Below are positions 1 to 64,000 of a DNA stretch of 64,000 nt, in pieces. Where the stretch lies: positions 866,501 to 930,500 of the forward strand of contig NC_087075.1 in the NCBI RefSeq assembly GCF_026151205.1, in the 5' to 3' direction. The stretch comes from Bolinopsis microptera. Taxonomy: Eukaryota; Ctenophora; Tentaculata; Lobata; Bolinopsidae. A model generated the notes under the pieces. The model was not told where the DNA came from, did no database searches, and saw only the letters and a list, made by a program, of their open reading frames with translations. Every line of letters begins with the position of its first letter. The stretch's first letter is position 1. The position numbers were made by a program, and so were the translations under genes.

Positions 1-626
1 ACAAAAAGTTACGGAAATGCCTGGCTCTAGTCAAAATCTGCTGCACGATTGTGGAGCTCGTCAAAGTCACCTTAACAGCCACTTGTTTCTTATCCTTGGG
101 TTTGTTCAAACCAATGACCTATACCTACAATGTAAAATACTGGGTAAAAATGAGTCTAATGCTGATAACTCTGTTAATCCACGTATTAAACCATGTGACA
201 AGTGTGTCCGCTCTAAATTGGTAGTTCATAATAAACTTGCTAGACCTTTATGTTATCAAAAACTAGGAGCCGAATTATATTCCAAGGAATCAACCAAACC
301 ATTATTTACCAGCCATAAACTCCTTACTGTTCATAATCTTTACAGACTTCGTACTATAACGGAACTTTTTAAAATAGTGAAATATAGGGTCTCTCTACTC
401 TTTACTTAACATGTCTAAACTGAGGGATAACCAACTTATACCGCCAAAGCCCAGCTATAACTTTATTTATAAATCTTCTCGGCTGTGGAATCAATTCAAG
501 GACTCCAACCCACAGAATAAAGTTGACTTTGTTAACACATCCTGCAACTCAATCAAATCAAGGCTTTACCGATCTCTTCTAGATGCCCAAAGCAGGTTCG
601 ATAATGAGTGGCACAATGGCAACTAA
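1..626 (+). pseudogene. 3' end of a CR1/L2-like LINE, frameshifted
   Basis: Two adjacent open stretches in different frames (about 2-409 and 411-626) look like the C-terminal tail of a non-LTR retrotransposon reverse transcriptase. The first ends with a KLLTVHNLYRLRT...ELFKIVKYR-like segment. The second has YNFIYKSSRLWNQF, the aromatic/RLWN motif typical of the last ~60 residues of CR1/L2/jockey-type polymerases. The frame changes near 405, so this copy is broken. The left part is cut by the window edge, and no RT catalytic motif is present here. Clade assignment is inference from the tail motif only. Confidence 0.55.
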
Positions 627-1388
627 CAGTTTTGGGCAGTCCTAAATAATTGATAAAACGTGGAATTTATGTAAACAAATACTTAAATATTACCGTTTTT
701 GTACGCCGCAATACGTAATATATATTATATTGGCCGATCATGGGGGGTAATTCGGAATCAGCGTCCGAAAATACATTGATTGAAGTCGGGGGCCCTTTTA
801 GAACAATCTCGAAGATCGACTGTAGAGTGATTTAGCACGCTCGCTTTATATCACTAACTATGTATTTCCCAGGGCTTTGCTGTATTGTGTATAAGCGTAT
901 GACTTGATACTGTATGACTTGATACGATTCTTTACTACCTTTTATATAACAACGGTGTAGTTACTGGTACCAATACACAAGGTTAACACTTAGTGTGGTG
1001 ACTTGGGGTCCATAAATGTAACAATACAAGCTGATAAACCAAAAAGAACAACTAGGGTAGGTAGGTAGCTCTGGTGGGTGCGTAAACTTTACGGTCTGCT
1101 CTCTCCAAGATCAGCCTGCTTCTCCATTTTACCTTGAAGCCTTATTTCTAGTTTTTATAAATACAATGCAAGCGCATGTTTACTAATCTTAATCTACTTA
1201 TCAACTCAATAGTCCAAGTCACCATATAGTAATACTCGTATTATATTCCTTAGTAATAGAATAACTTTAAAGTTTTTCAAATTGTTGCTATTTTGCTAGC
1301 TTTTATTTTTGGCTTTTCACCAAGTTCCATCAACACTTGACCGACCTCGATTCTACAGTATCCTCAACTAATGCTACAATCACAGATA
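627..1388. other. intergenic, no gene seen
   Basis: AT-rich unique sequence with stop codons in all frames. A 14-15 bp direct duplication (GTATGACTTGATAC twice) lies at 897-925. No RNA gene or element end was recognised. Confidence 0.5.
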
Positions 1389-1691
1389 TCAAGATATCAA
1401 GCTGCTTTTTCTTGTATTAAAAGCGAGCAGCTCTTTCTGCAGATCAACTATTGTCCCCTGACATTTCTGATTATATTTCTCCAGCTGATCAATGTACAAC
1501 GATTGTTCATATATAATTTTTAACGCAACATCAAGACTTTTAGACATGACTTCCCTGGAGATTTCTCGTTTACCATCGATCGAAGCTATGAACTGTACAC
1601 GCGTTAACATGGTCTGCATTAGTAAGCCTGAGAGTATCCCGGATCCATTCAGCTCCATCATATGAGTAAAGCGACAAGCTAGAAACGCCAT
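1389..1691 (-). CDS. hypothetical 100-aa protein
   Basis: An open frame of 100 codons on the minus strand starts at an ATG with A at -3 and G at +4 (a good animal start context). The N-terminal half is mixed hydrophobic (Met/Leu-rich). Residues about 50-90 are helical with a heptad-like pattern (IIYEQSLYIDQLEKYNQK), suggesting a short coiled coil. I do not recognise a family. It could be a single-exon small gene, an exon of a larger gene, a transposon remnant or a chance frame. There is no neighbour that supports a function. Confidence 0.3.
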   Translation of the reverse strand: MAFLACRFTHMMELNGSGILSGLLMQTMLTRVQFIASIDGKREISREVMSKSLDVALKIIYEQSLYIDQLEKYNQKCQGTIVDLQKELLAFNTRKSSLIS

Positions 1692-2121
1692 TTTTTGGAC
1701 GTGAGGAGAGTTACCACTTCATCAAGCCTTCATCAAGCCTATAATTCTTGTATTTCTCTGGTTTATACATCATACAACTACGTCGGCATCGGCTAAACAA
1801 GCAAGTCTTATAAACGAAATGATTGTCATTGCATACGTTGTATGACCCGCCGCGCACAAGTACGCGGCTCCCCTATATCCCCCTGTATCCCCCTACCACT
1901 GAGCGAAACGACCGTGGGGGTCACAACGTGATACAACGAAATGATAAATAACTGATAAGCGAGCAACAACATATTGAAAAGTGTAATTATTCAACTGGGC
2001 TACGAGCTGTGAAGAACCATCAATTAAACAAATAATCAATGAAACAAATAATCAATTAAACAAATAATCAAAGTTTTAGCACATTTTACAGCATAAAATT
2101 TAAACAAATGAAAACATATAA
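1692..2121. other. intergenic; short tandem repeat
   Basis: No coding signal. A 17-18 bp unit (AAACAAATAATCAATT-like) is repeated three times around 2025-2072, just upstream of the Penelope-like open frame. The 5' end of that element is not visible and may lie here. Confidence 0.45.
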
Positions 2122-4134
2122 TGCGTATGTTCCTCTTTCTGTTCAACATTTTCCCCCAAATACCATCAGAACAAATCTGAATCCAGTAATAGAGAATTTA
2201 TAATTGTTCCATTTAATTGCAAATTCATTGATAATCTTAACCTAAAATCTATTTTCTCTGACACTTCAGTCATTGATTTGCTTCCCATTTTGATTCAGTC
2301 TTTTACACCATTACAGATTTATTATGAGTATAATGATCCTATAAGTCTTTCTATTTGTAACTATGCTTCATTCTTAAAGAAACTTTCTATTTCTGATATT
2401 AAATCTATTTTAGGTAGTCCATGCGATTGTCACTCCTCCCCTTTCAATTATCCTCCTCATGGACATGTAGTTACTGGTAATTTAGATATTGTTGATAATG
2501 TTGAACTTAGGGAAGTACTTTCCTACGGTTGTAAATACAGAATTCCCACATTTAAATCTCCAGATGAGATATATATGTCAGTTACCGAAGCTGTCGATAA
2601 ATTTATAAAATCAAAAAGTAGAAAGTACTGTCAAAAAGAAGTAAAGTTCAGCGATTGGAAGGAAAAAGTGTTATCAATAGTTTCCAATCGTATTGAATAT
2701 TACAAGAAAAACTTTCCTAAAACATTTGAAATAAAAGAAAACACACTGGAAAAAGATGATGTTAAAAGAAGTCTTAAATTGCTGAAAAGTAAATACATTA
2801 TTTGTAGTATCGACAAAGCTTCTGGTAATTTTTCATTTATTTGTAAAAAGTTTTATGTAAAAACTCTTGTCAATGAAATGGGTTTTGATCCTAATACTCT
2901 AGAATGTATAGGTAATGATACATATAAACACTGTAGCGAAGACGAGACTCATTATGTCAATAAAATATCTGAGAGTCTTAAGGAGAGATTTAATGTACAA
3001 GTTGAAGATAAAAACTTGCGACTAGCACGCATCTTCTGGAACCCTAAGCTTCATAAGAACCCTTACAAGGCGAGGTTCATTGCAGGTGCCCGTTTTTGCG
3101 TTACGAAACAACTTAACGTCCAAGTTAACTGTTGTCTGAAACTTTTGAGGAAATACTTTAAGAAATACTGCGAGGCAATCTACAACAACAGCGGTATAAA
3201 CATGTTTTGGAGCATAGATTCCTCAAGTGAATTCCTTGAAGCTATCAAAAATAGCGATGTTTATAATATACAAGTATATGATTTTACTACTCTTTATACC
3301 AGATTAGACTTGATTGAAGTAGAGAATATGATTAATGAAGTTGTTGATTTAATATTTTCAGACCGTAATAGATATATTTGTATTTCTAAAAGAGACAGTA
3401 ATACATGTTTCTTTTCCAATAAAACCTATGATTCTCATGCCTGCTTTAGTCAAGATGACCTAAAAGAGGCTGTTAAATTTATTATTTATAACACTTATGT
3501 CGTCTTCGGTGGGATTGTATTCATACAAACCAAGGGTATTCCTATGGGTGGAAATTCAAGTTCCCCTATAGCTGATCTCACTGTTGGCAAAAAGGAATTT
3601 AATTATATGAAACGTTTACTTCAGGAAAAGAAAATGGGATTAGCAAAGATATTATCCAATAATAAACGATATGTTGACGATTTATCTATTATTAACTACC
3701 TTTACTTTCATCAATTGATTAAAGATATTTATCCTAATTCATTGGAGATGGAGCGAGCTGGTTCCAATAATAAAATCATTAACTACCTTGATTTAAATAT
3801 TAATATTTCCACAGAAGGACTAGAAATATCAGTGTATAACAAAACCGATGATTTTAATTTTCATGTTGTATCCCTTACATTTCCTCACAGTAACATCCCA
3901 ACCGAGGTTGGCTACAACGTTTTTTCAAGTCAAGTTCTTAGATATGGTAATGTTTGCACTAGATTGGATATCTTTACCTCCCATCTTCACAAAATATTCA
4001 AAATTCTAATTGATAGAGGATATAGCCGTGATAGACTGATTAAAGGCATTAAACGTTGTCTGAGGAAATATGATAACGTTTTCAGGAAGATCGGTATTCT
4101 AGATGACCATAACATTATTAAAGAACTCCCCTGA
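2122..4134 (+). pseudogene. Penelope-like reverse transcriptase, copy 1
   Basis: An open frame runs from 2122 to the TGA at 4132-4134. There is no in-frame ATG near its start, so the start is lost, spliced on, or 5'-truncated. Numbering from 2278, visible RT landmarks are a CDCHSSPF...HGHVVTGNL Cys/His segment (~48-68), PKLHKNPYKARFI (~256), YDFTTLYTRL with the first catalytic Asp (~334), GIPMGGNSSSP (~419) and RYVDDL with the catalytic Asp pair (~464). This order (PKLHK, DFxxLYT, GIPMG, YVDD) fits Penelope-like RTs. No GIY-YIG endonuclease is seen in the frame. The RT core is uninterrupted, so the copy is young or conserved; a degraded copy lies inverted at 6.4-13.2 kb. Confidence 0.75.
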
Positions 4135-4692
4135 TATCTTTTGATTTATTGAAACACGGGTACTAACTCTGCTAAACTGAACAAATTCTGAAACTTAGGT
4201 GAATAAGTGTACAACGTGCTAAACCGAAGTTCAGACTGACCAGTGAAAATGGGCGAGCGTACCAAGTGTCATTTAAATTAGAAGTTTTAGTCAGTGATTT
4301 ATTGTTGAAGCTTGTAATTACAATATCTAATGCTCCTATAAATACTTTAATTAATTGTTTGTTCCGTTATTCTTTTTCCTTCCTCTTTTCCTTGTCATCC
4401 CCTTTAGTTTTAAGATTCTTGCTATAAATGGCTACAGCTAACACTATTAATGCTAAGTACCAAACAACAAGTGGGAGGTGGATCGTTGGTATACCATTAA
4501 ATCGATTTAACACCGCAATTCCAGTCGCAAGCCTGGGACCACTACTAGCATAGTCACAACATCTACAAAGCTGCCATATAGCCTGACTGACAATTTTCTC
4601 GACTGACTGACAATGTTTCTTCTTTTTCCCCATTTAGAATACAAAGATTAGTACATTTTAGCTTATGATTAATATTATATTTTTACCTATAG
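4135..4692 (+). mobile_element. 3' region of Penelope-like copy 1
   Basis: This stretch is matched by the inverse complement of 6443-7129, so it belongs to the same mobile element. Homology ends at ..TTTTTACCTATAG at 4692 (mirrored by CTATAGGT at 6443), which marks the shared 3' terminus. It contains an antisense open frame (4367-4633). Confidence 0.75.
4367..4633 (-). CDS. antisense 88-aa frame in element 3' region
   Basis: A lysine-rich start (MGKKKKH), a Cys pair region (LCRCC), one hydrophobic segment (LPLVVWYLALIVLAVAIYS, residues ~53-71, a possible membrane helix) and a highly charged tail (KGDDKEKRKEKE). In the second copy (6503 onward, +) the same region has a frameshift after the start and a 130-bp insertion, so the frame is not preserved. 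It is more likely chance or a captured fragment than a functional protein. Confidence 0.2.
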   Translation of the reverse strand: MGKKKKHCQSVEKIVSQAIWQLCRCCDYASSGPRLATGIAVLNRFNGIPTIHLPLVVWYLALIVLAVAIYSKNLKTKGDDKEKRKEKE

Positions 4693-5068
4693 TTTACCTA
4701 GATTTAGTGGTAAATGGCCGTTTGTTCTGAGCTGTATGGTTTTTTGACAATCAACTAGCGGGGCAAGGAATGTACTGGCTGGTAGCTTTTGTACACACCA
4801 GAACGCTAGTCTGGTTGATTAGTGACCAAATTAGAGGCGTTGATAGGAAGGCATTATAATTTGTGGGTGTAAGAGGGAATATTTGGCATGCACTATTCTA
4901 GCAGCTATTTTGTAACAAATGGTCTTTACAAATATTAAGGACGGTAAGTATTTTGGGTGTTCAATACTATTATACTATACAATTTAGTTAAGTCACAAGT
5001 GCAAGTGTGTCAACCAAATTAAACGGGGAATTGCTTATAAAATCACTTTAATAGCTCCTTTTTCTATA
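4693..5068. other. spacer between inverted element copies
   Basis: AT-rich sequence with no coding signal and no repeat relation that I can see within the window. Confidence 0.45.
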
Positions 5069-5525
5069 GAACAAGAATTGCGCCCGATGTTTCGTTTTGG
5101 CGGACGCTAGATTTCCATTCCACATTTACTATAAATTTAAGTATAAGCTCCAATCAGCTTACTTCAATTTTCATGATTATAATATTGATAAATTATGCAT
5201 CAAATACGGGAAACACTTGAAATTCAGTTCAATTGCCGTAGAACTTAACTTCTATCAATAATTCAAGAAATTGTGAGCAAAGGTAAACTATGCTCGTGTA
5301 CACATCAATACACTACGCGTGCCACGTACAAATTGGGCGTATTAACTAATAGTAATATTATACATTACATCGTATACATTAAAACACAGTTGCGCCGCGC
5401 ATCCATAGATCACAGGCTATCTATACATCACATCTCCGCAAGCAATCCTCGCGCGCGCACGCAACTTTTTCGTTGCATGGTAACGGACGGAAGAACAGAT
5501 GACATCATATTTAAACCCACCTCAC
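5069..5525 (+). repeat. dispersed repeat, copy A
   Basis: Begins near ACAAGAATTGCGCCCG and ends near TTTAAACCCACCT. A shorter related copy (B) lies at 24428-24757 in intron 7 of the coiled-coil gene. Shared blocks include TTTCGTTTTGGCGGACGCTA, CTACGCGTGCCAC and ACATCTCCGCAAGCAATCC. Copy A carries about 125 extra bases in its middle. No coding potential or clear terminal repeats were seen; it may be a MITE or SINE-like family. Confidence 0.7.
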
Positions 5526-5554
5526 AGGAGGAGCAAAGTTCAAAGAAACTGCCA

Positions 5555-5805
5555 CAAACTGCTACTAACTGCTACTAACGGCGCGCGAATGCGTGGGCGC
5601 GATTGCAGCAGTTAGTGCCCGTTTGTAGCAGTCTGTGCCCGTTTGTAGCAGTTAGTGGCAGTTAGTGGCAGTTAGTAGCAATTTGTAGCAGTCGCGCGCG
5701 GCGTGCGTTGCGCAGTTTACAGTTTAGACACGCGCGCAACTGCTACAAACTAATACAAACTGGCACTAACTGCTACAAACTGGCACTGTCTGCTACAAAC
5801 GGTAG
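5555..5805. repeat. fold-back repeat of a TGTAGCAGTTAGTG motif
   Basis: Left side (about 5608-5695) has several direct copies of GTTTGTAGCAGTTAGTGCC-like units. The right side (about 5738-5802) has the inverse complement, GGCACTAACTGCTACAAAC-like units, and 5555-5580 has further inverse copies. The centre is rich in CGCGCG. The strand can fold into a long imperfect hairpin. Confidence 0.75.
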
Positions 5806-6442
5806 GGCCTGTCGTGATATCATGGATCGCTAAGGTTCCACCAGGATCTGGTAGTCCTCATAATTCTGCGGCCTCTATGTATCGTCATCTCGTACAACTC
5901 TTTATATTAAGAATCTTAGGGATTTGGCATGTGAAAATTTGCAGCCTTCCAGACATTGATTGGGTTAACGAGGTGTCGTACGTCACCTCTAGATCGGGTG
6001 ACAGGGGGCTGACCAGGCCAGAACCCAATTGATTGGGTCTAAGGTCAAGTGATTATGAGCCTATGAGGTCACGTGACTATGACGTCACCAGACCTTGTCC
6101 TCTGTTTCCCGCTCATTGGACGAGGTGAGCTTGCATGCTTGTGAATGTAGGTGTAAGTACAGCTGTACTGTAGTTTATACCTAATTAACCCCTATACACT
6201 GTCATTATGCACTATAGAAACCTGAAAAGTGGTTACTGCATAGTGGAGGGAGAATTGCCAAGACTACCTGCGCTACATAGACGCTGTTGTCAGCACTGCG
6301 CACGCGCGCACGAACCTTCCCATCGGGGTTCGTGGATAGGTGCTTTTCTTGACTCGTGAAACAAGCGCGCCCGAAGTGGCGCGAAAGCACATGGTTAGGT
6401 GAAGCCTGCATGTGTCTACGCGTACTGCGCGACGCGCTTAAT
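5806..6442. other. spacer, no gene seen
   Basis: Contains short TCACGTGAC and TGACGTCA-like sites around 6060-6090 and a GC-rich stretch near 6300-6440. Short open frames here show no recognisable protein. Confidence 0.4.
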
Positions 6443-6690
6443 CTATAGGTAAAAATACAATATTAATCATAAGCTAAAATGTACTAATCTTTGTATTCTA
6501 AATGGGGAAAAGAAGAAACATTGTCAGTCAGTCGAGAAAATTGTCAGTCAGGCTATATGGCAGCTTTGTAGATGTTGTGACAATGCTAGTAGTGGTCCCA
6601 GACTTGCGACTGGAATTGCGGTGTTAAATCGATTTAACGGTATACCAACGATCCACCTCCCACTTGTTATTTGGTACTTAGCATTAATAG

Positions 6691-6820
6691 TTAATTGACG
6701 ATGTCAATTCATGGCAGCTCGGCGCGGCACAGTAGCGCATCTCGCCGATCTAGCTTTGATGTCGCTGTGAGAAGCCTCATTGAGTGCGCGGCGCGGCACA
6801 GTAACGCATCGCGCTACAAC
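6691..6820. mobile_element. 130-bp insertion with 8-bp target duplication
   Basis: Absent from copy 1; flanked by ATTAATAG at 6683-6690 and 6821-6828, present once in copy 1. It contains a 22-bp near-identical internal direct repeat (CGGCGCGGCACAGTA...) at 6720 and 6789. No terminal inverted repeat is obvious. An 8-bp duplication is compatible with a hAT-type MITE, or with a short retroposed fragment. Confidence 0.8.
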
Positions 6821-7129
6821 ATTAATAGTGTTAGCTGTAGCCATTTATAGCAATAATCTTAAAACTAAAGGGGATGACAAGGAAAAGAGGAAGGAAAAAG
6901 AATAACGGAACAAACAATTAATTAAAGTATTTACAGGAGCATTAGTTATTGTAATTACAAGCTTCAATAATAAATCACTGACTAAAACATCTAATTAAAA
7001 TGACACTCGCCCTTTTTCACTGGTCAGTCTGAACTTCGGTTTAGCACGTTGTACACTTATTCACCTAAGTTTCAAATTTTTTTCAGTTTAGCAGAGTTAG
7101 TACCCGTGTTTCAATAAAATCTAAAGATA

Positions 7130-8184
7130 TCAGGGGAGTTCTTTAATAATGTTATCGTCATCTAGAATACCGATCTTCCTGAAAACGTTATTATATGTCC
7201 TCAGACAACGTTTAATACCTTTAATCAGTCTATCACGGCTATATCCTCTATCAATTAGAATTTTGAATATCTTGTGAAGATGGGAGGTAAAGATATCCAA
7301 TCTAGTGCAAACATTACCAAATCTAAGAACTTGACTTAAAAAAACGTTGTAGCCAACCTCGGTTGAGATGTTACTGTGAGGAAATGTAAGGGATACAACA
7401 TGAAAATTAAAATCATCAGTTTTGTTATACACTGATATTTCTAGTCCTTCTGTGGAAATATTGATATCTAAATCAAGGTAGTTAAAGATTTTATTATTGG
7501 AACCAGCTCGCTCCATCTCCAATGAATTAGGATAAATATCTTTAATGGATAATATGAAAGGGGGAATTGGTAGACATCAGATCAGTATTTTCAAAACCAT
7601 TTTGAGTGATTTAAATAAAAGAAATATTAATTTATGTAATTTGACAGATTTGACAGAACTTCGACATATAGCCTCGAACAGAAACCATTGGAGAAATTTG
7701 TTTAGTTTCTGATACTTTAATTTTTTGGGTTAAATATTTAAGTTTGTTTTCAGAGTTCTTCACGTAGACTTATCAGATCCCTAGGATGTTTTTATATTAC
7801 TACTTCGGATTTGTGTAAAGTTTGATAATAATCTTTAATCAATTTATGAAAGTAAAGGTAGTTAATCATAGATAAATCGTCAACATATCGTTTATTATTG
7901 GATAATATCTTTGCTAATCCCATTTTCTTTTCCTGAAGTAAACCTTTCATATAATTAAATTCCTTTTTGCCAACAGTGAGATCAGCTATAGGGGAACTTG
8001 AATTTCCACCCATAGGAATACCCTTGGTTTGTATGAATACAATCCCACCGAAGACAACATAAGTGTTATAAATAATAAATTTAACAGCCTCTTTTAGGTC
8101 ATCTTGACTAAAGCAGGCATGAGAATCATAGGTTTTATTGGAAAAGAAACATGTATTACTGTCTCTTTTAGAAATACAAATATA
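7130..8184 (-). pseudogene. Penelope-like RT, broken copy 2
   Basis: The C-terminal part (7130-7522, ending KELP and stop) matches the last ~130 residues of copy 1. Its RT core part (7840-8184) keeps GIPMGGNSSSPIADL and RYVDDL. A 284-bp LINE fragment interrupts them, and the N-terminal RT part lies beyond the mariner and retrotransposon insertions. The copy cannot encode an intact polymerase. Confidence 0.85.
7547..7830 (+). mobile_element. 284-bp LINE 3' end inserted in copy 2
   Basis: Flanked by 9-bp target duplications ATCTTTAAT (7538-7546 and 7831-7839) that occur once in copy 1. It contains an open tail ending at TGA 7710-7712 with LTELRHIASNRNHWRNLF. This fits the LxxxAxxRxxWRxL C-terminal motif of non-LTR retrotransposon polymerases. 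About 118 bp of 3' untranslated sequence follow. It is a severely 5'-truncated insertion, as expected of target-primed reverse transcription. It resembles the C-terminal fragment at 9796-10062. Confidence 0.8.
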
Positions 8185-8543
8185 CAGGGTGGCCCATAAG
8201 TGACTACCCACACGCAACCTCTTAATAACTCACGTAATTCGTCTCCAAATTGCACCAAAATTTCAGAGATTATAGATATGGGTCAAACTTAGATTTCCTG
8301 AAAGTTTCGTAAGCCACGCCCAATTACAGTGGGCGTGGCGTGACACTCCCTCTTTTTCACTATTGTCTTCATAAAATGAGAACGCTTTAAGCTAAGAACT
8401 CCAAATTTTTTGCACACATTTGGCTTGATAATTGAAAACCTTTCCCAAAGTTTCAAGTTCATTGGTTAAAATATGGCTAAGTTATGACCATTTCAAAACT
8501 CATCGGATACGTGATCCGAGCACTCAGTCAGTGATCTCGTCAC
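8185..8543. repeat. left terminal inverted repeat of mariner-type element
   Basis: Near-perfect inverse complement of 9317-9695, with one extra ~35-bp block in the right arm. It includes the palindrome-like block CCACGCCCAATTACAGTGGG. Confidence 0.88.
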
Positions 8544-8715
8544 TTGGTTAATGGCCTGTTTGGCTCACATGCACCGCTTGATTGGTTGCAGCCTGCTTAT
8601 GGGCCGGCCTATACAGCTGACAGCACCTAAAACGCTATCACACGAATTTATGGTGGTGTCACCATTTCAGGGCTTGTTAGCCCTGCTAGTCACAGGTTCC
8701 TTACAATCAATAAAA

Positions 8716-9151
8716 ATGGTTCACTATCCTCCCTTTACTGCAGAACAACGTCTACCTGAAGAAAGAAAATGGGGAGTTCTACCCTCAGATTAAACGACAA
8801 TTTCAGATGAAATTCAACCGACCACCCCCTTGCCGGAAAAGCTGCTTTGACATTCATCACAAGATCAAGTTTACGTTTTCTGCACACGATCGGCGAAGAG
8901 TCGGCAGAAGACGAACTGCGAGGACTGTAGAAAACATCACGATGGTTGTTGGTGACGTGATGGACACACCTAAGATTGGCACCCGGAAACGAGCTCCTGC
9001 CTTAGACATCAGCAGAACAACCCTTCAGCGAATCCTAAAGCAAGACCTTTCTAACCGGGCCTACCGAATCACAAAGAAACACAAACTTTTGGACCGTGAT
9101 TTCCAATCGAGGATAGATTTCGCCAACACATTCCTTGAACATCTTAATTGA
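8716..9151 (+). pseudogene. mariner-type transposase, N-terminal DNA-binding fragment
   Basis: An ATG at 8716 opens MVHYPPFTAEQRL, the usual start of mariner-type transposases. This frame stops at 8791-8793. A second frame (8807-9151) continues with GRRRTARTVENI, a linker, then ALDISRTTLQRILKQDL and YRITKKHKLLDRDFQ. These match the two helix-turn-helix motifs and the GRPR-type hinge of the family, about 115 residues. The DDE/D catalytic domain is missing altogether. Frame break plus deletion make this a relic. Confidence 0.8.
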
Positions 9152-9316
9152 AATTATTGAATTGTTTTTGTGTGGGAATTTTTATTAGTTGATTTCATTT
9201 ATTGATTTATCCTAAAAATTTGTGTTTTCCTTTCTAGCAAAGACATCATCGGTATCCAATCAAAGCCTAATGAACCTCATTAATACACGCTAACGCCTTA
9301 CTCTTGATCAGATTGG

Positions 9317-9695
9317 GTGACGAGATCACTAATTGAGTGCAAATATCACTGACTGAGTGCTCGGATCACATATCCGATGGATTTTAAAATGGTCATAACT
9401 CAGCCATATTTTAACCAATGAACTTGAAACTTTTGGAAAAGTTTTCAATTATCAAGCCAAATGTGTGCACAAAATTTTGAGTTCTTAGCTTAAAGCGTTC
9501 TCATTTTATGAAGACAATAGTGAAAAAGAGGGAGTGTCACGCCACGCCCACTGTAATTGGGCGTGGCTTACGAAACTTTCAGGAAATCTAAGTTTGACCC
9601 ATATCTATAATCTCTGAAATTTTGGTGCAATTTGGAGACGAATTACGTGAGTTATTAAGAGGTTGCGTGTGGGTAGTCACTTATGGGCCACCCTG
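9317..9695. repeat. right terminal inverted repeat of mariner-type element
   Basis: Inverse complement of 8185-8543. An ~35-bp partial duplication of the motif GTGAT...CACTCA.. lies at its inner end (about 9317-9350). Confidence 0.88.
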
Positions 9696-9786
9696 TATCT
9701 ATTACGGTCTGAAAATATTAAATCATATTCTCTACTTCAATCAAGTCTAATCTGGTATAAAGAGTAGTAAAATCATATAGCGTGCT

Positions 9787-10062
9787 GAGTTATCTAGGTG
9801 GAAGATGCTAGGACACATACTGAGGAGCAATGAAAGATCACCAGCTCAAGCTGCGCTGTGTTTTGCTGTCGAGATGTGTAGTGAAGTTGGTAGACTCGGG
9901 GCTCACAGACGTAACCTCCTACACCACCTGAAGGTTGACCTCTGGAAGCGTTTCATCTTGCTGGAGTCGTATGATGATATTCTCCATTTGAGAGAACTTG
10001 CTAGTGACCGTGGTTATTGGAGTAAATTGTTTAACTTTATACTTGAGTACAAGTCAATTTGA
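9787..10062 (+). pseudogene. LINE polymerase C-terminal fragment
   Basis: Open to TGA at 10060-10062. It contains RWKMLGHILRSN followed by LHHLKVDLWKRF and LRELASDRGYWSKLF. This is the RWxxLGHxLR ... DL ... LAxDRxxWxxL C-terminal signature of non-LTR retrotransposon polymerases. The catalytic RT part is absent. It ends 3 bp before the next open frame. Confidence 0.75.
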
Positions 10063-10065
10063 CTA

Positions 10066-13006
10066 TTGGGACATATAATTTTTCCTTCTGGTGTTCAAGG
10101 TAAAGCTTATGTGAAAGCGACCTCTAAAGTCATCAATTATTATGTTAACAACTCCCCCCTTCAAAATGTGGCCATGACTGCACTTATGGTTATGCCAGCC
10201 CTGCTCCTCCAAAAACCTTCCAAACGATCCAAAACAAAAGACCACGTCAGATATCTTGAAGATCGCCTCAAACTTTGGGAGAAAGGCGACATCAAGGGCC
10301 TCATCAAAGAAGGTAAAGCTATTCAGAAGCGTTTAACATCAAGCAAGTTTACTCCCCAACATACCCACAAAGTATTCTCCAAGCTTATGCTTCAAGGAAA
10401 GGTGTCAGCAGCACTCAGATGGGTGACAAATAAAGCTGGGGGCCTCCTAGAATCAACACCAGAAACTATCAAGTTGCTAGAGAGTAAACAGCCTGAAGAA
10501 TCTTTCCTTGTAAGCAGTCTACTCAGCAAGGTTGGCTTGGAAAAAGTAGACAACGTTATATTCGAGAACATAGATATTGAAGCAATCCAGAAGGCAGCAA
10601 AGAACACCAATGGATCAGCTGGCCCCTCTGGCCTAGATTCCGATGGTTGGCAACGTATCCTTTGCTCTAAGTCATTCAAGACATGTGGTGCTGAACTATG
10701 TGAATCAGTTGCCCTACTAACCAGGAAACTATGCACTGAATTAGTTGACCCTGATCCCCTAGCAACGTTCATATCTTGCCGCCTTATTCCTTTGGACAAG
10801 AAACCTGGCATTAGACCTATAGGGATTGGTGAAGTCCTTCGCCGAATAATCGGCAAGTCAGTTACTACCCTGCTCAAACCAGAGATCCTAGCAGCCACTG
10901 CACCACTTCAAGCGTCAGCAGGCCTAGAAGGTGGAGTAGAAGCTGCTATTCATGCTCTTAGAACCATGTATGAAGATGAAGACACTCATGGTATCCGTCT
11001 TGTTGATGCAGATAATGCCTTCAACCGTTTAAACCGGAGAGTTGCCCTCCATAACACAAGTGTGATGTGTCCCGAGCTGTATAAATATCTTGTTAATACC
11101 TACAGAAAAGCAGCAAAACTGTACATACCAAACTCCAATGGTTTGTTTATTTTATCCCAAGAAGGTACTACTCAGGGGGACAACTGTGCTTCTGCATTTT
11201 ACTCCTGTAGCCTGATGCCCCTTCTGGACAAACTCCCCACAGAGCCACCAGATATATCTCCTGTGGTCTTTGAGAACACAAAACCACCCCAGAAGCCTCC
11301 TGAGGAGCACAATGATATTAAGACACCACCAGATACAACTCCAGATAGGACCCCAGAGGTTAATAAGCCCACCAACAAAGCTGCTAAACACATATGGTTT
11401 GCAGATGATTCTGGAGCAGCAGGAAGGCTTAAAGCCCTGAAGATTTGGTGGGATTCCCTACAGGCATCTGGCCCTGTTTACGGCTATTTTCCCAAACCGT
11501 CCAAGACCTGGCTTATTGTTAAAGAGGAGTACCAAGAGGAAGCCAAGTCTCTCTTCCCCGACCTTAACATCACCAGCGAAGGTTGTCGATACCTGGGTTC
11601 CTTTATTGGCACAGAGTCTGGAAAGAACAATTTTATCCAAGCCAAATGTGTTGAATGGATAGAAGAGATCCAGGGATTGGCATCAATTGCACAGCATGAG
11701 CCACACCTTGCTTACGCCGCTTTTGTTTACGGCTCCTCCCGCAGATGGTCTTTCCTGATGAGGACCACCCCTGACATAGCAGTGAACTTGCAGCCCATTG
11801 AGGACAAGATCAGGAATTTGCTCATTCCCAACATGACAGGACACACAATTCGGTCTGACCTTGAGCGAAGTCTGTTCTCCCTCCCAGCCAAGTTAGGTGG
11901 ACTAGCTATAATCAATCCAGTAGAAATTGCTGATGCTGAGTACAAGAACTCACTCATGGCTAACCAGCAGCTTACAGAACACATTCTGAAGCAACACACC
12001 ACTCTCAATACCAACAGAGAGGCTGGGAAAGCGGTCAAGAGTGCCATTAGCCTGTCAAATGCAAAGAGACATGAATCTCTCAAAAACCAGCTGATGAACG
12101 ATCTACCACCTTCGATCAGTGAGAAGATCCCACATGCATGTGAAAAAGGTGCATCAAGCTGGCTGACCGGACTACCTTATGAGAAGTACGGATTTGTCTT
12201 GAACAAGCAAGGGTTCAAAGACGCTATAGCACTGAGATACGCTCTACCCATTGCCAACATAGCCAAGAAATGCATTTGTGCTTTTGTGGCAAAGATAACA
12301 CCTACAACCACATTCTCATTTGCAAGAAAGGAGGCTTTGTCAACAGCAGACACAACCGACTGAGAGACACCATTGCAAGCATTCTTGAAAAAATCTGTAA
12401 TGAGGTTGTTGTAGAGCCCACACTCCAGCCATGCACTGGAGAAGCCTTCGCCCTGGTACCATTCTGGATGATGGGGCAAGGCTTGACATTGCAGCTAGAG
12501 GTCTGTGGTCACCAATGGAGATGGCATTTTTCGATATCAGGGTTTTACACCCCGGAGCCAAATCCAACACTAACCACAACACCCCAGCAAAGATGTACAA
12601 GAAGCATGAGAGAGAGAAAGAAAGGAAATATGGAGACCGCTGTGTACAGATCGAAAAAGGAACCTGCAATGGCCTTATATTCTCGACAACCGGAGGTATG
12701 GGCCCACAGGCTACCATGTTCCTTAAACGAGTGGCAACACTTCTGGCAGCCAAGACCAGTCAGGACAAAAGCCTCATCATGGCAAATCTTAGACGTCGTT
12801 TGCGATTTGAGCTACTTAAAACAGTTTTGATTGCAGTGAGAGGACACAGAAGACGGTATTATGAGAAAGCAATACCTGTTGACGAACTGGACCTAAATCT
12901 CGCACACACCACCAGCGATGAAGACAGGGGTGATGATGTTGAGGATGAAGATGAGGAAGTTGATGATAAGGTTGAGAATGTAGAGAAAGAGGTTTCAGAA
13001 GAGTGA
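10066..13006 (+). pseudogene. RLE-type non-LTR reverse transcriptase with two frameshifts
   Basis: The main frame (10066-12363, 765 codons) holds RT landmarks: KKPGIRPIGIG (~246-256), LVDADNAFNRLNR with the first catalytic Asp (~312), EGTTQGD (~366) and WFADDS with the Asp pair (~444). Near 12268 the frame shifts. The next frame (12270 on) carries CFCGKDNTYNHILIC, a C-x-C-x7-H-x4-C knuckle, then RHNRLRD. A second shift near 12460 gives GARLDIAARGLW...FFDIRV, whose spaced acidic residues fit a PD-(D/E)XK restriction-like endonuclease. An acidic tail follows (DDVEDEDEEVDD). Zinc knuckle plus endonuclease after the RT is the layout of R2-type elements. The first residues before FPSGVQGKAYV appear cut off, so the 5' end is truncated. 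Clade is uncertain. A proline/threonine-rich insert (about residues 385-440) separates EGTTQGD from FADDS. Confidence 0.75.
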
Positions 13007-13241
13007 GCTGAAAAGAAGACTAGATTCTATTCTAATTTATTGATTTTCATATTTATTGAAATAAACATATAATATCCATTACTCCAGGAGTGATGACAGG
13101 ATATATAATTTTAAAAAGGATCACGTTTCGGTTCTAAATTATTTTAGGATTGTTGACATTTGTAAGATTGACATGTTTGATAAATCATATACTTGTATAT
13201 TATAAACATCGCTATTTTTGATAGCTTCAAGGAATTCACTT

Positions 13242-14593
13242 CAAGTTTCACAAGTATGATAAATAAACCTAGATCCTACTTGTGAAACAAATTAATTTAC
13301 ACTCAACATTTGACAAATAAAGACACAATTTTTACAATTTGCAACACCGTTTCGGCGCGCGGCTGATGCATGTTAATCAAAAGAGTTTGTTTTACATCAA
13401 ATTAAATTAACGTTTATTAATTTATACACTTGTTACAAATGGTTTTGTTATAATAAACCACTTTTGTGAAATGGTTATTTTGACTAAAAATATTTTAACT
13501 AAATATAAATTGATTGTGGGTATAAAATAAAATTTTGTTTTATATTAAACATTTTGTTTTATTAAAGTACAGTTTTGGAATTGATTAGTTCAGTTTTGGG
13601 ATTAATAATTAGTTGAATACATAATATAACTATTGTTTTGAAATTACACTAGTGTAATCATTAAACAAACCCCTCCCTGATCCCCTCATATCAGCGATAG
13701 CGTAATCTGTGAACGATCCCTCACTTGTTTGAAGTTAGTACACTTTCTAGGTTTTCGTAAACTTTTTGTGCAGAGAGTCTCCCTTTTCGGAATCCAGCAT
13801 ATGGCATAGTCTTTGTGAGTCGGTCTCCATCGCAGGAGGACTTTACCTGGGGACCCCAGGCTGTAACATAATAATGTTCATAAACATAGAGATTCAGCGG
13901 AATGACAGGCTGAGCGCAATTTCATTTTTTAACATCTTTCTCCTAGTTAAGATGTTAAATGTCCATTTTTCAATTTTATCAGATATGCAATTACAGTTAA
14001 AGGACAAGCGTACTTATAAATAATAATTTTGAATGGAGAATAGAGTATACTGTCCTAAACTTTTTGAATTATGCAAATCAAATCACGCAATATAAATTTA
14101 AGCATATTATTATAGTGTAGAATTTCTGTCACAACAAGACTGCAACCCATAGTAACAACTATAAACAGAACCTTTAATGTGTGCCCGGGGTATTTTTGTG
14201 TTATTTATTAGACTATTATGAAGAAATAGCAAACATTGTTTAATTTGTGGAGTAGCTCATAATATTCAAAACAAAACAGTAAATCTCTGATATACTGGGA
14301 ACTCTAAATAAAAAGAGGATTTTTGATTATGATCAGTAAAATCGTCTTAAATTGACCTTCCCCAAGAATGGCAGTAAAATGCAGTATGACTGCAACTGGT
14401 TTTCAAAAATTATCCTAAATTGATTTGTAAAGATAATATTATTGTATAAAATTTGCATAAAAGTGATATATTTATTTTACTGACAACTTTGTTTTACTGA
14501 CTCAGTGTTTTACCAGGTAGCTGCAGCTAGCTACTATTCATAGAACTTCATTTCTTAAGCCGCTCTAAAAATAAATTATAACAGTTTGTCGAT
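13242..14593. other. upstream region of the coiled-coil gene
   Basis: AT-rich, with no convincing gene. A perfect 12-bp inverted repeat with a 20-nt loop (GTTTCACAAGTA at 13245 and TACTTGTGAAAC at 13277) lies next to the truncated end of Penelope-like copy 2. The promoter and 5' UTR of the gene starting at 14594 should be here, but I cannot place a TATA box or start site with confidence. Confidence 0.4.
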
Positions 14594-14643
14594 ATGGTGC
14601 CAGAGAATGATGTAAACTTTGTTGGGAAAATCGAGAGAAATGT
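14594..14643 (+). CDS. exon 1 (coding start)
   Basis: ATG with G at -3 and G at +4, coding [16 protein letters not shown], then donor GTAAGG in phase 2. It joins in frame to exon 2, whose acceptor needs exactly phase 2. An upstream non-coding exon is possible. Confidence 0.55.
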
Positions 14644-17600
14644 GTAAGGATACAGTTCAACAGTGCAGCATTTTATTTTTTAATTTTAAGCATGTTTATA
14701 ATTGTAACTTTTAAAAAGCACTAATGTTCTACTACTCACAAATATATCTTCTTCTTGGGCTATTTCAAAGATTCGAAATGAAAATGATGTATAAAATGTA
14801 TAATAAGCTTAGAGGCTACTGGTTTACATGATGGTAAACAAACAAATTGATTTGCATGAGTATTTAAGACTTAACAAAGATCCCCATCAAATATTTGATT
14901 TAGAACTGATGGAATAAATCATGAACTACTAAAATTTGTCCTATAATTTTATACTGATAATAAAGTTACTGGATAAATGCCACATTTTGGAAGTTAGAGT
15001 TTGCTGAAAGGTGTTTTAGCTAGCACTGTTCAGGAAATATTTTATTTCTATTTCTGATAACTGCTAACTCCGGTTTACTGCAGCAATTTTCTTTCCCCTT
15101 ACTGTGCTTTTCATTTTTAATGTGAACAATCAAAACCCTGATTTACCCTTTAATCAGGGTTTCACTGTATTGAATAATTTTTGCATATTATTTAATGCAT
15201 AATGGTAAGATCCTTAAGATAAGTTTCTAAGAACATGAATTTGCAGATTGTAGCTTTTTTTGAAAAGTCCGATTGTTGATTAATTACTTCGTTGGCACAT
15301 AAGTTTAGTTAAAAACAATTGTTTATCGATTGAGGAGGCATAAAGCTGTAAAAAACTCCAGTTCAAACTGAAATGTTTCATGTTTAGCAATGCTTCAGCG
15401 CTGCACCATCTGTGTCATTTGCTAGTTTGAAGATCGACGCTCAGATAGCCCGCCAGATATTCGGGGAGTATCATGAGTTTTTTGTGGGGATGCCACCGAA
15501 TTCAAAAAACAATAACTCTCTGCTGAATTTGAGAAAAAGTACTGCAGGTAGGCTTTACATCCTGTGTTAAATGTTTTTCACTGTTCAGATCAGATTTCTA
15601 TAATAAGCCCCAGTAACTCTTCCCCTCACAGTAAAACACCCAACTCCAGAAATTTTCCAAATAAGGTGTTCCTGGTACGATACAGTTTTAGACAAACCTT
15701 AAATAATATATCATTGTCATGCCCGAAGTGGTTTGTAAATGTGCCGTTGTTAACCCCAAGCGTTTCAGTCCCTCATTCCTACCACTCAGCATTGCCTAAG
15801 TTTCGAAGTGGAATTTTTAAAGATAATTTTATAGAAACGGTTACGATTAAAGGAATGTAAAATAAAACCTAACGTTTCATTGAAAAACTTATTGTTTCAT
15901 TGAAATGTATCCAAGTTTACTTGAACTGGAGGGCTCAGTTTCTTTCTTTCAATTGTATCCCAATTGCAGGGCTCTTATCTCCTGATCTGAAGCTTATCAC
16001 GACTAAAAGTGTGTTATTGAATACGAGAGAACCTCCCTATAAACCTTCAAAAGCACCGTGTTTGTGTACGTATATTGTTTTATTTCTTATATTCAGCCAG
16101 TGGTGTAATGACAATTATCCCGGAAAAAGCTGTAGAAAGAAGGCCTGACTTTTCTTAGGACATGTACATTAGGCCACTGCACTTCGGCTGCATCTATTTC
16201 ATTCATTTTCAGTATATTATCTTGTTAACACGTCATCTTTAATTGTCAATGTATAACATGTTTGTTTATGATACATAAAACTTTTGATTCTTTGTAAACA
16301 AATTGTGAACTTTGTACAAAAGAAAACAAGCCGCGCTCAGATATAGTTTTGATCTGATGAACTTCATAGTTTTCTATCTATCATGGAAGAAATCAGAGTC
16401 CTTATTTTGCCACTACAATTCTTGAACGTCTTACTTTCAGAATAAAACAAATATTACAAATATAATCTTACTTTGCTATTAATTTTATATCACAAGTTTG
16501 AATGTTTTTACGAATCTAAATAAAGTATTAGAAGGACCGTTTTTCCTTTTTTTAAATTACAACTGCATTCACTTTTCAATCATTCGATTCACTTGAACTT
16601 TGCAGTGACAAATGCAAACCGACCAAGTATACAAGTTGGCCCGATTTATACCTAAAATGTGTACTGACAAGTTGCAGCTCTCCACTTTAATAACCATTTT
16701 CCTTGTGTACCACAACCTTTATTTGGACAAAATCTGGCTTACGGGTATATGACTCCCATAAAACAGCGCCTCCCAGAATGTATATGTTTACTTTTTTTCT
16801 TCTGATTTATGTATCAAGTACTTATTGCTTCTGATTATCACTTCAGATTACTTGAAAGTGTTCATTACGTTCTTCCCGAAAGGTTTACAAATTTTAATTC
16901 ATTACATATGCGCACAATTCAAACCCAAACTTTATTTTAAGCGGTCTTGCAATAATGTCTTTCAATATAGGCACTCGTATCCTCTCCCAATAATCAAAGT
17001 TGGCTATTCAATAGTTTAGATGTATGATAATTGTAATTGCATTATTCTGAAAGCAGGGAGACTTATAATTTAACACGAATCATACTTGCCTCCCATAATG
17101 CTAATCACATGCCTCCCAAAATGCTGGTATCTGGAATTCTCATTTTGACATATTTTGGTACTGGGTGAGTTGCATAGAGGTTGGACACATCTGATCCGTT
17201 GCAGAAAATCGGGTTTACAAGGTCCGAAATGACTTAAAAAGATTTTGTAAAAAATGGAAACATTTGAGAATCTACGGGGATTTTTTGGAAACATCCATTT
17301 TTTATTTCGGACCTTGGAACCCCGGTTTTCTACGATGGATAAGATGTGTCCAACCTCTATGCAACTCACCTGGTACAAGTCACCTGGTACTCAATCTGAT
17401 GATATGGTATAAGAAGCAATATGAACCTTTTGCATGGGTTGACTTACGTCCATATATGTTGAAATTTTTATAACAAAAAATGAATCAGCAGCACAGTACT
17501 GTCTTAGTGGACACTTTAAATACATTTTTTGTGCTGATATGCATTTTGGGAGGCATGGTTGACATTCGTCGCAAAATATTCTCTGATACAATTTTTGATT

Positions 17601-20600
17601 TTTAATAAACTCGATGTACCGTTGTTGGAAAAACTATTGAGATGCCACCCTGAAAAGCTACATTCTGGGAGGCATAGGGAAAATAGATTTTGTACGAACT
17701 GAAAATTGGTAAAAATGTCATTCTACAATTTTGTAAACCCCCGGGAAGAATAATGAAGAGTTTAAATAAGGTATCAACACAGTCTTCTTGATTATAAATC
17801 AATCATGGTGAGCATGAGAGAGGCCGGAAAAACAGTATACATTATGGGAGGCATATACCCGTACATAATATATTTAATTAATCAATTCCCTAAACGTTTT
17901 TTCACTGTTTCCTAGCACCACCTTGTCTCGGAATGCTGTGTTTCTATTTGTTATTTCCGCTTCAGGGCAAAAGACAGTGTCCAGTAGAAAGAGCACTACA
18001 TTTCCCGGATTCACTGCTCCCGCTACTGTTACACCTCCTAACAAGACTAAGAGTCGGATCAGCAGTGAGAATTTTAATTCATTAATCTAATTAATTAATT
18101 TAGTTATAATTAATTTAGTTATAATTAATCTACTTTATTAATTTAGTTATAATTAATTTTACAGCTTAATCTAGAGCTGGGTATTATAAGTAATTCTGAT
18201 GTCGAAACATTACAAATACTAGTAGGAACCCGTCTAACTCTAAAGAGACTGCATGTGCAATAGTTATTTATTTCGCGATTTTGGCACCACTTGGGGTCAA
18301 CATTTTGGGACTTAAAGTTCTTATTCCTTGGCAAATTTCTTCATACTGATAAAAAGGCCATTATAAAAGCATTCGACCCACCCAAAAAAGTTTCAATTGT
18401 TTATCTCTCACGGCTTTTGTGGAAAGTCGTGTTAAAGCTGATGCCGTGGTGTCAGTAAAATGGCAACAGACATACCTATATATAATATATATCGTCTCGC
18501 TTTATATATATATAGTAATAATCTCTATATCTCTACCCTATTATATATCTAGCCCATTTCTAGGTCAATTAAATTCTACTGATGACATAACTAATTATAC
18601 ATGATCTGATCACCTCTGATAATAGGGGGCCCTCTAATATTATTTTACCATCAGATCTGAAGTAATGAAAGAAAAACCTCAGTAATTTGATTACTAAGAC
18701 TTAGTAATAACCAAATGAAAGACTCACCCCAGTAATCTATCAAAAAAGCAAAAAGCATTAAAATTAAATAACCAACAACCATGTAACCATGTAATGTAAC
18801 CATGTAATTACAATTAACTTCCCTACCCACAAACAAGGACAAAGCTCCCCGAAAATGTAATTTTATTGGTAGCTTCTCCATTTTTGTCTAACCCTCATTT
18901 CGTAGAATTTCGCCGTGGTTACACCACGCAAGATCAAATTTCCCTACAATGTAGTAATTAGTTGTACAATGTACCAGTACAATTGGCATTTACCTTGTAA
19001 ATCAATTATTTAGATTGGAAGTATAGTTGCATTTGAGAGTGGAGAGTGACACACGTGGCCATCGCGATTTTGTTTTGCGTGCATAACCATTATCGCTTAA
19101 TACCATTCAGCTCAGCGCTTAACATGAGTTTATCAGGATGCTACTAAGGAACCTTTTTTGAAGTGGCTGAATTTGAGCACCGAGTAATCATTAAATCATT
19201 ATGCTTGGGCCACAAAAATATTATTATGCCATATATTCCAGAAATCGAGTGAAATTTATCCTATTTGAAACCTGTGTGATGAAATTTTCCGTAATAAATT
19301 TATTCCCTATGATATTTTTTCCTTAACCAGAGGTTAACCCTAGTTACACTACCTAGTTACACTACCCCTCACTTCCTAGGAAATGACACGCTCAGTAGGA
19401 GTTCACTAAAATATTATCAATTAAGCTTTCGTTGCAACCCGGCTTGGCATGGGTGGCATCGCTATCAAAGGGATTAAAATTGTTACTGTAGATAGTTTTG
19501 TTACAAATTCAGCTAGGTTCGTCCCTGGGCCAAAAGGTCAACCATTGAAGTCACCTTGTCAAGGCTTACAATTATTAGACGGTTGGAATTTCATAACACG
19601 TCAAGCTCAGCAAGTGCTCATTAGAATTATCACACTACGGGGGCCTGTTAGACAACACCAGCACAATCTAGTGGGACCTCTGTGTTAGTGATCTCAACGA
19701 AAAGTGTTTCAAGATTGTCAGGAGCATTTACATAACTTTTCGATTCGGCTTTGTATTGGTTCTTATTGTCCAATATATACACCCAAGGCCACGACATTTC
19801 TTTTTCCCATTCAGTTTGGAGTTATACTCACTGCTGTAACCATCAATTTGTAATAAAATCTTTATTTTTCATCAGCAATGTTTGTTTCAGCTAGCGCAAT
19901 ACTGCAAATTTCTCATCATATTGACTCATTATCGTTTAAAGCTGTCAAAGTTAGATGCGATCCCATACAATGTTGGTAAACACAATAGATATAAAACGGC
20001 TCTTGATATGGTTAAGTATGTTTTTTGACAGCACGGTTGAAATTTGTCATGTTATAAGACCTACAGTCTTTTAGAATTTTGAATAGTCTTCCCATACTAA
20101 TGCCACACGAATATAAATAGTTCTGTTATCTGAAATTGAGGGATTACGATGTGAAAACTTATTAGGTTTTATTTGAAACAGTAATAAAATAATTGTTTGA
20201 TTTAATTACAATATAATTTTAAAATTGACGTGCTTTAATTCCTATATTCCACTATATTACTACTGCTACTGCAATCCGCCGTAATTTCATCGAGAGAATA
20301 AACAGGACCTTTTAGTTTTCGAAATGTTATTCGATTATTTATGATTTGAGCTGGGAAATGAATGACTTAGTTTAACAAGTCTTTCAATCATAATCACGTT
20401 TCTGATGATTCGCGCTGAATCGGCGCTGAATAGAAGAGACATTAAAAAATCGTGTAAGTTGTTCTTGAATTTTTAATTAATACACCAAACTGTATTTTTC
20501 AATTTCCTCCAACAGTGAAGGATTCAGTATCAAGGCCGGACCTTTTTTGGTTCATAATTGTCATTATAACTTGTTTTATACAATGTATTGATTTTGCTTC

Positions 20601-23600
20601 GTTTAAACCATATATCTGGAGTTTATACGAATGTTTCGCAAGCCAAAATGTAGAGGGATAGGAACTCTGAGACAGTTTTTAGTTTAATGTTAAATTGAAG
20701 GATTTAAGAAAGATATTGATTTGCTGACATCTTACTATAAATTCAAAGAAATATTTGTGTAATATGTACGACCCACACCACGTGCAAATTAGTTGAGAAA
20801 TAGGATTAGTACATGGTAAACCCATGGTAATGTGTTGAAACGCCGGCATGCACGTTGCAAGGATTTGTGAGGGGCATTTTGATGGCTATTTTGTTATTTT
20901 TTTAATTTTATTTGAATAATTCAATTAATCATTATATATATACAATCAAGCGTTTTCTTTCAGCATGCAATAAAATTACAATGACCTATATTGATATACA
21001 AATTGATAAATGGTACTGCCAATATAATAAGTGCTTAATGTTTGGCGGATGACACTATCGAGAAAAATAAACTTGATTAAACATAATAATTAATTCGGCT
21101 GAACCAAACACATAGTTACGTGCCACCATTAACGATAAGGCGCCGTCTATCTACCAAATTTGAATGACAATCAATAACAATAAATCAAAAACATATCATA
21201 AATAATTATATGGATTTTGTACATTACAATTCCGTCACAACGGTAAATGATAGGACAAGCAGATCGGAAATTTGACGGACAGAATTGTAACCAACAAACA
21301 ACACATTTCTGAGGAACTCATAAGATGATTACGTTGGTGTTCAGTTAGCTATATTTTAATTGGCTTGTATTTTCGGTTGTTTGCGATGGGATATTGTTGA
21401 TGCTAATATAAACAGACTACCAAAGATACTATAAAGCTTCCTCTGTGTGACCACGGACTTTCTTGTATATATATATTATGTTTGACATGACGATTCATGA
21501 CGTTTAAGCGACTACGTTTTCTTAGTTTCAGTATACTTTATCTCTACGTTTTCATTAACAATTTTGATTGCCATATTACTCTATTTAACTATCACTATGA
21601 CTAATTTAACCTTTTAAATTTATTATTTTTAGTTGAACTATGTTAAATATAAAAGGGGATTGTTGCTAGCGTCGATTATGTTTTAACCCTACCTTAGTCA
21701 GGTTGAAAGTCTGATAGCATAACATGTTATGTTTGATTTGACCAAACTACTGCCTATTCATTGCTATATAAATTATTGCTGTTTTTGGATACTTTAGAAA
21801 AAAGTATTCTAGCAAGAAGTGAAAGGGATAAATTATGTTAATGATAAAAAGAAAATGTTTATGAATATCTTAAAGATTAAGTTCAATTCCTATGTTGCTA
21901 AGTACGTTTTATAGATTGTTTTATTAATGTGGAGCATACTTAATTGCATTTGTTACTGGGTACTTGGCATTTTAGTTTCAATTTATATATTTATTACTAT
22001 AATATATTATAGAAATATTCTTGATGAACGTATGATGATGTTTCTGTTTATCTTAATCAATTGAATTGATTTGATTTGAATGGATATATATATATAATAT
22101 ATATAATATAATATCATCATGTTTCAAATCGTTCGGTTTAAAAAGTCTGTACAGAAAGGGTGGTATGTTTGGGAATCACAGAAGGCACAGTGTATAGCAT
22201 GGAAACAGCAGATCTATTGAAAAACATGATGAAGGAAGTCTAAGTTACTAACTATTCAGCATAAAGGGTATGAAAGAAACAATGAAAGATGGGAGTGCCC
22301 TGCCAACACGTGTCAATCCTCACCACAGTAAAGATGGACCATCCTTAGTTAAAAAGAAAAAACCAAAGTGTTAAGAAAACCCGACTACTGGTGTGAAGAT
22401 CTTCAAAAAATTGAACTTGGAAATTATCAGAAGAAACCAGTGAACCTTACAACCACCCCGTAACTTTACGATAGTTAATTAGGTAGGGCCTCATTTAAAA
22501 TGTTATAGGTAGTGTTTTTTTAAAATGTTAAGGTAGTGTGCCTCTTAACTGTTAAGGAAGTTTTTGCCTCATTTTTTTTTCTAGGTGTTGCCTCATTTAA
22601 CTATTACTAGGTAGTGTGCCTCATTTAACTGTTACTAGGTAGTGTGCCTCATTTAACTGTTACTAGGTAGTGTGCCTCATTTAACTGTTACTAGGTAGTG
22701 TGCCTCATTTAACTGTTACTAGGTAGTGTGCCTAATTTAACTGTTATTTTCTATTTCCAGTGTGTATACTCTACTGTATTTTCTATTTTCAGCCCACAAC
22801 ATTGCCCCCCTGTTCCCGGAGCTGACTGATGAAAGTGTAACTATAGAGCGAGTCCTGGAGGTGTGGGAGGAGAAGGGACTTAAAGACTCCACTGACAGAT
22901 CTATCATAGAGTTCCTCAAGGTAAGTGTACTCCAGTAGTAGGGTAACTAGGTAACAGTATGGTAACTAGGAGTGTTACTATGGTAACTGTAGGGTAACTA
23001 GGAGTGTTACTATGGCAACTGTAGGGTAACTAGGAGTGTAACTATGGCAACTGTAGGGTAACTAGGAGTGTTACTATGGTAACAGTAGGGTAACTAGGAG
23101 TGTTACTATGGTAACAGTAGGGTAACTAGGAGTGTTACTATGGTAACAGTAGGGTAACTCAGTACTCATACTGCGTGGTTTGTTGTTATTTGAATTACAA
23201 TTGAGAGAGGGGTATTATATCCTCCTCCTCAGCGAGTAGACAGTATGTCGCGTGGTGAGAACCAGATAATACCACAAATACTGTGCTACAACGTGGAGGC
23301 GATACTCACTTCTAACGAGGTGGAGAGCGATACTCTGCGGGAGTCAGCTATTGCTGCTTTCAAATCTGTCATCACCACTTTACAGTAAGTTTAGTTAAAC
23401 TAAATGATACAACTATAGAACGATATCCATTCAAGAAATGTTTAAAATAAGATCCTATCTCACAAACTCCTGAACACTCTCATTTTACCCACACTCAGGT
23501 CGAACCTAGCTCAAGTTCAGTACGATATGGACGCTCTGAGTGTTGCACTGGAACGCAGAACAGAGGAGTTAGAGAAGAACCTGCACGAGTATGAGATAGG

Positions 23601-26600
23601 GCTAGATCTGGAGCACAAGAAGAGCGATGAGAAACTCAGGTTTTTTAAAATCAAGACACTTATTTTACTTCGGAGTATTCCAACAGCCACATTGTTACAC
23701 AAGTGCAACCAGCCAATTACAGGAAGCCGAAGGATTTGTTTTTAGCCAGTGACGGTTAAGGTAGTGTGTACCATACTTTCTTCGCCCGAGACTTTGCTGC
23801 AATGTGCAGCTCCTCATTTAACCCTCACACCCGATTTCTCGAGTATTCGGCTGAGTAGACCGGGAGGCTGCATAGACCACTCTTGATCCTTAGCTGAACG
23901 TCAACGACGCTCACCCCACGATCAGGCAGACAGTGGAATTTGAACCCGCAACCTCACGATTGCAAAGCTGGCGTTCTAACCAACTGCGCTACCTGGCCAA
24001 AAATTTTATTTTTTAAAGTTTGTAAATTTAAATTTTCTGAAAATTTCCCGTTTTATAAGTACTAAACTGTTTGAATAAGAACTGATTTAATTAAAATTTC
24101 GACCAGGGTACAGAAGGAGGCATTCCGACAAGCGAGCCTGCAGCTTGAAAAAGAGAGCGAACTTAAGGTAGAGAAACTAAACAACCAGACGGATGGTATT
24201 ATTAAGAGGACTGATAAGGAAATAAAGAATTTGAAGAATGAGGAAGCGAACTTGAAGAAGATGATGAACGAGCAGAATGAGGTACACAACAACAAACTCA
24301 CAAGCTGACCCTCGTTATAAACGTACAGGACCCATCTAGCCACCAAATATGGGCATATATGGTTTTTTGCTCATAACTCAGCCAATTTTTGTTCAGGAGA
24401 CCACTAGCTATAATTATAAGTAGAGTACCAACAAGAATTGCGCCCGTTGTTTCGTTTTGGCGGACGCTAGATTTCCATTTCACTATAACTATTAATATAA
24501 GCTCTAATCAGCTCACCTTATAATAATAATATTGAAACATCAGTAGACTACGCGTGCCACATTCAAGTTGGGCTTATTACAAAATACTATACATTACTAG
24601 TATACATTAAAATACTCTCGTGCTGCGCATTCATTGACCACAGACTAGCTATACACCACATCTCCGCAAGCAATCCCCGTGCGCGTGCGCGCGGCAAGTT
24701 GACATGGTAACGAACGGAAGCAAGAACGGAACACGACATATATTTGACCCACCTACCGCTATCTCCAAAATCCACGTTTTTCTGCAAAAACGTCCATTCG
24801 TAACCTTTCACTATTGCCTTTTTTCAAAAGGGTGAAAAGGAAAAAATTTGGGTTTTGAGGTGATATGGCATAATTGGGCAAAAAATTTACCGAATATGGT
24901 AATGGTTGCACCGTGGGTGGTTGGGGTCCGGGACCCCCCCCCCCAACTCAAAAGGTCAGTCACATGCCCTACTATCTCGAAAACGAGTTTCACAAAAAAT
25001 GTTGGGTGAACAAATTAATCAATAAACAAAAAATGCAATTAGACGGGTTTCTGCTAGTACAATTAAGAGTTATAAGACTTGGTTAGCTTAAACAAAATGT
25101 CATGCTAGTTCAAGACAATAGTTTATAGTGTGGTATTCAGGTTGACTAAGTCTCTCTCTCTCTCTAAGATTAAGTATTATATGACAGTTCCTAAGTGAGT
25201 TTCACTTTCACTCTGTCAGGATATAAGACTCACTTTCACTCTGTCAGGATATAAGACTCACAAAGAAGTATCTACACGAGGCACAGAACGAGTTGATAAA
25301 GTATGACGAGTTACAGGACGCTTACAAGATGGTGGTGGAGGAATACCAGAAACTACACAGGGTAAATACACGTGGTGTGACGTCATGACACGTGGTGTGA
25401 CGTCATGACACGTGGTGTAATACACGTGTTATCTTTTAAACTACACAGGGTAAATACACGTGTTATCTTTTAAACTACACAGGGTAAATACACGTGTTAT
25501 CTTTTAAACTACACAGGGTAAATACACGTGTTATCTTTTAAACTACACAGGGTAAATACACGTGTTATCTTTTAAACTACACAGGGTAAATACACGTGTT
25601 ATCTTTTAAACTACACAGGGTAAAAACACGTGTTATCTTTTAAACTACACAGGGTAAATACACGTGTTATCTTTTAAACTACACAGGGTAAATACACGTG
25701 TTATCTTTTAAACTACACGGGGTAAATACACGTGTTATCTTTTAAACTACACGGGGTAAATACACGTGTTATCTTTTAAACTACACAGGGTAAATACACG
25801 TGTTATCTTTTAAACTACACAGGGTAAATACACGTGTTATCTTTTAAACTACACAGGGTAAATACACGTGTTATCTTTTAAACTACACAGGGTAAATACA
25901 CGTGTTATCTTTTAAACTACACAGGGTAAATACACGTGTTATCTTTTAAACTACACAGGGTAAATACACGTGTTATCTTTTAAACTACACAGGGTAAATA
26001 CACGTGTTATCTTTTAAACTACACAGGGTAAATACACGTGTTATCTTTTAAACTACACAGGGTAAATACACGTGTTATCTTTTAAACTACACAGGGTAAA
26101 TACACGTGTTATCTTTTAAACTACACAGGGTAAATACACGTGTTATCTTTTAAACTACACAGGGTAAATACACGTGTTATCTTTTAAACTACACAGGGTA
26201 AATACACGTGTTATCTTTTAAACTACACAGGGTAAATACACGTGTTATCTTTTAAAACTACACAGGGTAAATACACGTGTTATCTTTTAAACTACACAGG
26301 GTAAATACACGTGTTATCTTTTAAACTACACGGGGTAAATACACGTGTTATCTTTTAAACTACACAGGGTAAATACACGTGTTATCTTTTAAACTACACG
26401 GGGTAAATACACGTGTTATCTTTTAAACTACACAGGGTAAATACACGTGTTATCTTTTAAACTACACAGGGTAAATACACGTGTTATCTTTTAAACTACA
26501 CAGGGTAAATACACGTGTTATCTTTTAAACTACACAGGGTAAATACACGTGTTATCTTTTAAACTACACAGGGTAAATACACGTGTTATCTTTTAAACTA

Positions 26601-29600
26601 CACAGGGTAAATACACGTGTTATCTTTTAAACTACACAGGGTAAATACACGTGTTATCTTTTAAACTACACAGGGTAAATACACGTGTTATCTTTTAAAC
26701 TACACAGGGTAAATACACGTGTTATCTTTTAAACTACACAGGGTAAATACACGTGTTATCTTTTAAACTACACAGGGTAAATACACGTGTTATCTTTTAA
26801 ACTACACAGGGTAAATACACGTGTTATCTTTTAAACTACACAGGGTAAATACACGTGTTATCTTTTAAACTACACAGGGTAAATACACGTGTTATCTTTT
26901 AAACTACACAGGGTAAATACACGTGTTATCTTTTAAACTACACAGGGTAAATACACGTGTTATCTTTTAAACTACACAGGGTAAATACACGTGTTATCTT
27001 TTAAACTACACAGGGTAAATACACGTGTTATCTTTTAAACTACACAGGGTAAATACACGTGTTATCTTTTAAACTACACAGGGTAAATACACGTGTTATC
27101 TTTTAAACTACACAGGGTAAATACACGTGTTATCTTTTAAACTACACAGGGTAAATACACGTGTTATCTTTTAAACTACACAGGGTAAATACACGTGTTA
27201 TCTTTTAAACTACACAGGGTAAATACACGTGTTATCTTTTAAACTACACAGGGTAAATACACGTGTTATCTTTTAAACTACACAGGGTAAATACACGTGT
27301 TATCTTTTAAACTACACAGGGTAAATACACGTGTTATCTTTTAAACTACACAGGGTAAATACACGTGTTATCTTTTAAACTACACAGGGTAAATACACGT
27401 GTTATCTTTTAAACTACACAGGGTAAATACACGTGTTATCTTTTAAACTACACAGGGTAAATACACGTGTTATCTTTTAAACTACACAGGGTAAATACAC
27501 GTGTTATCTTTTAAACTACACAGGGTAAATACACGTGTTATCTTTTAAACTACACAGGGTAAATACACGTGTTATCTTTTAAACTACACAGGGTAAATAC
27601 ACGTGTTATCTTTTAAACTACACAGGGTAAATACACGTGTTATCTTTTAAACTACACAGGGTAAATACACGTGTTATCTTTTAAACTACACAGGGTAAAT
27701 ACACGTGTTATCTTTTAAACTACACAGGGTAAATACACGTGTTATCTTTTAAACTACACAGGGTAAATACACGTGTTATCTTTTAAACTACACAGGGTAA
27801 ATACACGTGTTATCTTTTAAACTACACAGGGTAAATACACGTGTTATCTTTTAAACTACACAGGGTAAATACACGTGTTATCTTTTAAACTACACAGGGT
27901 AAATACACGTGTTATCTTTTAAACTACACAGGGTAAATACACGTGTTATCTTTTAAACTACACAGGGTAAATACACGTGTTATCTTTTAAACTACACAGG
28001 GTAAATACACGTGTTATCTTTTAAACTACACAGGGTAAATACACGTGTTATCTTTTAAACTACACAGGGTAAATACACGTGTTATCTTTTAAACTACACA
28101 GGGTAAATACACGTGTTATCTTTTAAACTACACAGGGTAAATACACGTGTTATCTTTTAAACTACACAGGGTAAATACACGTGTTATCTTTTAAACTACA
28201 CAGGGTAAATACACGTGTTATCTTTTAAACTACACAGGGTAAATACACGTGTTATCTTTTAAACTACACAGGGTAAATACACGTGTTATCTTTTAAACTA
28301 CACAGGGTAAATACACGTGTTATCTTTTAAACTACACAGGGTAAATACACGTGTTATCTTTTAAACTACACAGGGTAAATACACGTGTTATCTTTTAAAC
28401 TACACAGGGTAAATACACGTGTTATCTTTTAAACTACACAGGGTAAATACACGTGTTATCTTTTAAACTACACAGGGTAAATACACGTGTTATCTTTTAA
28501 ACTACACAGGGTAAATACACGTGTTATCTTTTAAACTACACAGGGTAAATACACGTGTTATCTTTTAAACTACACAGGGTAAACACACGTGTTATCTTTT
28601 AAACTACACGGGGTAAATACACGTGTTATCTTTTAAACTACACAGGGTAAATACACGTGTTATCTTTTAAACTACACAGGGTAAATACACGTGTTATCTT
28701 TTAAACTACACAGGGTAAATACACGTGTTATCTTTTAAACTACACGGGGTAAATACACGTGTTATCTTTTAACTACACAGGGTAAATACACGTGTTATCT
28801 TTTAAACTACACAGGGTAAATACACGTGTTATCTTTTAAACTACACAGGGTAAATACACGTGTTATCTTTTAAACTACACAGGGTAAATACACGTGTTAT
28901 CTTTTAAACTACACAGGGTAAATACACGTGTTATCTTTTAAACTACACAGGGTAAAATACACGTGTTATCTTTTAAACTACACAGGGTAAATACACGTGT
29001 TATCTTTTAAACTACACAGGGTAAATACACGTGTTATCTTTTAAACTACACAGGGTAAATACACGTGTTATCTTTTAAACTACACAGGGTAAATACACGT
29101 GTTATCTTTTAAACTACACAGGGTAAATACACGTGTTATCTTTTAAACTACACAGGGTAAATACACGTGTTATCTTTTAAACTACACAGGGTAAATACAC
29201 GTGTTATCTTTTAAACTACACAGGGTAAATACACGTGTTATCTTTTAAACTACACAGGGTAAATACACGTGTTATCTTTTAAACTACACAGGGTAAATAC
29301 ACGTGTTATCTTTTAAACTACACAGGGTAAATACACGTGTTATCTTTTAAACTACACAGGGTAAATACACGTGTTATCTTTTAAACTACACAGGGTAAAT
29401 ACACGTGTTATCTTTTAAACTACACAGGGTAAATACACGTGTTATCTTTTAAACTACACAGGGTAAATACACGTGTTATCTTTTAAACTACACAGGGTAA
29501 ATACACGTGTTATCTTTTAAACTACACAGGGTAAACACACGTGTTATCTTTTAAACTACACAGGGTAAATACACGTGTTATCTTTTATTTTTAAACTACA

Positions 29601-32600
29601 CAGGGTAAATACACGTGTTATCTTTTAAACTACACGGGGTAAACACACGTGTTATCTTTTAAACTACCTTACTATGGTTACCATGGTTACTATAGTTACT
29701 ATGGTCACTTTGGTTACTTTGGTTACTATGGTTGCTATGGTTACTATTCTGTACTGACCAGGCAATGGAGGAGAAACAGAGGCAGCACTGTGAAGAACAG
29801 GAGAACATTGACGAGCTAAAAAGATACCGGGAGGAGACATCCGAGGAAAACAAGGTACCTTATCTGCTTCGTAAGGGTTGTAACGAATGTAACGATTATT
29901 CCTCGCAAGTAACACATTCTCGATTTATATTCTAACAGTAACAAATGAAGCTGCTGCTAGTTTCTGTTATTACTGTTTAGCTCTGGCATGGTTAGTACCT
30001 GACACTTGTGTCAGTTGCTAACCATATGGGCGGTTTACAAGCTCATCATTTCATATGCTCCTAGCTATAGTTTAGTTAAACACTTATATTCAAATAATTA
30101 ATCTATTTATTATAAATATAGAGGTTAAGAGATCAGATGGACGAGCTCCATGCTAAGTTTAGTGCGTGTAAGATGAAGCTTGAGAAGGAAGAGAAGAACG
30201 CGAGGAACGCAGCTAAAAGACTTAAAAAGGCTCAACAAAAACTACAGGTTTAATTATTATCATTATATTTAATTATTATTATTATTATATATGGTATTCG
30301 CTAAACATATATTGAATAACCTATTATTGTATGTATTAATGACTACCACTCGTATCTAACTTGAAAACTTGGGGAGTGTGATACGCAAGGAAATATTCGT
30401 TCGCTTCCCCTATTATACCCTTGAAGGTTTCACTTTCAGTTCCAGTTTCACTTTATTGTAACATTAATTTCTCAGGATCAAACGGGCGATTCTCTTGCTG
30501 TGGATAAGAGACACCAAATGAGACAGAGGATGTCTGTGGCAGTACCTATGTTTACTAAAGAGGCTGATCCTTCCCTCGCTCGTTAGTTTCGATTAGACTT
30601 TCACTTTCACTTTAACTTTCACTGTCACTTTCACTTTAACTTTCACTTTCACTTTCACTTTCATTTTCAAGCTAAATTACTGAAATGAGCTTTATAAAAT
30701 TATTAAAATCTATGTGTCTCTCTCGTGAACATAAGTTGAATATTTGAGATATCTCACAAATATTCTCCTTGAATAACAAGACACGGTACACACAGCATAC
30801 CCAAGCAGGTGATTTTAACATTATTTCAGCGACAATTGATACAGAGTTAGAAGACTCGCTGAATGACGAGATCCTTGACTCGGAGAGCAACAACGTGTTG
30901 GAGCTGCAGGAAGAGGTGTGGCGACTACAGGAGGAACTGGACAATCGTAAGTTTCACTTTCACTTTCATGGCTATATATGGCAGGGAAAGGTTTAGTGCT
31001 TTATTTACTACTTCAGTAGCAGGGAGGAGTATACACGATGTAATGTTCATAAAGTTTGTGTGATGGACTATCTAACTGAGGGGGAGGGGGATCTAATTGA
31101 GGGGGAGGGGGATCTAACTGAGGGGGAGGGGGATCTAACTGAGGGGGAGGGGGATCTAACTGGGGGGGAAGGGGGATCTAACTGAGGGGGAGGGGGATCT
31201 AACTGAGGGGGAGGGGGATCTAACTGAGGGGGAGGGGGATCTAACTGAGGGGGATCTAACTGAGGGGGAGGGGGATCTAACTGAGGGGGAGGGGGATCTA
31301 ACTGAGGGGGAGGGGATCTAACTGAGGGGGAGGGGGATCTAACTGAGGGGGAGGGGATCTAACTGAGGGGGAGGGGGATCTAACTGAGGGGAGGGGGATC
31401 TAACTGAGGGGGAGGGGGATCTAACTGAGGGGGAGGGTGATCTAACTGAGGGGGAGGGGATCTAACTGAGGGGGAGGGGATCTAACTGAGGGGGAGGGGG
31501 ATCTAACTGAGGGGAGGGGGATCTAACTGAGGGGGAGGGGGATCTAACTGAGGGGAGGGGGATCTAACTGAGGGGAGGGGGATCTAACTGAGGGGGAGGG
31601 GGATCTAACTGAGGGGGAAGGGGGATCTAACTGAGGGGGAGGGGGATCTAACTGAGGGGGAGGGGATCTAACTGAGGGGGAGGGGGATCTAACTGAGGGG
31701 AGGGGGATCTAACTGAGGGGGAGGGGGATCTAACTGAGGGGGAGGGGGATCTAACTGAGGGGGAGGGGGATCTAACTGAGGGGGATCTAACTGAGGGGGA
31801 GGGGGATCTTACTGAGGGGGAGGGGGATCTAACTGAGGGGGAGGGGGATCTAACTGAGGGGGAGGGGGATCTAATTGAGGGGGAGGGGGATCTAACTGAG
31901 GGGGAGGGGGATCTAACTGATGCTGACCATTAAAGATCTTCTTCTTGATAGAACAAACTTCTCAGAAAATTTCGAGATGGAAAGGTACGGGAGAATACTG
32001 ATGAAACAAGAAGAAGCTCTTGAGAATTACAGGGAAAAAGAGAACAATGGGGAAAACAGTGGTAGGAACCGTATTTACTTTTTATCAGTTATGTTTTAAT
32101 TTATCTTCTAGTTCCATACTGTACAGAGTATGGATGTATTTTATTTTTTATGGATTTTGTTTGATAAAGTTTTAAGTATTCCCTGATATTCACGCTGATA
32201 ATGGGTATATTCACCAGAAGATGCTGCACTGCCCCTAGTTGAAGTGATGGATGTTGGTGAGGTTGGCAGTATGCTACCCGAGCCAGAGGTCACTATTGTC
32301 CAGGTTATTATTATAAACCATATTATCAAAGTTCAAAATATCTGATAAACAGCATAGCTCTCTCAAAAATAAAAGATCCTCAAAAGATATAGCTAAATTT
32401 TCTCGAATGACTTCCATTTAACTTTATCAAGAGCAATGTCCCTCAAGTCTTAAAAATCTGAAATCAAACGTAGAGAATTTGAGATTTTCTTACGTTGTCC
32501 AGATTTTATTTTTAATTGTAGTTGACGAAATGAGATTTACAATTATTAAATTGATTATTATTGAATTGATCATAATATGATAATTGATTAGTTTTGATTA

Positions 32601-35600
32601 GTTAATCAACTTGTATTGAGGAGTTAATTTATAAGGTCATAGAGGTAAGCCGATGACTCATCTGCCAAAATAAATGTGTTTGGCACCCTTTCTATCAACC
32701 AAATATCTTTCAGGAGAGAGTGCTAGAAAGTGCGTTAAAAGGAAATACAGATCAACTTGGCCTTGCAAAAGAGACGATGAAAAGCAAAGAAGAAGAAATA
32801 GAATCATTGATGGCAGAAAAGATTAAGAAAGATGAGGAGATAAAATATTTGATGGAAGAAAAAGAAAATCTACAAGAGAAGTTAGAAAACAAGAATGAGA
32901 AGGAGAAGGAAGAAAAGAAGAGGAAGGAGGAGGAGGAAGAAAAGAAGAGGGGGAAGGAGGAGGAGGAGGACTCGCTGCAATCTCAACTAACATCTTTACA
33001 AGATCAGGTGAGGGGGCTGAGAGGGTATTTACTCACGCTGTAACTGGGCGGCGGGCGCCATCACTGGGCGCTATCACTGGGCGCTATCACTGGATCATTA
33101 TGATTCATGTACTCAGTATCAGTTATAAGATACATGTAAGACTTTATATTATTCAATTATAACCACAAGTTTAGTACAGTTGTATTACAGTACATACTCA
33201 AGCAGTTGATATTATAATCACTTCCTTTTTTTGCAAATGGTTTAACTGCTGTCGTTAGGGGGCGCCACTGCTGCTGTCGTTAGGGGGGCGCCACTGCTGC
33301 TGTCGTTTCTCTCTTTCTACTCACAATATTGTCTTGCTAAATTTGTAATATAGTTTGGAAAACTTAGGTAGCTATCTATAATCACTATTAATCAAGTTAG
33401 CTATCTATAATCAATATTAATCAAGTTAGCTATCTATAATCAGGGTAACCTTGTTTAGTTTGTGTAACTTAATTTCTAAAACAGGTATCATTGTTGAATG
33501 GAACACTAGAACTAAACGCGTCGGAGATAGAATCCCTGGAATCCCAGCTTGAAGAGAACGGACGTGTAATCTCTTCTTATGAAGATAACATCTCTGAGAA
33601 ACAAAGCTTATTAGAACAGGTTTAGTAATAATGGTAGTAGTAGTGAGGGGGGACACAGGGGGGAACACAGAGGGGGGAACACAGAGGGGGGGACACAGGG
33701 GGGAACACAGAGGGGGGGGGGACACAGGGGGGAACACAGAGGGGGGAACACAGAGGGGGGGGGGACACAGGGGGAACACAGAGGGGGGGGGGACACAGAG
33801 GGGGGGACACAGAGGGGGGGGGGGCCGGGGGGACACAGAGGGGGGGGGGGGCGGGGGACACAGAGGTGGGGGGGACACAGATGGGGGGGACACAAAGGGG
33901 GGGGGGACACAGAGGGGGGGGGAGGGCCGGGGGGGGGGGGGCCGGGGGGACACAGAGAGGGGGGACACAGAGGGGGGAGGGGGGACACAGAGGGGGACAC
34001 AGAGGGGGGGGGGACACAGAGGGGGGGCACAGAGGGGGAACCCAGAGGGGGAACCCAGAGGGGGGGACACAGAGGAGGGGGGGCGGGGGGGACACAGAGG
34101 GAGGGACACAGAGGGGGGAGGGGCACAAAGGGGGGAGGGGGGCGGGGGCACAGAGGGGGGGCCGGGAGGACACAGAGGGGGGAGGGGGGACACAGAGGGG
34201 GGGCGGGGGACACAGAGGGGGGGACACAGAGGGGGGGACACAGAGGGGGGGGGCCGGGGGGACACAGAGGGGGGGGGGCGGGGGACACAGAGGTGGGGGG
34301 GACACAGATGGGGGGGACACAAAGGGGGGGGGGGACACAGAGGGGGGAGGGCCGGGGGGGCCGGGGGGACACAGAGAGGGGGGACACAGAGGGGGGAGGG
34401 GGGGACACAGAGGGGGTCACAGAGGGGGGAGGGGGGGACACAGAGGCGGAGGACACAGAGGGGGTCACAGAGGGGGGAGGGGGGGACACAGAGGGGGGAA
34501 CAGAGGGGGACACAGAGGGGGGGGGACACAGAGGGGGGGCACAGAGGGGGAACCCAGAGGGGGAACCCAGAGGGGGGGACACAGAGGAGGGGGGGCGGGG
34601 GGACACAGAGGGAGGGACACAGAGGGGGGAGGGGCACAAAGGGGGGAGGGGGGCGGGGGACACAGAAGGGGGGGGCGGGGGGACACAGAATCTTACTATA
34701 TATAAAGTAAGACGATATTATATATGGATGGATCCGTACCATTTTACTGAAACCACGGCATTAACTTTAACGCGACTTTCAGCAAAAATGTATAGTGAGT
34801 AAACTATAACCCCCTGTATAGTGTATAGTGAGTAAACTATAACCCCCTGTATAGTGAGTAAACTATAACCCCCTGTATAATGAGTAAACTATAACCCCCT
34901 GTATAGTGAGTAAACTATAACCCACTGTATAGTGAGTAAACTATAACCCCCTGTATAGTGAGTAAACTATAACCCCCTGTATAGTGAGTAAACTATAACC
35001 CCCTGTATAGTGAGTAAACTATAACCCCCTGTATAGTGAGTAAACTATAACCCCCTGTATAGTGTATAGTGAGTAAACTATAACCCCCTGTATAGTGAGT
35101 AAACTATAACCCCCTGTTTAGTGAGTAAACTATAACCCCCTGTATAGTGAGTAAACTATAACCCCCTGTATAGTGAGTAAACTATAACCCCCTGTATAGT
35201 GAGTAAACTATAACCCCCTGTTTAGTGAGTAAACTATAACCCCCTGTATAGTGTATAGTGAGTAAACTATAACCCCCTGTATAGTGAGTAAACTATAACC
35301 CCCTGTATAGTGAGTAAACTATAACCCCCTGTATAGTGAATAAACTATAACCCCCTGTATAGTGAGTAAACTATAACCCCCTGTATAGTGAGTAAACTAT
35401 AACCCCCTGTATAGTGAGTAAACTATAACCCCCTGTATAGTGAGTAAACTATAACCCCCTGTATAGTGAGTAAACTATAACCCCCTGTATAGTGAGTAAA
35501 CTAAAACCCCCTGTATAGTGAGTAAACTATAACCCCCTGTATAGTGAGTAAACTATAACCCCCTGTATAGTGAGTAAACTATAACCCTCTGTATAGTGAG

Positions 35601-38600
35601 TAAACTATAACCCCCTGTATAGTGAGTAAACTATAACCCCCTGTATAGTGAGTAAACTATAACCCCCTGTATAGTGAGTAAACTATAACCCCCTGTATAG
35701 TGAGTAAACTATAACCCCCTGTATAGTGAGTAAACTATAACCCCCTGTATAGTGAGTAAACTGTTGCCCCCTGTATAGTGAGTAAACTGTAACCCCCTGT
35801 ATAGTGAGTAAACTGTAACCCCCTGTATAGTGAGTAAACTATAACCCCCTGTATAGTGAGTAAACTATAACCCCCTGTATAGTGAGTAAATTATAACCCC
35901 CTGTATAGTGAGTAAACTATAACCCCCTGTATAGTGAGTAAACTGTAACCCCCTGTATAGCGAGTAAACTGTAACCCCCTTTATAGCGAGTAAACTGTAA
36001 CCCCCTGTATAGTGAGTAAACTATAACCCCCTGTATAGTGAGTAAACTATAACCCCCTGTATAGAGAGTAAACTATAACCCCCTGTATAGTGAGTAAACT
36101 GTAACCCCCTGTATAGTGAGTAAACTATAACCCCCTGTATAGTGAGTAAACTATAACCCCCCTGTATAGTGAGTAAACTGTAACCCCTGTATAGTGAGTA
36201 AACTATAACCCCCTGTATAGTGAGTAAACTATAACCCCCTGTATAGTGAGTAAACTATAACCCCCTGTATAGTGTATAGTGAGTAAATTATAACCCCCTG
36301 TATAGTGAGTAAAATATAACCCCCTGTATAGTGAGTAAACTATAACCCCCTGTATAGTGAGTAAACTATAACCCCCTGTATAGTGAGTAAACTATAACCC
36401 CCTGTATAGTGAGTAAACTATAACCCCCTGTATAGTGAGTAAACTATAACCCCCTGTATAGTGAGTAAACTATAACCCCCTGTATAGTGAGTAAACTATA
36501 ACCCTCTGTATAGTGAGTAAACTATAACCCCCTGTATAGTGAGTAAACTATAACCCCCTGTATAGTGAGTAAACTATAACCCCCTGTATAGTGAGTAAAC
36601 TATAACCCCCTGTATAGTGAGTAAACTATAACCCCCTGTATAGTGAGTAAACTGTTGCCCCCTGTATAGTGAGTAAACTATAACCCCCTGTATAGTGAGT
36701 AAACTATAACCCCCTGTATAGTGAGTAAACTATAACCCCCTGTATAGAGAGTAAACTATAACCCCCTGTATAGTGAGTAAACTGTAACCCCCTGTATAGT
36801 GAGTAAACTTTAACCCCCTGTATAGTGAGTAAACTATAACCCCCTGTATAGTGAGTAAACTATAACCCCCTGTATAGTGAGTAAACTATAACCCCCTGTA
36901 TAGTGAGTAAACTATAACCCCCTGTATAGTGAGTAAAATATAACCCCCTGTATAGCGAGTAAACTGTAACCCCCTGTATAGTGAGTAAACTATAACCCCC
37001 TGTATAGTGAGTAAACTATAACCCCCTGTATAGTGAGTAAACTGTAACCCCTGTATAGTGAGTAAACTATAACCCCCTGTATAGTGAGTAAACTATAACC
37101 CCCTGTATAGTGAGTAAACTATAATCCCCTGTATAGTGTATAGTGAGTAAATTATAACCCCCTGTATAGTGAGTAAACTATAACCCCCTGTATAGTGAGT
37201 AAACTATAACCCCCTGTATAGTGAGTAAACTGTAACCCCCTGTATAGTGAGTAAACTATAACCCCCTGTATAGTGAGTAAACTATAACCCCCTGTATAGT
37301 GAGTAAACTATAACCCCCTGTATAGTGAGTAAACTGTAACCCCTGTATAGTGAGTAAACTATAACCCCCTGTATAGTGAGTAAACTATAACCCCCTGTAT
37401 AGTGTATAGTGAGTAAATTATAACCCCCTGTATAGTGAGCAAACTATAACCCCCTGTATAGTGAGTAAACTGTAACCCCCTGTATAGTGAGTAAACTATA
37501 ACCCCCTGTATAGTGAGTAAACTATAACCCCCTGTATAGTGAGTAAACTATAACCCCCTGTATAGTGAGTAAACTGTAACCCCTGTATAGTGAGTAAACT
37601 ATAACCCCCTGTATAGTGAGTAAACTATAACCCCCTGTATAGTGTATAGTGAGTAAACTATAACCCCCTGTATAGTGAGTAAACTATAACCCCTGTATAG
37701 TGAGTAAACTATAACCCCTGTATAGTGAGTAAACTATAACCCCCTGTATAGTGAGTAAACTATAACCCCCTGTATAGTGAGTAAACTATAACCCCCTGTA
37801 TAGTGAGTAAACTATAACCCTCTGTATAGTGAGTAAACTATAACCCCCTGTATAGTGAGTAAACTATAACCCCCTGTATAGTGAGTAAACTATAACCCCC
37901 TGTATAGTGAGTAAACTATAACCCCCTGTATAGTGAGTAAACTATAACCCCCTGTATAGTGAGTAAACTGTTGCCCCCTGTATAGTGAGTAAACTATAAC
38001 CCCCTGTATAGTGAGTAAACTATAACCCCCTGTATAGTGAGTAAACTATAACCCCCTGTATAGAGAGTAAACTATAACCCCCTGTATAGTGAGTAAATTG
38101 TAACCCCCTGTATAGTGAGTAAACTATAACCCCCTGTATAGTGAGTAAACTATAACCCCCTGTATAGTGAGTAAACTATAACCCCCTGTATAGTGAGTAA
38201 ACTATAACCCCCTGTATAGTGAGTAAACTATAACCCCCTGTATAGTGAGTAAAATATAACCCCCTGTATAGCGAGTAAACTGTAACCCCCTGTATAGTGA
38301 GTAAACTATAACCCCCTGTATAGTGAGTAAACTATAACCCCCTGTATAGTGAGTAAACTGTAACCCCCTGTATAGTGAGTAAACTATAACCCCCTGTATA
38401 GTGAGTAAACTGTAACCCCCTGTATAGCGAGTAAACTGTAACCCCCTGTATAGCGAGTAAACTGTAACCCCCTGTATAGTGAGTAAACTATAACCCCCTG
38501 TATAGTGAGTAAACTATAACCCCCTGTATAGTGAGTAAACTGTAACCCCCTGTATAGTGAGTAAACTATAACCCCTGTATAGTGAGTAAACTATAACCCC

Positions 38601-41600
38601 CTGTATAGTGAGTAAACTATAACCCCCTGTATAGTGAGTAAACTGTAACCCCTGTATAGTGAGTAAACTATAACCCCCTGTATAGTGAGTAAACTATAAC
38701 CCCCTGTATAGTGAGTAAACTATAACCCCCTGTATAGTGTATAGTGAGTAAATTATAACCCCCTGTATAGTGAGTAAAATATAACCCCCTGTATAGTGAG
38801 TAAAATATAACCCCCCTGTATAGTGAGTAAACTATAACCCCCTGTATAGTGAGTAAACTATAACCCCCTGTATAGTGTATAGTGAGTAAACTTTAACCCC
38901 CTGTATAGTGAGTAAACTGTAACCCCCTGTATAGTGAGTAAACTGTAACCCCCTGTATAGTGAGTAAACTATAACCCCCTATATAGTGAGTAAACTATAA
39001 CCCCCTGTATAGTGAGTAAACTATAACCCCCTGTATAGTTAGTAAACTATAACCCCCTGTATAGTGAGTAAACTATAACCCCCTGTATAGTGAGTAAACT
39101 ATAACCCCCTGTATAGTGAGTAAACTATAACCCCCTGTATAGTGAGTAAACTATAACCCCCTGTATAGTGAGTAAACTATAACCCCCTGTATAGTGAGTA
39201 AACTATAACCCCCTGTATAGTGTATAGTGAGTAAACTATAACCCCCTGTATAGTGAGTAAACTATAACCCCCTGTATAGTGAGTAAACTATAACCCCCTG
39301 TATAGTGAGTAAACTATAACCCCCTGTATAGTGAGTAAACTATAACCCCCTGTATAGTGAGTAAACTATAACCCCCTGTATAGTGTATAGTGAGTAAACT
39401 ATAACCCCCTGTATAGTGAGTAAACTATAACCCCCTGTATAGTGTATAGTGAGTAAACTATAACCCCCTGTATAGTGAGTAAACTATAACCCCCTGTATA
39501 GTTAGTAAACTATAACCCCCTGTATAGTGAGTAAACTATAACCCCCTGTATAGTGAGTAAACTATAACCCCCTGTATAGTGAGTAAACTATAACCCCCTG
39601 TATAGTGAGTAAACTATAACCCCCTGTATAGTGAGTAAACTATAACCCCCTGTATAGTGAGTAAACTATAACCCCCTGTATAGTGTATAGTGAGTAAACT
39701 ATAACCCCCTGTATAGTGAGTAAACTATAACCCCCTGTATAGTGAGTAAACTATAACCCCCTGTATAGTGAGTAAACTGTAACCCCCTGTATAGTGAGTA
39801 AACTATAACCCCTGTATAGTGAGTAAACTATAACCCCCTGTATAGTGAGTAAACTATAACCCCCTGTATAGTGAGTAAACTGTAACCCCTGTATAGTGAG
39901 TAAACTATAACCCCCTGTATAGTGAGTAAACTATAACCCCCTGTATAGTGAGTAAACTATAACCCCCTGTATAGTGTATAGTGAGTAAATTATAACCCCC
40001 TGTATAGTGAGTAAAATATAACCCCCTGTATAGTGAGTAAAATATAACCCCCCTGTATAGTGAGTAAACTATAACCCCCTGTATAGTGAGTAAACTATAA
40101 CCCCCTGTATAGTGTATAGTGAGTAAACTTTAACCCCCTGTATAGTGAGTAAACTGTAACCCCCTGTATAGTGAGTAAACTGTAACCCCCTGTATAGTGA
40201 GTAAACTATAACCCCCTATATAGTGAGTAAACTATAACCCCCTGTATAGTGAGTAAACTATAACCCCCTGTATAGTTAGTAAACTATAACCCCCTGTATA
40301 GTGAGTAAACTATAACCCCCTGTATAGTGAGTAAACTATAACCCCCTGTATAGTGAGTAAACTGTAACCCCTGTATAGTGAGTAAACTATAACCCCCTGT
40401 ATAGTGAGTAAACTATAACCCCCTGTATAGTGAGTAAACTATAACCCCCTGTATAGTGTATAGTGAGTAAATTATAACCCCCTGTATAGTGAGTAAAATA
40501 TAACCCCCTGTATAGTGAGTAAAATATAACCCCCCTGTATAGTGAGTAAACTATAACCCCCTGTATAGTGAGTAAACTATAACCCCCTGTATAGTGTATA
40601 GTGAGTAAACTTTAACCCCCTGTATAGTGAGTAAACTGTAACCCCCTGTATAGTGAGTAAACTGTAACCCCCTGTATAGTGAGTAAACTATAACCCCCTA
40701 TATAGTGAGTAAACTATAACCCCCTGTATAGTGAGTAAACTATAACCCCCTGTATAGTTAGTAAACTATAACCCCCTGTATAGTGAGTAAACTATAACCC
40801 CCTGTATAGTGAGTAAACTATAACCCCCTGTATAGTGAGTAAACTATAACCCCCTGTATAGTGAGTAAACTATAACCCCCTGTATAGTGAGTAAACTATA
40901 ACCCCCTGTATAGTGAGTAAACTATAACCCCCTGTATAGTGTATAGTGAGTAAACTATAACCCCCTGTATAGTGAGTAAACTATAACCCCCTGTATAGTG
41001 AGTAAACTATAACCCCCTGTATAGTGAGTAAACTATAACCCCCTGTATAGTGAGTAAACTATAACCCCCTGTATAGTGAGTAAACTATAACCCCCTGTAT
41101 AGTGTATAGTGAGTAAACTATAACCCCCTGTATAGTGAGTAAACTATAACCCCCTGTATAGTGTATAGTGAGTAAACTATAACCCCCTGTATAGTGAGTA
41201 AACTATAACCCCCTGTATAGTTAGTAAACTATAACCCCCTGTATAGTGAGTAAACTATAACCCCCTGTATAGTGAGTAAACTATAACCCCCTGTATAGTG
41301 AGTAAACTATAACCCCCTGTATAGTGAGTAAACTATAACCCCCTGTATAGTGAGTAAACTATAACCCCCTGTATAGTGAGTAAACTATAACCCCCTGTAT
41401 AGTGTATAGTGAGTAAACTATAACCCCCTGTATAGTGAGTAAACTATAACCCCCTGTATAGTGAGTAAACTATAACCCCCTGTATAGTGAGTAAACTGTA
41501 ACCCCCTGTATAGTGAGTAAACTATAACCCCTGTATAGTGAGTAAACTATAACCCCCTGTATAGTGAGTAAACTATAACCCCCTGTATAGTGAGTAAACT

Positions 41601-44600
41601 GTAACCCCTGTATAGTGAGTAAACTATAACCCCCTGTATAGTGAGTAAACTATAACCCCCTGTATAGTGAGTAAACTATAACCCCCTGTATAGTGTATAG
41701 TGAGTAAATTATAACCCCCTGTATAGTGAGTAAAATATAACCCCCTGTATAGTGAGTAAAATATAACCCCCCTGTATAGTGAGTAAACTATAACCCCCTG
41801 TATAGTGAGTAAACTATAACCCCCTGTATAGTGTATAGTGAGTAAACTTTAACCCCCTGTATAGTGAGTAAACTGTAACCCCCTGTATAGTGAGTAAACT
41901 GTAACCCCCTGTATAGTGAGTAAACTATAACCCCCTATATAGTGAGTAAACTATAACCCCCTGTATAGTGAGTAAACTATAACCCCCTGTATAGTTAGTA
42001 AACTATAACCCCCTGTATAGTGAGTAAACTATAACCCCCTGTATAGTGAGTAAACTATAACCCCCTGTATAGTGAGTAAACTATAACCCCCTGTATAGTG
42101 AGTAAACTATAACCCTCTGTATAGTGAGTAAACTATAACCCCCTGTATAGTGAGTAAACTATAACCCCCTGTATAGTGTATAGTGAGTAAACTATAACCC
42201 CCTGTATAGTGAGTAAACTATAACCCCCTGTATAGTGAGTAAACTATAACCCCCTGTATAGTGAGTAAACTATAACCCCCTGTATAGTGAGTAAACTATA
42301 ACCCCCTGTATAGTGAGTAAACTATAACCCCCTGTATAGTGTATAGTGAGTAAACTATAACCCCCTGTATAGTGAGTAAACTATAACCCCCTGTATAGTG
42401 TATAGTGAGTAAACTATAACCCCCTGTATAGTGAGTAAACTATAACCCCCTGTATAGTTAGTAAACTATAACCCCCTGTATAGTGAGTAAACTATAACCC
42501 CCTGTATAGTGAGTAAACTATAACCCCCTGTATAGTGAGTAAACTATAACCCCCTGTATAGTGAGTAAACTATAACCCCCTGTATAGTGAGTAAACTATA
42601 ACCCCCTGTATAGTGAGTAAACTATAACCCCCTGTATAGTGTATAGTGAGTAAACTATAACCCCCTGTATAGTGAGTAAACTATAACCCCCTGTATAGTG
42701 AGTAAACTATAACCCCCTGTATAGTGAGTAAACTATAACCCCCTGTATAGTGAGTAAACTATAACCCCCTGTATAGTGAGTAAACTATAACCCCCTGTAT
42801 AGTGTATAGTGAGTAAACTATAACCCCCTGTATAGTGAGTAAACTATAACCCCCTGTATAGTGTATAGTGAGTAAACTATAACCCCCTGTATAGTGAGTA
42901 AACTATAACCCCCTGTATAATGAGTAAACTATAACCCCCTGTATAGTGAGTAAACTATAACCCCCTGTATAGTGAGTAAACTATACCCCCTGTATAGTGA
43001 GTAAACTATAACCCCCTGTATAGTGAGTAAACTATAACCCCCTGTATAGTGAGTAAACTATACCCCCTGTATAGTGAGTAAACTATAACCCCCTGTATAG
43101 TGAGTAAACTATAACCCCCTGTATAGTGAGTAAACTATAACCCCCTGTATAGTGAGTAAACTATAACCCCCTGTATAGTGAGTAAACTATAACCCCCTGT
43201 ATAGTGAGTAAACTATAACCCCCTGTATAGTGAGTAAACTATAACCCCCTGTATAGTGAATAAACTATAACCCCCTGTATAGTGAGTAAACTATAACCCC
43301 CTGTATAGTGAGTAAACTGTAACCCCCTGTATAGTGAGTAAACTATAACCCCCTGTATAGTGAGTAAACTATAACCTCCTGTATAGTGAGTAAACTATAA
43401 CCCCTGTATAGTGTATAGTGAGTAAACTATAACCCCCTGTATAGTGAGTAAACTGTAACCCCCTGTATAGTGAGTAAACTGTAACCCCCTGTATAGTGAG
43501 TAAACTGTAACCCCCTGTATAGTGAGTAAACTATAACCCCCTGTATAGTGAGTAAACTATAACCCCTGTATAGTGTATAGTGAGTAAACTATAACCCCCT
43601 GTATAGTGAGTAAACTATAACCCCTGTATAGTGTATAGTGAGTAAACTATAACCCCCTGTATAGTGAGTAAACTGTAACCCCCTGTATAGTGAGTAAACT
43701 GTAACCCCCTGTATAGTGAGTAAACTATAACCCCCTGTATAGTGAGTAAACTATAACCCCCTGTATAGTGTATAGTGAGTAAACTATAACCCCCTGTATA
43801 GTGAGTAAACTATAACCCCCTGTATAGTGAGTAAACTATAACCCCCTGTATAGTGAGTAAACTATAACCCCCTGTATAGTGAGTAAACTATAACCCCCTG
43901 TATAGTGAGTAAACTATAACCCCCTGTATAGTGTATAGTGAGTAAACTATAACCCCCTGTATAGTGAGTAAACTATAACCCCCTTTATAGTGTATAGTGA
44001 GTAAACTATAACCCCCTGTATAGTGAGTAAACTATAACCCCCTGTATAGTGAGTAAACTATAACCCCCTGTATAGTGAGTAAACTATAACCCCCTGTATA
44101 GTGAGTAAACTATACCCCCTGTATAGTGAGTAAACTATACCCCCTGTATAGTGAGTAAACTGTAACCCCCTGTATAGTGAGTAAACTATAACCCCCTGTA
44201 TAGTGAGTAAACTATACCCCCTGTATAGTGAGTAAACTATAACCCCCTGTATAGTGAGTAAACTATAACCCCCTGTATAGTGAGTAAACTATAACCCCCT
44301 GTATAGTGAGTAAACTATAACCCCCTGTATAGTGAGTAAACTATAACCCCCTGTATAGTGAGTAAACTATAACCCCCTGTATAGTGAGTAAACTATAACC
44401 CCCTGTATAGTGAGTAAACTATAACCCCCTGTATAGTGAGTAAACTATAACCCCCTGTATAGTGAGTAAACTATAACCCCCTGTATAGTGAGTAAACTGT
44501 AACCCCCTGTATAGTGAGTAAACTATAACCCCCTGTATAGTGAGTAAACTATAACCTCCTGTATAGTGAGTAAACTATAACCCCTGTATAGTGTATAGTG

Positions 44601-47600
44601 AGTAAACTATAACCCCCTGTATAGTGAGTAAACTGTAACCCCCTGTATAGTGAGTAAACTGTAACCCCCTGTATAGTGAGTAAACTGTAACACCCTGTAT
44701 AGTGAGTAAACTATAACCCCCTGTATAGTGAGTAAACTATAACCCCTGTATAGTGTATAGTGAGTAAACTATAACCCCCTGTATAGTGAGTAAACTATAA
44801 CCCCTGTATAGTGTATAGTGAGTAAACTATAACCCCCTGTATAGTGAGTAAACTGTAACCCCCTGTATAGTGAGTAAACTGTAACCCCCTGTATAGTGAG
44901 TAAATTGTAACCCCCTATATAGTGAGTAAACTATAACCCCCTGTATAGTGAGTAAATTATAACCCCCTGTATAGTGAGTAAACTATAACCCCCTGTATAG
45001 TGAGTAAACTATAACCCCCTGTATAGTGAGTAAACTATAACCCCCTGTATAGTGAGTAAACTATAACCCCCTGTATAGTGAGTAAACTATAACCCCCTGT
45101 TTAGTGAGTAAACTATAACCCCCTGTTTAGTGAGTAAACTATAACCCCCTGTATAGTGAGTAAACTATAACCCCCTGTATAGTGAGTAAACTATAACCCC
45201 CTGTAAAGTGAGTAAACTATAACCCCCTGTATAGTGAGTAAACTATAACCCCCTGTATAGTGGGTAAACTATAACCCCCTGTATAGTGAGTAAACTATAA
45301 CCCCCTGTTTAGTGAGTAAACTATAACCCCCTGTATAGTGAGTAAACTATAACCCCCTGTATAGTGAGTAAACTATAACCCCCTGTAAAGTGAGTAAACT
45401 ATAACCCCCTGTATAGTGAGTAAACTATAACCCCCTGTATAGTGGGTAAACTATAACCCTCTGTATAGTGAGTAAACTATAACCCCCTGTATAGTGGGTA
45501 AACTATAACCCCCTGTATAGTGAGTAAACTATAACCCCCTGTATAGTGAGTAAACTATAACCCCCTGTATAGTGGGTAAACTATAACCCCCTGTATAGTG
45601 AGTAAACTATAACCCCCTGAAAAGTGGGTAAACTATAACCCCCTGTATAGTGAGTAAACTATAACCCCCTGTATAGTGGGTAAACTATAACCCCCTGTAT
45701 AGTGAGTAAACTATAACCCCCTGTATAGTGAGTAAACTATAACCCCCTGTATAGTGAGTAAACTATAACCCCCTGTATAGTGAGTAAACTATAACCCCCT
45801 GTATAGTGGGTAAACTATAACCCCCTGTATAGTGGGTAAACTATAACCCCCTGTATAGTGAGTAAACTATAACCCCCTGTATAGTGAGTAAACTATAACC
45901 CCCTGTATAGTTAGTAAACTATAACCCCCTGTATAGTGGGTAAACTATAACCCCCTGTATAGCGAGTAAACTATAACCCCCTGTATAGTGAGTAAACTAT
46001 AACCCCCTGTATAGTGAGTAAACTATAACCCCCTGTATAGTGAGTAAACTGTAACCCCCTGTATAGCGAGTAAACTATAACCCCCTGTATAGTGAGTAAA
46101 CTATAACCCCCTGTATAGTGAGTAAACTATAACCCCCTGTATAGTGAGTAAACTATAACCCCCTGTATAGTGTATAGTGAGTAAACTATAACCCCCTGTA
46201 TAGTGAGTAAACTATAACCCCCTGTATAGTGAGTAAACTATAACCTTCTGTATAGTGAGTAAACTATAACCCCCTGTATAGTGAGTAAACTATAACCCCC
46301 TGTATAGTGAGTAAACTATAACCCCCTGTATAGTGAGTAAACTATAACCCCCTGTATAGTGAGTAAACTATAACCCCCTGTATAGTGAGTAAACTATAAC
46401 CCCCTGTATAGTGAGTAAACTATAACCCCCTGTATAGTGAGTAAACTATAACCCCCTGTATAGTGAGTAAACTATAACCCCCTGTATAGTGAGTAAACTA
46501 TAACCCCCTGTATAGTGAGTAAACTATAACCCCCTGTATAGTGCAGAGTGGAGTGTAAGGAGAACATAGGTCAGCTAACTGAACAAGTACAGAAGATTGA
46601 ACGCGAACGGGCTGTTGATATGGAGCAACATAAATACAAGGTATGTGCAACATTAACACTAGGTATGTGCAACATAAACACAATATATGTGCAACATTAA
46701 CACAAGGTATGTGCAACATAAATACAAGGTATTTGCAACATAAACACTAGGTATGTGCAACATAAACACAAGGTATACGGTTCTCTGCTGTTTTAGGAGA
46801 GTCACTATTACTCTTGAATTTTACTTGATAGAGTGCTTATCTTAAAGTTAAAAGTTTTCACAGGCTCTAATGATGTCGTTTTACGACGAATTCAAGCCTT
46901 ACGTTGTGTGTTTCCCTTACGTTGTGTGTTTCCCTTACGTTGTGTGTTTCCCTTACGTTGTGTGTTTCCCTTACGTTGTGTGTTTCCCTTACGTTGTGTG
47001 TTTCCCTTACGTTGTGTGTTTCTCTTACGTTGTGTGTTTCCCTTACGTTGTGTGTTTCCCTTACGTTGTGTGTTTCCCTTACGTTGTGTGTTTCTCTTAC
47101 GTTGTGTGTTTCCCTTACGTTGTGTGTTTCCCTTACGTTGTGTGTTTCCCTTACGTTGTGTGTTTCCCTTACGTTGTGTGTTTCCCTTACGTTGTGTGTT
47201 TCCCTTACGTTGTGTGTTTCCCTTACGTTGTGTGTTTCCCTTACGTTGTGTGTTTCCCTTACGTTGTGTGTTTCCCTTCAAAAGCATTACACTATTACTC
47301 TTATCTCTGGTTATTAGCTTATCAGTTATAACTTTAGGATTTATATAATTATAACGAGATGCTGTTTTTCCTAACAAGTCTCTAGGTAATCATCTTTGTA
47401 ACATGAATCCTGATGTGATCCACTATCTACTATTATCTACTACTAACCAGGTGAAAGTGTTGGAAAGTTCTATCCTGAAGTTGGAGGAAGAGAAAACAGC
47501 AAGCACGGCTCGCGCTTCAGAGTTGGCAGCACTCCAAGAAAAGAGTCTGGTATCTGGTGATCTTATCAAAAGAGTGAGTAATAAGAAATAATTGTATAGA

Positions 47601-50600
47601 TTTAAGTTTCAAAAGAGTGAGTAATAAGAAATTATTGTATAGATTTCAGTTTCAAAGAGTGAGTAATAAGAAATTTCTCTAATAATTGGAAATGTGTCGT
47701 ATTGAAATCAGATCACAATTTCGGACAGTTTTTTGTTTGTTGGTACCCTGAGTCGGACAGATGTCGCTGTCGGACAGATTTCGTGTTACCGTAGCTAGCT
47801 AATGCCTCCCTATTATAGCTGCAGTAGGTAGCTAATGCCTCCCTATTATAGCTGCAGTAGCTAGCTAATGCCTCCCTATTATAGCTGCAGTAGCTAACTA
47901 ATGCCTCCCTTTTATAGCTGCAGTAGCTAGCTAATGCCTCCCTATTATAGCTGCAGTAGCTAGCTAATGCCTCCTTATTATAGCTGCAGTAGCTAGCTAA
48001 TGCCTCCCTATTATAGCTGCAGTAGCTAGCTAATGCCTCCCTATTATAGCTGCAGTAGCTAGCTAATGCCTCCCTATTATAGCTGCAGTAGCTAGCTAAT
48101 GCCTCCCTATTATAGCTGCAGTAGCTAGCTAATGCCTCCATATTATAGCTGCAGTAGCTAGCTAATGCCTCCCTATTATAGCTGCAGTAGCTAGCTAATG
48201 CCTCCCTATTATAGCTGCAGTAGCTAGCTAATGCCTCCCTATTATAGCTGCAGTAGCTAGCTAATGCCTCCCTAGTATAGCTGCAGTAGGTAGCTAATGC
48301 CTCCCTATTATAGCTGCAGTAGCTAGCTAATGCCTCCCTATTATAGCTGCAGTAGCTAGCTAATGCCTCCCTATTATAGCTGCAGTAGCTAGCTAATGCC
48401 TCCCTATTATAGCTGCAGTAGCTAGCTAATGCCTCCCTATTATAGCTGCAGTAGGTAGCTAATGCCTCCCTATTATAGCTGCAGTAGCTAGCTAATGCCT
48501 CCCTATTATAGCTGCAGTAGCTAGCTAATGCCTCCCTATTATAGCTGCAGTAGCTAGCTAATGCCTCCCTATTATAGCTGCAGTAGCTAGCTAATGCCTC
48601 CCTATTATAGCTGCAGTAGGTAGCTAATGCCTCCCTATTATAGCTGCAGTAGCTAGCTAATGCCTCCCTATTATAGCTGCAGTAGCTAGCTAATGCCTCC
48701 CTATTATAGCTGCAGTAGCTAGCTAATGCCTCCCTATTATAGCTGCAGTAGGTAGCTAATGCCTCCCTATTATAGCTGCAGTAGCTAGCTAATGCCTCCC
48801 TATTATAGCTGCAGTAGCTAGCTAATGCCTCCCTAATATAGCTGCAGTAGCTAGCTAATGCCTCCCTATTATAGCTGCAGACGACGGTTACCGACCTGTC
48901 AGTAGAGTTAGAGAACACTAAGTGTGCACTGGACGAGGCTGAGACTGAGTGCACTAAACTCAAGAAACAGGGTAAGTGAGAGACACATATACACTGTGAG
49001 AGACGTTATTTCAGTGGGAGTAGGGCGGGGGAGGGGAGGTGAGAGACGTTATTTCAGTGGGAGTGGGGAGGGGGCGGGGGAGGGGAGGTGAGAGACGTTA
49101 TTTCAGTGGGAGTGGGGAGGGGGCGGGGGAGGGTAAGTGAGAGACGTTATTTCAGTGGGAGTGGGGAGGGGGCGGGGGAGGGGAGGGTAAGTGAGAGACG
49201 TTATTTCAGTGGGGAGGGGGCGGGGGAGGGGAGGGTAAGTGAGAGACGTTATTTCAGTGGGGAGGGGAAGGGGCGTGGGTGCAAATAGCGCATTTGCACA
49301 TATCTTTTATCATACATTTTTTCGTGAATATGAATTGGTTCAAATTTTTTCTGTATTTTAATATCTAACTTAACGCACCATTTAACGTTAAGAGTAATAG
49401 TTTGTGAGTTGTGGAACACGACAAGAAAATTGAGAATAATCTTGTGCGAGGGTAGGGACCCAGATGTCGTTTCTAACCCAAATAAACTTTAAGGAGGCTT
49501 CTCATCAGTAGCTGCACCTCGTAACTCGGTTTCTGAACTGGAATTCTATGGGCTTCCAGGCGGCCAGACCGAGTATTACCATCCCATCCTTCTAAAGTTC
49601 ATCACAAGTAGCACCCACCTTGAAGATCTTTGACACCCAGACACACCCCAATGGCGAACAAACTTTGGATATACCTTACTCGGGAATATTATAACCGGGA
49701 TAATCCGTTTAGTGGTGGGTTTTGGAAGATTTCGCCATATTTTTCCCGGTCAAAAATTTTACCAGTCATAAAAAAAACCGGTCCACGGTGGATTGATTAC
49801 TGGAGCAGTTGAAGATGCAAAGCCAAGACGTTCCCCAATACCAAGCGGTGGGCAGGAAATTAAGCTCCGACTGACCTTCAGAGCAGTAGCCCCATTAGCG
49901 GACAAAATGAAAGTCTTGTTAAGACAACAATACAACTTCGAATTTGACGGTCAGCAGCTCAGGGGGATATCGATAATGATAATGGCGGGGACATTAGCGA
50001 TAATGAGAATGAGAATACGCTTTAATGAAGATTTGACTTATTATTGCTTAGATTTATTCTCCTTTAAATAGACGTGTCTTTTTTTCTATTTCTGAGTAAT
50101 ATCAATAACTCATAATAATATAACTGTAAATTGAAATAACTTCTTTAACAAGTAACAAAAACAGAAATTTCGGTTAGAAATTTGTTGACCTCTGAAAAAA
50201 AAACTTCAAAGGTCGGCCACCGGTAAATACATGACCGGGATAATTTGGCGGGTTTTGGGAAAGTCCGCCATATTTTTCCCGGTCATTAATTTTCCCAGTC
50301 ATAAATTAACCCGCTATAATATTCCCGAGTAAGGTAATCATTTAACGTTAAGAGTAATAGTTTGTGAGAAACTATGAGGTTTAAAGTCTGATTTTTTCTC
50401 AGGCATGGAAACAGAGAATGAGAAAGAAGAAGAAAATCAGACGCTTAACACTGAGGTACTACACATATTTACCTTAACACTGAGGTACTACACATATTTA
50501 CCTTAACACTGAGGTACTACACATATTTACATATACCTTAACACTGAGGTACTACACATATTTACATATACCTTAACACTGAGGTACTACACATATTTAC

Positions 50601-53600
50601 ATATACCTTAACACTGAGGTACTACACATATTTACATATACCTTAACACTGAGGTACTACACATATTTACATATACCTTAACACTGAGGTACTACACATA
50701 TTCACATATACCTTAACACTGAGGTACTACACATATTCACATATACCTTAACACTGAGGTACTACACATATTTACATATACCTTAACACTGAGGTACTAC
50801 ACATATTTACATATACCTTAACACTGAGGTACTACACATATTTACATATACCTTAACACTGAGGTACTACACATATTTACATATACCTTAACACTGAGGT
50901 ACTACACATATTTACATATACCTTAACACTGAGGTACTACACATATTTACATATACCTTAACACTGAGGTACTACACATATTTACATATACCTTAACACT
51001 GAGATACTACACATATTCACATATACACTGAGGTACTACACATATTTACATATACCTTGTTCACAATAGGACTTGGTTTCAGCTTGTTGACATGAAGGAG
51101 TGGTTCTCTTTGAAACTAGACACAGTTGAAAAAGAGAAGACAGAGTTGTCTCTTATAGTCTCTCAAATGAAGCAAGAAAAGGATGAAAGTGAAATTCAGG
51201 TGAAACGTATCGAGGAGAAATTATCTGAGCTGAAGCAAGTTAAAGCTGAAAGTGAAAGTCAGGTGAAACTTCAGGAGAAGAAATTATCTGAGCTGGAGCA
51301 AGATAAGGATGAAAGTGAAATTCAGGTGAAACTTTTGGAGAGGAAACTATCTGAACAGACCCAGGTCAGTATTTGATTGATCGTGAATTAATTTCATCTC
51401 GTCAATCTATTAATATAACAAATAAGTTATTATTTTTTTTAAAGAAACAAAATGTGTATTAAATACTATTTTCAATTACGATCAATCTAAATAGTAGAAC
51501 TGCAATCAATGGGTAATAATCAGGGATAATAGTTAGGTCATCAAATAATTTCTCACATTTCTGTGCAGGAATGTGTTGAAGCAGGTAAGGAATGTGTTGT
51601 CCCAGCCTAAAGAGTTGTAAAGGTAGATGGGCACTACTAGTTAGAGCATATCTAGGTGCCTGTGGGTAGCACTCCATAGTTATCAGTGCTATGACACCGC
51701 TTACCTTACGCTCCTCAATGTACGGCACACTATGCAATACAATATCCATTCAGTCATCGCTACTTGACCTGAAATTGAAGAAATACGATAAAATCAATTG
51801 CAATTCGTCTAGTGTGATCGTTTAAAATGGATGCTCGTATTTCTTCTCTCGAGATCATTGCCGTTTTATTTGAAACAAAATGACATTTTCATTTCATTTG
51901 AATTGTGTTTGTTTTGTTCTATTAGTTAGAGGTTTACTAGGTCTAGTGTAACCCGTATAGATTAGTAGATTCAACATCAGCTTATTGTTTACCATTCATT
52001 ATAAGGTACTGATTGGTAATGCTTTATAAAGTATAAATAGTAGTATAAATACTACTGGATATTATTTATTATATACTACTACACGCATACTACTACACGC
52101 ATACTACTACACGCATACTACTACACGCATACTACTACACGCATACTACTACACGCATACTACTACACGCATACTACTACACGCATACTACAACACACAT
52201 ACTGCTACACGCATACTACTACACGCATACTACTACACGCATACTACTACACGCATACTACTACACGCATACTACTACACGCATACTACTACACGCATAC
52301 TACTACACGCATACTACTACACGCATACTACTACACGCATACTACTACACGCATACTACTACACGCATACTACTACACGCATACTACTACACGCATACTA
52401 CTACACGCATACTACTACACGCATACTACTACACGCATACTACTACACGCATACTACTACACGCATACTACTACACGCATACTACTACACGCATACTACT
52501 ACACGCATACTACTACACGCATACTACTACACGCATACTACTACACGCATACTACTACACGCATACTACTACACACATACTGCTACACGCATACTACTAC
52601 ACGCATACTACTACACGCATACTACTACACGCATACTACTACACGCATACTACTACACGCATACTACTACACACATACTACTACACGCATACTACTACAC
52701 ACATACTGCTACACGCATACTACTACACGCATACTACTACACGCATACTACTACACGCATACTACTACACACATACTACTACACGCATACTACTACACGC
52801 ATACTACTACACGCATACTACTACACGCATACTACTACACGCATACTACTACACACATACTACTACACGCATACTACTACACACATACTACTACACGCAT
52901 ACTACTACACGCATACTACTACACGCATACTACTACACGCATACTACTACACGCATACTACTACACGCATACTACTACACGCATACTACTACACACATAC
53001 TGCTACACGCATACTACTACACGCATACTACTACACGCATACTACTACACGCATACTACTACACGCATACTACTACACGCATACTACTACACGCATACTA
53101 CTACACGCATACTACTACACGCATACTACTACACGCATACTACTACACGCATACTACTACACACATACTGCTACACGCATACTACTACACACATACTGCT
53201 ACACGCATACTACTACACGCATACTACTACACGCATACTGCTACACGCATACTACTACACGCATACTACTACACACATACTGCTACACGCATACTACTAC
53301 ACGCATACTACTACACGCATACTACTACACGCATACTACTACACACATACTACTACACGCATACTACTACACGCATACTACTACACGCATACTACTACAC
53401 GCATACTACTACACGCATACTACTACACACATACTACTACACGCATACTACTACACACATACTACTACACGCATACTACTACACGCATACTACTACACAC
53501 ATACTGCTACACGCATACTACTACACGCATACTACTACACGCATACTACTACACGCATACTACTACACGCATACTACTACACGCATACTACTACACGCAT

Positions 53601-56600
53601 ACTACTACACGCATACTACTACACGCATACTACTACACGCATACTACTACACGCATACTACTACACGCATACTACTACACGCATACTACTACACGCATAC
53701 TACTACACGCATACTACTACACACATACTGCTACACGCATACTACTACACACATACTGCTACACGCATACTACTACACGCATACTACTACACGCATACTG
53801 CTACACGCATACTACTACACGCATACTACTACACGCATACTACTACACGCATACTACTACACGCATACTACTACACGCATACTACTACACGCATACTACT
53901 ACACGCATACTACTACACGCATACTACTACACGCATACTACTACACGCATACTACTACACGCATACTACTACACGCATACTACTACACGCATACTACTAC
54001 ACGCATACTACTACACGCATACTACTACACGCATACTACTACACGCATACTACTACACGCATACTACTACACGCATACTACTACACGCATACTACTACAC
54101 GCATACTACTACACGCATACTACTACACGCATACTACTACATGCATACTACTACACGCATACTACTACACGCATACTACTACACGCATACTACTACACGC
54201 ATACTACTACACGCATACTACTACACGCATACTACTACACGCATACTCTCTCAATATACATTATACTATAATGTTTTTAAAAACTAATTACAACTCTAAA
54301 AATCAATTACATTGATTATGTATCGTTATGGAAATATTTTAAGCGGGTAATAGCCTGTCCAAACCCAGGCTACATAACATGAAAACTTTGTTGTAACTTG
54401 TATGAAAAGCATTAATAGTAGTATAGAGTATAGAGATATTAACTAATAGTTACAAAGAAACAAAGTACCAGTCACGTGACAAGTAATGAGAAGTCACGTG
54501 TCACGTGACAAGTAATGAGAAGTCACGTGACCACGTGACAAGTAATGAGAAGTCACGTGACCACGTGACAAGTAATGAGAAGTCACGTGACCACGTGACA
54601 AGTAATGAGAAGTCACGTGACCACGTGACAAGTAATGAGAAGTCACGTGACCACGTGACAAGTAATGAGAAGTCACGTGACCACGTGACAAGTAATGAGA
54701 AGTCACGTGACCACGTGACAAGTAATGAGAAGTCACGTGACCACGTGACAAGTAATGAGAAGTCACGTGACCACGTGACAAATAATGAGAAGTCACGTGA
54801 CCACGTGACAAGTAATGAGAAGTGCTCTGACAAGCCGTGTACTACTGCTGATTAATGATCTGATATATATAGTATGAGCAATATATTAGTAGCACTATAT
54901 TAGTAGTTTGTGTGTGTTTCACGTGCTTTGCTTTCTAACTCTACTCTTAGTTTTTTAGTGTGTTTGTTAGTGTGTTTGTTATTGTGTTTGTTACTGTGTT
55001 TGTTAGTGTGTTCGTATCTAAATATCTGTTGGTCGTATTGATGAGGAGATATGCGGGTTGTAAGATCTATTTTCAAGGTTTTTATTACACTTTATACTTT
55101 TATACAGTACTAGTAAGTAGTTTCTCCTCTTTATACAAGAGGCAGGGCGGGTAGAGAAGAGTGCGTAATAATAATGATAACCCCAGGAAACAGAAGCAGG
55201 GCGGGTAGAGAAGAGTGCGTAATAATAATGATAACCCCAGGAAACAGAAGCAGGGCGGGTAGAGAAGAGTGCGTAATAATAATGATAACCCCAGGAAACA
55301 GAAGCAGGGCGGGTAGAGAAGAGTGCGTAATAATAATGAAAACCCCAGGAAACAGAAGCAGGGCGGGTAGAGAAGAGTGCGTAATATTAATGATAACCCC
55401 AGGAAACAGAAGCAGGGCGGGTAGAGAAGAGTACGTAACAATAATGATAACCCCAGGAAACAGAAGCAGGGCGGGTAGAGAAGAGTGCGTAATAATAATG
55501 ATAACCCCAGGAAACAGAAGCAGGGCGGGTAGAGAAGAGTGCGTAATAATAATGATAACCCCAGGAAACAGAAGCAGGGCGGGTAGAGAAGAGTGCGTAA
55601 TAATAATGATAACCCCAGGAAACAGAAGCAGGGCGGGTAGAGAAGAGTGCGTAATAATAATGATAACCCCAGGAAACAGATGCAGGGCGGGTAGAGAAGA
55701 GTGCGTAATAATAATGATAACCCCAGGAAACAGAAGCAGGGCGGGTAGAGAAGAGTGCGTAATAATAATGATAACCCCAGAAAACAGAAGCAGGGCGGGT
55801 AGAGAAGAGTGCGTAATAATAATGATAACCCCAGGAAACAGAAGCAGGGCGGGTAGAGAAGAGTGCGTAATAATAATGATAACCCCAGGAAACAGAAGCA
55901 GGGCGGGTAGAGAAGAGTGCGTAATAATAATGATAACCCCAGGAAACAGAAGCAGGGCGGGTAGAGAAGAGTGCGTAATAATAATGATAACCCCAGGAAA
56001 CAGAAGCAGGGCGGGTAGAGAAGAGTGCGTAATAATAATGATAACCCCAGGAAACAGAAGCAGGGCGGGTAGAGAAGAGTGCGTAATAATAATGATAACC
56101 CCAGGAAACAGAAGCAGGGCGGGTAGAGAAGAGTGCTTAATAATAATGATAACCCCAGGAAACAGAAGCAGGGCGGGTAGAGAAGAGTGCGTAATAATAA
56201 TGATAACCCCAGGAAACAGAAGCAGGGCGGGTAGAGAAGAGTGCGTAATAATAATGGTAACCCCAGGAAACAGAAGCAGGGCGGGTAGAGAAGAGTGCGT
56301 AATAATAATGATAACCCCAGGAAACAGAAGCAGGGCGGGTAGAGAAGAGTGCTTAATAATAATGATAACCCCAGGAAACAGAAGCAGGGCGGGTAGAGAA
56401 GAGTGCGTAATAATAATGATAACCCCAGGAAACAGAAGCAGGGCGGGTAGAGAAGAGTGCGTAATAATAATGATAACCCCAGGAAACAGAAGCAGGGCGG
56501 GTAGAGAAGAGTGCGTAATAATAATGATAACCCCAGGAAACAGAAGCAGGGCGGGTAGAGAAGAGTGCGTAATAATAATGATAACCCCAGGAAACAGAAG

Positions 56601-59600
56601 CAGGGCGGGTAGAGAAGAGTGCGTAATAATAATGATAACCCCAGGAAACAGAAGCAGGGCGGGTAGAGAAGAGTGCGTAATAATAATGATAACCCCAGGA
56701 AACAGAAGCAGGGCGGGTAGAGAAGAGTGCGTAATAATAATGATAACCCCAGGAAACAGAAGCAGGGCGGGTAGAGAAGAGTGCGTAATAATAATGATAA
56801 CCCCAGGAAACAGAAGCAGGGCGGGTAGAGAAGAGTGCGTAATAATAATGATAACCCCAGGAAACAGAAGCAGGGCGGGTAGAGAAGAGTGCGTAATAAT
56901 AATGATAACCCCAGGAAACAGAAGCAGGGCGGGTAGAGAAGAGTGCGTAATAATAATGATAACCCCAGGAAACAGAAGCAGGGCGGGTAGAGAAGAGTGC
57001 GTAATAATAATGATAACCCCAGGAAACAGAAGCAGGGCGGGTAGAGAAGAGTGCGTAATAATAATGATAACCCCAGGAAACAGAAGCAGGGCGGGTAGAG
57101 AAGAGTGCGTAATAATAATGATAACCCCAGGAAACAGAAGCAGGGCGGGTAGAGAAGAGTGCGTAATAATAATGATAACCCCAGGAAACAGAAGCAGGGC
57201 GGGTAGAGAAGAGTGCGTAATAATAATGATAACCCCAGGAAACAGAAGCAGGGCGGGTAGAGAAGAGTGCGTAATAATAATGATAACCCCAGGAAACAGA
57301 AGCAGGGCGGGTAGAGAAGAGTGCGTAATAATAATGATAACCCCAGGAAACAGAAGCAGGGCGGGTAGAGAAGAGTGCGTAATAATAATGGTAACCCCAG
57401 GAAACAGAAGCAGGGCGGGTAGAGAAGAGTGCGTAATAATAATGATAACCCCAGGAAACAGAAGCAGGGCGGGTAGAGAAGAGTGCGTAATAATAATGAT
57501 AACCCCAGGAAACAGAAGCAGGGCGGGTAGAGAAGAGTGCGTAATAATAATGATAACCCCAGGAAACAGAAGCAGGGCGGGTAGAGAAGAGTGCGTAATA
57601 ATAATGATAACCCCAGGAAACAGAAGCAGGGCGGGTAGAGAAGAGTGCGTAATAATAATGATAACCCCAGGAAACAGAAGCAGGGCGGGTAGAGAATAGT
57701 GCGTAATAATAATGATAACCCCAGGAAACAGAAGCAGGGCGGGTAGAGAAGAGTGCGTAATAATAATGATAACCCCAGGAAACAGAAGCAGGGCGGGTAG
57801 AGAAGAGTGCGTAATAATAATGATAACCCCAGGAATCAGAAGCAGGGCGGGTAGAGAAGAGTGCGTAATAATAATGATAACCCCAGGAAACAGAAGCAGG
57901 GCGGGTAGAGAATAGTGCGTAATAATAATGATAACCCCAGGAAACAGAAGCAGGGCGGGTAGAGAAGAGTGCGTAATAATAATGATAACCCCAGGAAACA
58001 GAAGCAGGGCGGGTAGAGAAGAGTGCGTAATAATAATGATAACCCCAGGAAACAGAAGCAGGGCGGGTAGAGAAGAGTGCGTAATAATAATGATAACCCC
58101 AGGAAACAGAAGCAGGGCGGGTAGAGAAGAGTGCGTAATAATAATGATAACCCCAGGAAACAGAAGCAGGGCGGGTAGAGAAGAGTGCGTAATAATAATG
58201 ATAACCCCAGGAAACAGAAGCAGGGCGGGTAGAGAAGAGTGCGTAATAATAATGATAACCCCAGGAAACAGAAGCAGGGCGGGTAGAGAAGAGTGCGTAA
58301 TAATAATGATAACCCCAGGAAACAGAAGCAGGGCGGGTAGAGAATAGTGCGTAATAATAATGATAACCCCAGGAAACAGAAGCAGGGCGGGTAGAGAAGA
58401 GTGCGTAATAATAATGATAACCCCAGGAAACAGAAGCAGGGCGGGTAGAGAAGAGTGCGCTAGCGGACGAACTAGCCAGCACACAGAATATGTTAGCTGA
58501 AACTAGTAACCAGTTAGAAGAAGCAGTAGCTCACAGGCACAAGGAGAAGGGAGAGCTGGAGCACATTCTGGACAGTAAGGAAGGGGAAATAGAAACTCTC
58601 AAATCTCACCTAGATCAGGTTCGTTATATTTATTCCAGGTTATATAGTAGTTGTAATAGTGAACCTGGTTAGTAACCAGGTTAGTAACCTAGTTAGTAAC
58701 CAGGTTAGTAATCTACACGAGAACAGTATCTTTAACAGTGTTAACTGTTACTATATATCTACTACTAACAGTGTTTAAAATGTGCAGGTGGAGAATGATT
58801 ACGAGGCTTTGGTAGACTCTCTCAACAAGGAAACGGATAATAGGGTGTCAGAACTGCAGAACCAATTAGAGGTAACATTAACTAGAGGGGATGGGGACTA
58901 TCATCACTACTATCACAGCTATATTTCACCTTTATCACAGCTATATTTCACTATAATCACCGTTATATTTCACTATTATCACCACTATATTTCACTATTA
59001 CCACCACTATATTTCACTATTACCGCCACTATATTTCACTATTATCACCACTTTATTTCACTATTACCACCACTATATTTCACTATTACCACCACTATAT
59101 TTCACTATTACCACCACTATGTTTCACTATTACCACCACTATGTTTCACTATTACCACCACTATATTTCACTATTACCACCACTATATTTCACTATTACC
59201 ACCACTATATTTCACTATTACCACCACTATATTTCACTATTACCACCACTATATTTCACTATTACCACCACTATATTTCACTATAACCACCACTATATTT
59301 GACTATTACCACCACGTGTACTAATAATATATCAGACTGCTCTGCAGGAGACAGCAGGAGACATCAGCTCACTAAAATCCCAGCTAAAGGATTTAGGACA
59401 GCAACTAGTAGTTTTATCAGGTGAAAGGGAGAGGTTCTACAACGACAACTGTAAACTGAGAGTAGATAATGAGCGGTTGGGAGAGGAGAAAGAGTTGCTA
59501 ATTACTAAGGTTACTATGGTTACTAATTACTAAGGTTTATAATAGCTACTTATTACTAAGGTTTATAATAGCTACTTATTACTAGGGTTTATAATAGCTA

Positions 59601-62600
59601 CTTATTACTAAGGTTTATAATAGCTACTTATTACTAAGGTTTATAATAGCTACTTATTACTAAGGTTTATAATAGCTACTATTACTAAGGTTTATAATAG
59701 CTACTTATTACTAAGGTTAATAATAGCTACTTATTACTAAGGTTTATAATAGCTACTTATTACTAAGGTTTATAATAGCTACTTATTACTAAGGTTTATA
59801 ATAGCTACTTATTACTAAGGTTTATAATAGCTACTTATTACTAAGGTTTATAATAGCTACTATTACTAAGGTTTATAATAGCTACTTATTACTAAGGTTT
59901 ATAATAGCTACTTATTACTAAGGTTTATAATAGCTACTATTACTAAGGTTTATAATAGCTACTTATTACTAAGGTTTATAATAGCTACTTATTACTAAGG
60001 TTTATAATAGCTACTTATTACTAAGGTTTATAATAGCTACTTATAACTAAGGTTTATAATAGCTACTAATTACTAAGGTTTATAATAGCTACTATTACTA
60101 AGGTTTATAATAGCTACTTATTACTAAGGTTTATAATAGCTACTTATTACTAAGGTTTATAATAGCTACTTATTACTAAGGTTTATAATAGCTACTTATT
60201 ACTAAGGTTTATAATAGCTACTTATTACTAAGGTTTATAATAGCTACTTATTACTAAGGTTTATAATAGCTACTTATTACTAAGGTTTATAACAGCTACT
60301 TATTACTAAGGTTTATAATAGCTACTTATTGCTAAGGTTTATAAATGATGTAGGTATGGCGTAGGTATGACGTAGGTATTATGTAGGTATGATGTAGGTA
60401 TGACATAGGTATGACGTATGTATGACGTAGGTATGACGTAGGTATGACGTATGTATGACGTAGGTATGATGTAGGTATGATGCAGGTATGACGTCACCCC
60501 CTCCCACAGGTGGAAGAGGTGAAAGCAGTGAGGGACACACTGGAGCTGGATATAGAGCAACAGGTAGCAGAATATCAGGACATGATGAAGTGCTGCGCTA
60601 ATCTACAGCAGCAGAACATGGTAAATTATTGTTTATCAGTTATATTAGGGGCCATATACTTAGGACGTCCGCAAAAATCGCAGATTTTCAGACCACCCCC
60701 TCCCCCTGTCCGGGTGTGTCCGAATTTTCAAAACCACCCCCCCCCCCCCCCAGCTACTTTTAAGAGTTATTTAGTTGCTAATTAGTTGGTTAATTAGTTA
60801 GTTTCTGTTTTTAGTAGGTGCCGCATTTATTTTCCTGTTTATTGTGCTATGCTATGTATATTAATTAGTGTAATAAGTGTGTTGTCCCCCTCCCCCTCCC
60901 CCTCCCCCTCCCCTCCCCCTCCCCCTCCTCCTCCCCCTCCCCCTCCCCCTCCCCGTGGTCCTTGTATATAGGACTCTCATCAGCAATTCTCAAGGAAGTT
61001 TAGTTGTTGTTTTTAAATATTATATGAGATGAACAAAGTTATCATCACGGCTTTTACAACCCATAAAATGAAGCTTAATAATTAAAGAGATGAAGTTTGT
61101 AGGTGTTGATATTTCTTGATTTTCAGAGTTCTTCGTCCTGTTTTCAGTCCCTGAAAGTAAGTGCTTTGCAGCTCCTTTAGTATTTTCAGCTACTTTAGTA
61201 TTTTCAGCTACTTTGCTATTTTCAGCAACTTTAGTATTTTCAGCAACTTTAGTATTTTCAGCTACTTAAGTATTTTCAGCTACTTTAGTATTTTCAGCTA
61301 CTTTATTATTTTCAGCTACTTTAGTATTTTCAGCTACTTTAGTATTTTCAGCTACTTTAGTATTTTCAGCTACTTTAGTATTTTCAGCTACTTTAGTATT
61401 TTCAGCTACTTTAGTATTTTCAGCTACTTTAGTATTTTCAGCTACTTTATTATTTTCATCTACTTTAGTATTTTCAGCTACTTTAGTATTTTCAGCTACT
61501 TTGCTATTTTCAGCAACTTTAGTATTTTCAGCTACTTTAGTATTTTCAGCTACTTTAGTATTTTCAGCTACTTTAGTATTTTCAGCTACTTCAGTATTTT
61601 CAGCTACTTCAGTATTTTCAGCTACTTTAGTATTTTCAGCTACTTTAGTATTTTCAGCTACTTTAGTATTTTCAGCTACTTTAGTATTTTCAGCTACTTT
61701 AGTATTTTCAGCTACTTTAGTATTTTCAGCTACTTTATTATTTTCATCTACTTTAGTATTTTCAGCTACTTTAGTATTTTCAGCTACTTTAGTATTTTCA
61801 GCTACTTTAGTATTTTCAGCTACTTAAGTATTTTCAGCTACTTCAGTATTTTCAGCTACTTCAGTATTTTCAGCTACTTTAGTATTTTCAGCTACTTTAT
61901 TATTTGCAGCTACTTTAGTATTTTCAGCTACTTCAGTATTTTCAGCTACTTTATTATTTGCAGCTACTTTAGTATTTTCAGCTACTTTAGTATTTTCAGC
62001 TACTTTAGTATTTTCAGCTCCTTTAGTTTTTTCAGCTACTTTAGTATTTTCAGCTACTTAAGTATTTTCAGCTACTTCAGTATTTTCAGCTACTTTAGTA
62101 TTTTCAGCTGCTTTATTATTTTCAGCTGCTTTAGTATTTGCAGCTACTTTAGTATTTTCAGCTACTTCAGTATTTTCAGCTACTTTATTATTTTCAGCTA
62201 CTTTAGTATTTTCAGCTACTTCAGTATTTTCAGCTACTTTAGTATTTTCAGCTACTTTGCTATTTTCAGCAACTTTAGTATTTTCAGCTACTTTAGTATT
62301 TTCAGCTACTTTAGTATTTTCAGCTACTTTAGTATTTTCAGCTACTTCAGTATTTTCAGCTACTTTAGTATTTTCAGCTACTTTAGTATTTTCAGCTACT
62401 TCAGTATTTTCAGCTACTTTAGTATTTTCAGCTACTTTAGTATTTTCAGCTACTTTATTATTTTCATCTACTTTAGTATTTTCAGCTACTTTAGTATTTT
62501 CAGCTACTTTAGTATTTTCAGCTACTTTAGTATTTTCAGCTACTTTATTATTTTCAGCTACTTTAGTATTTTCAGCTACTTCAGTATTTTCAGCTACGCA

Positions 62601-63077
62601 TCTGCTGCGCTTACGCAGTCTTTTATTCGTCATTTCGAAAGTTTTGTGCTCTTCAAGTAAAGTGCTTGTTTTGATCGTTATAAATTTTAACTCTATTTTA
62701 AATAGAATCACAGCTACTTAATGGCAGCCCTACAAATTGCAGAGACAAACTTATCATGAACAGTTTTTAATGTAAGTTACCGATAAAAAGTTTTTCTCAT
62801 ATAATTATTTCTTACCCAGGACTACATCAAAGACCTAGAAGACGCATCGTTCGAACTTAACGAGAAGACGACTCAACTGGAACAAGCAGAAAAAGAGAAA
62901 GAACACATCATCCAGTTATTCGAAGATAAGATACGAGAGAAAGAAGTGGATCTTGAGAGGTCTATCCTAGAGAAGAGTGAGATGGAGGGGAGAGCAAAAG
63001 AAACGGAGGTGGAACTTTGCAGATCCAAGAGTTCCAACACTACTCTAGATGATGTGAAGAGGAGTCTGGAACAGCAG
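14594..63077 (+). CDS. large coiled-coil protein gene, 28 exons, continues beyond window
   Basis: Twenty-eight exons with GT-AG borders join in consistent reading phase to about 1,174-1,177 codons without a stop. Residues 1-100 are low-complexity (Ser/Thr/Pro/Lys); ~100-190 look like a compact helical domain ([29 protein letters not shown]). From ~190 onward the sequence is almost entirely Glu/Lys/Leu/Gln-rich coiled coil, broken by a short Pro/acidic stretch at ~516-545 and a very charged run at ~605-635. It is likely a structural, scaffold, centrosomal or Golgi-type rod protein; I do not recognise the family. No stop codon is reached; the last intron runs off the window. Introns are filled with minisatellites. 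Weak points are exon 1, exon 17, the start of exon 23, and the possibility of missed small exons in intron 22. Confidence 0.75.
14644..15398. other. intron 1
   Basis: AT-rich unique sequence. It contains a perfect hairpin AAACCCTGATT / AATCAGGGTTT at 15133-15162. Acceptor is CAATGCTTCAG. Confidence 0.5.
15399..15547 (+). CDS. exon 2
   Basis: Acceptor TTCAG, donor GTAGGC, phase 2 in and 1 out, about 50 residues. It codes an amphipathic stretch with [17 protein letters not shown], followed by an Asn/Ser-rich segment. No family motif recognised. Confidence 0.7.
15548..17965. other. intron 2
   Basis: Mostly AT-rich unique sequence. From 16768 to 17852 it holds an imperfect large inverted structure with six copies of GCCTCCCANAATG (see separate entry). 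An open frame at 15564-15860 shows no recognisable protein and is not annotated. Confidence 0.5.
16768..17852. repeat. inverted-repeat region with GCCTCCCANAATG motif
   Basis: The 13-mer occurs on + at 16768, 17088 and 17111, and inverted at 17542, 17661 and 17840. Between them, 17163-17232 and about 17305-17372 are inverse complements; shared blocks include GAGTTGCATAGAGGTTGGAC and GTCCAACCTCTATGCAACTC. It is a fold-back-type element or an old palindrome. Confidence 0.8.
17966..18064 (+). CDS. exon 3
   Basis: Acceptor CGCTTCAG, donor GTGAGA, phase 1 in and 1 out, 33 residues. Ser/Thr/Pro/Lys-rich ([20 protein letters not shown]), likely disordered. Confidence 0.65.
18065..22792. other. intron 3
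   Basis: About 4.7 kb of AT-rich sequence. A ~20-bp TTAATTTAGTTATAATTAA unit repeats about three times at 18078-18150. TA-rich runs lie near 18475-18550 and 22085-22115. A 28-bp array sits near the 3' end. Short open frames (e.g. 19449-19688) look fortuitous. Confidence 0.5.
22585..22745 (+). repeat. 28-bp minisatellite
   Basis: About six copies of AGGTAGTGTGCCTCATTTAA plus CTGTTACT, some degenerate, ending about 50 bp before the acceptor of exon 4. Confidence 0.9.
22793..22920 (+). CDS. exon 4
   Basis: Acceptor TTCTATTTTCAG and consensus donor GTAAGT, phase 1 in and 0 out. Codes [20 protein letters not shown] and on to IIEFLK. It begins the predicted compact helical domain. Confidence 0.85.
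22950..23158 (+). repeat. 32-bp minisatellite in intron 4
   Basis: About six units of TAACTAGGAGTGTTACTATG plus GTAACAGTAGGG, starting about 30 bp after the exon 4 donor. Confidence 0.9.
23233..23384 (+). CDS. exon 5
   Basis: Acceptor CCTCCTCCTCAG, donor GTAAGT, phase 0 in and 2 out. It codes [20 protein letters not shown] then [10 protein letters not shown], the second half of the compact helical domain. Confidence 0.85.
23499..23639 (+). CDS. exon 6
   Basis: Acceptor CACTCAG, donor GTTTTT, phase 2 in and 2 out. It starts the coiled coil ([20 protein letters not shown], then [10 protein letters not shown]). Confidence 0.8.
23738..23998 (-). mobile_element. tRNA-derived SINE
   Basis: On minus, 23998 to about 23925 reads GGCCAGGTAGCGCAGTTGG and later GCGGGTTCAAATTCC. 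These are an A-box (TAGCGCAGTTGG) and B-box (GGTTCAAATTC) at tRNA spacing, with a TTTGCAA anticodon-like loop. About 185 bp of non-tRNA body follow. It lies in intron 6, antisense to the gene. Target duplication is not clear. Confidence 0.75.
24107..24281 (+). CDS. exon 7
   Basis: Acceptor CGACCAG, donor GTACAC, phase 2 in and 0 out. Codes coiled coil: [19 protein letters not shown] and [15 protein letters not shown]. Confidence 0.85.
24428..24757 (+). repeat. dispersed repeat, copy B (intron 7)
   Basis: Same family and orientation as 5069-5525, lacking about 125 middle bases. It shares TTTCGTTTTGGCGGACGCTA and ACATCTCCGCAAGCAATCC. The rest of intron 7 (24758-25247) has a poly-C tract near 24940, a CT microsatellite near 25150 and a duplicated acceptor. 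Confidence 0.7.
25211..25247 (+). repeat. duplicated 3' splice site of exon 8
   Basis: A 28-bp tandem duplication (TTTCACTCTGTCAGGATATA...) places two identical CTGTCAG acceptors, after 25219 and after 25247. Only the downstream one keeps the reading frame; the upstream one would shift it. Confidence 0.8.
25248..25361 (+). CDS. exon 8
   Basis: Acceptor CTGTCAG, donor AGG|GTAAAT, phase 0 in and out. Coiled coil [20 protein letters not shown]. Its last 12 nt (AAACTACACAGG) and the donor recur in every unit of the following minisatellite. Confidence 0.85.
25369..25420 (+). repeat. 20-bp repeat with CACGTG and TGACGTCA
   Basis: Two and a half copies of CGTGGTGTGACGTCATGACA directly after the exon 8 donor. 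Each unit has a CACGTG E-box and a TGACGTCA CRE palindrome. Confidence 0.85.
25418..29667 (+). repeat. 34-bp minisatellite carrying the exon 8 donor, ~125 copies
   Basis: Unit AAACTACACAGG|GTAAATAC plus ACGTGTTATCTTTT, highly homogeneous. Variants are AGGG to GGGG and AAAT to AAAC, with rare single-base indels. Each unit copies the last 12 nt of exon 8, its splice donor, and a palindromic ACACGTGT. It fills intron 8 almost completely. A run of GGTTACTAT-like short repeats (29668-29755) separates it from exon 9. Confidence 0.95.
29762..29854 (+). CDS. exon 9
   Basis: Acceptor CTGACCAG, donor GTACCT, phase 0 in and out, 31 residues, coiled coil ([20 protein letters not shown]). Confidence 0.85.
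30122..30247 (+). CDS. exon 10
   Basis: Acceptor AAATATAG, donor GTTTAA, phase 0 in and out. Lys-rich coiled coil ([33 protein letters not shown]). Confidence 0.85.
30476..30581 (+). CDS. exon 11
   Basis: Acceptor TTTCTCAG, donor GTTAGT, phase 0 in and 1 out. Less helical; codes [20 protein letters not shown], a possible linker between coiled-coil blocks. The next intron carries a TTTCAC hexamer repeat (30596-30670). Confidence 0.8.
30830..30946 (+). CDS. exon 12
   Basis: Acceptor TTATTTCAG, consensus donor GTAAGT, phase 1 in and 1 out. Acidic coiled coil ([31 protein letters not shown]). Confidence 0.85.
31070..31918 (+). repeat. 21-bp G-rich minisatellite in intron 12, ~40 copies
   Basis: Unit GGATCTAACTGAGGGGGAGGG with small indels in the G runs. 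Four-run G tracts on the transcript strand could form quadruplexes. It ends about 45 bp before exon 13. Confidence 0.95.
31966..32061 (+). CDS. exon 13
   Basis: Acceptor AACTTCTCAG gives the phase required by exon 12 (1 in, 1 out); the nearer TTGATAG acceptor would lead to a stop. Donor GTAGGA. Codes [20 protein letters not shown]. Confidence 0.75.
32218..32303 (+). CDS. exon 14
   Basis: Acceptor TTCACCAG, donor GTTATT, phase 1 in and 0 out. Codes a non-coiled hydrophobic/acidic segment ([20 protein letters not shown], then PEPEVTIVQ), a probable hinge in the rod. Confidence 0.75.
32304..32713. other. intron 14
   Basis: AT-rich unique sequence with no repeat or gene seen; acceptor ATCTTTCAG. 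Confidence 0.5.
32714..33007 (+). CDS. exon 15
   Basis: Largest exon in the window (294 nt, 98 residues), phase 0 in and out, donor GTGAGG. Coiled coil ([20 protein letters not shown]) passing into an extremely charged Lys/Glu run, then [12 protein letters not shown]. Confidence 0.9.
33008..33484. repeat. intron 15 with three short tandem repeats
   Basis: A 15-bp unit (ATCACTGGGCGCT, about three copies) at 33055-33095. A ~27-bp GCTGTCGTTAGGGGGCGCCA unit, 2-3 copies, at 33247-33306. A ~35-bp AGTTAGCTATCTATAATCA unit, three copies, at 33365-33441. Confidence 0.8.
33485..33619 (+). CDS. exon 16
   Basis: Acceptor TAAAACAG, donor GTTTAG, phase 0 in and out. Codes [20 protein letters not shown] and on to EKQSLLEQ, coiled coil. 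Confidence 0.85.
33645..34690 (+). repeat. G-rich GGGGGACACAGA minisatellite in intron 16
   Basis: About 1 kb of variable-length units GGGG(n)ACACAGA with G runs of 4-12, plus variants ACCCAGA, GCACAAA and GGCCGGGG. Blocks recur: 33.86-34.1 kb and 34.28-34.6 kb repeat the same unit order, a higher-order duplication. The lack of stop codons creates long shadow frames on both strands (Gly/Arg/Thr or Pro/Ser/Cys-rich), which are not genes. Confidence 0.95.
34783..34798 (+). CDS. exon 17, putative microexon (7 or 16 nt)
   Basis: Acceptor CGACTTTCAG is good. A short exon is needed because exon 16 ends in phase 0 and exon 18 starts in phase 1. Ending at 34789 (donor GTATAG) or 34798 (donor GTAAAC) gives the right phase. 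The best-looking donor, GTGAGT at 34795, gives the wrong phase. All three donors lie in the first unit of the 26-bp array. Confidence 0.35.
34789..46543 (+). repeat. 26-bp minisatellite forming essentially all of intron 17, ~450 copies
   Basis: Unit TGTATAGTGAGTAAACTATA plus ACCCCC. Some units are extended by 8 bp (GTATAGTGTATAGTGAG); point variants include CTGTTGCC, TTAGTAA, AAATATAA and CTTTAA. Each unit contains GTGAGT, a consensus 5' splice site. Marker variants recur together (around 38.74, 39.97, 40.45 and 41.70 kb), showing higher-order segmental duplications. The array runs from the microexon donor to the acceptor of exon 18. Confidence 0.97.
46549..46640 (+). CDS. exon 18
   Basis: Acceptor GTGCAGAG (phase 1 in), donor GTATGT, phase 0 out. 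Coiled coil ([20 protein letters not shown]). The acceptor sits at the edge of the last 26-bp unit and lacks a long pyrimidine tract, so the start could differ by two bases. Confidence 0.7.
46641..46775 (+). repeat. 22-bp repeat carrying the exon 18 donor, ~6 copies
   Basis: Units GCAACATAAATACAAG|GTAT repeat the last 16 nt of exon 18 plus its donor; one unit near 46710-46731 is exact. AG|GT is preserved in most copies. Confidence 0.88.
46897..47278 (+). repeat. 18-bp minisatellite in intron 18, ~21 copies
   Basis: Unit TTACGTTGTGTGTTTCCC, nearly identical copies with rare CCC to CTC. The period is a multiple of three, so all frames stay open on both strands; these are not genes. Confidence 0.95.
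47451..47573 (+). CDS. exon 19
   Basis: Acceptor CTACTAACCAG, consensus donor GTGAGT, phase 0 in and out, 41 residues. Coiled coil ([30 protein letters not shown]). Confidence 0.85.
47562..47680 (+). repeat. ~41-bp repeat carrying the exon 19 donor, 3 copies
   Basis: TCAAAAGA|GTGAGTAATA is repeated at about 47566, 47607 and 47648, copying the last 8 nt of exon 19 plus a perfect GTGAGT donor. Confidence 0.85.
47788..48880 (+). repeat. 33-bp minisatellite carrying the exon 20 acceptor, ~33 copies
   Basis: Unit TAGCTAGCTAATGCCTCCCT plus ATTATAGCTGCAG. The last unit's ATAGCTGCAG is the acceptor of exon 20, so each unit holds the same 3' splice site with its short pyrimidine stretch. Just upstream (47735-47780) GTCGGACAGAT-like motifs repeat three times. 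Confidence 0.95.
48881..48971 (+). CDS. exon 20
   Basis: Acceptor at the end of the 33-bp array, consensus donor GTAAGT, phase 0 in and 1 out. Codes [20 protein letters not shown] then [10 protein letters not shown], coiled coil. Confidence 0.85.
48972..49280 (+). repeat. ~50-58-bp GC-rich repeat after exon 20, ~6 copies
   Basis: Units contain GTGAGAGACGTTATTTCAG followed by G-rich filler. The last three units read AGGGTAAGTGAGAGAC, matching the exon 20 end and donor, and also hold an acceptor-like TTATTTCAG. Confidence 0.85.
49379..50368. repeat. 30-bp direct repeats flanking 930 bp in intron 20
   Basis: An identical 30-mer (starts CATTTAACGTTAAGAGTAAT) lies at 49379-49408 and 50339-50368, exactly 960 bp apart. 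The right copy is 2 bp from the right target site of the TA-flanked MITE. It could be a long target duplication of an older insertion or a segmental duplication. Confidence 0.85.
49674..50334. mobile_element. 661-bp TA-flanked MITE
   Basis: Ends CCTTACTCGGGAATATTATA and its inverse complement, flanked by TA at 49672-49673 and 50335-50336. Subterminal blocks (CGCCATATTTTTCCCGGTCA and GGCGGGTTTTGG-like) also recur at both ends. Interior open frames have no recognisable transposase. Terminal inverted repeats plus TA fit a Tc1/mariner-mobilised MITE. Confidence 0.85.
50403..50455 (+). CDS. exon 21
   Basis: Acceptor TTTTTTCTCAG, donor GAG|GTACTA, phase 1 in and 0 out, 18 residues ([17 protein letters not shown]). 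Its last 12 nt recur in the following array. Confidence 0.8.
50444..51056 (+). repeat. 35-bp minisatellite carrying the exon 21 donor, ~18 copies
   Basis: Unit CTTAACACTGAG|GTACTACA plus CATATTTACATATAC; the first two units are 29 bp. Each copies the last 12 nt of exon 21 and the AG|GT junction. Confidence 0.93.
51083..51364 (+). CDS. exon 22, with three 21-residue coiled-coil repeats
   Basis: Acceptor TTGGTTTCAG, donor GTCAGT, phase 0 in and out, 94 residues. Three tandem 21-residue units ([60 protein letters not shown]) equal three heptads each, a 63-bp internal duplication that preserves the coiled-coil register. Confidence 0.9.
51365..52071. other. start of intron 22, unique sequence
   Basis: AT-rich. 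A 96-codon antisense frame (51459-51749) is unrecognised and may be a transposon remnant or chance. A missed exon further on in intron 22 cannot be excluded. Confidence 0.4.
52072..54248 (+). repeat. 14-bp minisatellite, ~155 copies
   Basis: Unit ATACTACTACACGC, with recurrent G-to-A (ACACAC) and A-to-G (CTGCTAC) variants that often occur as a pair, indicating block duplication. Confidence 0.97.
54249..54472. other. unique spacer in intron 22
   Basis: AT-rich sequence between the 14-bp and 30-bp arrays. No exon with matching phases found. Confidence 0.4.
54473..54825 (+). repeat. 30-bp minisatellite with paired CACGTG, ~11 copies
   Basis: Unit CACGTGACAAGTAATGAGAA plus GTCACGTGAC. Each full unit has two CACGTG palindromes 2 bp apart. 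All frames are open on both strands because the period is a multiple of three. Confidence 0.95.
54826..55135. other. unique spacer with TGTGTTTGTTA repeat
   Basis: A ~12-bp TGTGTTTGTTAG-like unit repeats about five times at 54955-55010. The rest is AT-rich with no exon found. Confidence 0.5.
55136..58459 (+). repeat. 54-bp minisatellite carrying the exon 23 acceptor region, ~61 copies
   Basis: Unit CCCCAGGAAACAGAAGCAGG plus GCGGGTAGAGAAGAGTGCGT and AATAATAATGATAA. The last copy runs directly into exon 23 with only the tail changed (GTGCG|CTAGCGG). Very homogeneous. In the exon 23 frame each unit has TAA stops, so the array cannot be in-frame exon. Open frames of 841 (+) and 1,117 (-) codons are artefacts of the 54-bp period. 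Confidence 0.97.
58451..58618 (+). CDS. exon 23 (start uncertain)
   Basis: Coding is clear from [20 protein letters not shown] to LKSHLDQ, donor GTTCGT, phase 0 out. A phase-0 start needs an acceptor at 58450 (GGGTAGAG) or 58453 (GAGAAG). Both lie inside the last 54-bp unit and lack a pyrimidine tract. A small unseen exon in intron 22 would allow GAAGCAG at 58440 instead. Confidence 0.7.
58660..58712 (+). repeat. short GGTTAGTAACCA repeat in intron 23
   Basis: About four copies of a 14-15 bp AGGTTAGTAACC-like unit. Confidence 0.7.
58788..58871 (+). CDS. exon 24
   Basis: Acceptor AATGTGCAG, donor GTAACA, phase 0 in and out, 28 residues. Codes [20 protein letters not shown] then SELQNQLE, coiled coil. 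Confidence 0.85.
58900..59318 (+). repeat. ~22-bp minisatellite in intron 24, ~18 copies
   Basis: Unit CACCACTATATTTCACTATT plus AC, with degenerate copies at the left end. Confidence 0.93.
59348..59509 (+). CDS. exon 25
   Basis: Acceptor TGCTCTGCAG, donor AAG|GTTACT, phase 0 in and out, 54 residues. Coiled coil ([34 protein letters not shown]). Confidence 0.88.
59500..60345 (+). repeat. 27-bp minisatellite carrying the exon 25 donor, ~31 copies
   Basis: Unit TTACTAAG|GTTTATAATAGC plus TACTTAT (some 25-26 bp). It repeats the last 8-9 nt of exon 25 (ATTACTAAG) and the AG|GT junction. Confidence 0.93.
60346..60500 (+). repeat. 11-12-bp GGTATGACGTA repeat
   Basis: About 13 degenerate copies of GGTATGACGTA, ending 10 bp before exon 26; most carry the TGACGT half of a CRE. 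Confidence 0.88.
60510..60620 (+). CDS. exon 26
   Basis: Acceptor CCCTCCCACAG, donor GTAAAT, phase 0 in and out, 37 residues. Coiled coil ([33 protein letters not shown]). Confidence 0.88.
60621..61126. repeat. intron 26 with C-rich tracts
   Basis: Two C-rich blocks: ACCACCCCCTCCCCC-like and a 14-C run at 60690-60755, and a CCCCCT hexamer repeat at 60887-60954. The rest is AT-rich. Confidence 0.7.
61127..61156 (+). CDS. exon 27, 30 nt with a nested 9-nt form
   Basis: Acceptor TTGATTTTCAG and consensus donor GTAAGT give [10 protein letters not shown] in phase 0. A second acceptor CTGTTTTCAG at 61147 would leave only SLK, also phase 0. No cDNA support; assigned on splice strength and phase. 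Confidence 0.55.
61166..62598 (+). repeat. 18-bp minisatellite in intron 27, ~80 copies
   Basis: Unit CAGCTACTTTAGTATTTT with T-to-C, G-to-T and A-to-G variants that recur in blocks (61.44-61.53, 61.73-61.80 and 62.45-62.50 kb). Each unit holds TATTTTCAG, a strong 3' splice-site-like sequence. Long frames on both strands (e.g. VAENTK repeats on minus) follow from the period being a multiple of three. Confidence 0.97.
62820..63077 (+). CDS. exon 28 (last in window)
   Basis: Acceptor TTTCTTACCCAG, donor GTTTGC, phase 0 in and out, 86 residues. Coiled coil ([40 protein letters not shown]). No stop codon, so further exons lie beyond 64000. Confidence 0.88.
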
Positions 63078-64000
63078 GTTTGCTGACGTCACTAATTATA
63101 GAGATGACGTCACTAATTATAGAGATAACGTCACTAATTATAGAGATGTTACTTGAGCGTGAAATTACTGAACTCTGTAGAATTTGAGGAGTATCTTATT
63201 TTTTTCCCGATCCATGACTCAAGTGCTGATTCGCTGAAGACACAAAAGAGTCAAGGACAAGGGTTAGCGAACGAGGTTTTTTTGAGTTGGACTTTCTGTA
63301 CCAAACTGTACCAAGGTACAATACTTGGTATCAAGGCATTTATCTCGTTTGGGCGAGTTTCTATGTGCCAAACTTGAGATAGCACTTCAAACACAAGAAA
63401 ATATCTCGAAATCGGTAAAATCTTTGGTACCAATGCATTCGCCCAAACTCGCACAGATTGTTCCTATTATAGTTATCTTACTATCTGGAAAGTTTAAAGA
63501 AAATTGATCAACACGATCTCGAGATAAATGTCTTGGTACCACTGAAAACCACCAATTTGGAGATATTTTCTTGTGTTTGAAGTGATATCTCCAATTTGGC
63601 ATTGAAATTCGCCCAAACTTGCACAGATTGTTCCTATTATAGTTATTCTACTATCTGGATTCTGGAAAGTTTCGAATAAATCATATATTAGGATCTGGAT
63701 GAAATCGAAAAAAATCTAAAATATATTCTATGTTATTTACTGAAACACTCGATTTTCGACCATTTTATTTGGTACAGTTTTGTAGAAAGTCCTTCTGGGT
63801 TTTTTGTATATGGTAGCTTGTGTCCGTCGCCCGTCGTCGTCATATGTACATGGTTGTCGCGCACACAGTTCCTCACTCCGCAAAGTTATTTTGCACGATA
63901 TTCTGAATTGAGCGGCCATCCACAAAAGAAAATCGGCCTCATTTCGAAACGTAATCATCTTGGCTTATTAGATATATCTCATTGTCTAAATTCCCACCAA
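63078..64000. other. intron 28 (partial)
   Basis: Three copies of a ~24-bp TGACGTCACTAATTATAGAG unit at 63085-63145. A ~50-bp block (TTCGCCCAAACTCGCACAGA...) at 63438-63488 recurs at 63607-63658. Between them CAAACACAAGAAAATATCTC is followed by its inverse complement. No gene seen in the remainder. Confidence 0.6.

Follow-up and report, generated by a model that had tools for sequence, protein, structure and literature searches.

Tandem arrays at exon-intron junctions of a ninein-like gene and other genes in the comb jelly Bolinopsis microptera

A ninein-like gene of the comb jelly Bolinopsis microptera carries minisatellite arrays that run across its exon-intron junctions and multiply the splice signals found there, and junction arrays recur beyond this gene, in dynein, myosin and WD40 genes. 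Junction spanning as such is close to the short-intron expectation, with a possible twofold excess in the ninein-like gene. The bias of arrays towards junctions seems to come with their growth rather than with their nucleation. Junctions may be favoured when large arrays grow or are tolerated, and short introns together with the manner of array growth may account for much of the apparent targeting.

Arrays in the ninein-like gene

The window analysed here is a 64,000-nucleotide stretch of the B. microptera genome (positions 866501-930500; assembly of 264.65 Mb in 232 contigs). Its coiled-coil gene corresponds to the NCBI entry "ninein-like [Bolinopsis microptera]", to which the protein assembled from our first exon model (25 exons in one open frame) is 99% identical. 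The present model joins 24 exons (22793..63077, + strand) into 1084 residues identical to the NCBI protein. Four changes were fitted to that record, namely acceptors 48875 and 58427, the addition of exon 61127-61156 and the removal of a 16-nt exon at 51569, which is absent from the NCBI protein, as is a 12-nt exon (34783-34794) ahead of the 26 bp array that was likewise dropped. Acceptor 46542 had been proposed by a gene finder before the comparison with the NCBI record. Further exons lie upstream, from about 14594. A Pfam search with the protein of the first model (1072 aa) returned no family. By length, 81% of the ninein-like introns is minisatellite; once the arrays are excluded, the median intron is about 200 bp.

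TRF revealed 34 arrays in the 23 introns between these exons. Eight of them (Table 1) overlap a junction, by 2 to 33 exon nt: four at 5' sites (donors 46640, 47573, 50455 and 59509) and four at 3' sites (acceptors 25248, 46542, 48875 and 58427), and their eight units are mutually different. Two further arrays, of 34 bp after 25361 and of 49 bp after 48971, carry junction sequence but begin deeper in the intron. The original prediction of at least nine arrays beginning or ending exactly at splice junctions thus stands for these eight and two in substance, but not for the word "exactly". Its view of them as independent expansions at many junctions is supported by the recurrence in other genes.

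Table 1. Exons of the ninein-like gene and tandem arrays at its junctions (window coordinates; a slash marks the splice junction)
Feature	Position	Strand	Basis
Exons 1-6 of model	22793-22920, 23233-23384, 23499-23639, 24107-24281, 25248-25361, 29762-29854	+	NCBI protein identity
Exons 7-12 of model	30122-30247, 30476-30581, 30830-30946, 31966-32061, 32218-32303, 32714-33007	+	NCBI protein identity
Exons 13-18 of model	33485-33619, 46542-46640, 47451-47573, 48875-48971, 50403-50455, 51083-51364	+	NCBI protein identity
Exons 19-24 of model	58427-58618, 58788-58871, 59348-59509, 60510-60620, 61127-61156, 62820-63077	+	NCBI protein identity
28 bp x2.1 duplication over 3' splice site of exon 25248, 14 exon nt	25202..25261	+	TRF, exon model
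20 bp x2.5 then 34 bp x124.8 array, derived from 5' site 25361	25368..29667	+	Donor 14-mer copies
26 bp x441.3 array ending on 3' splice site of exon 46542, 2 exon nt	34822..46543	+	TRF; acceptor agrees with NCBI protein
22 bp x6.9 array over 5' splice site 46640, 16 exon nt	46625..46776	+	TRF, exon model
43 bp x2.6 array over 5' splice site 47573, 8 exon nt	47566..47675	+	TRF, exon model
33 bp x33 array over 3' splice site 48875, 6 exon nt (NCBI model)	47791..48880	+	TRF, acceptor 12-mer copies
49 bp x5.2 array with GG/GTAAGTGAGAGAC of 5' site 48971	49023..49279	+	TRF, sequence; weaker case
35 bp x18.1 array over 5' splice site 50455, 12 exon nt	50444..51058	+	TRF, donor 14-mer copies
54 bp x61.5 array over 3' splice site 58427, 33 exon nt (NCBI model)	55138..58459	+	TRF, acceptor 12-mer copies
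26 bp x32.7 array over 5' splice site 59509, 9 exon nt	59501..60344	+	TRF, exon model
18 bp x79.6 array, start 8 bp past donor 61156	61165..62597	+	TRF, exon model

The authentic splice signals are copied along several of these arrays, where exact copies were counted within the junction and array stretch, the authentic copy included. The donor 14-mer TACACAGG/GTAAAT of 25361 has 114 such copies in 25202-29700, and the unit of the 34 bp array contains AAACTACACAGG/GTAAATACACG, in keeping with the predicted tie of this array to a 5' site; its TRF start nevertheless lies 57 bp inside the intron, and the junction-proximal copy is broken by the 20 bp repeat. Among its units, 111 of 125 are perfect. 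The 26 bp array of 441 copies had also been assigned to a 5' site, but it ends at the acceptor of exon 46542; its unit contains AAACTATAACCCCCTGTATAG/TG, and the acceptor 12-mer has 395 exact copies. The 33 bp unit contains CTAAT and TATTATAG/CTGCA, and its acceptor 12-mer at 48875 is present 28 times; the 12-mer of acceptor 58427 has 58 copies and that of 25248 two, and the donor 14-mer of 50455 has 17. At donors 46640, 47573, 48971 and 59509 the 9-mer is present just 1 to 4 times, indicating that most array copies there have drifted. The array at 48971, predicted with a unit of about 55 bp, has a 49 bp unit and starts 51 bp inside the intron, yet it does have some 15 nt in common with the junction, as judged by eye. 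In one intron the same donor is therefore repeated more than 100 times, and in a second the same acceptor sequence some 400 times, which provides a natural test of exon-proximal splice-site choice.

It is very improbable that the arrays stem from dispersed motifs, or from mobile elements inserting at AG/GT sites, instead of from the local junction. A 9-mer, GGTTACTAT, does recur near junctions and elsewhere (window positions 29669 and 59509; L035, 826 and 2854; L030, 1761), but seven of the eight spanning arrays share at least 6 nt with the local exon, and all eight units differ.

Junction arrays in other genes

Ten further loci were assembled from dynein and myosin exons found by Pfam/HMM searches, each being chosen without prior sight of its arrays. 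In L035, a 30 bp array of 4.1 copies at a dynein donor includes 12 exon nt, with the junction TCATGGCGCAGG/GTAAGT. In L031, a 26 bp array of 86 copies leaves just 1 bp between its end and a dynein acceptor. L029 has a 48 bp duplication that begins at the second intron base, and L033 a 20 bp array of 2.2 copies that overlaps a donor by one base.

In addition, 20 random 10-kb stretches yielded 62 predicted exons, some of which appear by eye to be mobile-element or low-complexity sequence; 9 of their 124 edges lie within 20 bp of an array, a set too noisy for a test. One of these stretches (L020) was hand-curated after its arrays were seen and is excluded from the key size test. It holds a WD40 gene whose eight exons form one open frame. 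At donor 563, a 21 bp array of 6.3 copies takes in 11 exon nt; a 24 bp array of 5.6 copies stops 3 bp ahead of the following acceptor, and a 21 bp array of three copies covers donor 2975. Two homologs align gap-free across the 563/866 junction.

Junction overlap and array size

In the null model, an array-length unit was placed randomly on an intron in which each array had been collapsed to one unit, with exon overlap allowed. Each array stayed in its own intron in the conditional null, and the introns were pooled in the pooled null. TRF periods below 9, the lower-scoring of overlapping TRF rows and arrays with fewer than 5 intron bases were dropped before counting, the last rule removing a single 10 bp array, which lies at acceptor 59348. 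For the ten loci, exons scoring below 10 were dropped as well, and two outer-exon junctions without an intron row (L035 9616 and L034 248) were left uncounted. The gene finder reproduced 36 donors and 37 acceptors exactly in 40 HMM-anchored introns, on which it had been partly trained.

The eight overlapping arrays among 34 in the ninein-like gene compare with 6.9 expected under the conditional null (P=0.37) and 4.3 under the pooled null (P=0.054); adding the two sequence-derived arrays gives 10/34, with P=0.10 and 0.007, respectively. In the ten loci, one of 51 arrays overlaps a junction, for an expectation of 2.7-3.5. Since introns outside arrays have a median of only about 200 bp, a randomly laid unit of 20-50 bp often overlaps a junction. 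For 12 spanning units with hand-entered values, the share lying in the exon did not differ from uniform (KS P=0.16). A plain claim of enrichment at junctions was dropped, as the outcome varies with the null and with array size.

A dependence on size appears in the ten loci, at a threshold of six copies that was picked after inspecting the data. Of the arrays with fewer than six copies, 3/41 lie within 10 bp of a junction (expected 3.3-4.8), compared to 6/10 of those with at least six copies (expected 0.7-0.9; P<1e-4 under either null). Three of these six belong to one dynein gene (L034), one donor of which (3169) was placed by hand, provisionally, from the dynein motif. With the gene finder's own L034 donor, the large arrays within 10 bp number 5/10 (P 1e-4 to 1e-3), and with L034 left out 3/7 (expected 0.24-0.65; P 0.001-0.02); adding L020 to the ten loci gives 7/13. 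Within 20 bp, the counts are 8/41 for small arrays (expected 6.5 or 4.5; P 0.29 or 0.075) and 6/10 for large ones (expected 1.0-1.2). In the ninein-like gene, 4/17 small arrays lie within 10 bp (expected 3.0-3.2), and the 7/17 large ones exceed the pooled expectation of 3.2 (P=0.026) but not the conditional one of 6.8 (P=0.56), so that the size contrast there is present under one null only. Junction overlap is thus near the random expectation, apart from a possible twofold excess in the ninein-like gene, and the size-linked bias is clear in the ten loci. We know of no test of such a size-dependent bias elsewhere.

Breaks or R-loops at splice junctions might seed the duplications directly. Such junction-directed nucleation would fit the ten junction-derived arrays in one gene (P=0.007, pooled null) and the 5-16 exon nt included in the arrays of eight donors (six in the ninein-like gene together with L035 and two in L020), a range noticed afterwards. 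We consider it unlikely: the conditional null gives P=0.10-0.37, the exon share of the spanning units fits random placement, and the small, presumably younger arrays are unenriched within 10 bp, both in the ten loci and in the ninein-like gene. Arrays seeded at junctions should show the bias when small; as none is seen within 10 bp, the bias seems tied to growth rather than to nucleation. The predicted insufficiency of slippage alone is not borne out for nucleation; for arrays of at least six copies a bias is present in the ten loci. Whether the junction bias comes from array start or array growth is a question that can be measured.

A process coupled to splicing or transcription could instead lengthen arrays at splice sites without originating them. 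The restriction of the ten-locus bias to arrays of at least six copies and the involvement of both 5' and 3' sites agree with this idea, which we nonetheless judge improbable, because encroachment of arrays halted by a selective stop would yield this pattern too, with no new process required. It is very unlikely that the arrays are selected as a reserve of splice sites or as enhancers of splicing. Intact copies of authentic sites do reach the hundreds, but homogenisation by itself keeps copies alike, and few-copy arrays, which would already provide a spare site, are unenriched.

Proposed origin and comparison with known systems

On balance, we think it somewhat more likely than not that the arrays began as ordinary tandem duplications, were tolerated via exon-proximal splicing and then expanded up to the splice signals. 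Reasoning from the DNA sequence, we infer a course of duplication and exchange, intron loss, selection and splice-site choice in RNA as follows. Tandem duplications, each of some 10-60 bp, would arise locally throughout the gene, and, as introns are short outside arrays, a sizeable share of random duplications would overlap a border. Exonic duplications would mostly be purged unless in frame, which the two wholly exonic arrays of the ninein-like gene fit, although small in number, with periods of 27 and 63 that are both multiples of 3. Intronic or border-crossing duplications would persist, because the spliceosome would choose the copy nearest the exon, the first of the donors or the last of the acceptors, and so leave the mRNA unchanged; according to its annotation, the NCBI ninein-like protein uses exon-proximal splice sites, and no array is read past the unit adjoining the exon.

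A many-copy array could then lengthen by unequal exchange or slippage, with loss of single-copy intron sequence, until halted by the sequence required at the splice site. Growth that stops just at the needed splice sequence would leave large arrays against the borders. An excess of short introns fits arrays consuming the intron: collapsed length is below 90 bp in 8/54 introns with arrays and 1/42 array-free ones (Fisher P=0.038). The medians, however, run the opposite way (342 with arrays, larger and not smaller than the 217 of array-free introns; P=0.18), so that the support for intron consumption comes from the short tail only. Array density, 4.3 per collapsed kb in the ninein-like gene compared to 1.3 elsewhere, also weighs against the proposed origin, as do two results for that gene: the twofold excess of overlap left by the pooled null when the two sequence-derived arrays count, and the loss of the size contrast under the conditional null. 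Expansion, and not nucleation, may in itself be coupled to junctions, with a splicing- or transcription-linked process making splice-site arrays reach tens or even hundreds of copies much more frequently than mid-intron ones; this version we regard as unlikely. The arrays also suggest a way in which introns might grow without altering the protein.

The arrays resemble, and differ from, several known systems. Ordinary intronic minisatellites have a similar unit size and high copy identity and expand in non-coding DNA, and the comb jelly arrays differ in that their units include exon ends and splice sites. Introner-like elements are near-identical sequences copied into many introns, whereas the eight spanning units of the ninein-like gene differ from one another, the recurring 9-mer apart. 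In the Rogers model of intron gain, as described for ATP2A1, fission yeast and potato RdRp, a segment containing AGGT is duplicated in tandem (PMC4974935). Both cases involve tandem duplication that copies splice signals, but there the duplication makes a new intron, whereas the comb jelly arrays sit in or across introns.

The closest counterpart is found in lancelets. Our search of open-licence papers returned no report of such arrays in comb jellies, its one hit being a mink mitochondrial genome, and the original prediction knew of no process producing this pattern; the phenomenon is, however, described in two papers for Adh3, globin, TnC and PGBD5 of lancelets, where tandem repeats over exon-intron borders were named "mirages" (PMC3087553, PMC3902484). 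Their units measure 10-72 bp in Adh3 and about 160 bp in the globins and copy the splice signals (PMC3087553, PMC3902484); regular splicing is reported to be undisturbed, the clusters to be unstable in length and their origin to be unclear (PMC3087553). Like these mirages, the comb jelly arrays, including those of L020 and L035, span exon-intron boundaries as tandem repeats with copied splice signals, and in the ninein-like gene both types of boundary are hit. Altogether, the present arrays add a comb jelly to the lancelets as carriers of mirages, and do so at an unusual scale. They differ from those of amphioxus in their host, in their far larger size, with as many as 441 copies and 11.7 kb, and in occupying many junctions of one gene.

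CTAAT in arrays beside acceptors

The branch-point-like motif CTAAT lies in the consensus unit of four arrays that end no more than 12 bp from an acceptor, and is absent from that of another such array, at 1164-1211 of L030 (a dynein/myosin-related locus). In the dynein locus L034, the reading frames on the two sides of the intron between 3169 and 7932 fail to join as read, possibly owing to a missed exon or a base error.

Coding, intronic and mobile repeats

Coiled-coil exons of the ninein-like gene contain two repeats that keep the reading frame, one with a 27 bp unit and one with a 63 bp unit. The 9-mer GGTTACTAT recurs in unrelated introns, both as arrays and as single copies, and in two cases lies within 4 bp of a donor. 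About 1 kb of degenerate G-rich repeats (window 33645-34690), starting 25 bp past donor 33619, might form quadruplexes. The intron 48972-50402 contains a portion of a dispersed repeat (50001-50336), which a genome search placed at at least 40 sites with 92-100% identity, its own included. Long reading frames in the window look like mobile-element reverse transcriptases; judged by eye, the one starting at 2122 has sequence in common with those on the minus strand at 7130-8229.

Coordinates of repeats and long reading frames
Feature	Position	Remarks
Coding repeats, 27 and 63 bp	window 32901-32967 and 51168-51354	in frame, coiled-coil exons
GGTTACTAT	window 29669-29747	
GGTTACTAT	window 59509-59524	
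GGTTACTAT	L035 (dynein) 826-938	
GGTTACTAT	L035 2854-2943	
GGTTACTAT	L030 1761-1786	
CTAAT array	L031 (dynein) 5201-7433	ends ≤12 bp from acceptor
CTAAT array	L034 907-959	ends ≤12 bp from acceptor
CTAAT array	L029 (dynein/myosin-related) 5436-5543	ends ≤12 bp from acceptor
CTAAT array	L034 2354-2596	ends ≤12 bp from acceptor
Reverse transcriptase-like long frame	window 2122-4134	
Reverse transcriptase-like long frames	window 7130-8229	minus strand
Reverse transcriptase-like long frame	window 10063-12363	

Acceptor duplication in a WD40 gene

In the WD40 gene of the random stretch L020, inspection by eye revealed a block of ~45 bp, which includes an acceptor and 29 exon nucleotides, that is present twice (2677-2721 and 2818-2862), with an 11 bp array separating the two copies. 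This duplication resembles the long-unit mirages, tandem repeats over exon-intron borders, of amphioxus globins.
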